Assembly: GCA_011033025.1 (NCBI GenBank) | Contig: WFMF01000115.1 | Coordinates: 372,001-436,000, forward strand | Origin: Beroe forskalii | Taxonomy: Eukaryota > Ctenophora > Nuda > Beroida > Beroidae | Length of the DNA stretch: 64,000 nucleotides | Reading direction: 5' to 3' | Shown here: one piece after another, positions 1 through 64,000 of the stretch | How positions within the stretch are numbered: position 1 is the stretch's first letter | How the letters are laid out: every line of letters starts with the position of its first letter | Notes under the pieces: model-generated | What the model was told of the DNA's origin: nothing | Seen by the model: only the letters and a program-made list of their open reading frames with translations | The model's database searches: none | Made by a program: the position numbers and the translations under genes

Positions 1-483
1 AACCACAGGAACATTGACAATAGTTCCAAGTATAGCCATGCCAGTCCAACCAACCTTTTCTCCAATAATAACATCATACTTAGTATCTTTGAACATGTCT
101 ATAACAGCAATGTCACAGTACACATCAGCAGATCTTTTGAATATATCTCCCCAGATCCTAGAGCAATTTGGTTTGAGAACTTGTCCTGGTTCTGATAAAG
201 GAGCCTTCACAATGTCCTCTATACATTCAGTCCACATTATCTCAGTCTCACCCTTTTTCCATGCAATTGAATTAATATGATGTAGATTTTCATGCACTGG
301 TTTTCCATCCAGGACACCATCGACAATGTTGATAAAAGTTACATTATGACCTGCATTTGCTAGAATTATTGCAACATCATGAATTGCAGTAAAATGGCTA
401 CCATCTAACATTGAACCCATGAATATATTAGCTGAATGGGTAACTGAAAACAATGTTGCCAAAATGAGCAGTTTTTCTGTCAT
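1..483 (-). CDS. UDP-glycosyltransferase-like protein, N-terminal exon (partial)
   Basis: The minus strand reads open from about 531 to the window edge at 1, so the gene continues to the left. From the ATG at 483 the protein starts with a signal-like stretch (MTEKLLILATLFSVTHSANI), then G-S-M-L-D-G-S-H-F, then A-N-A-G-H-N-V-T-F-I. This is the usual start of family-1 UDP-glycosyltransferases: ER signal, GSH near residue 30, and a GH-x-VT-x-(I/L) beta strand. Family members transfer sugar from a UDP-sugar to small lipophilic acceptors in the ER lumen; the UDP-binding C-terminal half is outside the window. In-frame upstream ATGs exist at 531, 510, 507 and 504. I prefer 483 because it puts the hydrophobic core right after the start. 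A stop (TAA) precedes 531 in frame. No second copy is seen in the window. Confidence 0.6.
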   Translation of the reverse strand, partial: MTEKLLILATLFSVTHSANIFMGSMLDGSHFTAIHDVAIILANAGHNVTFINIVDGVLDGKPVHENLHHINSIAWKKGETEIMWTECIEDIVKAPLSEPGQVLKPNCSRIWGDIFKRSADVYCDIAVIDMFKDTKYDVIIGEKVGWTGMAILGTIVNVPVV

Positions 484-531
484 GATGTCAGAGTTTGAAG
501 ACATCATCATGCTGTGAAATAGATTATTCAT

Positions 532-1056
532 AATAATAATGATAATTGAAACTTTTAGATTATAGTGGCACATCAACTTAATTAATTACACAGCTGAAAA
601 CAGAATATTAAGACTATTAAAGTATCAATTATGATTATCCAATAATAAAGAATATATTTGAATTAAAAAGAAATCTTTCTTCAAGACATCAATCTGCAAG
701 ACTTTTCTCCAACTTTGTACTTGAACACCAACATGATTCCTTTGGGTAATGCAATGTGGAGAGCAGTAGGATCTTAGTGAGACACACCAAGATAAGTGGT
801 GTGCAGGAATCTTAAGTCCAATACCTACCTCAGCTTTCGGGGTGTTTAAATTGCGAGAGCTTTTTATGAGGTAGGCCCCCAGCAGTCACCCCCTGGTACC
901 AGGGTATAGCACCGTCAACTGCAGTGACCACCTGCCTGAATGAATCTGAAACTTGCTCTTTGGACTTTGTCTTTACTCCAAGCATCAAGAAATCAAGCAA
1001 CACACTAAGTGACGACTGACGAGATGATTTTTTAAGACATCAATCATCAAGACATT
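532..1056. other. Non-coding upstream region of the UGT-like gene
   Basis: AT-rich sequence with no coding exon that I can support. A small palindrome around a GGTACC core lies near 890-905. The region probably contains the promoter of the minus-strand UGT-like gene, but no TATA box or other site stands out. Confidence 0.3.
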
Positions 1057-1520
1057 AATTTAATCAGAAATAGGACGAGTAGAGTGGTTACGAACATCTT
1101 CAATTGTAACAATTAAAACGCCGTGTTCTTGTGATATTTCAATGAATATATCATTCATCATAGTCATACATTCTGAGAAGTTAATTGGTTAGAACATACA
1201 ACTGACATAACATATTCATATCACTTACGCTCTTATCTTAACTAAATCTATAACAATTGAATTAAATTAATTTATTAGAAAACGCACTGAACAACATATT
1301 ATACGGCAATCCACTGTCTGCTATTATGTGAAATACAATATACATTATATAAGATACAGCAATTGGTAATGTCAAGGCACGAGCACTGTACACAGTACAC
1401 AGTGACGTAATGACGTATGTGAGCTAGTAGAGAGAGAGAGTTCCCGCTCAAACCCTATGTTTGTCAATACGTCACTGCATACCGACACTTGTTGCTCAGT
1501 GACTCTGTGTCTTGACCTTG

Positions 1521-2986
1521 TCAATAGCTGGGGAAAATTCTGCCTTTCAGTTGGTCTTGATACGTTGGTAAATTAAATAAGAATAACGGTACTGATTTCA
1601 GTTTATCATTAATTAATGTTCCATCATCGTATTCCTGTATATATAAGCTTTCTTTAATTTTGCGTTTAAACATTTTGCTTTCAAACGTTAGTATATCACA
1701 GTTCTCAAACGTGATTTGGCAACTTGGATTTGCCGCCAAGTGTTTTCCAACTTCGGTCATACCAGTTCCACTTGTCTTTGTGTTCTTCAAACCGTGTTCG
1801 AAGAGCACGACAAGTCTCACCAATATACCGTCGCCCACAACTACAAGTGATCCTGTATACCAAATCATGTTTGAGGTGTTTTGGCTGTCTGTCTTTAAAA
1901 CTGAACTTATGACATAATTTAGAATAACTGTTTAAATAAATTAACTGACATTTCCCCGGTAAATCCTTACTAATACATTGTTTGACTTTCGATGAAATGT
2001 CGCCAATGTACACTCAGTTTTTTTATAAGAAACTGTCTATAAGAAACTTAGCCTAGGATTTCCGAAAATTTAAGAAACTTAGCCTAGAATTTCGGAAAAA
2101 TTAAGAAACTTCACTGATTTACAATTAAGAAATTAAGAAACTTCTAGCCTAGAATTTCGAAATTTGTGTATAAAACTTATTCTTAAACTGAAATTCTTTT
2201 TAACATGATACGTTATGGGGCTTCATTTCCCCAGACCCCATTTTTGATTGTGAACATTCAAACTAATCTAGTACTTCTATTGAACTTCTATTACAGTATT
2301 ACACTGGATATGTGATAATTGATCATAATATAGAATAGAAATTTAGAAAATGAATCTTTCATGATTTTTCGGTTTATTAAAGTAACACGCCAGATACTAA
2401 AGCACAAAACAGAAATTTAGAAATTGTTGTTGCGACAGGACACTATTACAGTTCCATATCTATTTCAAAAGTTCCAAGCATTATAGGATTTAGATATTAT
2501 CTAAATTTCAAAATTTCAAACTTTTTGGAAGAACATTTGATGAAGATCCCTGAACATTATTGTATACAGCTGCACAAATCTTTTAAGATAGGTACATGCT
2601 TAAAAGTGTATAATTTAACTGAAAATATCAGAAGGTTCGATTCTAATCCTCAACTACAGTCTACACAGTAGGTTCCTATGTTGGAAACTTCGTAGACATT
2701 TTTCCTACGGTATGTCGGTATGTAGAATTAAGAAACCGATTAAGAAACTTTTAGGCTCAATATCGTGAAAAAATAAGAAACTTGTAGCCTAGGATTTCAA
2801 TAAGTTTCTTATAAAAAAAACTGAGTGTATGGTAACTTAAAATACACCTTAAACTTTTCTGGCCCTTCGTGTACCAGCTTTTCTGTCGTGTTAACTTTAT
2901 TAGTAATTTCCTTGTTGATAATACTATAAATTTTTTATAAATATCCATTATTACTTAACATTTCTACAATTTTCTCAACTTCATCA
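1521..2986 (-). pseudogene. Penelope-like element ORF, C-terminal GIY-YIG part (left copy, broken)
   Basis: The minus strand encodes the end of the Penelope reverse transcriptase followed by the GIY-YIG endonuclease, including V-Y-R-I-T-C-S-C-G-R-R-Y-I-G-E-T and R-T-R-F-E-E-H. In this family the GIY-YIG nuclease nicks target DNA to prime reverse transcription. The copy is dead: it is 5'-truncated, split by an 817-bp element at 2,011-2,827, and has a 2-base deletion just after F-E-E-H relative to the partner copy. The fragment downstream of the shift (1,521-1,868) reads on to the same C-terminus (G-R-I-F-P-S-Y). Confidence 0.72.
2011..2827. mobile_element. MITE with TA target-site duplication inside the Penelope relic
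   Basis: The partner copy at 3,213-3,240 gives the empty site, so the insertion is defined to the base: TA at 2,009-2,010 and 2,828-2,829 flank an 817-bp element with inverted termini CACTCAGTTTTTTTATAAG. Subterminal repeats with cores AAGAAACTT and CCTAGGATTTC occur at both ends. A TA duplication points to the Tc1/mariner superfamily. No transposase is encoded. Confidence 0.8.
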
Positions 2987-3058
2987 TGAAATAGTTCCCA
3001 CGAGCTACAAATTTTGTACGCTCGATCGACTAAGGTCCTAATTAAACCTAACTTAAAT

Positions 3059-3708
3059 TGATGAAGTTGAGAAAATTGTAGAAATGTTAAGTAATAATGG
3101 ATACAGTAAAAATTTTACGTATAGTATTATCAACAAGAAATACTAATAAAGTTAACACGACAGAAAAGCTGGTACACGAAGGGCCAGAAAAGTTTAAGGT
3201 GTATTTAAGTTACCATACATTGGCGACATTTCATCGAAAGTCAAACAATGTATTAGTAAGGATTTACCGGGGAAATGTCAGTTAATTTATTTAAACAGTT
3301 ATTCTAAATTATGTCATAAGTTCAGTTTTAAAGACAGACAGCCAAAAACACCTCAAACATGATTTGGTATACAGGATCACTTGTAGTTGTGGGCGACGGT
3401 ATATTGGTGAGACTTGTCGTGCTCTTCGAACACGGTTTGAAGAACACATAAAGACAAGTGGAACTGGTATGACCGAAGTTGGAAAACACTTGGCGGCAAA
3501 TCCAAGTTGCCAAATCACGTTTGAGAACTATGATATACTAACGTTTGAAAGCAAAATGTTTAAACATAAAATTAAAGAAAGCTTATATATACAGGAATAC
3601 GATGATGGAACATTAATTAATGATAAACTGAAATCAGTACCGTTATTCTTATTTAATTTACCAACGTATCAAGACCAACTGAAAGGCAGAATTTTCCCCA
3701 GCTATTGA
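3059..3708 (+). pseudogene. Penelope-like element ORF, C-terminal GIY-YIG part (right copy)
   Basis: Plus-strand twin of the left copy. From 3,364 the GIY-YIG domain is open to the stop after 3,708: V-Y-R-I-T-C-S-C-G-R-R-Y-I-G-E-T, then F-E-E-H-I-K-T-S-G-T-G-M. An extra A in the run near 3,346 shifts the frame just before the domain relative to the left copy. The two copies therefore carry different frameshifts and each has an intact stretch where the other is broken. 5'-truncated at the fold-back loop. Confidence 0.72.
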
Positions 3709-4178
3709 CAAGGTCAAGACACAGAGTCACTGAGCAACAGAGTGTCGGTATGCAGTGATGTATTGACAAGCATAGGGTTTGAGCGGGAACTCTCTCTCTC
3801 TCTCTCTACTAGCTCACATACGTCATTACGTCACTGTGTACTGTGTACAGTGCTCGTGCCTTGACATTGCCAATTGCTGTGTATCTTGTATAATGTATAT
3901 TGTATTTCACATAATAGCAGACAGTAGATTGTCGTATAATATATTTCAGTGCATTTTCTAATAAATTAATTTAATTCAATTATTTATAGATTTAGTTAAG
4001 ATAAGAGCGTAGTGATATGAATATGTTGCGTGTCAGTTGTATGTTCTAACCAATTAACTTCTCAGAATGTATGACTATGATGAATGATATATTCATTGAA
4101 ATATCACAAGAACACGGCGTTTTAATTGTTACAATTGAAGATGTTCGTAACCACTCTACTCGTCCTATTTCTGATTAA

Positions 4179-4739
4179 ATTGACGAAGAAATCCCTATTC
4201 TACACACCATCAAGACATTAATTGATGAAGTTTTGTCAATGAGTGAAACTCTGGGATTAAATATGCAACCTCGCTCACAAAAGCCAGTAGCAGGATAAAG
4301 TAGAGGTTAAGATTTAAGTTGAGTATTTTAAATTGAGTATTTGAATCTTAGTATCACTTGTGTATGAATACTGCAATATATTCTCTTTTTTATATGCTCT
4401 CTCCTTTTGATTTGAAATGTTTAACCTTGAATTTCAGGAGGAAAGCATATCGCAAGATGGAGTTTTGGCTCAGGATGCATGCCACTCTCATTAATTCTAT
4501 TATTGCCCTAACCAGCGCCCTGTTCTGCACTTCTGCGCGGCGCATAGATGGATTTCACCCATCCCTAGCACGCAACACTCAGAAATTTGGCATGGAGGGT
4601 CGTGTTGCGCGGAAAAAAATGGCGCGCGGGAAAAAAAAATGGCGCGCAGGAGGCAACATAAAGCATGTCTTACCTAAGATGGGTCTTAGGACTTCGCACG
4701 AGTCTTGAATGAAATTCTAATTCATCTTGCCCTAACCCT
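4179..4739. other. Intergenic, no gene seen
   Basis: AT-rich DNA with a short repeat of GGAAAAAAA-ATGGCGCGC blocks around 4,605-4,650. The plus-strand ORF at 4,358-4,708 has no recognisable domain and I do not call it a gene. Confidence 0.3.
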
Positions 4740-7700
4740 TGACTTCGCCCTTGACTTGGACTCCTGGAAAGTGCGTGTCGCATCATGGGACCACAGGCTC
4801 ATGGCACAACTGCAAGGGGCAATAGATCAATGGTACACGGGGGCAGTAGATCAATGGTACACGGGGGCAGTAGATCAATGGTGCAGGGGGGCAGTAGATC
4901 AATGGTACACAGGGGCAGTAGATCAATGGTACACGGGGGCAGTAGATCACTGTGCAACATAAGTAGATCAATGGTGCACTGGAACACTAGATCAGTGGTG
5001 CACGGGAACAATGGATCAGTGGATCATTGGAACAATGGAGCAGTGGCACACGGGAACAGTAGATCAGTGGTGCACGGGAACACTGGAACACTGGTGCAAT
5101 GGAACACTGGTGCAATGGCACACGGGAACACTGGAACAGTGATGCAATGGAACACTGGTGCAGTGGCAGACGAGAACACTGGTGCAGTGGTGCACTGGTG
5201 CAGTGGTGCACGGGAACACTGGAACAGTGGTGCAATGGAACACTGGTGCAGTGGCACACGGGAACAGAAGATCAGTGGTTCACGGGAACACTGGAACAGC
5301 TTGGTGCAATGGAATTGGAACACTGGTGCAGTGGTACACGGGAACAGTAGATCAGTGGTTCACGGGAACACTGAACAGTGCAATGGAACAATAGGTGGAA
5401 CACTGGTGCAGTGGCACGAGAACAGTAGATCAGTGGTGCACGAGAACACTGGAACAGTGGTGCAATGGAACACTGGTGCAGTGGCACAAGGGAACAATAG
5501 ATCAGTGGTGCACGAGAACAGTGGTGCAATGGAACACTGGTTAAGTGACACACGGTAACAGTAGATCAGTGGTGCACGGGAACAGTGGAACAGTGGTGCA
5601 ATGGAATTGGAACACTGGTGCAGTGGCACACGGGAACAGTAGATCAGTGGTGCATGGGAACACTGGAACAGTGGTGCAATGGAACTCTGGTGCAGTGGCA
5701 CACGGGAACAGTAGATCAGTGGTGCACGGGAACACTGGAACACTGGTGCAATGGAACACTGGTGCCATGGCACACTGGTGCAATGGAACACTGGTGCAGT
5801 GCAGGTGCTCGAAAAAACTGGAACAGTGGTGCAATGGAACACTGGTGCACGGGAAAACTGGAACAGTAGTGCAATGGAACAAGGTGCAGTCAGTGGCACA
5901 CGGAACAGTAGATCAGTGGTGCACGGGAACATTGGTGCAATGGTTCAGTGGTGCAGTGGAACACTGATGCAGTCTGTGGAAAACTGGTGCATTGGAACAC
6001 TGGTGCAGTGGAACACTGGTGCAGTGGAACACTGGTGCACCGGAACACTGGTGCACTGGAACACTGATGCAGTGGTGCACGGGAACACTGGAACAGTGGT
6101 GTAATGGAACACTGGTGCAGTGGCATCACTGTTCCAGTGTTCCCGTGCACCATTGATCTATTGTTCCCGTGCACCACTGTTCCAGTGTTCCCGTGCGCCA
6201 CTGTTGTAGTGTTCCCGTGCACCACTGATCTACTGCTCCCGTTTGCCACTGCACCAGAGTTCCATTGCACCACTGTTCCAGCGTTCCCGTGCACCACTGA
6301 TCTACTGTTCCGTGTGCCACTGACTGCACCTTTTTCCGGTATCTCTCCCATATAAACGGCTCTGAGTGACGTCACAGATCTAAACGTCAATTTTTCTGTA
6401 TCCTAAACCTAACCATTGCCCTAACCAAAACCCTAACCTTAATCCTAACCCTGAACCTAACAAATCCTGACCCTAATCAGAACCCTAACCCTAATGCTTA
6501 AAGCGCTAGGTGCGCTTAATTATATTTTTCTGAGTGACGTCATTGTCATAGATAATGAAGGCTCCCGTTTACATGGGAGACGTACCCCTTTTCCATTGCA
6601 CCACTGTTCCAGTGTTCCCCTGCACCATTGATCTATTGTTCCCGTGCACCACTGTTCCAGTGTTCCCGTTTGCCACTGCACCAGTGTTCCAGTGCATCAG
6701 TGCTCCATTGCACCATTGTTCTAGTGTTCCCGTGCACCACTGATCTACTGTTACCGTGTGTAACTTAACCAGTGTTCCATTGCACCACTGTCCTTGTGCA
6801 CCACTGATCTACTGTTCCCTTGTGCCACTGCACCAGTGTTCCATTGCACCACTGTTCCAGTGTTCTCGTGCACCACTGATCTACTGTTCCCGTGTACCAC
6901 TGCACCAGTGTTCCAATTCCATTGCACCACTGTTCCAGTGTTCTCGTGCACCACTGATCTACTGTTCCCGTGTGCTACGGCACCAGTGTTCCAATTCCAT
7001 TGCACCAATGTTCCAGTGTTCCTGTGAACCACTGATCTACTGTTCCCGTGTACCACTGCACCAGTGTTCCAATTCCATTGCACCACTGTTCCAGTGTTCC
7101 CGTGAACGACTGATCTTCTGTTCCCGTGTGCCACTGCACTAGTGTTCCAATTCCATTGCACCACTGTTCCAGTGTTCCCTTGTGCCACTGCACCAGTGTT
7201 CCATTGCACCTACAGTGTTCCAGTGTTCCCGTACACCAGTGTTCCCGTGCACCACTGCACCACTGCACCACTGCACCAGTGTTCTTGTGTGCCACTGATC
7301 TACTGTTCCCGTGTGTCACTTAACCAGTGTTCCATTGCACCTGCACTGTTCCAGTGTTCCCGTGCACGAGTGTTCCCGTGCACCACTGCACCAGTGCACC
7401 ACTGCACCAGTGTTCTCGTGTGCCACTGCACCAGTGTTCCATTGCACCTGCACTGTTCCAGTGTTACCGTGCACCTGTGTTCCCGTGCACCACTGCACCA
7501 GTGCACCACTGCACCAGTGTTCTCATGTGCCACTGCACCAGTGTTCCATTGCACCTGCACTGTTCCAGTGTTCCCGTGCACCAGTGTTCCCGTGCACCAC
7601 TGCACCAGTGTTCTCGTGTGCCACTGCACCAGTGTTCCATTGCACCTGCACTGTTCCAGTGTTCCCGTGCACGAGTGTTCCCGTGCACCACTGCACCAGT

Positions 7701-8620
7701 GCACCACTGAACCAGTGTTCTCGTGTGCCACTGCACCAGTGTTCCATTGCACCTGCACTGTTCCAGTGTTCCCGTGCACCAGTGTTCCCGTGCACCACTG
7801 CACCAGTGTTCTCGTGTGCCACTGCACCAGTGTTCCATTGCACCTGCACTGTTCCAGTGTTCCCGTGCACGAGTGTTCCGTGCACCACTGCGTTCAGTGC
7901 ACCACTGAACCAGTGTTCTCGTGTGCCACTGCACCAGTGTTCCATTGCACCTGCACTGTTCCAGTGTTCCCGTGCACCAGTGTTCCCGTGCACCACTGCA
8001 CCAGTGTTCTCGTGTGCCACTGCACCAGTGTTCCATTGCACCACTGTTCCAGTGTTCCCGTGTGCCATTGCACCAGTGTTCACTGTTCCATTGCACCACT
8101 GTTCCAGTGTTCCCGTGCACCACTGATCTACTGTTCCCGTGTGCCACTGCACCAGTGTTCCATCGCACCAATGTCCCAGTGTTCCCGTGCACTACTGATC
8201 TACTGTTCCCGTGTGCCACTGCACCAGTGTTCCATTGAACCACTGTTCCCGTGCACCACTGATCTACTGTTCCCGTGTGCCACTGCACCAGTGTTCTCGT
8301 GTGCCACTGCACCAGTGTTCCATTGTACCACTGTTCCCGTGTGCCATTGCACCAGTGTTCCATTGCACCACTGTTCCAGTGTTCCCGTGCACCACTGATC
8401 TACTGTTCCCGTGTGCCACTGCTCCATTGTTCCAATGATCCACTGATCCATTGTTCCCGTGCACCACTGATCTAGTGCAGTTCCAGTGCACCATTGATCT
8501 ACTGCCCCCGTGTACCATTGATCTACTGCCCCCGTGTACCATTGATCTATTGCCCCTTGTACCATGAGCCTGTGGTCCCATGCGACAAGCACTTTCCCTA
8601 TCCAGGTGAGTCGATATGCG
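4740..8620. repeat. Fold-back element made of an inverted minisatellite
   Basis: From about 4,800 to 6,120 the plus strand repeats short blocks such as GGAACACTGGTGCAGTGG and GTAGATCAGTGGTGCAC. From about 6,125 to 8,550 the same blocks recur in reverse complement. The outer flanks are also inverted: ATGGGACCACAGGCTCATG near 4,785 matches CATGAGCCTGTGGTCCCAT near 8,564. The long ORFs here, including a 418-residue one rich in Cys, His, Pro and Val, exist in several frames on both strands because the repeat lacks stops; they are not genes. The layout recalls Drosophila FB elements, whose inverted repeats are built of tandem repeats (family knowledge); relatedness is not shown. Confidence 0.75.
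6338..6595. mobile_element. Small element in the centre of the inverted minisatellite, with degenerate CCCTAA repeats
   Basis: A non-minisatellite insert between the two orientations. Its ends are partly inverted: TCTCCCATATAAACGG on the left, CCCGTTTACATGGGAGA on the right, each near a TGACGTCA. The interior (about 6,402-6,500) is degenerate CCCTAA/CCCTAAC, like eroded telomere repeat. A related end, AGCCGTTTATATGGGAGA, recurs at about 8,712, just outside the right flank. Confidence 0.45.
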
Positions 8621-9640
8621 CGAAGTCAAGGCTCGTGCGAAGTCAAGACCTTGGTTAGGTCAAGACATGCACCTATTCTGAATACGAACCGAAAAATATG
8701 ACGTCACTCAGAGCCGTTTATATGGGAGACATACCTGATATTGCGTAAAATGTAGTAGTTTCACGACAGGTTGTGAGCGATTTAAACTTAAAGGGTAGTA
8801 CTACATGCATAGATTCGTGTTACTACACGCATTTTGTAGCGTGCGTTTGTTATGACATACACTATAATTCTAAATGCAATACCAATTTAAGAATTTAAAC
8901 GCAAATCTATGCATCCTCCGAGTTTTTTGAGCAAACTTGAGGCACCTGCGCATCTTTCCGCGTCGATCGAATAGATTGATCAAATGAAAGACGCACACAA
9001 TTGCTCGCGCTTGCTATTGCGAGGACATCATCGTAAAAATTTATTGGGCGCATTTTCATTTGATCAGTCCATTCGACCGACGCGGAACGATGAAACTACC
9101 TAGTGATGAAACTTTCAGGATATTTAGAGCTTGATAAAAGCAATATCTCAGTGAAGTTTAGATTCATTTTTGAGCTGCAGTTATGACCGAAAAGCCATTT
9201 TTTAAGCGATAACGTTTTAAAAGCTTGATAATCAAAGTATTTCTCGTTCCGTACAACTACTATATAGAATTAATATACGAGTATAAATATACAAGCATAA
9301 AAGTCAATTATTCCCGAGTTGTAGTAGTAATACACCAGAATAACACGAATAACCACAACGAGCTGACCTTTCAATTAATCATCAATTAATCATCAATTAA
9401 TCATCAGCAAAATGTCATTACTTCATTAGTGCAAAATGTCATTAGTGCAAAACCTCAAATTTGATTGTATACCTAAATTAGTATTAACTTTAAATCCCAA
9501 ATGCCACACCTTTTATTCGTAGTATGACCTAAGACTGAAATCCAAAACTTTTAAACTTTTAAGCCTTTTCACAGTCTTCAGAAATACAGATTGGACTGAA
9601 CTTACGGTTTGACTTAATTCTTTTCATGTACCATTTTCAG
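8621..9640. other. Intergenic, no gene seen
   Basis: No supported exon. An imperfect inverted repeat of about 40 bp (CCGCGTCGATCGAAT near 8,957 against ATTCGACCGACGCGG near 9,072) encloses about 80 bp and may be a MITE. Three copies of a 12-bp unit (ATCAATTAATCA) lie near 9,378-9,410. Confidence 0.35.
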
Positions 9641-9649
9641 AGGTAGCAT

Positions 9650-10745
9650 TGCCTGGTAACCATCCTGAACCCTGATATTCAATGAACCTAGTCTGGTAAC
9701 AATGACCTTGTAAGTGGTAACCATCGCCTATTCATCTGGTGACCACTACCTAGCCTGGTATCCACTGCTTGGCCATGGTATCCACTACCTGGTAACCATT
9801 TCCTGGTAACCATTGCCTGGTAATCATTGCCTGGTAACATAGCTTCCGAACTGCCCTCTTTTTGAGAGGGCGCCCTCTCATGCCCTCTTTTTGCCCTCCT
9901 TTTTGGGTCTTGCCCTCCGAGCCCTCCTTTTTGCCCTCTTCTAGGCCCAATTTGCCCTCCTTTTTGACCCTTCCTAAAATACACCTAATATACATGGGCT
10001 TAAGTAGGTCTTTCCGGGCGACTTCAAAAAAAAAAAAAAAAAAAAAAAAGGTATATTTCGGAAATACACCTAACAAGCACTGGCTCTGATTGATTTTGGA
10101 AATCTACTTTTAGTAAAATTTGCACCTAAAAGACACCTTAAGTTCCCGAAATACGCCTATGATTGTGAAAATACACCTGATAAGCACTATCTCGGGTTGA
10201 TTTTGCAAATACACTTTTACTGAATTCTCCTAAATTACACCTTAAGTTCATGAAATACACCCGTGATTGAAAATACACCTAATAAGCACTATCTCGGATT
10301 GATTTTGCAAATACACTTTAACTGAATTCTCCTAAATTACACCTTAAGTTCCTGAAATACACCCGTGGTTGTGAAAATACACCTAATAAGCACTATCTCG
10401 GATTGATTTTGCAAATACACTTTTACTAAATCACCTAAAATACACCTTAAGTTCCTGAAATACACCTACGAATGCGAAAATACACCTAACAAGCACTATC
10501 TCGGATTGCATTTTAGAGGTGGTTTCCAAAAAAAAAAAAAAAAAAAAAGGTCGCCAGTTTTTTGTAGAATATTGCCCTCTTTTCGCGTTGATTTGCCCTC
10601 CTTTTTGGGGAAAAAACTGCCCTCCGAACGGATTTTCAAAGGTCGGAAGCTATGCCTGGTAACCATTGCCTGGTAACCATTGCCTGGTAATCATTGCCTG
10701 GTAACCATTGCCTGGTTACCGCCTCCTGGTAACCAATGCCTAGTA
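9650..10745. repeat. CCTGGTAACCATTG minisatellite split by an insertion
   Basis: Imperfect tandem copies of about 14 bp (CCTGGTAACCATTG) at about 9,650-9,838 continue at 10,654-10,745. The array has been opened by the element at 9,839-10,653. Confidence 0.7.
9839..10653. mobile_element. Non-autonomous element with ATAGCTTCCGA ends and an internal tandem repeat
   Basis: Inverted ends ATAGCTTCCGA (9,839-9,849) and TCGGAAGCTAT (10,643-10,653). The subterminal parts are rich in GCCCTC and pair loosely. The interior (about 10,085-10,510) holds about four copies of a unit of about 115 bp containing AATACACC and AAGCACTATCTCGG. Two long A runs (near 10,026 and 10,528) flank it. No coding capacity. 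Confidence 0.6.
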
Positions 10746-10760
10746 TATAATCATTTTCAG

Positions 10761-11299
10761 AAGTTACATTGCCTGGTTTGACGCTTGCTGAAGGAGGGGC
10801 AGGTGCTCTGACTTGCTCAGTTTCTGACTTCTCAAGTCCTCCTGATTCCATTACCTGGTACAAAGGGGACTCCCAAATCAGGTCGGTTTAATCTGACTTC
10901 GTCAGCATTCCTCAGCTGAGTTATTCATTGACTGTCCAAAATGTAGCTACTAATAGTTTAATAACAAAAACACCCATTACCTTAATATATGCACTTGACC
11001 TTATATCCATTGAAGCCTTTGTCACTGTATAGAACGAGCAAATTCACCCCGTTAACTCCACAAATAATACTATTGAAGTTGCTCACCCCATGGCCCCCAT
11101 TGGATAAGATTAGAAACTCAGTATTTCTTTCTTTCTTGACTCTATATGTGCATTGCTTCTTGCAGGGTTGACACAGGCAGCCCCACATCGAGTGTGCTGG
11201 AACTGGATAGTGTCAGTCCGTCTGACGCCAGCTCCTACTTCTGTGACGTTTCAATTGACGGGAATGTGATCACTACTTCTACTCAAGTGGTAGTTGTGG
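10761..11299 (+). CDS. Isolated Ig domain, two exons (upstream paralogue fragment)
   Basis: Exon 10,761-10,881 (121 nt) follows TCATTTTCAG and encodes L-T-L-A-E-G-G-A-G-A-L-T-C-S-V then I-T-W-Y-K-G-D: the B-strand Cys and C-strand Trp of an Ig domain. Exon 11,166-11,299 (134 nt) encodes L-E-L-D-S-V-S-P-S-D-A-S-S-Y-F-C-D-V and the G strand T-Q-V-V-V-V, ending at GTGAGT. The split codon joins cleanly (AG|G, Arg). Entry and exit phases are 1, with the internal intron in phase 2. It is nearly identical to the right-arm Ig1 exons at 57,751-57,871 and 56,102-56,235 (same 121 and 134 nt). It lies upstream of the signal-peptide exon of the next gene, so it belongs to another gene or is a leftover of a tandem duplication. 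I found no further exons of its own gene. Confidence 0.72.
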
Positions 11300-11489
11300 G
11301 TGAGTTCTTACCAACGTCACATGTTTGTCAATCACAGTTCATTATTTTTCAAAACATTCCCTTCCACATTTTTGTGATCATTCTATGGCAAGTTTATCAA
11401 TAGATTGAACCAAGAATGGATTCCGACTTCTATTGTTACCTTGAGTAGATCTGGTGACGCTCTGGCGTGACACGCGTGAGATGCTCACA

Positions 11490-11502
11490 TGACGTCACGT
11501 GA
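11490..11502. promoter_or_regulatory. Overlapping CRE and E-box candidate upstream of the left-arm receptor gene
   Basis: TGACGTCACGTGA contains a perfect CRE palindrome (TGACGTCA) overlapping a TCACGTGA E-box. It sits just ahead of a possible 5'UTR exon ending at 11,571 (AGAGAAT|GTGAGT), which could splice to 12,375. The motif identities are known from animal bZIP and bHLH factors; use here is inference. Confidence 0.35.
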
Positions 11503-12374
11503 GGAGCTCCTAGGAGTACGAGGAGGCACACAACTCAAGACCTCCAGTCCCGTCCTGACTCCCGAGAGAATGTGAGTGATATTGTGAGTAGCCGACTGTT
11601 TCGTATTCATAAGTTTTCGATCGGCCATTTAATCAAGTGTACTTCCTAAACTCCAGTCCTTTGTATAGTTTATACTTATAACTTCCATACTGAGGTACTA
11701 TGCCGTTGATGTTTGAGAGATGCCAAGTTTCCGAACCTAGAGTAGAATAGTAGATCGTCAATTCGAAGTCTTAGTCCTTATCAATATTGGTTCGTCCTCT
11801 TACTCTCTTAGTGCTTATCAGCTGCTGAGCTGAGTTTTCTAGCTTCCTAGTATAAGTACAAGCCCTTATGGATGCCCCACCGTGGGTTTTCAAACAAACA
11901 GTACTAAAAGTAATTAGTTGTCGTTCTTCTTAATATCATCCAGATCCAATTTAAGCGGTTACATGTCGAACTCGAAGGGGTGAACATCGCAGGCCCATTT
12001 GAGACATAAAAGGCTCAAATGAGACCACACAGACCCGTTTGAGACAAAACAGGTCCATTTGAGACATCACAGGCCAATCTTGGACATTGCAGGCCCAAAT
12101 TTGAACCACCCCTTACGCCCTTTTTTTCTTCAAAAACTCCTCGGATTTCGAAATTAAAGACAAAATTTCAAAATCCAGAGAACAGCTTGTTCTAGGATGC
12201 CAGCCACCAGCGCATCCAGGAATGAAAAACCTTAACTCCTGCCATAGTTAATGAATCAGTATCGCAACAATAAAAATCTTCATAGTGGCCACTTAATGAC
12301 AATTGGTACAATTATCTATGACCTATTTGTCAATTTTTAGAGAAAGAATTTAATATAGACATTGTTTTGAACAG

Positions 12375-12486
12375 GAATGTAATATTCGGATCCCTTGGAT
12401 GGTGATACGAAGAATCAACGATACAGAGATGCTGACAGTGAAGTCTACTCTCTTCCTGGCCTTCCTTTCTCTTGCATTTTGTACAG
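12375..12486 (+). CDS. Receptor gene (left arm), exon with start codon and signal peptide
   Basis: After a TTTTGAACAG acceptor, a short 5'UTR leads to ATG at 12,429. The coding part, 12,429-12,486, gives MLTVKSTLFLAFLSLAFCT, a textbook signal peptide: Lys, a hydrophobic core, and small residues before the cut. The exon ends in phase 1 at G|GTATAT. The next compatible acceptor is at 18,208, where the codon completes as Gly (G|GT) and the reading frame stays open. Together with the downstream exons this marks a secreted or cell-surface protein. The matching right-arm exon would lie just beyond 64,000, because the right arm ends at the counterpart of about 12,519. Confidence 0.7.
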
Positions 12487-12582
12487 GTATATTCTCTGTC
12501 ACTAATTTTTCTCCCTTTTCAGTAAGTTTCAGGTGTCAGTAATGTAGCAAATTTATATCACAAATGGGGGACATATCTTTTG

Positions 12583-13002
12583 ATACCTTATTGGCCTTTA
12601 TTTAGCGGTTAGCCGGCCTTTTTTTAACCGGCCCTATGGACAAAAATTGGATCAATTTTGAACCGTTTTAACCGGCCCCTTGGACAAAAATTTTTCTGGT
12701 GGTTGCCAAATCAAGGATTTTATGCTCTGAAATGACCACTAAAAGCCCTTTATATTCAACAAATTGCATCAAAAGACACAAATCCCGGTCTAATATTATG
12801 TTTTAGGTCATTAACGTGTCATGTAATGACGCTCAAGTGAATTTAAGCCAAGTCATAAAAGTTTCATTTGACCTAAATTAATTGGCCTTTAATTTGACCG
12901 GCCCCACTTTAACCGGCCTTTTTTTAACCGGCCTTTTGGACAAAAATGTGAAAGTCGTTTTTGTCCATAAGGGCCGGTTAAATATAAAGGCCAATAAGGT
13001 AT
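12583..13002. mobile_element. MITE with ATACCTTATTGGCCTTTA termini (intron 1, left arm)
   Basis: Terminal inverted repeats ATACCTTATTGGCCTTTA. The interior is itself repetitive, with AACCGGCC and GGACAAAAAT blocks in both orientations, so the whole can fold back. The same element sits at the matching place in the right arm (63,518-63,931), so it predates the split of the two arms. Confidence 0.7.
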
Positions 13003-14170
13003 TGATTTTCACACTCTATATCTAGTTTATAAAGTTACGAGAAAACCCGTTGGGTTTTCTCTTTTTAATTGGACGTACAGTTAGTTGGACGTACAAATCA
13101 ATAAATTGAACGAAGTCATTGATGCAATTTTTTCGTTACTGGGAGTGGGGGTAGGGGTGCAACGTAACGAAATTACGAAATATATCAATATGAATAGGAT
13201 TGGAATATGAATTAAATTTAATAGATATTGCAGATTTTGCCATTGCAAATCAATGTCGAGGGCACATAACAGTAAATAAGAAGAACTCAAGAACAATGGT
13301 TTTTCAATACAAAGTTCCGATTCGGAGAAAAAATGGGCAACAGATTTGACTACAAGCTCAAAATTATCCGCATTTTTAATCTGTTTAGAACCCACCTCTA
13401 ACTTGAGTAATTATAAATTCCTCCGTTTGTCGAATCCATCGAAACTACAAATATCTTCATACGAAACAATTATCGCTGATTCTCACTATGGAATTGGAAC
13501 AAAATGTTCAAGTCTTACCTTTTCTCCTACAATAGAGATGAGATAAATAGATTTGATAGTCTTCAGTCGTAAACTCTTCACCAAACTCGAAAATTCCATT
13601 AAGAACGTAAATTATGACTTTAAACAGTGGAAACGTCTCCAAAGTACACAGTAACGAAATGGCAGAGTCTTTGTTAAAATGCACGTGCAGTTTTTCGCGC
13701 AATCACCAATTACCATAGCAACGCTCGCAACTGGTGAATTGATCCTTCAACTCGATCTTGTTTTACGCGATTCTTTTTCCAACTTTGAGCATTAATTACG
13801 GAAAATCTAAAGCCTAAATCAGAATAAAAATAATGCTTCTCTAGAGGGAATTTATTTTTCTACTATCTTGCAAAAAATCGCGGGATTTCAACTCCGTTTT
13901 TAGCCGGCGTATGGGTTGCGCTAAGCACGGTGCTTCAACTGCCTTAATCCTTTATAATAATGATAGATATGTATACATTATTTTGAAAATTAAATAGTAC
14001 TCAGTACTGTGACGGGACCATTTGAAAACCACAAGAGAATATTTCCAAAGTTCCAATTGACGAGGGTATAAAACCAACGTATGTCCCCATTAGCCAGTGA
14101 ATCTATTCTGATAATATCAGTGAAGATCTTAGCTGATTCGTTAAACACGGAAAAAACTGGGTCGTACTAG
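13003..14170. other. Intron 1 sequence, no exon seen
   Basis: Shared by both arms (right: about 62,390-63,517). Short ORFs on both strands lack recognisable domains and are broken by indels between the arms, which argues against coding function. Confidence 0.4.
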
Positions 14171-14189
14171 TGAATTTCGACGATACACC

Positions 14190-14480
14190 TGCGACACACC
14201 TGCGGCACAACTGCGACACACCTGCGACACAACTCAAACATAGGTTCTATCGTTATTGTGATACAACTACGGCACACCTGCGACATACCTACGACACACC
14301 TGCGACACACCTACGACACACCTGCGACACAACTCAAACATAGGTTCTATCGTTATTGTGATACAACTACGGCACACCTGCGACATACCTACGACACACC
14401 TGCGACACACCTACGACACACCTGCGACACAACTCAAACATAAGTTCTATTGTTATTGCGATACACCTACGACATACCTA
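14190..14480. repeat. ACACCTGCGACAC minisatellite (left arm)
   Basis: Units around CACACCTGCGACA / CACACCTACGACA, arranged in a higher-order repeat of about 100 bp with a CAAACATAGGTTCTATCG spacer. The right arm has a shorter, rearranged version at about 62,090-62,390. Confidence 0.7.
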
Positions 14481-14759
14481 CGGACGGTTACCACTAGTGG
14501 ACAGTTTAAGTTACCAGTCAGCTCAGTATACGTATGCCAATGACCCCCTGCTGACCCCTGGTGAACCCTCACTGACCCCCTACTACTGAACCAAGGTCAA
14601 CCTCAGGTGACCCCCTACTGACCAATTCCTCATCATTATTCTAACACTTATCATGACTGTTAAAAAAGTGCTTAAAATATCACTCAGCCTTATGATTACG
14701 CTTAACTCTTCAATAACCAGTCGATCCCATAACACCATAAACGCACTCAAAGTTAATAA

Positions 14760-15430
14760 GTCATATGTTAGTCAAGTCAGTCATATGTTAGTCAAGTCAG
14801 TCATTTGTTAGTCAAGTCAGTCATTTGTTAGTCAAGTCAGTCAAGTCAGTCAAGTCAGTCAAGTCAGTCAAGTCAGTCAAGTCAGTCAAGTCAGTCAAGT
14901 CAGTCAAGTCAGTCAAGTCAGTCAAGTCAGTCAAGTCAGTCAAGTCAGTCAAGTCAGTCAAGTCAGTCAAGTCAGTCAAGCGTCAGTCAAGCGTCAGTCA
15001 AGCGTCAGTCAAGTTAGTCAAGTCAGTCAAGTCAGTCAAGTCAGTCAAGTCAGTCAAGTCAGTCAAGTCAGTCAAGTCAGTCAAGTCAGTCAAGTCAGTC
15101 AAGTCAGTCAGTCAATCAGTCAGTCAAGTCAGTCAAGTCAGTCAAGTCAGTCAAGTCAGTCAAGTCAGTCAAGTCAGTCAAGTCAGTCAGTCAAGTCAGT
15201 CAAGTCAGTCAAGTCAGTCAAGTCAGTCAAGTCAGTCAGTCCAGTCAAGTCAGTCAAGTCAGTCAAGTCAGTCAAGTCAGTCAAGTCAGTCAAGTCAGTC
15301 AAGTCAGTCAAGTCAGTCAAGTCAGTCAAGTCAGTCAAGTCAGTCAAGTCAGTCAAGTCAGTCAAGTCAGTCAAGTCAGTCAAGTCAGTCAAGTCAGTCA
15401 AGTCAGTCAAGTCAGTCAAGTCAGTCAAGT
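14760..15430. repeat. AAGTCAGTCA decamer array (left arm)
   Basis: About 60 nearly perfect copies of AAGTCAGTCA, with a few GCGTCAGTCA variants near 14,975-15,015. The 219-aa ORF through it (KSVKSV / SSQSSQ) is a repeat translation, not a gene. The right-arm counterpart (61,441-61,840) has only about 12 copies plus a GC-rich block. Confidence 0.85.
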
Positions 15431-18207
15431 TGGTTGTTACCTTACGAGATATATTTAAAGTGGGACAATAATTCTGGGGATTGAATTTTTGGGGGTTCAA
15501 AATTATGGGAATTTTTTCTCGAAAATCCCCAAATTTCGATCCCAAAGTAAATAAGGGGATTTTCCCCTTTTTTCAATTTAGGGAAAATTAGGAACATTTT
15601 TTGAGCAAGTCTGAATGTCGAGCTTCTATTAAGGTTAAAAATCACAATATTAAATCATCGTTCTATTTAATCCGTCATTATATTTTTAAATCATTATACT
15701 TTAGATATTCGTAGTTTCGTTGTGGAAGACCGTGTCCAAGTTTTTGCGCCATTGAAGTGCACTGATACTCCTCCTTAAAATTCGTATTTCATGCACTGCA
15801 AAGACAAAGCTGTAAATCATTAGTGGGCCACGAATTAATTTGGGGAAAATAATGCTTGATATCGAACTTTGGGGGTACAAAAATATACAAATATGGAGTT
15901 TTTTTCCCGAAAAATCCTCAAATTACGAGCCCCATGAACATGTCTCGTAAGGTAACTGAGGTCTCCAGTTTGCAGGCCAATGCCATTGTTACCCATATGA
16001 TTTTAGATTAGAGAACTACCTTCAGATTTTCTGTTGCTCTATGCAGATCCAGCTAAACGCAGATCCGACATATCCAAATTGAACGCCCCTACAATTCAAT
16101 TTTATTTTCAGTTGTTATGTTAAGATCTTCTGACTTTCTGATTAAGGATTTTATAATATTATTAACTCCTGGATAAGGATGTTTCAGAGCTAGTTAGCCT
16201 CTAGTTACCTGTTGAGTAAATGGGAATTCAGTAGCTGGAAGTAGGCTGAGTTAACGGCGTGAATAACTGCATACCAATTTCTATTTCCTCCTTCGGTCGA
16301 TCATGAGACCATATTAGATTCGTTTTCCGACTTTCCGTTATTCTGATGAAAGAAACATGTGCGAGGCGAACCAACTACTCAGAGTTAACTTTTGAGGGAT
16401 ACGGGAACGAAAATGATAGGTTCACCATCCATTATTCGTTTATCATATGGAAAACAGAAATAAACAAAGAAGTTTGTTTACAGTACTGGAAGAATATTTA
16501 CAAACTTTAATATCTTTATTCTTTCAGCATGAAATCATACTTGAAATCATCAACCCTCTGGAGCTACTCAACTATCAGTGATTGAGTGAAACATTTCCTT
16601 ATTCTATCTTTCTACCATAAATACGAATTGTTGAATATAAACTCCCCGTGACTGGCATAGGGGACAAGCTGAGATTTGCAGGTCGCAGGATCGATAGAGA
16701 AAGTTGTAATATTTCCTTAAGTCCTAATGCCTGAGCCCCTAACCTCAGAACTTATGAAATTGCAAGCTAGCGAACAATGTGTGATATAGTGATTGTGACT
16801 TCAATCAGCCAGAATAGGTTATAGGGCAGGTAAAATAGTCTGAAAAGGAATTCCTTTGCGACATAATATAACACCCTACCTTAGGAGGTTTATTTTAATG
16901 GTTGTAATTTAGTAATTTGGGGATTTTTCAGAAAAATCCGTATTTTTTCACACACCATGACAGTTCAAAATGACGTCATTATCATATCGATAGAGAAAGT
17001 TGTAATATTTCCTTAAGTCCTAATGCCTGAGCCCGTAACCTCTGAAATTGCAAGCTAGCGAACAATGTGTGAATCAGCCGGAATAGGTTATAGGGCTGCA
17101 AGATGCCCTTCTTTTTTAAGTTTTTAGAAGGTAAAATAGTCTGAAAATGAATTCCTTTGCGACATTATATGACATATTTTACACACTACCTCAAAATGAC
17201 GTCATTGTCATACGAAGTTAACAAGAGTAATGACTTAAACAAGAATTGCGCCTGCAGGCGCATTTCTTGTGCCGTTTTTAACCGTATGCAGGCGCTTAAT
17301 TTCCTGTTCCCTGGGGCTGGTATTAAAAAACGCCGTCATTTGAGCGTCGACCATTGACCGTCTCGCTTACTGATTTGATTAGTTGACGATTAAACGCTTT
17401 ATCTATCAAGTGTCACATTGCAATACTATAACATCATTGAATCAATTTTATAAATGTTCCATTCGTAAGTATCAACTGAAAACAATAATTGCGCTTGTTT
17501 TCTTTAACCTCGGCGAGTGCATTAATTTCATGAAACAATAAAGGTCGTTCGTGTTCACAAGTCGCACGTGCATTTCACGGCGCGCGCAAATTAATAAAAC
17601 ACCTGCCATGTTCTGTTTGCGCGCGTACGCATTCCTTCTTGGTTGTTTCCTTTTGAGTTTTGTGCGACGCCTTGCGTATTCACATCAAGCGTTGCGCATT
17701 ATCAAGCGTTTCCATTATCAAGCGTTGCCATTGATGAACTAACTTAAAGCCAGGACGCCAGTTACACGCCAGTATATGCTTATATTATGATCTGATGCTG
17801 GCGTGCTAGTGGAGTCCTGAATCCTGGCTTTGAGTTAGTTTAGACTGGCGTGATACTGGCGTGCTGCTGGCGCGGTACTGGCGTGATACTAACGTGCTGC
17901 TGGCGCGGTACTGGCGTGCTACTAGCGTGGTATTGGCGTTGCACTGTTACGATGCTGGCGTGATAATGGCGTAGACGGATCGCTTAATTTACCAACTTTC
18001 ACCAGCAAGATTAATTGAAAAGGCTAATAAAAATTACAAATTTTTCTAAATGTGAAATTCGCTACGTTATCAAAGTGATTTATCAAAATACGTACCTAGT
18101 TCACTGACTACCTAAGTTTCGTATCGTCGTTTTCTAGTTTTTCTATATCATGGGACTCTTTATCCAACGATCCGTGAAATAAGTGGACTCAATCCAATTA
18201 TTCACAG
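15431..18207. other. Intron 1 sequence of the left-arm gene, no exon seen
   Basis: Matches the right arm from 61,440 down to about 59,870, then from about 52,530 to 51,690. A local tandem duplication in the left arm repeats ATAGAGAAAGTTGTAATATT near 16,697 and 16,990. Between about 17,240 and 17,740 the left arm has about 500 bp that replaces the 7.3-kb exon block of the right arm. Confidence 0.5.
17755..17990. repeat. CTGGCGTGATA-type minisatellite (intron, left arm)
   Basis: Imperfect units such as CTGGCGTGATA and CTGGCGCGGTA. The right-arm counterpart is at about 52,240-52,580 in reverse complement, with different copy number. Confidence 0.65.
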
Positions 18208-18294
18208 GTGCAACAGGAAGGGAGAAAGTGTACACGACCCGAGAAATTGGTTCAGCTGAGATACCGTGCAACTTGACTGTCACCATGGCAACAG
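18208..18294 (+). CDS. Receptor gene (left arm), first Ig-like module, exon a
   Basis: 87-nt exon after TATTCACAG, phase 1 in and out. It encodes A-T-G-R-E-K-V-Y-T-T-R-E-I-G-S-A-E-I-P-C-N-L-T-V-T-M-A-T, compatible with the first strands of an Ig V-like fold (B-strand Cys in E-I-P-C-N-L). The right-arm copy (51,599-51,685) is identical in sequence. It splices to 22,035, bridging the nested mobile element. The donor ACAG|GTTCGT is weak. Confidence 0.62.
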
Positions 18295-18887
18295 GTTCGT
18301 CGTCTCATTTTCTCATCAGTGTAACATACCTACTTACCTACTAGACTGGCAAAATGATAGCTGGATAAATACTGGATTGTTTTGCCTGAATTATTTTCAT
18401 GATTGAGTATGAATTTCTCCATGAAGATCAAAGTGATGACGATAAACGTTGTGTTTATTTCTTTATTTATTTGTACAGGGTTGGTAATAAGTCGGCACCC
18501 CCCTCGTGCAGCCAAAACCATAGAAGTTGGCAACAAATCATTTGGTACAGTTTTACTTTGATCCATTCCGATTGGATTTGAGTGTGAAAAATAAATCTCC
18601 AAAAGCAAAATATTTTATGAAGGAGCAATTTGGAAAGTGGCCAAAAACACTGAATTTTGCTTATTTAGGCTTTATTTTTGGCATTTTTAATCCCGTTTTT
18701 TGCTTTTTATTGAATTTTTGACATACATTCATTAAAATTTGTGTCAATTTGTGATTTATGATGAAAATTTATGTTGTAAAAGAATTTATGGTTAATATTT
18801 GGTCTAAACAGCCTAAAATAAGCAAAATGCATGGTTGGATATCAATTCTGGACTCACGCCTCTAGCCAAAACAGTGAAAGATGTAGA

Positions 18888-18953
18888 CTTAGCTAAGACA
18901 TCAAGAACCTATAAAAAGTATATAATATTAGTAATCAATATAATATTATAACA
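18888..18953 (-). repeat. LTR-like repeat, 3' copy, with polypurine tract
   Basis: A 66-bp repeat that begins TGTTATAATATTA on the minus strand and ends CTTAGCTAAG. It is immediately preceded on that strand by AAAAAAGGGGC, a good polypurine tract, as expected at the 3' LTR of a gypsy element. The matching copy is at 21,543-21,608. The shared length is very short for an LTR, so truncation is likely. Confidence 0.5.
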
Positions 18954-19393
18954 TGCCCCTTTTTTAAAGCTTTATATCACCCTATCTTTCCCTCCGAATA
19001 AATATAAAATATAAAAAGCCGCGCAGTGCGCACACTAATATAAACGTAACGACGCTAAGCAGCCCGGCTGAAAACAAATCTACAAATTCTTTAATTTAAA
19101 CTCACGTGCGCGCAACTAGCACTATGGAAAATCCTTGCGCCATACGCAGAATAATTGCGCCAGCACATAAAAAGATAAATCCATTAAAAAGATTGAAATG
19201 AGTCTTATCGCATCTTATCAAACTTATCTCATTCATTATCATTATCTGTGTGTACACACACAAATCCATTTCATTTAACAAATGCTTTGCACACAATATA
19301 ATCTTGAAATATACACAAATTCGTAAAAAACATAAAAATCATGAATTGTCTCATTTAGTAAAAACAAAATGTGTCACGTAAAAATGGTAAAAA

Positions 19394-21508
19394 TTACTTC
19401 TTTTGATTTCTAATTCTCTCGGACCTACGAGGAATTACGTCAACTACTTGGTTCTTAAGACGTTCAGATCGCCTTAATGGTGCTTTGTTTTCTACCTTGG
19501 AATCAGGACGGGGATTGGGTTTGGCACTTGGGGTAGGGTTACTCAGGGCGGGTTGAACTGTCTGAGGAATGGGAGTGGTATGTGGGGTCGGGGTTACTAG
19601 CGGTAAAACATCTTCGGGCGGAACAGTACTGTGTGACTTTCTCGTCTTGTCAGCAAGTAACAGAGAACTGTTGCGTCTGATTATGTTACCGTATGAGTTT
19701 ACTAACTCATAAGACCTACGGGAGTTATCAACTGCACGAATAATTTGGCCTGGATTCCATTGTTTGCTGTTAAGATTATCACGGTAGCGAACAAGATCAC
19801 CATTTTTAAACAAGCTTCTCTCGTTAACAGCATTTCTATCATAGTACATTTTAGCACGTTCTTGTGCAGCTGTTAAACTAGTACGATTAACATTATCATT
19901 AAGTGTATCCAATGTGTTAGGTTTACAAGGTAACTTAGTTCTCAATGATCTATTCATTAACAACATGGCAGGACTATCTATGTCACTACTGAGAGGAGTA
20001 TTACGATACTGTAACATAGCTAATTCTAAATCACTACCATCTTCATGACATTTGTAAATAATATTTTTAATATGCTGGATTTTACGTTCTACTTGGCCAT
20101 TACTCTTAGGATATCCAGCTGAGGAAAACACATGATTAAATTCGTACTCTTTACAAAACTTGTCAAACTGTGAACTTGTGTAAATGGGATCACCATCAGA
20201 AAACACTGTTTCCGGAATTCCAAAACGTGAAAACACAAGCTTCAAATGTTTGATGACATCTTTAGACTGCGCATTGAGTGGTACTTTAGATAACTCAATC
20301 CACTTGCTAAAAAAGTCAACAATCAGTTGATATCTAAATCCGCAAACTTTGAACAAATCAATGGCAACCTTTTGCCAAGCTCTGCTTGGAACCTCGTGAG
20401 GTTGAAGCGGCTCTCGCGACGGACGATTCCTGCGCAACAAACAAGGTTCACAGCCGTCAACAATCTTGTCTATGTCAGCATTCATGCCGTTCCAGTAGAC
20501 CGACTTACGTGCTAACATTTTACATCGCTCTCTGCCTTGATGGCCCTCGTGGATGCGATTTAAAATCTCAGTACGTAAAGATCTGGGAATAACAATCCTG
20601 TCCAGGTACAAAATAAGACCTTCGAGATAAACAAGATTCGCACGCACATTCCAGTAGAGCTTAGCATCCTCGTTGCAGTCAGAAACTTTGTCAGGCCATC
20701 CGTTATGAATGTAAAACTTCACCTTACACAAAGTGCTATCAGATTCAGTTTCTCGTTTTATCTTGTCACGCATGTAATCTGAACAGTTAATGTTCCTAAT
20801 AACCGCATGGATCATTACATTAGCCTCATTCTCTAACACACGTTCGGAGTCTGTCTGTTCATTGTCAGGTACGTACGCCCTACTTAGCATGTCAGGTATG
20901 AACAGATACTTACCGGGAACGTAGTTGAGCTTCAGGTTGTATCTCTGCAGTCGTAGTAAGAGTCTTTGGATCCGCACAGGAGCTGTGTTGATTGGCTTCT
21001 TCAAGCAACTCAGAAGTGGCTTGTGATCCGTCATGACATTCACTTCTTTTCCATAGATGTATTGGCTGAAACGCTCAGCGCCAAATACAATCGAGAGTAG
21101 CTCCTTTTCCATCTGGGAGTAAGCTTTCTGTGTCTCCGTCAGTGACCTCGATGCATACGCTATCGGACGATTCTCCTGCATGATACAGGCTCCAAGACCA
21201 CAGCTTGAGGCGTCACAAGCCAGGGTTATGTCTTTCTTCACATCATAAAATCCAAGCACAGGAGAATTGGTTAACACTTTCTTGACATCCTCCAGAGCCT
21301 TGTCTTGCTCGTGGGACCATGAGAAGTGTACATTCTTCACCAACAGCTGTCTGATCGGTCCAGTGAGGTCACTCATGTTGGGTATGTACTTCGACAGGAA
21401 GTTCAGCGAGCCCAACAGTCTTTGTACTCCAGCTTTATCTTCAGGTTTCGGCATCTTGAGAATGTCTGAGACTTTGTCTGGATCAATCTTTCCCACTCCT
21501 GACACCAT
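19394..21508 (-). CDS. pol: Ty3/gypsy pol polyprotein: end of RT, RNase H, integrase (5'-truncated element)
   Basis: 704-codon open frame. Residues 1-60 are the reverse transcriptase thumb/connection (I-D-P-D-K-V-S-D-I-L-K-M-P, L-L-G-S-L-N-F-L-S-K-Y-I). RNase H follows near 90-210 (L-A-C-D-A-S-S-C-G-L-G-A, then Q-M-E-K-E-L-L-S-I-V, then M-T-D-H-K-P-L). Next is an HHCC-type zinc finger (H-E-G-H ... C-E-P-C) and an integrase core with A-I-D-L-F, F-S-D-G-D-P-I-Y and N-G-Q-V-E-R-K: the D,D,E triad, with DGDP where DNGP is usual. A basic tail follows. Gag, protease and the RT palm are missing. The frame is long and intact, so insertion or decay is recent. It lies antisense in an intron of the receptor gene. 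Confidence 0.88.
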   Translation of the reverse strand: MVSGVGKIDPDKVSDILKMPKPEDKAGVQRLLGSLNFLSKYIPNMSDLTGPIRQLLVKNVHFSWSHEQDKALEDVKKVLTNSPVLGFYDVKKDITLACDASSCGLGACIMQENRPIAYASRSLTETQKAYSQMEKELLSIVFGAERFSQYIYGKEVNVMTDHKPLLSCLKKPINTAPVRIQRLLLRLQRYNLKLNYVPGKYLFIPDMLSRAYVPDNEQTDSERVLENEANVMIHAVIRNINCSDYMRDKIKRETESDSTLCKVKFYIHNGWPDKVSDCNEDAKLYWNVRANLVYLEGLILYLDRIVIPRSLRTEILNRIHEGHQGRERCKMLARKSVYWNGMNADIDKIVDGCEPCLLRRNRPSREPLQPHEVPSRAWQKVAIDLFKVCGFRYQLIVDFFSKWIELSKVPLNAQSKDVIKHLKLVFSRFGIPETVFSDGDPIYTSSQFDKFCKEYEFNHVFSSAGYPKSNGQVERKIQHIKNIIYKCHEDGSDLELAMLQYRNTPLSSDIDSPAMLLMNRSLRTKLPCKPNTLDTLNDNVNRTSLTAAQERAKMYYDRNAVNERSLFKNGDLVRYRDNLNSKQWNPGQIIRAVDNSRRSYELVNSYGNIIRRNSSLLLADKTRKSHSTVPPEDVLPLVTPTPHTTPIPQTVQPALSNPTPSAKPNPRPDSKVENKAPLRRSERLKNQVVDVIPRRSERIRNQKK

Positions 21509-21542
21509 ATTCTGGTAGGGTATAGTGGGTAGAAGGGAAACA

Positions 21543-21608
21543 CTTAGCTAAGACATCAAGAACCTATAAAAAGTATATAATATTAGTAATCAATATAATA
21601 TTATAACA
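21543..21608 (-). repeat. LTR-like repeat, 5' copy
   Basis: Second copy of the 66-bp repeat seen at 18,888-18,953, same orientation. The pol frame starts only about 35 bp downstream, so the leader, gag and most of RT were deleted between this repeat and pol. Confidence 0.5.
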
Positions 21609-22034
21609 TCTTTGAAGAAGGAAAAAGTGGTAACATCATCAAAATAGCAAGAAATGTTTATGAAGGAGCACTCTTCAAAAGTGACAAAATCTTGACGAAC
21701 AGGACACTTTTTAAAGGTGCTCCTTCACAAATATCTTTTTATTTTTTGATGATGTTACCACATTTTTCTTTTACTAAAAGGTGGCTTTGGATAAATTGAA
21801 AAGGAAAAGTCTCTATCTTCAACCGTTTTGGCTGGAGGCAGGGACTCAGGCTCCAAACCAATCGCATTAGATCAATCTAAAACTGTGCCAAATGATTTGT
21901 TGTCAACTACTGTGGTTTTGGCTGCAGAGGGGGGGGGGGGTGCCGACTTATTACCAACCCTGTACATTCTTGATAATTATACCTATGGTTATATTATTTT
22001 ACTGAAAGAAGGTGCGTTTACCCGTCCATTGCAG

Positions 22035-22142
22035 ATGAGTCGCCTACAGTTTTAGTTGGGTGGTACATGCAGGAAGCAGACTCTTGGAGGGATCTAGCCG
22101 GTGTTCCTGGCTACACTGTCAACACTGTCATTGACACTGCTG
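22035..22142 (+). CDS. Receptor gene (left arm), first Ig-like module, exon b
   Basis: 108-nt exon after CCGTCCATTGCAG, phase 1 in and out, donor G|GTGAGT. Encodes D-E-S-P-T-V-L-V-G-W-Y-M-Q-E-A-D-S-W-R-D-L-A-G then Y-T-V-N-T-V-I-D-T-A. The W-Y-M-Q suits the C strand of a V-like Ig fold after the Cys in exon a. No clear F-strand Cys follows, so the fold is tentative. The right-arm copy (51,221-51,328) differs by one silent and one Pro/Ser change. Confidence 0.65.
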
Positions 22143-22631
22143 GTGAGTGGGGAATTCTTCTGGTCCTATTCTTAACGGCACGTATGAAAGGGCCTTCTTC
22201 TCTTCCTACTTTCATATCTTCCCCTGACTTGCCAATAATCTTAGTTTCAGAAATATTCAAATCTGCTATGCAATGAGTAAATGTTGACTCTTGATGAATC
22301 ATGAATTGGAATTCAAAAATTGACAGAGAAAAATTGAAGAAGATCGGACTGAATTCGGAACTCTTTACTTTTTTACTCCTTTTCTAGTTTACTGTAGTCA
22401 AGCACGCAGGGCAGGCCTTGAATTACCCTCCACGATAACAAAACGGTCAGGTTGGAATAAACCTCTTGCCTAGCCAGTTAACATTACGTCATTACATAAG
22501 CTTTAAAACCGGGACAAGAGTAATTCTTTATGGTATTTAATGTCATGTAATCAAATGACGAGATGAAATTAGATTTGATTATGAAATAAAATTTTAGCGA
22601 AGCGAATCTTTTATTTCCTGCATAAAGATTA

Positions 22632-23404
22632 CCTTAGTGGTAGAAATTAAGAAGTGTACTATTTAAGGTAGTAAGCAATTTTACTGTCTTAAATAGTACA
22701 CTCCTTAAATTCTACGAATCTTAATTTCTACATACCGTAATTTGTACAACACCAAAATTTTAGAAAATTTTGTTAAAGTTAAGATTTGTACATCTCTACC
22801 TATCTTTTCTTTCACTACAATATTAAGGCATTATATTTTCTCTCAGTCTCAATACAGGTTCAGAATTTTTCAGCGAAAGTATCAGTGCAGACAAAATCAA
22901 ATTTGATATGATAAACAATTATCAATGGATGAAAATTATAGGCATTTCTTCGGCCTTTACGTCTTCCTGCACATCTTCCATATCTTCCACCTCAAGCCCA
23001 ATAAAACCATCTTCGATATCTTCGATGTTTTCATCAGGAAACAAGGCCTTCAAAATTTCAGCAGAATCATTGGCCAATCTTTCATCAAACGGAGGCAGTG
23101 AAACATTGCAAAGAACATGGTATTGACTCTAGGATGCTCATTGACTCGTTTGCTAATCTGTTTCTCTAGAACGCCTAGCTTTACTTTTGTCTATATTTCA
23201 TAGATCCCAAATAAATTGAATTCAATGGAAAAATCTGCCCTCTTCTTGTTTTCACATCGGTATTTTTGGTTGAAAATTGGTGAAACGACGTGAAATTTAG
23301 TCCTAGAATTGCCTGATTTTTGTGGAAATTTTACTGCCTTAATTAGTACACTTCTTAATTAGTACGTCCTTAATAAATACACATCTTAATTTCTACCACT
23401 AAGG
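22632..23404. mobile_element. 773-bp DNA transposon remnant, left arm only
   Basis: Termini CCTTAGTGGTAGAAATTAAG and reverse complement, flanked by TA (22,630-22,631; 23,405-23,406). The right arm shows the empty site (single TA near 50,670). The minus strand from about 23,125 to 22,925 reads P-P-F-D-E-R-L-A-N-D-S-A-E-I-L then an acidic tail (N-I-E-D-I-E-D-G-F-I-G-L-E) to a stop. I infer this to be the C-terminal tail of a pogo/Tigger-type transposase, so this is an internally deleted copy. Confidence 0.68.
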
Positions 23405-24151
23405 TAGATGAAAGGTTTTAAAGGTTTTAAAAGATCCACAAAGTATTTCATTTATATAGCATATTATTATGGATATTTTGCAGCACGTGCATTGATTTGT
23501 GATATCATTGCAACTCCAATTCTCAATTCACAGACTCTGCAAAATACCTCAAATTCCGTTCAACAACCAGATCAAGCTACCATCATCAAAATGTTAACTA
23601 TTTTTCATTAGTCCTTCTTTTATCTTTTTTGACTATTATTCATTAGTCCTTCATTTATCTTTTTGACTAATCAATGGTACACGTACAAATGGAAACGATG
23701 TGATTCTTTAATGACAATCAATTTCATTTAAGTTTACAACACTACTCAATCAAATTCGAGACCTGAACATGCCGTAGAAACTAGAACGACAAAATTGATC
23801 GTCATTAAAGAAGTAAGAACCACATCGTTTCCATTTGTTCGTGTACCAATGAGTAAAAATAGAATAAATTAAGTCTCTTATTCAACGACCTGATCCGTGA
23901 AACCAGTTTAATATTTTTCACTGTTCTTTATGAGCTCTCAGAATTGATCCCATGCGGTCTCTAAAAATTTCATCATATCTCAGCGGACTTTATGACATTG
24001 AAAAAAAAACCGCTTCCGGGGGCTATTACAAGCCTGTGGATTTTTATACACCGTAACATTTTTAAATGACGTTGTCACTAGGAACTTACTTTGCTGTCAC
24101 TTAGGAATGCATCGGATCAGTGTGCTTTTCTCCATTTACTCCAACCCACAG
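23405..24151. other. Intron, no exon seen
   Basis: Alignable with the right arm (47,643-48,305). It includes an imperfect inverted repeat around 23,670-23,850 (ACAAATGGAAACGATGTG against CACATCGTTTCCATTTGT) enclosing TTTAATGACAATCAATTT, probably an old MITE present in both arms. Confidence 0.45.
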
Positions 24152-24569
24152 AACAGAGCGTGGTAAGGAGTGTTAAAATACCTTTCAACAAAGACCAGAC
24201 TCTGGAAGTGAGGACTAACTCTGGAGACGGAAGTGGGGACTATATGCGGGTTCTTCCAGGACGATAATGGGAATGTTGCGGGAGGTTTCTTTGTTTACTT
24301 CCAACAAACTCCCTCCTACTGGGTGCGTTATTGCTTCAACAGTTACAAACCACTGCCAGACAACCTTCCTAAAGAGCAGAACAAGTTGTGGAGGATAAAG
24401 AGGACAGACAAGGGACTGAAAGTCACCTGTAACGGTGTGACAGTCCTTGATGCGGTACTCAGTGAACAGCTTTGTGGTTACAGTGATTGGAGTATTGTCT
24501 GGAGCAGAGAGATATCTCAGTTTTACTTTAGTAGTATCGATACAGCCTCCATCTCCTACAGAATCACGG
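24152..24569 (+). CDS. Hypervariable W-S-R-E-I domain exon (left arm), with a 2-nt frameshift
   Basis: Large exon after CCAACCCACAG. It encodes E-Q-S-V-V-R, T-L-E-V-R-T-N-S-G-D-G-S-G-D, then F-Q-Q-T-P-S-Y, P-L-P-D-N-L-P-K-E-Q-N-K-L-W-R-I-K-R, V-T-C-N-G-V-T-V-L-D-A-V-L, W-S-I-V-W-S-R-E-I-S-Q-F-Y-F and A-S-I-S-Y-R-I. From memory, similar L-W-R-I / C-N / W-S-R-x-(I/V) domains occur in uncharacterised cnidarian and sponge secreted proteins; I cannot name the family. The exon is 418 nt, whereas the intact paralogues are 423 and 417. A 2-nt deletion near 24,247-24,249 (CGGGTTCTTC instead of CGGGTGTTCTTC) breaks the frame, so this copy is null or carries a sequencing error. A weak donor (ACGG|GTTAAT) overlaps an in-frame TAA, so the protein could end here or continue. 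Confidence 0.72.
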
Positions 24570-24574
24570 GTTAA

Positions 24575-25288
24575 TGTTTGCAGTGACTGATTACATAATT
24601 TTACCCCGATTGAGGATTGTACAATGATTACTCTTGGAAATCGCAGAATACTTTTATTCTGAAATCACTGGATTTTACGACCGTTTATTTCCCTCTCTAA
24701 CCTGCAGCCTGCATAGCTACGTTTACAAGCAAGTTACGGGAAAATGACCAATTCTGAGTGAATTTTGCACTACGTACTTGTGATTAAAATTTTCAAAACC
24801 GCTTAAACGGGGGTCCTTTTTAAGTGTACCTTGAAAATTGCTATTGTCTCCTACTTGTTAGGTTCTGCTGAGTAGTTAGGTTCTGCTAAGTGACGTTCAA
24901 CTCAGACCTAGTCGGCCTGACCTGCTTATTATTGCACCGAGTTTTATAAATCTAAGCAATAGCTTAAAATCAATAGCCTAAAATTTTGATTTTCTCGTCA
25001 CAGCTGCTGCCACCCACCCGCCACCATTCACCCTCCCTTGACACCACTCAATCACTCATATTTAAACACCGCTCCATCCTTCACTCTCAGCTGACGTCGA
25101 CAATCACACGATTTTCGAAAGCTTCTCATTACAGTTTTCTCGTATTAGTTATTTCGTTTGAACTTCTATTCAATCCCTTGCAGCCTAAAATTAAGCTAGT
25201 GATTATGTGTCTAATCGTAATCGTTGCTACACAAGTCTGCTCTTCTGTCAATCTTCTGCTTCTGTTTTGCACTTTGAATTCCTCTCAG
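24575..25288. other. Intron with a dispersed repeat shared three times in the window
   Basis: No first-half Ig exon was found here, although the next exon is an Ig second half. The segment about 24,985-25,150 (with TTGACACCACTCA, TCAGCTGACG and CGATTTTCGAAAGCTTC) recurs at about 46,440-46,610 (reverse, right-arm partner) and, more divergently, at about 51,930-52,110. It is a dispersed repeat of unknown type. Confidence 0.45.
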
Positions 25289-25420
25289 AGCCCCAGCCAA
25301 GCAGCACCCTCAGTGTTGCTCTGAGTGGAGACCCGATGGAGTTGGACGGGGCAAAGTATCGATGTGCCCTCACTGTGAATGGAAAGATCGCGACACATAT
25401 CACACAACTCAGAATACTGG
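25289..25420 (+). CDS. Receptor gene (left arm), Ig second-half exon
   Basis: 132-nt exon, phase 1 to 1, acceptor CCTCTCAG, donor GG|GTAAGC. Encodes S-S-T-L-S-V-A-L-S-G-D-P-M-E-L-D-G-A-K-Y-R-C-A-L-T-V then I-T-Q-L-R-I-L: the E, F (Y-x-C) and G strands of an Ig domain. The companion first-half exon with the B-strand Cys and Trp is not visible upstream in either arm, so the domain is incomplete or that exon has been lost. The right-arm copy (46,178-46,309) is almost identical and intact. Confidence 0.7.
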
Positions 25421-25707
25421 GTAAGCGTTTTACTAAGGGAGCCCAGTCGGTAAGGTTTATAACAGAGTTTTATCTTTTGAAATGACTGAGTTATGATAAT
25501 ATGATCCACTGTGGGTATGTTCGAATTAGAATTGCGCACGAGGCGTAGCCGATTGTAACATTCTATTACTCTATTAACTTCATGCTAACTGCTAAGTGTA
25601 AACGTAACCCGTGTGAGGGTGCAATATCACAAACAATTATTGTGTTCCTTCAAACACCCCAAAATGGGCTCATATTCTACTCTGCTTCGTCATAATACCT
25701 TCTCCAG

Positions 25708-26207
25708 GCGTGACATTGACCACTAACAATACAGCACTTTATTCTGGACAAAGTGTAGCGGTACAAAGCAGCCCTTATGTAGACTACGGTATCATGCCTC
25801 GGTGGGAATGGTACAAAGCAAGCGACCCCAGTGGGGTACTTTCTACTGGTGATGTGCTAGTGATTGACTCTGTGAGGGTTAGTATAAAGCGGGGTACAGT
25901 CTACTAGTGATTGACTCACTAATTTTTGATAACATACCATATTCGTATATTCGGCTTATTGAAAAATGAATTTTAAAAAGTACTTGGTGAATTAGTTAGT
26001 GATGAAGTGCTGGAATAAAACGCTGTCCCATTCTAAGATAAATCAAAGGTCTAAACGTTTTATGTTTCGTGTCAAAAGTAGTTTTCCCTTCTTATCAGGT
26101 AGCAGATAACACTACATACAGTATCAAAGCGTTTTTTGAAGTTTCAACAGCGGATGGTGAATCCGAGGTCATGGAAACTGGCGATCAAATTATTCTTGGA
26201 GTCAAAC
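25708..26207 (+). CDS. Receptor gene (left arm), cysteine-less Ig-like domain, two exons
   Basis: Exon 25,708-25,877 (170 nt, phase 1 to 0) encodes A-L-Y-S-G-Q-S-V-A-V-Q-S-S-P-Y and R-W-E-W-Y-K-A-S-D. Exon 26,099-26,207 (109 nt, phase 0 to 1) encodes V-A-D-N-T-T-Y-S-I-K-A-F-F-E-V-S and ends I-I-L-G-V-K at C|GTGAGT. Exon layout, W-Y-K and the D-x-x-x-Y pattern suit an Ig domain. The B-strand Cys is replaced by Ser/Gln and the F-strand Cys by Ile/Lys, so the usual disulphide is absent. The right-arm copy (44,160-44,654) shows the same loss. Confidence 0.68.
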
Positions 26208-26750
26208 GTGAGTACAGATTTCAAATTTACCACCAAAAAACACGGAATCCCGTTTTTAGAATTCATTTTTCACTGCTGTGATTCAGATTTGGGAGTTATC
26301 CTGTATCGCTCATTAATTCGTAAAAGAAAGCAATCAATAATTGGGAAGTTTGAGGTGTTAACTGATAAAGCTATCATTTCATTTTTGACTATTGAACTGA
26401 ATTAGCCATCAGGTAGCAGCTGACACTGGAAGAACACATGTCATAAGTAATTTCGTTGTCATTGACCGACCAATTGTGTGCATATGCATACCTCACGATT
26501 TATACTTTCTACCCGAATTCACAAATTTGAAAGCAAAACCATTGACCCATAAAGCTATCAATTTTCCGCGGGAAAATAGTGTCTTTGCCGCGGGCGCACA
26601 GACATATTCATGATTACCTCTGCGCGCTACGCACATTTATGTGACTGATTTGCATGTAGAATTGTCTCTAATGTAGCTGCATATCGCCAGTCAAATAGTC
26701 CTGTAAATCATCTAATATCTGCTTTTGAACAGCAAGCTGTGGATTAACAG

Positions 26751-27044
26751 GGGCTAAACTGAATATGAAGGATCGCCAAAGCATCCCAGAATTGGTGCCG
26801 AATGGTTGGACTATGGAGATTCCATGCCTGGTTGGTATACGGTCTTTTAGCACTTTATTTTAATAGTTTTATCACTCCATTTGATCAACAAGTTCAACTT
26901 CTGGGAATCCTCCCAATTTCCACATTGTAACTCAGCATTCCCTACAGGATGGTTTCATGCTGGCCGATGATTCGCACAACACTTCGCAGATTGTATCATG
27001 CGATTCTAGTGATTACGTGGAGATTGATGTCATGAATTGCATTG
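26751..27044 (+). CDS. Receptor gene (left arm), cysteine-containing module, two exons (possibly CCP-like)
   Basis: Exon 26,751-26,830 (80 nt, phase 1 to 0) after GATTAACAG encodes L-V-P-N-G-W-T-M-E-I-P-C-L. Exon 26,948-27,044 (97 nt, phase 0 to 1) encodes D-G-F-M-L-A-D-D then Q-I-V-S-C-D-S-S-D-Y-V and M-N-C-I. The spaced Cys residues, P-N-G-W and G-F-x-L recall part of a complement-control (sushi) module, but a full four-Cys pattern is not clear. Both exons are conserved in the right arm at identical lengths (43,488-43,567; 43,274-43,370), which supports coding function. Confidence 0.55.
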
Positions 27045-27372
27045 GTAAATAGTGAGTGTGTGACCCACAATTACTTGATTCACTTTAACCCTCAGCCTCA
27101 TAGCAAGTGAAGGGGCTTTTTAAGGACGAGTTTCTTCAGGTGACGTAACCTCCTACCTTGCTCACATAATACGGGCGGTGGTGTATGTTTTTACTTTTTG
27201 AGTGCTGTTTAGTGTGAAGTGATGCAGTGGCATTGAAGCCATTTTTGCTAAGGACACATGCCTTGATTGGCATTTCTATGCGATTGTGGTATTGACTTTT
27301 CATGATTACTGTATTCATTATATCATGTTTCAAAACCCTTATGGGTACCCCACCATGGATTCAAAACAAACA

Positions 27373-28054
27373 AAAATAAACGTTACAAAGGTAAAGCGCT
27401 GTAACTTTGGTTATGTTTGGAGTTTCTTAATGAAACTGTGCGGTATGTACGATAATTTTGCACCAAAAATTTGAAATGTCTACCTACTTCGAAAAATGTT
27501 CGAGTTATCATCGAAAAACCGGTTTTACTTGCCTAATCTCAGCTTCTGAAGGTGCTCCAGGATCATTTTGACCACATATTGCCCGTAATGTCCTGAAGAT
27601 TTCATTCGGAAAAACCTCGGAGATATGCGCCTTTTTTAACGCAAAAAAGTGTGTATACGCAAGCTTTTACACACTCTGCAGATGAAAAGTAAACAAACAC
27701 GGTGCTTATTTACATATTTAGACATGTAAAACTATGAAAGCTTGCATAATGTAACCTTTAATTGTGCTTTATGTACACTTTTTGCGATACAAAAAGGCGC
27801 ATATCTCCGAGGTTTTTTTGAATGAAATTTTTATGGGCAATATGTGTTCAAAATGATCCTGGAGTACCTTCAGAAGCTGAGATATGGCAAATGAACCGTT
27901 TTTTTCGATGATAACTCTAACATTTTTGAGGTACACATTTCAAATTTGGGGTGCAAAATTGTATCGTACTACGACATGGACATCCCAAAGTTTCATTAAG
28001 AAGCTCCAAATATAACCAAAGTTACAGCGCTTTACTTTTTGTTACGTTCATTTT
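27373..28054. mobile_element. Palindromic element with inverted arms of about 330 bp (left arm)
   Basis: The left half (GTAAAGCGCTGTAACTTTGG onward) is mirrored by the right half (CCAAAGTTACAGCGCTTTAC). The arms include CTCAGCTTCTGAAGG and ATATCTCCGAGGTTTTT and enclose a centre of about 100 bp. Present at the matching site in the right arm (about 42,267-42,948). No coding capacity. Confidence 0.65.
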
Positions 28055-28198
28055 GACCGGTACATTCATCCTCATCATCATTTGAGTTTGCTAACCCCTC
28101 TCTTTCATTAGTCTGACATTACATGTTGTAATTTGACTTTATGTTATATTTCTATATTTCTATTTCATAACTAAAGATGTATGCCGATATATGGGTAT

Positions 28199-28358
28199 CA
28201 TAGCTTCATCCCTTCCATAAGAAAGGGGGATGAAGGTTTTCTGCCAGATAAGGTAGGTGGGGGGGGGGTTGCCCTGATTTCAATGATTCAGGGGGAATTG
28301 GACAGAAGGGGGAATGAAAAAATTAAGGGGGGGGGATTGGACCCGGGATGAAGCTATG
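28199..28358. mobile_element. MITE with CATAGCTTCATCCC ends and GGTAT duplication (left arm)
   Basis: Inverted termini CATAGCTTCATCCC and GGGATGAAGCTATG, flanked by GGTAT direct repeats (28,194-28,198 and 28,359-28,363). G-rich interior. The same insertion with the same duplication is at 41,949-42,099 in the right arm. Confidence 0.65.
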
Positions 28359-28379
28359 GGTATGAATAAGATTTGATGT

Positions 28380-29265
28380 TAACGTAGATATGACCGGCTG
28401 TCAAAGGTAGGTTGGAAGTACAGTTACTCCCCTGGCTCGAAGCCAAGCAACATGACCCCTCACATATCGTCTGAGGGGTATCAGTCACGAGTTGCGGATA
28501 TGTTTACAGTTCGAAGTAGTGGAGGAAGATATAGATACTTGAGTTACAGTCTGGCTAGAATATATTCTCCATTTGGGTAATGGACCCCAATGGTCCAAGC
28601 ATATCATCTGCCTGAAAAATCCTTCACCGAAAATGCCAGACCTTTTTGTGGAGATGAATTTGGCCGAACGTTCTCTTCTACTATCTTAGTTTTGGTGGTT
28701 TGCCAGGACTTGAAGTGGATTACCCTGAACTTGAAACTGGTGTGATCTATATTCCATAGTATGGGCTTGATACTGATAGTGAGTTATGAGTTTTGCTAAG
28801 GTGTGACAAAACCACTGTCCATTTTAAGTAATCCAATCAATAACTGATGATTTGCGCAATAAAGCAATAACTGAAGCTTCACTGAAATTATTTCAGACTT
28901 CAGAGTTTGAACTTTGGGTGCCCCTAGGGGGTTTTGATTCAATGGCTCACTTTATTTGTAATCATTGCTGAGTTTGTACCTTTTCTTATCTCACTGACCG
29001 ACATGGCAAAGGCCAAATTTATCAAAAAGAGGAACGGACATTTGATTTACTCTCACGACACTTTATCTCTTAATATTTCAACTCCTAGGTAGATATCACT
29101 GGCTGACGTGATCACATAGAGTACACTTCCAAGGAACACAACATTGCCCTCGTATCATGGTAGAATAGTGGTAGTATCCTCAAAGATCGGGTGAAGATCC
29201 GACCGATGAATTGTAATTTGCCGCGGAGTCTCCAAGATTCCTTACCCCCCAGGTTCATGCTCACT
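28380..29265. other. Intron, no exon seen
   Basis: Alignable with the right arm (about 41,040-41,930). No acceptor, open frame and donor combination is conserved between arms here. Confidence 0.4.
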
Positions 29266-29269
29266 GAGT

Positions 29270-29575
29270 GTCATACCGCACAGCACAGTGGTGTCATACC
29301 GCACAGCACAGTGGTGCCATGTGGTGTCATACCGCACAGCACAGTGGTGTCATGTGGTGTCATACCGCACAGCACAGTGGTGTCATGTGGTGTCATACCG
29401 CACAGCACTGTGGTGTCATACCGCACAGCACAGTGGTGTCATGTGGTGTCATACCGCACAGCACTGTGGTGTCATACCGCACAGCACAGTGGTGTCATAC
29501 CGCACAGCACTGTGGTGTCATGTGGTGTCATACCGCACAGCACTGTGGTGTCATGGGGTGTCATACCGCACAGTA
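29270..29575. repeat. GTGTCATACCGCACAGCACA minisatellite next to an exon (left arm)
   Basis: About 13 units of GTCATACCGCACAGCACAGT and variants, ending about 40 bp before the exon at 29,616. The right-arm counterpart (40,680-41,030) has different copy number and order. ORFs through it are repeat translations. Confidence 0.8.
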
Positions 29576-29615
29576 CTGTGGTGGAACGGGGCTGTTCTGG
29601 TGGTGGATAGTACAG

Positions 29616-29698
29616 GCTCTAACTGAGGGACACGTTCCAAACTCACTGCTCCGGAACACCACCCTCCCCTCCGAGAGTGACAACTCCTTCTCGTGCAG
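29616..29698 (+). CDS. Receptor gene (left arm), Ig half-domain exon with F-strand Cys
   Basis: 83-nt exon after GATAGTACAG, phase 0 in and phase 2 out (TGC AG|GTGTGT). Encodes H-V-P-N-S-L-L-R-N-T-T-L-P-S-E-S-D-N-S-F-S-C-R, typical of the E-F strands of an Ig domain. Conserved in the right arm at 40,557-40,639. The first half of this domain was not found; it may lie within the region now occupied by the minisatellite. Confidence 0.58.
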
Positions 29699-29699
29699 G

Positions 29700-29975
29700 T
29701 GTGTGACACCGACTTGACACCAGTCTACCCTGACATCAACTTGACACCAATCCACACTGACATCAACTTGACACCAGTCTACCCTGACATCAACTTGACA
29801 CCAGCCTATCCTGACACCAGTCTACCCTGACACCAGTCTACCCTGACAACAACTTGACACCAGTTTACCCTGACACCAACTTGACACCAGTCTTCCCTGA
29901 CAACAACTTGGCACATGTCTACCTTGACACCCGTCTATCCTGACACCAGTCTGTTCTGGCACTAGGTTACCCTGA
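29700..29975. repeat. TGACACCAGTCTACCC minisatellite starting at a splice donor (left arm)
   Basis: Tandem units (TGACACCAGTCTACCC, CATCAACT variants) begin directly after the GTGTGT donor of the preceding exon. The right-arm homology stops inside this array, at 40,423 (left 29,859). Confidence 0.75.
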
Positions 29976-30070
29976 AGCCAGTCTACCTTGACACCAGTGT
30001 TATTTGACGCTTTTCATCACTTGTTCACGTTTTCACCTCTTTCCCACCAGACAATAGCTAACCCTCCCAG

Positions 30071-30172
30071 CCGGAGATATGAGCTACACGTGTTGAGGGG
30101 ACGAGGGGTGCTCCTTCCTTCAGATCACCTTCCCCCGGGACATGTTCAACCCTCCTACCACTCGGAGAAACC
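30071..30172 (+). CDS. Receptor gene (left arm), candidate exon after the last Ig half
   Basis: If the acceptor is CCCTCCCAG at 30,070, the codon AG|C joins in frame and gives S-R-R-Y-E-L-H-V-L-R-G-R-G-V-L-L-P-S-D-H, ending at CC|GTGAGT in phase 2. Y-E-L-H-V-L looks like an Ig G strand following F-S-C. The exit phase does not match the next candidate exon (30,964), so an exon is missing or one call is wrong. No right-arm copy exists. Confidence 0.4.
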
Positions 30173-30963
30173 GTGAGTGATGGAAAATCAACGCACCACT
30201 TTAACCCCTGATTATGACGTCATCAACACACCACTTTAACCCCTGATTATGACGTCATCAATTCACCACTCTAACCCCTGATTATAACGAAAGATTCCTT
30301 GAGTAATGAGTAAGCTGTGTTTTTCATTCTACCTATAAACTTATAGATCTACAATAGCTGAATAGTGTAGACCGTTGTATAAGAAACTCATGCAATATTT
30401 ACTCAGGATTGCCTAAAATTCCTGTGTTCTGGTAGACCTGGTAATGGGGATTTCCTGATCCGATACGAGTACCTGGCATCTCTTAACTTCTCAAAACTTT
30501 ATCTTGCAGGTAAACTAGGCCAACATAATATTCATAATTTTCATCTACATGTTTAGACTAATAAATATTTAGAATAGTTAAGTTTGGATTCCGGGCGCTT
30601 TATTCGATAATTGTTATGAGATGTGCCATAGAATCACAGCGCGCTATTATTTTCTCCTGTTTACCTTGATACTTTCCCTTCATTACCTATACTAAGTTTC
30701 CTTGATCCTTTCCCTTCATTACCTAAACAATGTTTCCTTAAAAGTTTCCTTGTATAGCTCTTTAAGTAACAATAGTTCAACAATTTCTTTTTTTTGAAAA
30801 AGTAGGTCTTTTTTGCGTTCTTTATTCCCGTTTCCCTCAGAGTGACTATTCTATATACGCCATTTATATACGCCATGTTATATATTGTGGCGATGCCTTT
30901 TCAATCTTCCCTTGGCCTTATCGTTACAGTTACAACTTAGCCTCAAAATATCTCTTATTTCAG
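30173..30963. other. Intron, nothing clear
   Basis: AT-rich, with a short direct repeat (CACCACTTTAACCCCTGATTATGACGTCATC-type units, about 35 bp) at 30,193-30,290. No transmembrane exon seen. Confidence 0.35.
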
Positions 30964-31459
30964 GGACTATGAGACCGCTTGGTAGTTGCTACTACACATC
31001 GCTGAAGTTGCTGTCAACTGTAAGTGAAAGTTTAAAATTTCGTTTCTACTTTTTCGTGTCGATTGGACATCGGCAAAATTGTCCGATGATGTTCATGTTA
31101 TGAATAACGTACAGACGTTGACCTACTAAACAAATCAATTGCTGATACTCCATTAGACACAAACACAGTTATGTCTACTTACTGAACTTGTGGTCGCGTT
31201 TTTTTTGAATCCATTGAACAGGATAATGATGGATCCATTGGACAATATTGAGGACTCATGTGACCCTTTTGTTAAAGCTTTAGCATTTTAATCTATTATT
31301 GAATTTCTGCATGTCACCGATACTATTATACAGTATTATATACAGTAAAGCGACTCCAGGATTGAATTTTCTAATTTTCTAATTTGCCTTCAGGATTTCT
31401 GCCGTTGCTCTCTGAAAGTGGAAGGGCAGCTTCCCTCCAACAGTGAGGCATGCTACTGA
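30964..31459 (+). CDS. Candidate C-terminal exons of the left-arm receptor gene, Cys-rich
   Basis: Exon 30,964-31,019 (56 nt) after CTTATTTCAG, read in phase 1, gives T-M-R-P-L-G-S-C-Y-Y-T-S-L-K-L-L-S-T up to ACT|GTAAGT. Exon 31,394-31,459 after TGCCTTCAG gives D-F-C-R-C-S-L-K-V-E-G-Q-L-P-S-N-S-E-A-C-Y and stops at TGA. The frame is open across the junction and holds four Cys. I see no membrane helix or GPI signal. In the right arm this end is absent, because homology stops at 40,423. Confidence 0.42.
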
Positions 31460-32073
31460 CTGCTGAAGCCAAGTCATGAGGCAAGGATAAACTGAGAACG
31501 AGAAGAAACGCTAAGTTCTCATAGGTTTGGCTGACTCCACTCTACCGATGTCATAGTTGGAGAATCTAAATTAGACACATGATCAACATGCTGATTAAAT
31601 GGGACAGACTGACAGTGGTAGAAATAAGAAAGTACAAACTGCAGGCATAACTGATAACTGTATGCTACATATTGTGAAGTTGTGCAATGTGGTCACATAA
31701 TTATAATGAGCGAATTACTGCGGGGGACTGCCGAGAACACGCCTACGGGAGTTCTCCGGTAGGACCCCATCGTTTCGTCAAGAGCAATTATTGATCATTT
31801 TGTTGTCATGAAAATTTAATAATGGATTATATTTTTGACATCTGCGTTTTTTATAAATTCAATTGAGACTTTATAGGAATTTTCCTTAAAATACTGGCAG
31901 TGTATCTCGCTTATTGTTCAGTCATTAAATTTTATAACGAATTTAATTGAATGAATTCAATTGAATGAATTTCGTTTATTTAATAAATTGATTTAACGAA
32001 TTTAATTCAAATTAATTATTACTTAAATCTTACTATATATAATGCGTGTTGTTAATATATATATATATATATA
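31460..32073. other. Intergenic, no gene seen
   Basis: Left-side unique DNA, very AT-rich, with a GAATTTAATTGAATGAATT-like repeat near 31,935-32,000 and a TA run just before the next MITE. Confidence 0.35.
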
Positions 32074-32572
32074 GCCAAAAACAATTGAAAATTGTTTGGG
32101 TTACGCAGCCACTCCAGTACCTAAAATTATACGATTAAAACTATTGATATGAGTTTAAATCGCAGCCTGTCCGTGGCGGTGTGCTTTGGTTACTAAGAAT
32201 TAAGCAGAACTTAACATTCATCAACTCACTGCCGTTTGAATCTCCTTCAGTTATCTAATTAAGCGTGAGTGGATGCGTAAAGAAAGTACCTATAATTTCT
32301 AGCATTCTTTGGAGTGTGTTTTCACTTGAACGCATGCTGAAATTAATCGTACGTTCATCCCTATTTGATGATTGAAATTGTCATCTTTTAGCGACTTTGA
32401 GGGCGATTGCAATGTAAAAAATGAGTCCACTACTTTAATAATGCCGCTAAGAAACACGAAGTCACACCGCCACGGACAGGCTGCGATTTAAACTCATATC
32501 AATAGTTTTAATCGTATAATTTTGGGTACTGGAGTGGCTGCGTGGCCCAAACAGTTTTCAATTGTTTTTGGC
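32074..32572. mobile_element. MITE with inverted repeats of about 115 bp and TA duplication
   Basis: Ends AGCCAAAAACAATTGAAAA and reverse complement. The inverted arms extend through CTGTCCGTGGCGGTGTG (about 32,165) and CACACCGCCACGGACAG (about 32,465). TA at 32,072-32,073 and 32,573-32,574. No ORF. Probably Tc1/mariner-type. Confidence 0.75.
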
Positions 32573-32659
32573 TATCCATATCACTCTTTTTTGGCATAAA
32601 ACTTACGACAATCAGTTCAAATTGTGATAATTGCTACTGCCAAGAACTTTCATGCACTA

Positions 32660-33760
32660 AACGTGAGAAAATTACGTTGATATCATTTTGACTTTTTGAA
32701 TTATAGGCGATAATTACTTTAATTGGCCAATTAACTAATTAAGCAGCAGGCAACCGGTACTTGGATTAAACGAATAAATCGTAATTTCGACGTTAGTTAC
32801 TCGTGCCATAGAAATTAAGTCGCTATCATTCTTACTTTTTGAGTTATAGGCGATAATTACTTTAATTGGCCAATTAACTAATTAAGCGGTGGGCAACCGG
32901 TACTTAGATTAAACGAATAAATCGTAATTTCGACGTAAGTTACTGATGCCGTAGAAATTAAGTCGCTATCATTCTTACATTTTCAGTTATAGGCGATAAT
33001 TACTTTAATTGGCCAATTAACTAATTAAGCGGCACGCAACTGGTACTTAGATAAGACGTACAAATCGTAATTTTGGCTTTTGTTACTGATGTCGTTGGAA
33101 TTAAGTCGCTTTCATTCTTACTTTTTGAGTTATAGGCGATAATTACTTTAATTGGTCAATTAACTAATTAAGCGGCGCGCAGCCGGTACTTAAATAAGAC
33201 GTAAAAATCGTGATTTTGGCTTCAGTTACTGATGCCGTTGGAATTAAGTCGCTATCATTCTTATTGTTTGAGTTATAGGCGATAATTACTTTAATTGGCC
33301 AATTAACTAATTAAGCGGTTGGCAACCGGTACTTAAATTAAACGTGCATCTCGTAATTTTGGTTTCAGTTACTGATGCCGTTGGAATTAAGTCGCTATCA
33401 TTCTTATTGTTTGAGTAATAGGCGATAATTACTTTAATTGGCCAATTAACTAATTAAGCGGTTGGCAACCGGTACTTAAATTAAACGTGCATCTCGTAAT
33501 TTTGGTTTCAGTTACTGATGCCGTTGGAATTAAGTCGTTATCATTCTTACTTTTTGAGTTATAGGCGATAATTACTTTAATTGGCCAATTAATTAATTAA
33601 GCGGTTAGCAACCGGTACTTAAATTAAACGAATAAATCGTAGTTTTGGCTAAAGTTTATGATGCCGTTTGTATTGAGACGCTAACATTCTTACTTTTGGA
33701 GTTATGCGCGATAATCACTTTAATTGGCCAATTAACCAATTAAGGAATCGTCAATTTAAA
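32660..33760. repeat. Satellite of about 143 bp, about 8 copies
   Basis: Repeated landmarks GTTATAGGCGATAATTAC and TTGGCCAATTAACTAATTAA occur about every 142-145 bp at 32,701, 32,843, 32,989, 33,133, 33,275, 33,419, 33,564 and (degenerate) 33,703. The right arm lacks this array. Confidence 0.85.
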
Positions 33761-34193
33761 ATATTATATGGCCTATTGCACGCACATCATTCTGAAGTTT
33801 CATATGCCGTTTAGATTATGATTCTATCTTTTATGGTTCTCGAGAACACTCAAACACAATTTTTATCATCGAGTCGGGTCGGGTCGTAGTCCATGTTCTA
33901 ATTTTTGATAAAATAGCGTTTTTTTGATAATTTATTGTGAGAAAACGACGCGGTCGATTTTCATGAAATTTACAGGGTTTGTTATTCATGTTATGGACTA
34001 CGCCTGTACAAATTTTCATGACCAACAGATTGAATTAACATGTTAAAACGCGACTCGAAAATCGCGATTTTCGCGATTTACTGTATTTTTATATAATAGG
34101 CGCTGGCAAACGTATTTTCAATACTTGAAAAAACGGTTCCGCTACCACTTTTAGCACTTCATGCTGGTACTACTGGCTTGTTAGGGTAGCTCT

Positions 34194-34328
34194 GGCCAGC
34201 AGTCCCGGCCCTTCGGGCCGGGACTGCTGGCCTGTTTGGCTGCCCTCGGCCCTTCGGGCCTAGGGCATCTGCCCTTCGGGCAGATGCTCTCGGGCAGCAT
34301 CCCCGGCCCTTCGGGCCGGGGATGCTGA
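34194..34328. repeat. Cluster of four GC-rich hairpins with TTC loops
   Basis: Four neighbouring inverted repeats share the centre CCCTTCGGG: 34,194-34,232 (perfect 18-bp stem), 34,241-34,267 (one mismatch), 34,265-34,287 (10-bp stem) and 34,296-34,328 (15-bp stem). They are much more GC-rich than the surrounding DNA. The minus-strand ORF across them (34,181-34,414) is a by-product. Confidence 0.8.
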
Positions 34329-34489
34329 CTCTCGGATGCCCTCGGTCGGAGGGAATTTTCCGTGGCTGCGGGCGCTTGCCAGCGCCCTGATATGTGGTTG
34401 GCAGGCGTTAGCAATTTCAGGTAGGCAACGAAATTATGTTTTAGTCGTGTTGCAAAAACTTAGTAATAAATCAGAAAAATAATGAGAAA

Positions 34490-35090
34490 TTTTTCGGCCA
34501 CCCTGAGGGCGTGGGGACCACGCCCTTTTTCGCAAAAATTAAACTTTCGAATTTTTCAAAATTCCTTCGCCATCGAGTTGCTTATGATGAATAAAAATTT
34601 TGAGAATTTTGTCCGAATTATTGGGTCACCCTGAGGGGCGTGGAGACCACGCCCTTTTTTTTCGCAAAAATTAAACTTTCGAATTTTTTCAAAATTCTTT
34701 CGCCATTGAGTTGCTTATGATGAATAAAAATTTTGAGAATTTTGTCCGAATTATTCGGTCACCCTGAGGGGCGTGGGGGGCCACGCCCTTTTTTTCGCAA
34801 AATTAAACTTTCGAATTTTTCAAAATTCCTTCGCCATCAAGTTGCTTATGATGAATAAAAAGTTTTGAGAATTTTGTCCGAATTATTGGGTCACCCTAAG
34901 GGGCGTGGGAGGCCACGCCCTTTTTTCACAAAAAATAGATTTTCGAATTTTTTCAAAATTCCTTCGCTTTGGAGTTGCTTATGATGAGTAAAGGTTTTGA
35001 GAATATTGTCGGCAATATTGGGTTACTGTTGGGGGCGTGGGAAGCTTTTTTTCGCAGAAATTAAAGTTTCGAATTTCCCCTCCAAACTCG
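34490..35090. repeat. Tandem repeat of about 133 bp, 5 copies, each with a GGGCGTGG-CCACGCCC hairpin
   Basis: Landmarks CACCCTGAGGGGCGTGG at 34,494, 34,626, 34,760, 34,893 and a decayed copy near 35,024. Each is followed by CACGCCCTTTTT and then AATTAAACTTTCGAATTTTT. No coding capacity. Confidence 0.8.
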
Positions 35091-35864
35091 CACGGTCAAA
35101 TCACTGTCAAAGGGACATGTGGCTGTTAGCTCATGCGGCTGCCATCATTCGCCGTCCGTAGGACGGGAACCGACTAGTAGGTATAATTCAAATAGAAATT
35201 AAAATTTAATTAAACAAAATTTAAAGTTAATTTTAAGTTAATTTTAAAGTTAATTTAATTAAAATTTATTAAATTAGAATTTAATTTGAATTAATGAAAT
35301 TAGAATTTAATTTGAATTAATGAAATTTAATAATAAATTTAATAATGAATTATATTTTTGACATCCGAGTTTGATTCTTTGTTTTTGAATCTTGATTAAG
35401 TTCAATTAAAATTAAATTGCTCGGTCATTAAGGGGCCATCCATTAAGGACGTCCGCAAAGAGAGGGGAGGGGGAGTCTGGCCAATGTGCGTGCGGATGTT
35501 TGCGGACGTAGCACTAGCAGTAGGGGGAGGGGAGTGTTTGACCAAATGCGGACGTCCGTATTTATGAAAATTTTGGCCGATTTGAGTGTCTTCTCACTTG
35601 AAAATAATCGATTTTTTACAATTTTTACTTAGATTTTCGACATTGAGTCAAATAATGAAGTTAATTCTGTCACCATATTTGAGAAAAAGGGCATAAAATT
35701 AAAAATGATGACACAAAAGATTTTCAATGAAAATGCGAACGTCCGGAGGGGTTCCCCTTACTCCATGTTCATGTTACGGAGCCTTATAATTTGCGCGCGC
35801 AAGCGCGCCTCTTCAGAGAAGAGGCTTGTGACTGTAGGGTGGTGGGTTTTTGGGGTCGGATCTC
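35091..35864. other. AT-rich spacer with a GGACGTCCG-containing element fragment
   Basis: 35,170-35,400 is simple AATTAAAATTT-type sequence. From about 35,428 (TTAAGGGGCCATCCATTAA) to about 35,760 (GTCCGGAGGGGTTCCCC) a sequence with repeated GCGGACGT looks like a MITE. Its ends are only weakly inverted, so the call is tentative. Confidence 0.35.
35757..35832 (+). repeat. Direct repeat of about 70 bp flanking the fold-back element (left)
   Basis: Contains CTCCATGTT, ACGGAGCCTTAT, GCGCGCGCAAGCGCGC and CTCTTCAGAGAAGAGG. The same sequence in the same orientation lies at 39,244-39,308, so the 3.4-kb inverted repeat sits between two direct repeats. Confidence 0.65.
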
Positions 35865-38800
35865 AGATCTTCATAGGTTCGTGATATGTGATAGAGATTT
35901 TCATGACGAATCAGATGGTACCAAGCTTTTTGAAATTGACCGTCATTTAACCCCTGGAAATTTGGTTTTTAGTTCATTCCAATTATCTCCTTATAAGGGG
36001 ATAATTAGTACACCTCTGTACGGGAGGAGGACTCGCTCACTCGAGATGATCTAATTAGCCTGTCTGTGATAGCGCAGAGGGAGAGTTTCCGGTTTCAGTT
36101 CGAAACACAGTGCTGCTTGTCATCCCCCGGCTAATGATCAGCGGGGCTAATATGATTACGCACATCAATATAGCATTAAGCTCAATCACCATTCCCATCA
36201 ATGGGAAACTGAAAGCTTTACTTCTGTGTGTATTGGTAATGGTATATGTAATCAATTTACATTCACACACAGCGCCTGGCGGCAATATTGAAAGATTGAA
36301 CGCAGTGAAGAAGGTGAAAACGAGAATCTGTGTTCCACGGAATTTGAAAATTATTCTTTCATAATAAAGATAAGATAGTAAACTAGTAAAGTCTAACAAA
36401 AATTTAATTTCAGTCCATAATATCTTCTCGTTTGTACAGTTAATATAAAATCTTAAGAATGAATTAGTTCTATCGTTCATCACTAATCTGATCGTTGATC
36501 ACGATGATATGGTTCGAAATTTAAAACAAAATCTAAGACTGTCGAGCATGATCCACTGAATGATCATGAAATTTATTTATAGTCATCGAGACATCCATAT
36601 TTTCCATGGAATTTGAAATCAAATAAGTATAACAGAATTTTGATTCCTTATTCGGATAGGATATCTATTCTTTTAGTTTTCCTATTTGAATTATCGGTCG
36701 ATGTGCGAATTTACAGGTAGAATTAAAAAATCAATTGCAAATTGTGATACCTACATTGTTTTCTACTAATAGAAACAATATTGTCCAATATTGGATTGTC
36801 CGGTAATTGCTCGTTTGTACGACTACGTGATTTCCCCTCGGAATTAACGTCGGAACGTGATTTCCAACTATATACGTACAAACGTGCATTTACCGGAAAT
36901 CGCGTACAAACGTGCATTTACCGGAAATCGCGTACAAACGTGCATTTACCGGAAATCACGTACAAACGTGCATTTACCGGAAATCACGTACAAACGTGCA
37001 TTTACCGGAAATCACGTACAAACGTGCATTTACCGGAAATCACGTACAAACGTGCATTTACTGGAAATCACGTACAAACGTGCATTCACCGGAAACCACG
37101 CACTAACGTGCATTCACCGGAAATCACGTACTAACGTGCATTTACTGGAAATCACGTACAAACGGAAATCACGTAAAACATGCATCAGAAATCACGTAAA
37201 ACATGCATTTACCGGAAATCACGTACAAACGTGCATTGACCGGAAATCATGTGCAAACGTGCATTTACCGGTAATTGCTCGTTTGTACGTAATTTCCGGT
37301 TAATGCACGTTTGTACGTGATTTCCGGAAAATTCACGTTTGCACATGATTTCCGGTCAATGCACGTTTGTGCGCGATTTCCGGTAAATGCACGATTGTAC
37401 GTGATTTCCAGTAAATGCACGTTTGTACGTGATTTCCGGTAAATGCACGTTTGTACGTGATTTCCGGTAAATGCACGTTTATACGTGATTTCCGGTAAAT
37501 GCACGTTTATACGTGATTTCCGGTAAATGCACGTTTATACGTGATTTCCGGTAAATGCACGTTTGTACGTGATTTCCGGTAAATGCACGTTCGTACGTGA
37601 TTTCCGGTAAATGCATGTTTTACGTGATTTCTGGTAAATGCACGTTTGTACGTGATTTCCGGTAAATGCACGTTTATACGTGATTTCCGGTAAATGCACG
37701 TTTGTACGTGATTTCTGGTAAATGCACGTTTGTACGTGATTTCCAGTAAATGCACGTTTGTACGTGATTCCCGGTAAATGCACGTTTGTACGTGATTTCC
37801 GGTTAATGCATGTTTTACGTGATTTCCGGTAAATGCACGTTTCTACGTGATTTCCGGTAAATGCACGTTTCTACGTGATTTCCGGTAAATGCACGTTTCT
37901 ACGTGATTTCCGGTAAATGCACGTTTCTACGTGATTTCCGGTAAATGCACGTTTGTACGCGATTTTCGGTAAATGCACGTTTGTACGTGATTTCCGGTAA
38001 ATGCACGTTTGTACGTGATTTCCGGTAAATGCACGTTTGTATGTGATTTCCGGTAAATGCACGTTTGTACGTGATTTACGGTATATGCACGTTTGTACGT
38101 GATTTCCGGTAAATGCACGTTTGTACGCGATTTCCGGTAAATGCACGTTTGTACGCGATTTCCGGTAAATGCACGTTTGTACGCGATTTCCGGTAATGCA
38201 CGTTTGTTCGTATATAGTTGGAAATCACGTTCTGACGTTAATTCCGAGGGGAAATCACGTAGTCGTACAAACGAGCAATTACCGGACAATCCAATATTGG
38301 ACAATATTGTTTCTTTTAGTAGAAAACAATGTAGGTATCACAATTCGCAATTGATTTTTAATTTTACCTGTAAATTCGCACATCGACCGATAATTCAAAT
38401 AGGAAAACTAAAAGAATAGATATCCTATCCGAATAAGGAATCAAAATTCTGTTATACTTATTTGATTTCAAATTCCATGGAAAATATGGATGTCTCGATG
38501 ACTATAAATAAATTTCATGATCATTCAGTGTATCATGCTCGACAGTCTTAGATTTTTTTTAAAATTTCGAACCATATCATCGTGATCAACGATCAGATTA
38601 GTGAATGTGATGGACGATAGAACTAATTCATTCTTAAGATTTTATATTAACTGTACAAACGAGAAGATATTATGGACTGAAATTAAATTTTTGTTAGACT
38701 TTACTAGTTTACTATCTTAATATTATGAAAGAATAATTTTCAAATTCCGTGGAACACAGATTCTCGTTTTCACCTTCTTCACTGCGTTCAATCTTTCAAT

Positions 38801-39229
38801 ATTGCCGCTGTGCGCTGTGTGTGAATGTAAATTGGATTACATATACCATTACCAATACACATTACACAGAAGTAAAGCTTTCAGTTTCCCATTGATGGGA
38901 ATGGTGATTGAGCTTAATGCTATATTGATGTGCGTAATCATATTATCCCCGCTGATCATTAGCCGGGGGATGACAAGCAGCACTGTGTTTCGAACTGAAA
39001 CCGGAAACTCTCCCTCTGCGCTATCACAGACAGGCTAATTAGATCATCTCGAGTGAGCGAGTCCTCCTCCGTACAGAGGTGTACTAATTATCCCCTTATA
39101 AGGAGATAATTGGAATGAACTAAAAACCAAATTTCCAGGGGTTAAATGACGGTCAATTTCAAAAAGCTTGGTACCATCTGATTCGTCATGAAAATCTCTA
39201 TCACATATCACGAACCTATGAAGATCTGG
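35865..39229. mobile_element. Fold-back element of 3.4 kb at the centre of the palindrome
   Basis: 35,865 onward (CAGATCTTCATAGGTTCGTG) is mirrored from 39,229 backward, with few mismatches through about 36,850 / 38,215. Inside are tandem 28-bp units containing ACGTGCATTTACCGGAAATC, about 14 copies on the plus strand (36,880-37,270), then about 33 copies in reverse complement (37,275-38,210). The flip occurs near 37,270, off the geometric centre (about 37,547), because the right array is longer. ORFs such as R-A-F-T-G-N-H-V-Q-T-C are repeat translations. No transposase seen. Confidence 0.82.
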
Positions 39230-39243
39230 GCGACGTAGGATGT

Positions 39244-39308
39244 TACCCTATTACTCCATGTTACGGAGCCTTATTTTGCGCGCGCAAGCGCGCCTCTTCA
39301 GAGAAGAG
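39244..39308 (+). repeat. Direct repeat flanking the fold-back element (right)
   Basis: Same sequence and orientation as 35,757-35,832. Here it also forms a hairpin with its own flank: GGAGCCTTATTTTGC and GCAAAATAAGGCTCC. Confidence 0.65.
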
Positions 39309-39469
39309 GCAAAATAAGGCTCCACCATAATGGTAATAGTCGATGCGCGTCGTAACTAATTATCGCGCGCGCTGAAAATATCCCGCGCATTGGATTCATC
39401 GTGGATGGTTTACATAACATGAATTGCACCGCGGCTGCACGATATGTCATTATGCAGTAAAAGAGCCGG

Positions 39470-40160
39470 TGCTCACGAGCAGCAAGCATTATCAAACGGG
39501 GGTACAAGGAGCCGGTGCTCACAGATTGACAAGCAATTAGCCAAATGGAGTAGATAGAGCGGCCCAAAGAGTCACAAGCAGCAAGCATTATCAAATGGGG
39601 CAGATAGAGCCGGGCCCACAGGCCAGAGTCACCTGCAGCAAGCATAATCAAAATGGAGTAGATAGAAGGGCACAGAGTCTCCTGCAAGTATAATCAAATG
39701 GAGTAGACAGAGCCGGGCCCACAGGCCAGAGTCACAACCGGCAACCATAATCAAATGGATTAGATAGAGCCGGGCACAGAGTCTCCTGCAGCAAACATAA
39801 TCAAATGGAGTAGATAGAGCCGGGCACACGGAGTCACTTGCAGCAAGCATAATCAAATGGAGTAAATAGAGAAGCACACAGAGTCTCCTGCAGCAAGCAT
39901 AATCAAATGAGGTAGATAGAGCCGGGCACACAGAGTCTGCAGCAAGCATAATCAAATGGGTAGAGCACTAGATAAAAGCTGGGCACACAGAGTCACCTGC
40001 AGCAAGCATAATCAAATGGAGTAGACAGAGCCGGGCACACAGAGTCCCTGCAGCAAGCATAATTAAAGCCAAATGGGGTAAGATAGAGCCGGCACACAGA
40101 GTCCTGCAGCAAGCATAATCAAATGGAGTAAATAGAGCTGGGTCCGAAGAGTCACCTTCT
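39470..40160. repeat. Minisatellite of about 58 bp, about 12 copies
   Basis: Units built from GCAGCAAGCATAATCAAATG, GAGTAGATAGAGCCGGGC and ACACAGAGTC, with indels. Minus-strand ORFs through it are artefacts. Absent from the left side. Confidence 0.8.
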
Positions 40161-40556
40161 ATCTTGAAAACTGACAAAGTTATGGCAATTTTAAGAACAA
40201 AACCTTAAAAAAGACAATCTTCCCAAACACATTTTTTCACGATTTTCTTGTGCCAAATAGATCTTATGATAAGCCATGGATCCTGAAAGTTTCAGAGAAA
40301 AAGGTTCAAAATTGACCAAATTAGCACTACCATTTTGATTTCAGAACTTGAATATTTTATTTCGCGTGAAAAAGCATTACGATGTAGCATTCCGCGCGCG
40401 CAGCGTTCTCGTTCACCCCCTATGTCAAGTTGTTGTCAGGGTAGACTGGTGTCAGGGTAGACTGGTGTCAGGATAGGCTGGTGTAAAGTTGATATCAGGG
40501 TGGATTGGTGTCAAGTTGATGTCAGGGTAGACTGGTGTCAAGTCGGTGTCACACAC

Positions 40557-40639
40557 CTGCACGAGAAGGAGTTGTCACTCTCGGAGGGGAGGGTGGTGTT
40601 CCGGAGCAGTGAGTTTGGAACGTGTCCCTCAGTTAGAGC
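40557..40639 (-). CDS. Receptor gene copy (right arm), Ig half-domain exon
   Basis: Same 83-nt exon as 29,616-29,698 (S-D-N-S-F-S-C-R end), with conserved acceptor and GTGTGT donor. It is the last recognisable exon of this copy; the following intron is cut at 40,423 and no downstream exon is present. Confidence 0.55.
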
Positions 40640-40679
40640 CTGTACTATCCACCACCAGAACAGCCCCGTTCCACCACAG

Positions 40680-41030
40680 TACTGTGCGGTATGACACCGC
40701 ATGACACCACAGTACTTTGCGGTATGACACCACATGACACCACAGTACTGTGCGGTATGACACCACATGACACCACAGTACTGTGCGGTATGACACCACT
40801 GTGCTGTGCGGTATGACACCACACTGCTGTGCGGTATGACATCACATTGCTGTGCTGTATGACACCACAGTACTGTGCGGTATGACACCACATGACACCA
40901 CAGTGCTGTGCGGTATGACACCACTGTGCTGCGCGGTATGACACCACTGTGCTATACGGCATGACACCACAGTGCTGAGCGGTATGACACCATATGACAC
41001 CACTGTGCTGTGCGGTATGACACTCAGTGA
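40680..41030. repeat. GTCATACCGCACAGCACAGT minisatellite (right arm)
   Basis: Counterpart of 29,270-29,575, about 14-15 units with different variants and order. Confidence 0.75.
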
Positions 41031-41948
41031 GCATGAACCTGGGGGGTAAGGAATCTTCGAGACTCCGCGGCAAATTACAATTCATCGGTCGGATCTTCAC
41101 CCGATCTTTGAGGATACTACCACTATTCTACCATGATACGAGGGCAATGTTGTGTTCCTTGGAAGTGTACTCGATGTGATCACGTCAGCCAGTGATATCT
41201 ACCTAGGAGTTGAAATATTAAGAGATAAAGTGTCGTCAGAGTAAATCGCGTGAGATCAAATGTCCGTTCCTCTTTTTGATAAATTTGGCCTTTGCCATGT
41301 CGGTCAGTGAGCTAAGAAAAGGTACAAACTCAGCAATGATTACAAATAAAGTGAGCCATTGAATCAAAACCCCCTAGGGGCACACAAAAGTTCAAACTCT
41401 GAAGTCTGAAATAATTTCAGTGATTAAGCTTCAGTTATTGCTTTATTGCGCAAATCATCAGTTATTGATTGGATCACTTAAAATGGACAGTGGTTTTGTC
41501 ACACCTTAGCAAAACTCATAACTCACTATCAGTATCAAGCCCATACTATGGAATATAGATCACACCAGTTTCAAGTTCAGGGTAATCCACTTCAAGTCCT
41601 GGCAAACCACCAAAACGAAGATAGTAGAAGAGAACGTTCGGCCCAATTCATCTCCACAAAAAGGTGTGGTATTTTCGGTGAAGGATTTTTCAGGCAGATG
41701 ATATGCTTGGGCCATTGGGGTCCATTACCCAAATGGAGAATATATTCTAGCCAGACTGTAACTCAAGTATCTATATCTTCCTCCTCTACTTCGAACTGTA
41801 AACATATCCGCAACTCGTGACTGATACCCCTCAGACGATATGTGAGGGGTCATGTTGCTTGGCTTCGTGCCAGGGGAGTAACTGTACTTTAACAACCTAC
41901 CTTTGACAGCCGTTCATATCTACGTTAACATCAAATCTTATTCATACC

Positions 41949-42099
41949 CATAGCTTCATCCCGGGTCCAATCCCCCCTTAATTTTTCATTCCCCCTTCTG
42001 TCCAATTCCCCCTGAATCATTGAAATCAGGGTACCCCCCACCTACCTTATCTGGCGGAAAACCTTCATCCCCCTTTCTTATGGAAGGGATGAAGCTATG
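41949..42099. mobile_element. MITE with CATAGCTTCATCCC ends (right arm)
   Basis: Same insertion as 28,199-28,358, flanked by ATACC (complement of GGTAT) at 41,944-41,948 and 42,100-42,104. Confidence 0.65.
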
Positions 42100-42266
42100 A
42101 TACCCATATATTGGCATACATCTTTAGTTAAGGTTTTCACCTTATGAAATAGAAATATAGAAATATAACATAAAGTCAAATTACAACATGTAATGTCAGA
42201 CTAATGACTTAATGAAAGAGAGGAGTTAGCAAACTCAAATGATGTTGAGGATGAATGTACCGGTCA

Positions 42267-42948
42267 AAATGAACGTAACAAAAAGTAAAGCGCTGTAACT
42301 TTGGTTATATTTGGAGCTTCTTAATCAAGTTAATGAAACTTTGGGATGTCCATGTCGTAGTACGATACAATTTTGCACCACAAATTTGAAATGTCTACCT
42401 CAAAAATGTTAGAGTTATCATAAAAACGGTTTATTTGCCATATCTCAGCTTCTGAAGGCACTCCAGGATCATTCCGAACACATATTGCCCGCAATGTCCC
42501 AAAAATTTCATTCAAAAAAACCTCGGAGATATGCGCCTTTTTGTATCGCAAAAAGTGTACATAAAGCACAATTAAAGCAAGCTTGCATAGTTTTACATGT
42601 CTAAATATGTTAAAAGCACCGTGTTTGTTTACATTTCATCTGCAGAGTGTGTAAAAGCTTGCGTATACACACTTTTTTGCGTTAAAAAAGGCGCATATCT
42701 CCGAGGTTTTTCCGAATGAAACCTTTAGGACATTACGGGCAATATGTGGTCAAAATGATCCTGGAGCACCTTCAGAAGCTGAGATAAGGCAAGTAAAACC
42801 GGTTTTTCGATGATAACTCGAACATTTTTCGAAGTAGGTAGTCATTTCAAATTTTTGGTGCAAAATTATCGTACATACCGCACAGTTTCATTAAGAAACT
42901 CCAAACATAACCAAAGTTACAGCGCTTTACTTTTGTAACGTTTATTTT
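42267..42948. mobile_element. Palindromic element (right arm copy)
   Basis: Counterpart of 27,373-28,054, same site, inverted arms intact with small indels. Confidence 0.65.
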
Positions 42949-43273
42949 TGTTTGTTTTGAATCCATGGTGGGGTACCCATAAGGGTTTTGAAACATGATA
43001 TAATGAATACAGTAATCATGAAAAGTCAATACCACAATCGCATAGAAATGCCAATCAAGGCATGTGTCCTTAGCAAAAAATGGCTTCAATGCCACTGCAT
43101 CACTTCACACTAAACAGCACTCAAAAAGAAAAACATACACCACCGCCCGTATTATGTGAGCAAGGTAGGAGGTTACGTCACCTGAAAGAACTCGTCCTTA
43201 AAAAGCCCCTTCACTTGCTATGAGGCTGAGGGAAAGTAATCAAGTAATTGTGGGTCACACACTCACTATTTAC

Positions 43274-43567
43274 CAATGCAATTCATGACATCAATCTCCA
43301 CGTAATCACTAGAATCGCATGATACAATCTGCGAAGTGTTGTGCGAATCATCGGCCAGCATGAAACCGTCCTGTAGGGAATGCTGAGTTACAATGTGGAA
43401 ATTGGGAGGATACCCAGAAGTTGAACTTGTTGATCAAATGGAGTGATAAAACTATTAAAATAAAGTGCTAAAAGACCGTATACCAACCAGGCATGGAATC
43501 TCCATAGTCCAACCATTCGGCACCAATTCTGGGATGCTTTGGCGATCCTTCATATTCAGTTTAGCCC
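43274..43567 (-). CDS. Receptor gene copy (right arm), cysteine-containing module, two exons
   Basis: Exons 43,488-43,567 (80 nt) and 43,274-43,370 (97 nt) match the left module in length, phase, splice sites and nearly all residues (P-N-G-W-T-M-E-I-P-C-L; Q-I-V-S-C-D-S-S-D-Y-V). See 26,751-27,044. Confidence 0.55.
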
Positions 43568-44159
43568 CTGTTAATCCGCAGCTCGCTGTTCAAAAGCAGA
43601 TATTAGATGATTTACAGGATTATTTGACTGGCGATATGCAGCTACATTATAATGGCGCATATGCAGCAATCAGACATTTAATACATCTAACCGCGCCACG
43701 CACATTTCTGACAAATCTATAGAGTCACACATAAATGTGCGTGGCGCGCAGATGTAATTATGAATATGTCTGTGCGCCCGCGGCAAAGACACCATTTTCC
43801 CGCGGAAAATTAAGCTTTTGGGTCAATGGTTTTGCTTTCAAATTTGTGAATTCGGGTAGAAAGTATAAATCGTGAGGTATGCATATGCACACAATTGGTC
43901 GGTCAATGACAACGAAATTACTTATGACATGTGTTCTTTCAGTGTCAGCTGCTACCTGATGGCTAATTCAGTTCAATAGTCAAAAATGAAATGATAGCTT
44001 TATCAGTTAACACCTCAAACTTCCCAATTATTGATTGCTTTCTTTTACGAATTAATGAGCGATACAGGATAACTCCCAAATCTGAATCACAGCAGTGAAA
44101 AATGAATATTAAAAAAGGGATTCCGTGTTTTTTGGTAGTAAATTTGAAATCTGACTCAC

Positions 44160-44654
44160 GTTTGACTCCAAGAATAATTTGATCACCAGTTTCCATGACC
44201 TTGGATTCACCATCCGCAGTTGAAACTTCAAAAAACGCTTTGACACTGTATGTAGTGCTATCTGCAACCTGATATAAAGGGAAAACTACTTTTGACACGA
44301 AACATAAAACGTTTAGACCTTTGATTTATCTTAGAATGGGACAGCGTTTTATTCCAGCACTTCATCACTAAGTAATTCACCAAGTACTTTTTAAAATTCA
44401 TTTTTCAATAAGCCGAATATACGAATATGGTATGTTATCAAAAATTAGTGAGTCAATCACTAATGTACCCCACTTAATACTAACCCTCACAGAGTCAATC
44501 ACTAGCACATCACTAGTAGAAAGTACCCCACTGGGGTCGCTTGCTTTGTACCATTCCCACCGAGGCATGATACCGTAGTCTACATAAGGGCTGCTTTGAA
44601 CCGCTACACTTTGTCCAGAATAAAGTGCTGTACTGTTAGTGGTCCAAGTCACGC
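44160..44654 (-). CDS. Receptor gene copy (right arm), cysteine-less Ig-like domain, two exons
   Basis: Exons 44,485-44,654 (170 nt) and 44,160-44,268 (109 nt). The few differences from the left copy include Leu/Trp and Asn/Ser in the first strand (V-T-W-T-T-N-S-T) and Gly/Ser in L-S-T-S-D-V. Trp of W-E-W-Y-K is kept and both canonical Cys are absent, as in the left arm. Confidence 0.68.
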
Positions 44655-44754
44655 CTGGAGAAGGTATTATGACGAAGCAGAGTAGAATATGAGCCCATTT
44701 TGGGGTGTTTGAAGGAACACAATAATTGTTTGTGATATTGCACCCTCACACGGG

Positions 44755-45982
44755 GGCACATTACCACTTGTGCCAACCGCCGATTCGGCGCCTATAGGCG
44801 CCGAATCGGCGCCTATAGGCGCCTATAGGCGCCTATAAGTTTTTTTCGGCGCCGATTCGGCGCCTATAGGCGGTGCCGCTTTTCGGCGCCTATAGGCGCC
44901 TATAACTGACATTTTTCATTTTTTCGGCGGTCATCGGCGCCTATAGGCGCCGATAAGCGCCGATAAGCGCCTATGGACCGCCTATCGGCGCTGTCGGCGC
45001 TTTTCGACCGCTTATCGGCGCCTATGTTTCAACCGTCTATAGGCGCCTATAGGCGCCTATAGGCGCCGATACTGTTTCTTCGTCCGATTTTGCGCCGATT
45101 TTGCCTTCTAGCAATCTGTGTTCTTCCGCCTTTTTTCGGCGCCTATAGGCGCCTACAGGCGCCGATGAATTAAAACAGTCCTAAATTGGCGTGCACTTTC
45201 GTTTCACGGTATGTCAGGTTAGGGTTTGGGGTTAGGGTTAAGGTTTGGGTTGGGGTTAGGGTTAGGGTTAGGGCTTGGGTTAGGGTTAGGGTTAGGGTTT
45301 GGGTTAGGGTTAGGGTCTGGGTTTGGGTTTGGGTTTGGGTTTGGGTTAGGGTTTGGGTTAGGGTTTGGGTTAGGGATTGAGTTAACCCTGACTCTAACCC
45401 TAACCCCAACCCTAACCCTAACCCTAACCCTAACCCTAACCCTAATTCAACCCTAACCCCAAGTTTAGCCCTAATCCTGACCCAACGATGTTGCGGGCCA
45501 ATTTAGGACTACTTTAATTCATCGGCGCCTATAGGCGCCTATAGGCGCCTATAGAATTTAGGCCAATGAATATAGGTCATAGACTCGGAGCTCAGCTAAT
45601 AAAACTCATCCTCGCCAGTTCATGACTGTCTTAATTCATCGAAAAAAGAGGAATAGCATAGATTGCTAGAAATCAATATCGGCGCCTATAGGCGCCTATA
45701 GGCGCCGAAATAGAGGCGCCGATAAGCGGTCGAAAAGCGCCGACGGCGCCGATAGGCGGTCCATAGGCGCTTATCGGCGCTTATCGGCGCCTATAGGCGC
45801 CGATGACCGCCGAAAAAATGAAAAATGTCAGTTATAGGCGCCTATAGGCGCCGAAAAGCGGCACCGCCTATAGGCGCCGAATCGGCGCCGAAAAAAACTT
45901 ATAGGCGCCTATAGGCGCCTATAGGCGCCGATTCGGCGCCTATAGGCGCCGAATCGGCGGTTTGCACAAGTGGTAATGTGCC
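44755..45982. mobile_element. Right-arm-specific 1.2-kb element, 8-bp duplication, made of GGCGCCTATA palindromes and telomere-like repeats
   Basis: Inverted ends GGCACATTACCACTTGTGC, flanked by an exact CACACGGG duplication (44,747-44,754; 45,983-45,990). The left arm near 25,610 has a single CACACGGG in the empty site. An 8-bp duplication fits hAT-like elements. The body is dense GGCGCC/TATAGGCGCC palindromes mirrored around a core of TTAGGG-like repeats. No transposase. Confidence 0.85.
45217..45465. repeat. Interstitial telomere-like repeats, TTAGGG then CCCTAA
   Basis: 45,217-45,378 is (TTAGGG)n with TTTGGG variants. About 45,383-45,465 is (CCCTAA)n. The two face each other as at a telomere-telomere fusion, but both lie inside the 44,755-45,982 transposon. 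Confidence 0.85.
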
Positions 45983-46177
45983 CACACGGGTTACGTTTAC
46001 ACTTAGCAGTTAGCATGAAGTTAATAGAGTAATAGAATGTTTCAATCGGCTACGCCTCGTGCGCAATTCTAATTCGAACATACCCACAGTGGATCATATT
46101 ATCATAACTCAGTCATTTCAAAAGATAAAACTCTGTTATAAACCTTATCGACTGGGCTCACTTAGTAAAACGCTTAC

Positions 46178-46309
46178 CCAGTATTCTGAGTTGTGTGATA
46201 TGTGTCGCGATCTTTCCATTCACAGTGAGGGCACATCGATACTTTGCCCCGTCCAACTCCATCGGGTCTCCACTCAGAGCAACACTGAGGGTGCTGCTTG
46301 GCTGGGGCC
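46178..46309 (-). CDS. Receptor gene copy (right arm), Ig second-half exon
   Basis: 132-nt exon identical in layout to 25,289-25,420 (L-D-G-A-K-Y-R-C-A-L-T-V, I-T-Q-L-R-I-L), donor GG|GTAAGC, phase 1 to 1. Confidence 0.7.
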
Positions 46310-47219
46310 CTGAGACAATTCAAAGTGCAAAACAGAAGCAGAAGATTGACAGAAGAGCAGACTTGTGTAGCAACGATTACGATTAGACACATAATCACTA
46401 GCTTAATTTTAGGCTGCAAGGGATTGAAGTTCAAACGAAATAACTAATACGAGAAAACTGTAATGAGAAGCTTTCGAAAATCGTGTGATTGTCGTCGTCA
46501 GCTGAGAGTGAAGGATGGAGCGGTGTTTAAATATGAGTGATTGAGTGGTGTCAAGGGAGGGTGAATGGTGGCGGGTGGTTGGCAGCAGCCAGCAGCTGTG
46601 ACGAGAAAATCAAAATTTTAGGCTATTGATTTTAAGCTATTTTTAGATTTATAAAACTCGGTGCAATAATAAGCAGGTCAGGCCGACTAGGTCTGAGTTG
46701 AACGTCACTTAGGTAATAAGAGATCAGCTTGAACTTTCACTTCCAGCTGATAGTGAATCTAGATAGTCGTGCATCCACACTACTCAGCAGAACCTAACAA
46801 GTATGAGACAATAGCAATTTTCAAGGAAAAAGTCCAGGCCAGGTACACTTAAAAAGGACCCTCCGTTTATTCGATTTTCAAAATTTTAATCACAAGTACG
46901 CAGTGCTTGTAAACTTGGCTATGCCTCAGGCTGGAGGTTGGAGAGGGAAATAAACGGTCGTAAAATTCAGTGATTTCAATAGAAAAGTATTCTGAGATTT
47001 TAAAGAGTAATCATTGCACAACCCCTCAATCGAGATGAAATTATGTAACCAGAGTCACCCTTCAAACATAAAGACAAATCATTCTTATACTTACCTTCTG
47101 TTAATAAATTATTGGGCTCAATTTAGGATCGCAATAACGCGATAATAGATTTGGAATAATTAATTACAGTTAGAATCAAGTTAGAATTATGTCATCAGAG
47201 TCACACTGCAAACATTAAC

Positions 47220-47642
47220 CCGTGATTCTGTAGGAGATGGAGGCTGTCTCATAACCACTAGGAAAGTAAAACTGAGATATCTCTCTGCTCCAGACAATAC
47301 TCCAAGCACTGTGACCACAAAACTGGTCACTGAGTACCGCATCAAGGACTGTCACACCGTTACAGGTGACTTTCAGTCCCTTGTCTGTCCTCTTTATCCT
47401 CCACAACTTGTTCTGCTCTTTAGGAAGGTTGTCTGGCAGTGGTTTCCAACTAGAGCAATAAAACACATAGTAGGAGGGAGTTTGTTGGAAGCTAACAATG
47501 AAACCTCCCGCATCTCTCCCATATTTATTGTCCTGGAAGAACACCTTCATATAGTCCCCACTTCCGTCTCCAGAGTTAGTCCTCACTTCCAGAGTCTGGT
47601 TTTTGTTGAAAGGTATTCTCACATCCCTTACCACGCTCTGTT
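47220..47642 (-). CDS. Hypervariable W-S-R-E-I domain exon (right arm), intact
   Basis: 423 nt (141 codons), intact across the domain. Conserved blocks as in 24,152-24,569. The variable sites read differently: V-V-R-D-V-R-I, G-D-Y-M-K-V-F-F, Q-D-N-K-Y-G-R-D-A-G-G-F-I-V-S-F, Y-Y-V-F-Y-C-S-S-W-K, S-D-Q-F-C-G-H-S-A-W, F-P-S-G-Y-E-T-A. The region from L-P-D through V-L-S is identical at the DNA level to the left copy. The exon either ends at ACGG|GTTAAT or stops at the overlapping TAA. It follows exons 51,599-51,685 and 51,221-51,328 in the same phase. Likely extracellular because the left copy has a signal peptide. Confidence 0.75.
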
Positions 47643-48307
47643 CTGTGGGTTGGAGTAAATTTGGAGGAAAGCACACTGATCCGATGCATTCCTAAGTGAC
47701 AGCACAGTAAGTTCCTAGTGACCACGTCATGTTACGGTGTATAAAAAATCCACAGGCCTGTAATAGCCTCCGGAAGCGGTTTTTTTCAATGTCATAAAGT
47801 CCGCTGAGATATGATGAAATTTCTAGAGACCGAATGGGATCAATTCTGAGAGCTCATAAAGTACGGTGAAAAATAGTAAACTGGTTTCACGGATCGGGCC
47901 GTTGAATAAGACACTTAATTTATTCTATTTCTACTCATTGGTACACGAACAAATGGAAACGATGTGGTTCTTACTTCTTTAATGACAATCAATTTTGTCG
48001 GTCTAGTTTCTACGGCATCTTCAGGTCTCAAATTTGATTGAGTAGTGTTGTAAACTTAAATGAAATTGATTGTCATTAAAAAATCACATCGTTTCCATTT
48101 GTACGTGTACTACCATTGGTCGAGTCAAAAATATAAATGAAGGACTAATGAAAATATAGTTAAAATTTTAAAAAACTGGTTGATGATGGTAGCTTGATCT
48201 GGTTGTTGAACGGAATTTGAGGTATTTTACAGAGTCTGTAAATTGAGAATTGGAGTTGCGATGATATCACAAATCAATGCACGTGCTGCAAAATATTCAT
48301 AATAATA

Positions 48308-50611
48308 CTGTAAAGCCATTAATTTTCGCGAGGCATTAATTTTCGCGAATTTATTCGGAAAAGAAAATCCGCGAAAATATCAGACGTGAAGTTAATTTTC
48401 AATTTTTAGAGATAAATTTATATCTGCGTATTTCTTGAGTCGAATTTTCAAAAGCCAAGTCGAAACCCTAGATGGGAAATGTATTTACTGATTCATATAC
48501 AAACAATTGATTACACAGGAATAATACAATGCTTGGAACTTTATTCTTATCCACTGAATCACATATTATCACTTTTTGTCCGTGAATCATCTTACTCAAA
48601 AATATGCATAAGTCACTATAAACTTGTTACATTGTTTAAAGGTGCGGGACATGCAGTAACAAAAACTTAACAATAACATAACAGTATAACATTTCAGCAA
48701 TATTAAAACCATAATAAAGTCTATACAGCATAATAGCATACATGCCCTGTTCAATGATAACTTATGATATGAAATATATAAACACAAATCTTAAGATATA
48801 ACAATCAAATTCCTGCTTTAGAAAATCCAGCCTTGATCATGATTCCTGCACTTTCAGTTTGGAGAAACGTCAATCATCCACCTTGCATGAATAGGCTTCA
48901 TTAGAGACAACTTCAAATCAACATGCCTGTTCGGGTCCTCCGTAATCTGCTGGGAGTACCATTCAATGAACTTGTCCTTCATCAATGTCTTGAACTGTGC
49001 ATTGACAGTTAGATCCAGGGCTGTAGTTCTCCAGTACATGATGCAGGAATGAATTCACGTAGAAACCCTGATTCCTTTGATGTGGTTGAGAAGTCCTTCA
49101 TCACGATGAGCTTTATAAACATCAAAGAGGAGAAGTGGTTTGACACTGTCATCCAAGGATAAGCTCGCTCTGGTAGAGTTCACATAGGGGATCAGCACTT
49201 TGTCCACATACTCCCTTCATGGTGTCAGCGTTGCTCCAATGTGTAGCTGAGTGATGAACGTTCCAGTCAGAGGGAAATCCACACCTTTGCGTGGCATCGC
49301 TGCGTTTTACCTTCATAAAGTAGCTGAGGAGCGAGGAGGTCACCAGACTTCGTTGAGCCCATCACAACCGTTATCTGACGTTTGTCCTCCAATCCAGTAA
49401 TTCCAACCTGTTTTGCCCCCTCTTTCTCAAGTGTCCAGTCTGATGTGGGTACGATTTTACAGCCAGTCTGATCAAAGTTTATAACAAGCTCATCAGGGAT
49501 GTTGTTATCCCTTATGATTTTGTGAACTTTTTCGGTGAATGCCTGCTTGATGAGACCAAAATCCTTAGGCAGCTTCCTTGCAGCTTTTGTCCCCTTCCTC
49601 TTCACGTAGTTGTGTCGGGTCAGGAAGGATTTGGCCCAGCAAATTCCAATACTCTCTGATTTGATAGAACAATTCTGACTGTTCTGGACAAACCCTCGAG
49701 CAATAGCAATCAACAATGTTCTATTTATCACCCCACCAGAAAGTCGCAACTGCTGCACGTAGCCAAGGATAGTACTGTCCAAATCACCGAGGAGGAGCTT
49801 TCTCCCACGTTTGTTCTTTCAGGAATTGGGGTTGTCGGTTTTCTGAACCTTTGAGCTGTGCAGAAAGCCTTCTTGATGGATCGAATAGTGGATTCGTTCA
49901 GGTCCAGACCCTTCTCCTTGAAGAAGTGTGCTGTTTTACTAGGGCCAATCTCCATGCACTTCTTCGCAATCTTCATCCTGGTATCGTTGTCAAGTTTGTT
50001 GTACTTTCCTCCATTCCCTCGAACAGCAACTGATAGCTGCTTGTCCACCGTTTTGTTAACAGCTGCAATCTGTTTACGCTCCCTCAGGGGTTGCTGCAAC
50101 ATCTGGAGAAGGGAGAAGCGGGGCTGCTTTAGGTAGACAAGGGACCTGCTTTCCATCCTGAATCTTGTAAAGAAACTTGTACATTGTTAGTAGGTAGGTA
50201 TAGCAGAGAGCACACAGCTTCATTTGCCATTATTCCCTCTTAAGTATTCAATAGATTGGATCGTCATCAAGCATTATTTTTCAACTCAAAGTGTCTCATT
50301 AGAAACATTAAGCCCTCAACTAAGTTCGCAGTATCGTTTACGAATGACATGCTGCAATGTCTGACAAACAGAGGCACACTTAAGTAAACATAGACGAACA
50401 AGACACCTCATTACTGGGCTTTTGCCTTTGTACAATCACCGGCTATCAAGGTGTACAGCAATTAGCGAAAATGATAAATGACCACGTACAAGCACTGGTT
50501 TACTTTTAACGTTTTATGGAATTTTGAAATCGTGAAAATTAAAACCGTGAAATTAGTCTGTTTTTAAAGAAACGCGAAAAATAGCACCCGCGAAAATATA
50601 TGGCTTTACAG
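48308..50611 (-). mobile_element. Pogo/Tigger-like DNA transposon, right arm only
   Basis: Inverted termini CTGTAAAGCCAT (then ATTTTCGCG), flanked by TA (48,306-48,307; 50,612-50,613). The left arm shows the uninterrupted site near 23,460. The 2,304-bp body carries a broken DDE transposase on the minus strand. The internal CGCGAAAAT motif occurs near both ends. Confidence 0.85.
48854..50156 (-). pseudogene. Pogo/Tigger-like DDE transposase (degenerate)
   Basis: Read in pieces on the minus strand: an N-terminal part with a psq-like helix-turn-helix (R-G-N-G-G-K-Y-N-K-L-D, then K-T-A-H-F-F-K-E-K-G, T-I-R-S-I-K-K-A-F), a CENP-B-like part (I-C-W-A-K-S-F-L-T-R-H-N-Y), the first catalytic Asp in V-I-N-F-D-Q-T-G, V-V-M-G-S-T-K-S-G, and the last Asp in T-T-A-L-D-L-T-V-N-A-Q-F. 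These are pogo/Tigger landmarks. Frameshifts near 49,780 and 49,285 and at least one more before 49,039 break it, so it is inactive. Confidence 0.75.
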
Positions 50612-51220
50612 TATGCTATATAAATGAAATACTTTGTGGATTTTTTATAACCTTTAAAACCTTTCAAGTATTCTTTATGCAGGAAATAAAAGATTCGCTT
50701 CGCTAAAATTTTATTTCATAATTAAATCTAAATGAGTCAATTTCATCTCGTCATTTGATTACATGACATTAAATACCATAAAGAATTACTCTTGTCCCGG
50801 TTTTAGAGCTTATGTAATGACGTAATGTTAACTGGCTAGGCAAGAGGTTTATTCCAACCTGACCGTTTTGTTATCGTGGAGGGTAATGCAAGGCCTGCCC
50901 AGCGTGCTTGAATACAGTAAACTAGAAAAGGAGTAAAAAAGTAAAGAGTTCCGAATTCAGTCCGATCTTCTTCAATTTTCCTCTGTCAATTTTTGATGCC
51001 AATTCTTCAAAAGTCAGCATTTACTTATTGAATCACACAGCAGTACAACCAGAGAAAATAGCATATTTCTGTAGGTATATTGCATAGCAGATTTATTAAA
51101 TATTTCTGAAACTAAAGTAAGGTTATTGGCAAGTCAGGGGTAAGGCAGTGAAAGTGAGAAGAGAAGAAGGCCCTTTAATACGTGCCGTTAAGAATAGGAC
51201 CAGGAGAATTCCCCACTCAC

Positions 51221-51328
51221 CAGCAGTGTCAATGACAGTGTTGACAGTGTAGCCAGAAACACCGGCTAGATCCCTCCAAGAGTCTGCTTCCTGCATGTAC
51301 CACCCGACTAAAACTGTAGGCGACTCAT
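51221..51328 (-). CDS. Receptor gene copy (right arm), first Ig-like module, exon b
   Basis: 108-nt twin of 22,035-22,142; one silent change (Val) and Pro to Ser (G-V-S-G-Y). Acceptor and G|GTGAGT donor conserved. Confidence 0.63.
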
Positions 51329-51598
51329 CTGCAAATGGACGGGTATACGCACCTTCTTTCAGTAAAATAATATAACTATAGGTATAATTACTTAATTAGT
51401 GAGACATCACGAACAAACAAAGACGTAAACACAGGATTAATCGTCTTTACTTTGATCTTCAAGGAGAAATAATTCATACTCAACCATGACAATAATTCAG
51501 GCAAAACAATCCAATATTTATCCAGCTATCATTTCGCCAGTCTAGTAGGTAAGTAGGTATGTTACACTGATGAGAAATGAGAAAATGAGGCGACTCAT

Positions 51599-51685
51599 CT
51601 GTTGCCATGGTGACAGTCAAGTTGCACGGTATCTCAGCTGAACCAATTTCTCGGGTCGTGTACACTTTCTCCCTTCCTGTTGCAC
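51599..51685 (-). CDS. Receptor gene copy (right arm), first Ig-like module, exon a, donor altered
   Basis: 87-nt exon identical to 18,208-18,294, but the base after the exon is A, not G. Where the left arm has ACAG|GTTCGTCGTC, the right has ACAG|ATGAGTCGCC. The GT donor is lost and replaced by the first bases of the next exon (ATGAGTCGCCT). Without a donor this copy reads on into the intron (H-F-L-I-S-H-Q-C) to a stop near 51,480, so the gene copy may be defective or use another site. Confidence 0.6.
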
Positions 51686-51929
51686 CTGCGAATAAGGATT
51701 GAGTCCACTGATTTCACGGATCGTTGGATAAAGAGTCCCATGATATAGAAAAACTAGAAAACGACGATACGAAACTTAGGTACGAAACAGAACAGACAGC
51801 GCTCCAAAGTGCAGCACCCTGTGGAACCCCAACCTCCCCAAGATTTCCTCAACCTTCAGACCTACTGACTCAGGAATCCTCTTCCCTAACTACTGACACC
51901 ACTTTTTCTTGTTTATGTTATTAGTGATA

Positions 51930-52110
51930 TTGTATTTGATTATCCCGTCACCTGATCACTCACACCCTCCACCCTTCCCCCACTCCCTGACACCACTCAT
52001 TTCATTTATAAGCATCCTCTCACCTTCCATCTTCAGCTGACGACGATAATCACATGATTTTCGAAAGCTCCTGATTTAAAGTTTATCGTATCATTTAAAC
52101 GTTTTAACTT
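51930..52110. repeat. Dispersed repeat, third copy
   Basis: CCCTGACACCACTCA, TTCAGCTGACGACGATAATC and ATTTTCGAAAGCTCC resemble 24,985-25,150 and its right-arm partner 46,440-46,610. Not otherwise identified. Confidence 0.45.
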
Positions 52111-52239
52111 GCTCTCTAAACTTAGGTAGTCAGTGAACTAGGTACGTATTTTGATAAATCACTTTGATAACGTAGCGAATTTCACATTTAGAAAAATTTG
52201 TAATTTTTATTAACCTTGCTGGTAAAAAGTTTGTAAATT

Positions 52240-52580
52240 GAGCGATCCGTCATTACCAGTTACCACACCAGCATCGTACCAGTACAACGCCAATACCACG
52301 CTAGTAGCACGCCAGCACCGCGCCAGTAGCACGCCAGTACCGCGCCAGCAGCACGTTGGTATCACGCCAGTACCGCGCCAGCAGCACGTTGGTATCACGC
52401 CAGTACCGCGCCAGCAGCAAGCCAGTCTAAACTAACTCAAAGCCAGGATTCAGGACTCCACAAGCACGCCAGCATCAGATCATAATATAAGCATATACTG
52501 GCGTGTCACTGGCGTCCTGGCCTTAAGTTAGTTTCGACTGGCACGATGATGGCGTGATTCTGGCGCGGTACTGGCATGAT
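52240..52580. repeat. Minisatellite of CACGCCAGTAC-type units (right arm)
   Basis: Counterpart of 17,755-17,990 in reverse complement, e.g. GTACCGCGCCAGCAGCAC. Confidence 0.6.
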
Positions 52581-52957
52581 ACTGGCGCGATGTATTAATA
52601 TTACCAAACCACAAGGAAATATCTTGTTACAGACGTCAAGTAACATAATTGCTCATTAATTTACCTGTGTTCTGACAGACTTATGTATTTATGTGTGAAT
52701 CCAAACGTGAAAAAGCGCCATTTTCTTCCAAGATAAGGTAAAAGGTGTATCTTGATATACCTCAAAAGTTTCACTTTAAAGTAGGTACCTGGGTTGATGA
52801 ATCCCGGCTTAACACCAAAAACTCACTTCACAGACAAAGGAATTTGCAGGGAACTCAGAGGAAAACCAGACAGTTCATGGGGACGCCGTGTGATGAACGA
52901 TGAAGCTTTGCAGTGACGAGGCCGTGTGATGAACGATGAAGCTTTGCAGTGACCTAC

Positions 52958-53798
52958 CTATGACGGACAGAGACACGACTTCAGCCACAACAATGAGCGG
53001 GGCGTTAGTCCAGGACACTTTGCAGACAATCGTCAGAGCATCTGCTGCAGCAACACTGTACGTGATTCCGTCTCCAATCTGGTTATAAGGGAAGAGAGTT
53101 GTGTTAGGAGCCGTTATAAGGGCAGAAAGTTGTGTTAGGAGCCGTTATAAGGGCAGAGAGTTGTGTTAGGAGCCGTTATAAGGGCAGAGACTTGTGTTAG
53201 GAGCCGTTATAAGGGCAGAGAGTTGTGTTAGGAGCCGTTATAAGGGCAGAGAGTAGTGTTAGGAGCCGTTATAAGGGCAGAGAGTTGTGTTAGGAGCCGT
53301 TATAAGGGCAGAGAGTTGTGTTAGGAGCCGTTATAAGGGCAGAGAGTTGTGTTAGGAGCCGTTATAAGGGCAGAGAGTTGTGTTAGGAGCCGTTATAAGG
53401 GCAGAGAGTTGTGATAGGAGCCGTTATAAGGGCAGAGGGTTGTGATAGTATACTGTCGGAACGCCTGCTTTTGATAAACCTACCTATAGATACTACGGAA
53501 ATCTTATTTACAAACTATTCCATTCAGAACACTATCTAAACCTCCAGAAGACGCATAAGAGAGTTAAATGGCATCTAACAATATCAACAATGGCATGGAT
53601 CTAAATGGCCTAAATGATGATGTCATATGCAAGTCTATAACACGTCTTATATTTGGCAACTAACCAGTTGATCATCCTCCATGTGATACCACTTAGTTTC
53701 CGGATTTCCAGCTGCCGCAATCCCATCTTCCCCCACACAGGTGAATGTCACCGTGTCACCTAACAACCCGATCTGTGATTCCGGTGCTGTAGTGAGGC
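52958..53798 (-). CDS. Ig3 domain of the right-arm extra block, two exons
   Basis: Exon 53,665-53,798 (134 nt, phase 1 to 0) encodes Q-I-G-L-L-G-D-T-V-T-F-T-C-V-G and T-K-W-Y-H-M-E-D. Exon 52,958-53,078 (121 nt, phase 0 to 1) encodes A-A-A-D-A-L-T-I-V-C-K-V-S-W and V-V-S-L-S-V-I, ending at G|GTAGGT. B-strand Cys, C-strand Trp and F-strand Cys are all present: a complete Ig domain of about 85 residues. Phase and order allow direct splicing to the exon at 51,685. A minisatellite of 31-bp units fills the intron beside the second exon. Confidence 0.75.
53080..53455. repeat. 31-bp minisatellite abutting the Ig3 acceptor
   Basis: About 12 units with GTTGTGTTAGGAGCCG and TTATAAGGGCAGAGA. On the minus strand each unit reads CTCTGCCCTTATAACGG, while the functional acceptor reads CTTCCCTTATAACCAG, so the array is made of near-copies of the splice acceptor. 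Confidence 0.82.
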
Positions 53799-53859
53799 CT
53801 GACAGGCATGGGATGTTACTATGTTAGTAGGAACTAGGAAGGGGGATCTGTGATTTAAA

Positions 53860-54264
53860 CCTCACGCAGTGCGTTATAAAACTCACGCAGTGCGTTATGA
53901 AACTCACGTAGTGCGTTATAAAACTCACGCAGTGCGTTATAAAACTCACGCAGTGCGTTATGAAACTCATGTAGTGCGTTATAAAACTCACGCATTGCGT
54001 CATAAAACTAATTCAGTGCGCTATAAAACTCACGCAGTGCGTTATAAATCTCACGCAGTGCGTTATAAAACTCACGCAGTGCGTTATAAAACTCACGCAG
54101 TGCGTTATAAAACTCACGCAGTGCGTTATAAAACTCACGCAGTGCGTTATAAAACTCACGCAGTGCGTTATAAAACTCACGCAGTGCGCTATAAATCTCG
54201 TGCAGTGCGTTATAAAACTCACGCAGTGCTTTACAAAACTCACGCAGTGCGTTGTAAAACTCAC
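53860..54264. repeat. 21-bp minisatellite starting at the Ig2 splice donor
   Basis: About 19 copies of CTCACGCAGTGCGTTATAAAA. On the transcribed minus strand each unit contains GC|GTGAGTTTTATAAC, the same sequence as the real donor at 54,264 (C|GTGAGTTTTACAAC). Confidence 0.85.
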
Positions 54265-55367
54265 GTAGTATTTCAGGAGTGACAGGGTCAGATGTCACGG
54301 TGCCAGGTTCCGGATCAGGAAACACGAAGTTACACGTATACGGGGTCTCGTGTTGTTCTCCCACTCCCGATAGCAGCAGGGTGCTATGCGCGGTGTCACC
54401 GTTTGTTGTAGTTACTCCATCAAAATCTATGAAGAAGGGATTGTGTTGCGTGTTGTGAGTTATGCGTGGTTCCTGTTACGATTTTACTAGGAAAACTGGC
54501 AAGAAGACTTGCACGAGAAATCAGGATTTTCATCAACGCAGTTCCTGTACACGAGTTTTTTGTTGGGCTTGGACGTCATTGGCGCTCATAATTCAATATT
54601 CTCATTATGTGTAACATTCGATCCAAAATCACTAAGTCCTTTTTTTCGTATTTTCCTTGCAAGAATTCTCGCGCGGAAAATGTGCAAAAAAACCTGTTCA
54701 AATTTCTAGCGAGAATTCTCGTGAGGAAAAAGAGATGGTTTTTCTCGCGACAATTTTGCACAGGAACTGAGGCAAAAATTTTATCGTAAATTTTCTTGCG
54801 AATTTTCTCGTAACAGTAACTCGGGTGTTACAAAAAATTCTGTTATTTCGTTAGATGAGAGTCTCCGTTTTGGAACTTTGGAAACTATGGAGCTACAAGA
54901 ATTTTAAAATATAATTTGTGAGAAAAGCAATGTCATTCAAATCACACACACAAGTCAGTAGCTTATTTTAAACGGAGATGATATTGTGATTCGGTGATGT
55001 GTTATGGTGATTGGAAGGAATTTACAATTTATTTACAATTTATTGAGCTATTTCGTACCGTAGGATTTCCGTGAGACCGTAAACTGCGACTAAGAGGCCA
55101 CATTGACATTATTAACGATCACACGGAGGGCAGAATACGTGTACGATCGGCGATCGTCATCGCATCGGTATGACATTTTTATAAGTCTCTGCAAGGAGAT
55201 TTCGCCGGCAATAAAGTCACAGAGAAAGGTTTTTCACTTACCGATTCCGCTACTCTGCTGCCAAAACGAAGAAACAGGCTGACTTTGGAAGTTGTGGATT
55301 GCGGCAGTACAAGTCAGAGTAAGGTCATCTCCTTCTCGGACTAGAGGAGGTGGTGTCACCGTCAACC
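54265..55367 (-). CDS. Ig2 domain of the right-arm extra block, two exons
   Basis: Exon 55,242-55,367 (126 nt, phase 1 to 1) encodes L-V-R-E-G-D-D-L-T-L-T-C-T-A-A and S-S-F-W-Q-Q-S-S-G-I, donor G|GTAAGT. Exon 54,265-54,426 (162 nt, phase 1 to 1) encodes S-T-L-L-L-S-G-V-G-E-Q-H-E-T-P-Y-T-C-N-F and ends T-P-E-I-L at C|GTGAGT. Both canonical Cys and the Trp are present. The intron between them (54,427-55,241) has no other exon. Both flanking introns begin or end in minisatellites. Confidence 0.75.
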
Positions 55368-55371
55368 CTGA

Positions 55372-55740
55372 AAAGTGGTGTCAAAGTTAGTGGTGTCAAA
55401 GTTAATGGTGTCAAAGTTAATGGTTCCAAAGTTAGTGGTGTCAAAATTAGTGGTGTCAAAGTTAATGGTGCAAAAGTTAGTGGTGTCAAAGTTAGTGGTG
55501 TCTAAGTTAATGGTGTCAAAGTTAATGGTGTCAAAGTTAATGGTGTCAAAGTTAATGGTGGCAAAGTTAATGGTGTCAAAGTTAATGGTGTCAAAGTTAA
55601 TGGTGTCAAAGTTAATGGTGTCAAAGGTTATGGTGTCAAAGTCAAAAGTGCGTCAAAGTAAATAGTTTGTCAAAGTAAATAGTGTGTCAAGGTTAATGGT
55701 GTCAAAGTTAATGGTGTCAAAGTAAATGGTGTCACCGTTA
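55372..55740. repeat. 15-bp minisatellite upstream of the Ig2 acceptor
   Basis: About 23 units of GGTGTCAAAGTTAAT. It ends within a few bases of the acceptor CACTTTTCAG at 55,368. The ORF through it (V-S-K-L-M repeats) is an artefact. Confidence 0.82.
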
Positions 55741-56101
55741 CTCTTGCTCTCTTGATAAGTGGTGTCAGGGTGGTAAGGATCTCGACAAAAGTGTATTCCA
55801 ATCTTTCAAAGTTTCAATTAAGATTCGATTTTGCTGCTTTTCCAATAAACTCCTGCGGGAGTCCTGCCTCTTCATCATCCAATCTACTAATCTATTTTCT
55901 TATTTCATAACATCTGTCATCCAGTTCGCCAGAGCTTAACCAGATCTACCCAAGTTAAGAATAGAGGTCGGAATCCATTCTTGGAATTTATTGATAAACT
56001 TGCCGAAGATGCCCGAAGAATGATCACAGAAATGTGGAAGGGAATGTTTTGAAAAATAATGAACTGTGATTGACAAACATGTGACGGTGGTAGGTACTAA
56101 C

Positions 56102-56235
56102 CAACAACTACCACTTGAGTAGAAGCTCTCATCACAATCCCGTCAATTGAAACGTCACAGAAGTAGGAGCTGGCGTCAGACGGACTGACACTATCCAGTT
56201 CCAGCACATTCGATGTGGGGCTGCCCGTGTCAACC
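56102..56235 (-). CDS. Ig1 domain of the right-arm extra block, second exon
   Basis: 134-nt exon, L-E-L-D-S-V-S-P-S-D-A-S-S-Y-F-C-D-V-S-I then T-Q-V-V-V-V, donor G|GTTAGT. Near-identical to 11,166-11,299, with changes such as I-V-M-R-A for N-V-I-T-T in the F-G loop. The intron before it contains two transposons. Confidence 0.75.
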
Positions 56236-56350
56236 CTGCAAGAATTAATGCACATTTAGAGTCAAGAAAGAAAGAAAATACTGAGTTTCTCATTTAAGCG
56301 AATGGGGGCCATGGGGTGAGCAACTTCGATAATTTTATTAGTGGTGTTAA

Positions 56351-57407
56351 GGGGGGGGGGGGGGGCTTCAACCCAAATTTTTTGGAAAACAAGTTTCTGA
56401 GATAATGGTTGACCCAAAAGGTACACCCCTGGGGCCAACTTTTTGGCTGGGTTTGGTACCCCCAGACCCACTGGCGGCGCCGTGCCCAAAAATGGGCCCA
56501 AAATGGGCATATTTTTCAAAAGCAACTTGGGCGGGATCTGAGGTGTGCAATCGATAGATAATGGTCCCCTGAGTTACCATAAAACATTTGAAGTCGATAT
56601 CTCAAAAAATGGCCGAGTTATGGCCGAATAACTTATGCCCATATATGGGCATACGCGCGTTGCGCAAGCCTATTTTGTCCCATAACTTGGTCAAATATCA
56701 ATATTTTTGAATGAAACCAACTTTATTCGATAAATAACGTTAAGTGACGTATTTTCTGCAAGTATGGGGTTGATTGCTGCTAAAATGGCGATTTGAGGTC
56801 CAAAAAACTTCTAAAAAACCACAAAATTGCCATTTTCTCGGTTTGCGGTTTTGCGATAATCGACTTTACATTTTTTTCAATATCTCAGCCGTTTTTCAAT
56901 ATTTTTACATGAAAATTTCAGAATTGCTTCAAAACTAAATTTCGCACTTATTCTATAGACGGATTTTTGATTGAGGTCCCCAAAAAAAATTTTTGGTCCT
57001 CGGACCAAAAATCCGCCGGGATTTTTGGTCCCCATACTTGCAGAGAATAAAGTTGGTTTCATTCAAAAATATTGATATTTGACCAAGTTATGGGACAAAA
57101 TAGGCTTGCGCAACGCGCGTATGCGGATGCCCATATATGGGCATACGTTTTTCGGCCATAACTCGGCCATTTTTTGAGATATCGACTTCAAATTTTTTAT
57201 GGTAACTCAGGGGACCATTATCTATCGACTGTACACCTCAGATCCCGCCCAAGTCGCTTTTGAAAAAATATGCCCATTTTGGGCACGGCGGCGCCAGTGG
57301 GTCTGGGGGTACCAAACCCAGCCAAAAAGTTGGCCCCAGGGGTGTACCTTTTGGGTCAACCATTATCTCAGAAACTTGTTTTCCAAAAAATTTGGGTTGA
57401 ACCCCCC
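56351..57407. mobile_element. Palindromic TTAA-flanked element
   Basis: TTAA at 56,347-56,350 and 57,408-57,411. The lone Ig gene copy (11,050-11,100) shows the empty site with one TTAA. Termini are a G run then CTTCAACCCAAATTTTTT and its complement. Inverted arms of about 400 bp contain GGGGCCAACTTTTTGGCTGG and CCCATATATGGGCATACG. TTAA duplication suggests piggyBac or Kolobok. No ORF. Confidence 0.8.
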
Positions 57408-57451
57408 TTAATGAGGTGACTTTGCTCGTTCTATAATTCTATCATAACGGT

Positions 57452-57592
57452 GGCGTGTCGAACTCATATATGCGCGGCTTTTCAATGCGCGGCGTACTAG
57501 TGCGCGGCTCGCTGCCTGTAATTAACAGGCAGCGAGCCGCGCACGATTACGCCGCGCATGGAAAAGCTGCGCACATATGAGTTCGACACGCC
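57452..57592. mobile_element. 141-bp perfect-hairpin MITE
   Basis: GGCGTGTCGAACTCATAT at one end and ATATGAGTTCGACACGCC at the other, with a GC-rich stem and CTGCCTGTAATTAACAGGCAG at the tip. Absent from the homologous intron at about 10,990-11,030. Confidence 0.7.
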
Positions 57593-57750
57593 CCTGTAAT
57601 ATATAGGCTGTAATGACATAGGCTCTAATGGATTAAGGTCAAATGCATTAAAGGTAATGGATGTTTTTGTTATTAAATTGTTAGTAGAAATTTTGGACAG
57701 TCAATGAATAACTCAGCTGAGGAATGCTGACGAAGTCAGATTAAACCCAC

Positions 57751-57871
57751 CTGATTCGGGAGTCCCCTTTGTACCAGGTAATGGAATCAGGAGGACTTGA
57801 GAAGTCAGAAACTGAGCAAGTCAGAGCACCTGACCCTCCTTCGGCCAGCGTAAAACCAGGCAATTTAATCT
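57751..57871 (-). CDS. Ig1 domain of the right-arm extra block, first exon
   Basis: 121-nt exon after CTATTTTCAG encoding L-A-E-G-G-S-G-A-L-T-C-S-V-S-D-F and I-T-W-Y-K-G-D-S-R-I, donor AG|GTGGGT, phase 1 to 2. Joins in frame with 56,235 (AG|G). Near-identical to 10,761-10,881. Confidence 0.75.
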
Positions 57872-58661
57872 CTGAAAATAGTGAATGTGAGGATACACAA
57901 GTATTTTTTATCTCTCAGGAACCTATAGACCTAGATCTAGATCCCCGTTACGAAAAGATCCGTTATCTCGAATTTCGTTTCAGTTTCACCGCACTTTTGG
58001 AGCTATGGAAACTACGGAGATATGTACTTTCGAAAACTGCAGAGAAGTCCACTAACCACTCTCATTCTTATTCAGTTATTCTTAACAATACTGTTCCACT
58101 TTCAAGGCATAAAAAGAGAACTCAGAACATTGTGATATTAACAAAAAATTTTGGTGATGAGGTACGTCTGTTAAGTTTTCTGAGGCACATCGGAATTTCA
58201 GAGCGTTATACTTCAAGTCATACGGGACTGTTTTCACACAGTTAACATGGACACGAGAAATGTTTGGATCAGTCTTCCATCGAATTTTAAATGGAAAATC
58301 TTGTCATCTTGATTATTTGCACGATATAAATGCTTAATAAATGCGTTCTGGATTGAAATCCCTCGTGAGGGCCTGCCTCTTTTAATAAAAATAATCGTTT
58401 CAATAATCATCGTTGGCAAACTGTTACAAGAATATTATATTGATTAGTAAATATAATTAATGAGTTATCTGAACTTCAAGAATCACCGAAATTTGTTCTG
58501 AATGAAATGTAATAGATCAGTTTAATCATCCAAACGACGCAAAAAATAAAATTTATATGAGTATATGGATAAATCAATGTAAACCTCAAGAGGGGTCAAA
58601 ATAAAAATGCAAGGCAATAATTAATTACAGTTAGAATCAGAGTCACACTGCAAACATTAAC

Positions 58662-59078
58662 CCGTGATTCTGTAGGAGATGGAGGCTGTATCATTACTAT
58701 GGAAGTAAAACTGAGATATCTCTCTGCTCCAGACAATACTCCAATCACTGTAACCACAAAGCTGTTCACTGAGTACCGCATCAAGGACTGTCACACCGTT
58801 ACAGGTGACTTTCAGTCCCTGGTCTGTCCTCTTTATCCTCCACAACTTGTTCTGCTCTTTAGGAAGGTTGTCTGGCAGTGGTTTCCTATTGGAGCAATAA
58901 ACCACATAGTAGGAGGGAGTTTGTTGGAAGGAAACTATGAAACGTCCCGCAACATTCCCATTATCGTCCTGGAAGTACACCCGCATCTCGTCCCCACTTC
59001 CGTCTCCAGAGTTAGTCCTCACTTCCAGAGTCTGGTCTTTTGTTGAAAGGTATAAACACACTCTTACCACGCTCTGTT
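58662..59078 (-). CDS. Third hypervariable W-S-R-E-I domain exon
   Basis: 417 nt (139 codons), open throughout. Variable sites: V-V-R-V-C-L-Y-L-S-T-K (against R-S-V-K-I-P-F-N-K), G-D-E-M-R-V-Y-F, D-D-N-G-N-V-A-G-R-F-I-V-S-F, Y-Y-V-V-Y-C-S-N-R-K, S-E-Q-L-C-G-Y-S-D, F-H-S-N-D-T-A. The first difference is a compensated frameshift: one base lost and one gained over about 30 nt, so the frame recovers. Same acceptor and same GTTAAT/TAA end as the other copies. Followed in phase by Ig1, Ig2 and Ig3. Confidence 0.75.
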
Positions 59079-59424
59079 CTGTGGGTTGGAATTGACAGGT
59101 TTATTAAGGTGGGTGGAACTTACTAACTTAATAGGTATCAAGGAGGCCACCTTTATGCTGTAAGTTTGTGATGTGAACTCAACATCTATACGTATGTGTG
59201 TGGTTACCTGTCACATAATCCCTGTTTGATTGTAGGAGGTTTTACTTTTAGCAAGCGATTAAATGTCGAAGTGGTGGCCGTATACCGCAACTTACATGGT
59301 CGAGTGAAGCCTACAATTGGATAATGGACGAGGCGTGCTGAGTTCAATATCGGAATAATACGATCACAGCTGACAATATGGAACCGCATTAGACCTCGAC
59401 CAGAAATAACTAGACTTATCAGAA

Positions 59425-59550
59425 AGAGATTTCGCCGGCAATAAAGTCACAGAGAAAGGTTTTTCACTTACCGATTCCGCTACTCTGCTGCCAAAACGAA
59501 GAAACAGGCTGATTTTGGAAGTTGTGGATTGCGGCAGTACAAGTCAACCG
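59425..59550 (-). pseudogene. Truncated duplicate of the Ig2 first exon
   Basis: Copies 55,195-55,320 in the same orientation, including the GTAAGT donor and A-I-H-N-F-Q-N-Q-P-V-S-S-F-W, but stops before the B strand at about 59,550. It marks the upstream end of the duplicated material. Confidence 0.7.
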
Positions 59551-61440
59551 ATAACCCTTTGTTAGCCCTGAGCACTTTTGTTTTTTAGGCCTTAAATTAT
59601 TTTAACACCATGGATTACTTCAACATTAATTCGGGCATGGCTCTTTCATTAATCTATAAGCATGATATAATTGATATATGTTTTCAATTTACTATTTATT
59701 ATTTTTTGTTTTTCCTACTAACTATTGAGACACGGATGATTGGTGATCATGATTTACATGATTAGCACTTCTGTACTGACGTATGGAGATAAAAATACCT
59801 TAGGAGGTGTATCTATGTGGGATAAAATTTCGGTGTTTCAAATTTTGGTAAGTTGAAAATATGAGGATTTTTTAAAAGTCATTACTCTAGTTAACATAAT
59901 ATGATAATGACGTCATTTTGAACTGTCATGGTGTGTGAAAAAATACGGATTTTTCTGAAAAATCCCCAAATTACTAAATTACAACCATTAAAATAAACCT
60001 CCTAAGGTAGGGTGTTATATTATGTCGCAAAGGAATTCCTTTTCAGACTATTTTACCTGCCCTATAACCTATTCTGGCTGATTGAAGTCACAATCACTAT
60101 ATCACACATTGTTTGCTAGCTCGCTAGCTTGCAATTTCATAAGTTCTGAGGTTAGGAGCTCAGGCATATTAGGACTTAAGGAAATATTACAACTTTCTCT
60201 ATCGATCCTGCGACCCGCAAATCTCAGCTTGTCCCCTATGCCAGTGACGGGGAGTTTATATTCAACAATTCGTATATTTATGGTAGGAAGATAGAATAAG
60301 GAAATGTTTCACTCAATCACTGATAGTTGAGTAGCTCCAGAGGGTTGATGATTTCAAGTATGATTTCATGCTGAAAGAATAAAGATATTAAAGTTTGTAA
60401 ATATTCTTCCAGTAAACAAACTTCTTTGTTTATTCCTGTTTTCCATATGATAAACGAATAATAGATGGTGAACCTATCATTTTCGTTCCCGTATCCCTCA
60501 AAAGTTAACTCTGAGTAGTTGGTTCGCCTCGCACATGTTTCTTTCATCAGAATAACGGAAAGTCGGAAAACGAATCTAATATGGTCTCATGATCAACCGA
60601 AGGAGGAAATAGAAATTGGTATGCAGTTATTCACGCCGTTAACTCAGCCTACTTCCAGCTACTGAATTTCCATTTACTCAACAGGTAACTAGAGGCTAAC
60701 TAGCTCTGAAACATCCTTATCCAGGAGTTAATAATATTATAAAATCCTTAATCAGAAAGTCAGAAGATCTTAACATGAAAACTGAAAATAAAATTGAATT
60801 GTAGGGGCGTTCAATTTGGATATGTTGGATCTGCGTTTAGCTGGATCTGCATAGAGCAACTGAAAATCTGAACGTAGTTCTCTAATCTAAAATCATATGG
60901 GTAACAATGGCATTGGCCTGCAAACTGGAGACCTCAGTTACCTTACGAGACATGTTCATGGGGCTCGTAATTTGGGGATTTTTCGAAAAACCCCATAATT
61001 TCGTACCCCCAAAATTTCGATCCCAAGGATTATTTTCCCCAAATTAATTCTTGGCCCATTAATGATTTACAGCTTTGTCTTTGCATTGCATGAAATACAA
61101 ATTTTAAGGAGGAGTATCAGTGCACTTCAATGGCGCAAAAACTTAGACACGGTCTTCCACAATGAAACTACGAATATCTAAAGTATAATGATTTAGAAAT
61201 ATGACGACGGATTAAATAGAACAATGATTTAATATTGTGATTTTTAACCTTAATAGAAGCTCGACTTTCAGACTTGCTCATAAATTTTCCTAATTTTCCC
61301 TAAATTGAAAAAGAGGGGAAAATAACCTTATTTAATATGTGATCGAAATTTGGGGATTTTCTAGAAAAAATTCCCATAACTTTGAACCCCCAAAAATTCC
61401 CCAGAATTATTGTCCCACTTTAAATATATGTCGTAAGGTA
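59551..61440. other. Non-coding, intron-like
   Basis: 59,551-59,870 is unique. From 59,870 it matches left-arm intron 1 (17,240 down to 15,430). No exon seen. Confidence 0.45.
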
Positions 61441-61840
61441 ACAATCAACTTGACTGACTTGACTGACTTGACTGACTTGACTGACTTGACTGACTTGACT
61501 GACTTGACTTGACTGACTTGACTGACTTGACTGACTTGACGGCCCCTGGCAGCGAAAGCAACGGCAGCGGCGGCAGCTGGCGGGCTGGCAGCCCGGCAGC
61601 GGCAGCTCGGCCCAGCTCGGCGGCAGGCGGCGGCCTTGGCCCGGCAGCCTGGCAGCCCCAACAGCTGGCGGCCGCTTGACTGACGGCGGCAACGGCTGGC
61701 AACGGCGGCTGGCAGCAGCTGACACCGGCCAACGGCGCAACTGACTGGCAGCAACTGGCCCAGCCCCGGCAAGCTGACTTGACTAACAAATGACTGACTT
61801 GACTAACAAATGACTGACTTGACTAACACAATATGACTTA
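61441..61840. repeat. TGACTTGACTGACT array with a GC-rich block (right arm)
   Basis: About 12 decamers (complement of AAGTCAGTCA) at 61,441-61,540, then a GC-rich stretch 61,541-61,770 full of GGCAGC and CGGC, then TGACTTGACTAACAAA units. The left array is six times longer and has no such block. Confidence 0.75.
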
Positions 61841-62089
61841 TTAACTTTAGTGCGTTTATGGTGTTATGGGATCGACTGGTTATTGAAGGATTAGCGTAAT
61901 CATAAGGCTGAGTGATATTTTAAGCACTTTTTAACAGTCATGATAAAGTGTTAGAATAATGATGAGAATTGGTCAGTAGGGGGTCAGTTGAGGTTCGCCT
62001 TGGGTTCAGTAGGGGGTCAGTGAGGGTTACCAGGGGTCAGCAGGGGGTCATTGGCATCGTATACTGAGCTGACTGGTAGCAAACTGTCC

Positions 62090-62390
62090 ACTAGTGGTAA
62101 CCGTCCGTAGGTATGTCGTAGGTGTATAATAACAATAGAACTTATGTTTTGAGTTGTGTCGCAGGTGTGTCGTAGGTGTGTCGCAGATTGTGTCGTAGGT
62201 ATGTCGCTAGGTGTGCCGTAGTTAACATCCACAATAACTTTCTGATAGAACCTATGTTTTGAGTTGTGTCATAGGTGTGTCACTTGGGTATGCCTTGGGT
62301 GTTATTAAGCAGGTGTTAATAGAGTGGATGTGTGCTTGGCTTTGTCGCAGGTGTGCGCGGTTATGTCGCCCAGGTGTGTCGTCGAAATTC
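62090..62390. repeat. GTGTCGTAGGTGTGTCGCAG minisatellite (right arm)
   Basis: Counterpart of 14,190-14,480, shorter and more degenerate. Confidence 0.65.
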
Positions 62391-63517
62391 ACTAATACGA
62401 CCCAGTTTTCGAAATCAACTAGATCTTCACTGAGATTATCAAAATAGATTCACCGGCTAATGGGGACATACGTTGGTTTTTATACCCTCGTCAATTGGAA
62501 ATTTGGAAATATTCTCTTTGGTTTTCAAATAGTTCCCCGTCACAATACTAGTACTATTTAATTTTCAAAATAATGTATACATATCTATCATTATTATAAA
62601 GTTAAAGACAGTTGAAGCACCGTGCTTAAGCATAACCGCCAGCTAAAGCAGGTTGAAATCCCGCGATTTTTGCAAGATAGTAGAAAAAATAAATTCCCTC
62701 TAGAAGCATTATTTTTATCTGGATTTAGGCTTTAGATTTTCCGTAATTAATGCTCAAAGTTGGAAAAGAATCGCGTAAAACAAGATCGAGTTGAAGGATC
62801 AATTCACCAGTTGCGGCGTTGCTATAGTAATTGGTGATTCGCGAAAAACTACACGTGCATTTAACAAAAGACTCTGCCATTTTCGTTACTGTGCTTTGGA
62901 AACGTTTCCCACTGTTTAAAGTCACATAATTTACGTTTCTTAATGGAATTTTCAGGTTTTGGTGAAGAGTTTACGACTGAAGACTATCAAATCTATTTAT
63001 CTCATCTGTTAGGAGAAAAGGTAAAGACTTGAACATTTTGTTCCAATTCCATAGTAGAATCAGCGATAATTGTTTCGTATGAAGATATTTGTAGTTTCGA
63101 TGGATTCGACAAAGCGGAAATTTATAATTACTCAAGTTAGAGGTGGGTTCTAAACAGATTAAAATGCGGGATAATTTTGAGCTTGTAATTCAAATCTGTT
63201 GCCCATTTTTCTCGAATCGGAACTTTGTGAAAAAAACCATTGTTCTTGAGTTCTTCTTATTTACTGTTATGTGCCCTCGGCCATTGATTTGCAATGGCAA
63301 AATCTGCAATATCTATTAAATTTAATTCATATTCAATCCTATTCATATTGATATATTCGTAATTTCGTCGTTGCACCCCTACCCCCTCCCAGTAACGAAA
63401 AAATTGCATCAATGACCGTTCAATTTATTTTATGCGTCCAACTAACTGTATGTCAATTAAAAGAAAACCTTGGGTTTTCTAGTAACCTATAAACTAGATA
63501 TAGAAGTGTGAAAATCA
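62391..63517. other. Intron 1 of the right-arm copy, no exon seen
   Basis: Matches 13,003-14,170 in reverse complement, with many small differences. Confidence 0.45.
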
Positions 63518-63931
63518 ATACCTTATTGGCCTTTATATTTAACCGGCCCTTATGGACAAAACGACTTTCACATTTTTGTCCAAAAGGCGGTTAAAAAAGG
63601 CCGATTAAAAGTGGGCGGTCAAATTAAAAGGCCAATTAATTTAGGTCAAATGAAACTTTTTATGACTTGGCTTAAGTTCTTGGCGTCCATTACATGACAC
63701 GTTAATGACCTAAAACATAATATTAGACGGGATTTGTGTCTTTTGATGCAATTTGTTGAATATAAGGGCTTTTAGTGGTCATTTCAGAGCATAAAATCCT
63801 TGATTTGGCAACCACCAGAAAAATTTTTTGTCCAAGGGGCCGTTTAAGCGGTTCAAAATTGATCAATTTTTGTCCATAGGGCCGGTTAAAAAAAAGGCCG
63901 ACTAACCGCTAAATAAAGGCCAATAAGGTAT
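63518..63931. mobile_element. MITE with ATACCTTATTGGCCTTTA termini (right arm)
   Basis: Same insertion as 12,583-13,002, near the end of the window. Confidence 0.7.
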
Positions 63932-64000
63932 CAAAAGATATGTCCCCATTTGTACGATATAAATTTGCTACATTACTGACACCTGAAACTTACTGAAAAG

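Follow-up and report, generated by a model that had tools for sequence, protein, structure and literature searches.

A multi-copy exon family under diversifying selection, with a predicted galectin-like fold, in the ctenophore Beroe forskalii

One internal phase 1-1 exon occurs in three copies (A, B and C) in the window analysed here, a 64,000-nucleotide stretch of the Beroe forskalii genome (contig WFMF01000115.1, positions 372,001 to 436,000), and belongs to a family whose variable codons are under diversifying selection. Very probably the exon encodes a galectin-fold recognition domain that selection has diversified within receptors of an immune or allorecognition type.

Exon copies and the genes around them

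The three copies are:

24152..24569, plus strand, copy A of the hypervariable exon (predicted galectin-like domain), with a net 2-nt deletion near 24245-24255
47220..47642, minus strand, copy B, intact, 423 nt, with a phase 1 acceptor and a phase 1 donor
58662..59078, minus strand, copy C, open, its frame shifted locally near the 5' end and then restored

An earlier note on this DNA had placed the copies at these coordinates, and an AG acceptor and a GT donor indeed border each of them. Copies B and C can be read through; the note had overlooked two frame disturbances. Copy A is 418 nt long, not a multiple of 3, and is not an open exon as assembled, because the net 2-nt deletion after M-R shifts its frame. 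In copy C, the residues V-R-V-C-L-Y-L-S-T-K reflect the loss of one base and the gain of one base compared with A and B and are therefore not substitutions; seven codons were masked. The longest stretch identical between A and B measures 119 nt, from AAACCACTGCC to CTCAGTGA, and coincides with the shared core of about 115 nt reported previously. Alignment of the copies also agrees with the spots in which differences had been said to cluster, and whole-codon indels are present as described. The flanks of copy C differ from those of A and B.

In gene B, splice sites connect the hypervariable exon, without a break in the reading frame, with exons of Ig-like and CCP-like character, and gene A carries counterparts of these on the opposite arm of an inverted repeat:

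46178..46309, minus strand, e2 of gene B, Ig-like half (...DGAKYRCALTVNG...), from splice sites and frame, with counterparts in A, C168 and C184
44485..44654, minus strand, e3 of gene B, judged Ig-like by eye (...MPRWEWYKASD...), from splice sites, frame and the A counterpart
44160..44268, minus strand, e4 of gene B, continuing the Ig-like stretch (...DSTTYSVKAFF...), from the splice model and the A counterpart
43488..43585, minus strand, e5 of gene B, one half (the first) of a CCP-like unit with four cysteines, as judged by eye
43274..43370, minus strand, e6 of gene B, the other half of that CCP-like unit
51026..51085, minus strand, tentative signal-peptide exon of gene B, MQYTYRNMLFSLVVLLCDSI followed by a phase-1 GT (low confidence)
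25289..25420, plus strand, e2 of gene A, counterpart of gene B e2
25708..25877, plus strand, e3 of gene A, counterpart of gene B e3
26099..26207, plus strand, e4 of gene A, counterpart of gene B e4
26733..26830, plus strand, e5 of gene A, counterpart of gene B e5
26948..27044, plus strand, e6 of gene A, counterpart of gene B e6
23462..29859, plus strand, left inner arm of the inverted repeat, with gene A (self-BLAST; pairs with 48307-40423 at 85-93% identity)
40423..48307, minus strand, right inner arm, with gene B (self-BLAST)

The exons that follow the hypervariable one hardly differ between A and B, as had been proposed: local alignments, which omit three end bases of which two differ, contain 0/131, 5/170, 6/109, 1/96 and 1/97 substitutions in e2 to e6, respectively. 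An open frame with e3 is present at A, B, C168 and C184, and on C157 at 62%, while C778 carries relatives of e5 (62% identical) and e6 (72% identical). The tentative signal-peptide exon is identical in C184, and a search for its counterpart in gene A found none. An Ig-domain profile matched e2-e4 below its cut-off (Ig_3, E = 0.055, 14.4 bits vs the cut-off of 30); e5-e6 gave no Sushi profile match at E up to 5 with HMMER filters on, and their four-cysteine pattern was recognized by eye only. No transmembrane segment or exon was found in the receptor-like gene model, whose product would presumably be exposed at the cell surface or secreted. A block on C184 is collinear with the window at about 61-43.5 kb and could be another haplotype of the same locus.

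Diversifying selection and other sources of variation

Comparison of A with B by NG86 gives 29.5 nonsynonymous and 3.5 synonymous changes, so that the single clear silent change counted in the earlier note was too low. With nonsynonymous sites making up about 79% of the total, the A-B comparison does not reach significance by itself (p = 0.14); the values for B-C and A-C are 0.22 and 0.50, and the case for selection from pairwise dN/dS of the three window copies alone was dropped. The selection tests added other copies present in this genome of 216 Mb, and it is with these, not within the window, that the clustered variation exceeds chance. Model M2a is favoured over M1a (2dlnL = 134 with 12 copies and 96 with the 9 intact copies, against a maximum of 4.9 in 40 null simulations), and omega reaches about 7-10 in 15-21% of codons. 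With the additional copies, the case for diversifying selection is strong, and the earlier proposal passes its dN/dS check. In class-I pairs, the exon is more divergent than its own introns in 6/6 comparisons, which are not independent of each other; in both of the pairs tested against the five exons downstream, it is again the more divergent. The variable sites are common to the family copies and to their metagenome relatives.

Relaxed constraint, pseudogene decay or assembly error might be thought to produce such variation. Frameshifts in copies A and L013 and the pseudogene-like look of L018, judged by eye, mean that some members of the family are either in decay or wrongly assembled; the inverted repeat is possibly an assembly fold-back, and RPB2-like matches on C170 likewise occur in two inverted copies. 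Relaxation, however, allows omega to rise to 1, not to 7-10, and would not be expected to leave the exon more divergent than its introns; moreover, the 9 intact copies alone yield the signal, and metagenome proteins vary at the same positions. In these 9 copies the changes are codon-coherent, unlike read errors, as judged from the assembly alone. Decay or error is thus a very unlikely source of the pattern.

Recombination among copies can inflate site-model tests. In clade 1, 48% of the pairs of 43 informative sites are incompatible, and the PHI test gives p = 0.02 at k = 3 and 5, but 0.11 at k = 8 and 0.29 at k = 12. The silent rate of the framework (0.048) is lower than that simulated without conversion (0.085, sd 0.019). 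The suggestion that gene conversion keeps the framework uniform therefore agrees with the low framework silent rate and with PHI at the two smaller settings, not with the two larger ones; these data hint weakly that conversion may act in this way.

An alternative to selection acting on ordinary mutation is hypermutation directed at the hypervariable codons. It would be compatible with their higher pS (0.157 vs 0.048 in the framework) and with a 2-nt deletion that A and L013, members of different clades, both have at one hypervariable codon triplet. Simulation under selection only, however, yields a silent rate of 0.175 (sd 0.049) in the 25 most variable codons, similar to that observed, and a third-position rate of 0.253 vs 0.232 observed. 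The ratio test for hypermutation gives p = 0.09 because the simulation overshoots the silent change of the framework, a value that falls short of rejecting hypermutation. The process is not needed to explain the data and appears most improbable.

Predicted fold and the position of the variable residues

AlphaFold2 predicts a confident all-beta domain for the copy B exon (pLDDT 90.7). Foldseek aligns this model with galectins, as it does the model of a second subfamily composed mainly of metagenome proteins; among the best 50 matches listed for each model, galectins head both the Foldseek and the VIA lists, although Foldseek TM-scores (query) reach only 0.43 to 0.61 among the matches listed. 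A galectin beta-sandwich (jelly-roll) is therefore the predicted fold of the domain of about 140 residues, although other jelly-roll families may fit as well, given that the best 50 matches were listed. The galectin motifs HFNPR and VCN occur in 0/81 alignment rows each and WGxExR in 1/81, with none in S6; a looser WGxE is present in 33/81 rows, always after strand F4 and never in S6. All 21 A1 members fail to match the Pfam galectin profile (PF00337) at E up to 10 with HMMER filters on, and hhalign gives no match to either of two galectins encoded in this genome (probability 1.4% and 2.2%). Because motifs, Pfam match and hhalign match are all absent, the link to galectins is one of predicted fold only. 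Matches to gp41 in the PDB, obtained by a single-sequence search (best E 6e-4), vanished with a profile and were taken as chance.

The selected residues alternate on three neighbouring strands and also occupy loops. Along the strands, near-invariant hydrophobic positions are interleaved with variable ones, in line with the earlier idea that the latter lie on one face of a sheet. Same-parity placement on the three strands has a joint P of 0.006, calculated independently of model coordinates, with residue 59 omitted and S5 set to 72-76. Numbered as in the copy B model, the residues of interest are 46, 48, 50, 58, 59, 64, 66, 74, 76 and 81. In the predicted fold, the selected residues are probably outward-facing and exposed, and may sit about where galectins bind sugar, with a putative strand-by-strand equivalence.

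These features suggest how the domain might work. A galectin-like jelly-roll domain of about 140 residues, encoded by a phase 1-1 exon of receptor-like genes that continue with Ig-like and CCP-like exons, would form the ligand-contact part of the protein. Selection would repeatedly swap residues that point outward from the counterparts of galectin strands S3, S4 and S5 and from nearby loops, while the core and scaffold of the domain are kept constant. Each gene copy would then display its own binding face, giving a germline panel of recognition specificities directed probably at microbes or symbionts, or at self/non-self markers.

Possible function and relation to known systems

The family is dispersed over many contigs, and its copies differ in the variable residues. 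A profile search found 76 homologues, while a single-sequence search found nothing; one or two peptide patterns each retrieved no relatives from viral contigs and GTDB genomes. PF12248, tried as a guess, was unmatched in the genome, a result made uninformative by a control that also matched nowhere. With a silicatein fragment as query, 149 matches were obtained; the three best have Cys at the active site, which means that none of the three is a silicatein. Among the wider relatives of the family, SRCR and LDLa occur, along with a PAN match below the cut-off.

Whether such a panel would recognize microbes and symbionts is an evenly balanced question. As a functional form of the galectin-fold explanation, the galectin-like face of an innate multigene family would bind varied microbial glycans or proteins; the presence in one genome of many copies with differing variable residues, the domains of the wider relatives and a predicted fold common to lectins are consistent with this role, while the absence of galectin sugar-binding motifs argues against it. 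Allorecognition, in which an animal that forms colonies or fuses would use polymorphic receptors or ligands to discriminate self from non-self, seems rather unlikely: extreme amino-acid diversity limited to one exon, the linked and inverted copies and the possible second haplotype on C184 would fit it, but scattering over many contigs is unlike a single locus.

Several groups of animals possess diversified receptors; FREPs, VCBPs, Hydractinia Alr and Botryllus fester and fuhc contain Ig or CCP domains together with a diversified recognition region. To our knowledge, none of these has a galectin-fold hypervariable exon, and a galectin-fold exon as the hypervariable unit was not found in the open-licence papers searched. 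The family resembles galectins (PF00337, including sponge galectins) in its predicted beta-sandwich and in a selected face that may approximate the sugar-binding site; it differs in lacking HFNPR, VCN, the S6 WGxExR and a Pfam match, in being exon-shuffled into Ig/CCP-like genes, and in the variability of a face that galectins conserve, their sugar-binding residues being kept on S4-S6 (PMC13084444). Tachylectin-2 of the coral Oculina is likewise an invertebrate lectin-like protein under positive selection with a proposed immune role; it has another fold, and its selection was shown with 244 alleles, whereas the copies described here are paralogues of one genome (PMC2880987). Sponge and sea-urchin SRCR expansions form a large receptor family proposed as an immune repertoire (PMC10855680). 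The relative L025 joins the domain to SRCR, but SRCR itself is a different domain, and none was found in the window gene model. The sponge aggregation factor, a candidate polymorphic recognition system (PMC5450542), consists of different proteins.

It is possible, though doubtful, that the family represents an undescribed immune or allorecognition system built on an exon-shuffled galectin-fold unit, with a germline-diversified former sugar-binding face, shared by several species and differing in its variants between haplotypes of the window locus. If the galectin-fold explanation is true, it would provide a concrete gene family, with named residues, for testing specific recognition in an invertebrate, and a lectin binding face would have been reused as a platform for diversification, like the Ig V domain in vertebrates.

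The hypervariable exon and its host genes

In the 216-Mb genome (1134 contigs; the window spans 372001-436000 of C154), all three copies of the hypervariable, predicted galectin-like exon lie at the positions proposed in the earlier note, which nevertheless passed over frameshifts in copies A and C.

Copies of the exon in the window
24152-24569: copy A, frame broken by a net 2-nt deletion directly after M-R
47220-47642, minus strand: copy B, intact
58662-59078: copy C, open, with two compensating one-base shifts (VCLYLST) close to the 5' end

A net 2-nt deletion after M-R falls in the same hypervariable codon triplet in copy A (24245-24255) and in the family locus L013 (C778:46645-46947), members of different clades; coincidence, a hotspot or an assembly error may account for the shared site.

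The exon is internal, phase 1-1: after AG it starts with two codon-completing bases, and its final G precedes GT. In the splice model of gene B, the receptor-like gene containing copy B, it joins five more exons in frame, with AG/GT borders throughout, yielding 343 residues in which no membrane anchor was found.

Downstream exons of gene B, each in frame with AG/GT borders
46309-46178, minus strand: e2
44654-44485, minus strand: e3
44268-44160, minus strand: e4
43585-43488, minus strand: e5
43370-43274, minus strand: e6

Counterparts of all of e2-e6 are present in gene A and on C168; C184 has those of e2-e4 and 45 bases of e5, and the part of it examined yielded no e6. Relatives of e5 (62%) and e6 (72%) occur on C778, and one of the open frame containing e3 (62%) on C157. 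Host genes of the family carry Ig-like and CCP-like exons: e2-e4 appear Ig-like by eye (weak Pfam Ig_3 match, E=0.055), and e5-e6 show a CCP-like pattern of four cysteines, for which a Pfam profile search gave no match.

Surroundings of the copies

Window segments 10753-29859 and 40423-64000 make up a large inverted repeat, broken into paired pieces of 82-95% identity and with tandem repeats at its centre; it may be genuine or an assembly fold-back. RPB2-like matches on C170 likewise occur in two inverted copies, ~26 kb apart. Positions ~9600-33800 of C184 are collinear with window ~61.0-43.5 kb (77-98% identity by piece), ending at e5, and may constitute a divergent haplotype or a paralogous block.

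Several other elements were observed in the window. An Ig-like half-domain at 11179-11301 (plus strand; DASSYFCDVSIDG) has no hypervariable exon within 12 kb, and similar sequences occur in the neighbourhood of other family copies (L032, L033, L036, and L042). A 717-aa open frame at 19394-21547 (minus strand), RNase H- and integrase-like, resembles a Ty3-type retrotransposon by eye, and a UDP-glycosyltransferase-like open frame, also recognized by eye, occupies 1-585 (minus strand), with an 87% identical stretch on C1024. Very long minisatellite arrays lie at 4816-8580 (units of 8/24 bases), 14770-15430 (9) and 36874-38211 (28), the last switching strand near 37257.

The family in the genome and its relatives

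Family matches at E<=0.001 occupy 46 places, several being fragments of one copy, and 45 lack an internal stop. Clade 1 comprises A, B, C, L002, L003, L004, and L006; clade 2 comprises L007-L010 and L013, with L018 (decayed, by eye). Because of common flanks, A, B, L003 (C168), and L002 (C184) are grouped as class I, and C, L004, and L006 as class II. Distant members lie in single long open frames, which combine the domain with SRCR in L025 (C869), and two domains with LDLa and a below-cut-off PAN match in L019/L021 (C356). These SRCR- and LDLa-bearing relatives, like the split genes, suggest an animal genome. A 21-copy profile (B and C plus a further 19, drawn from 30 loci) matched 76 metagenome proteins. 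P0006, the sole one searched back, is 56% identical to its best match in the present genome; therefore, at least this protein belongs to another genome.

Selection and the origin of diversity

The three window copies, from which diversifying selection had been proposed, are insufficient alone, but the signal becomes strong once other copies are added. With a purpose-written codon model assuming absence of recombination, 12 close copies (L018 left out, with masking of the frameshift in A and L013 and of 7 codons in C) gave log-likelihoods of -1991.49 without (M1a) and -1924.38 with (M2a) a positively selected class, with omega 7.7 in 15% of codons. 2dlnL was 95.9 for the nine intact copies and 83.1 for clade 1 only; it never exceeded 4.89 in 40 simulations generated under M1a with the tree of the nine copies. 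Divergence per aligned site, which involves no codon model, agrees with this result: among four class-I copies the exon exceeds its introns in all six pairs (5.8-10.3% vs 3.1-5.6%, p 2e-5 to 0.013), which share copies and are not independent. The exon is also more divergent than e2-e6 in both pairs tested (A-B, 31/414 vs 13/603, p=4e-5; B-C168, 38/416 vs 9/603, p=1e-8), the e2-e6 counts coming from local alignments that leave out 3 end bases, with A and B differing at two of these.

Silent differences (pS) amount to 0.157 in the hypervariable codons and 0.048 in the framework, the 25 hypervariable columns having been picked from the codon table in part by eye. Selection-only simulation gave a similar hypervariable rate (0.175, sd 0.049), which makes it unnecessary to invoke targeted mutation; its framework rate (0.085, sd 0.019) exceeds the observed one, and the ratio test consequently gives only p=0.09. 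The low framework rate is compatible with some homogenisation by gene conversion, as the earlier note had suggested, but the PHI signal is weak, with p of 0.02 over short distances and 0.11 and 0.29 over longer ones. Among 43 informative sites, 48% of site pairs are incompatible, which may reflect recombination or repeated change.

The exon family is real, strongly selected and of recognition type, with a predicted galectin-like fold; as seen in one genome, its role may be microbial recognition, allorecognition or another.
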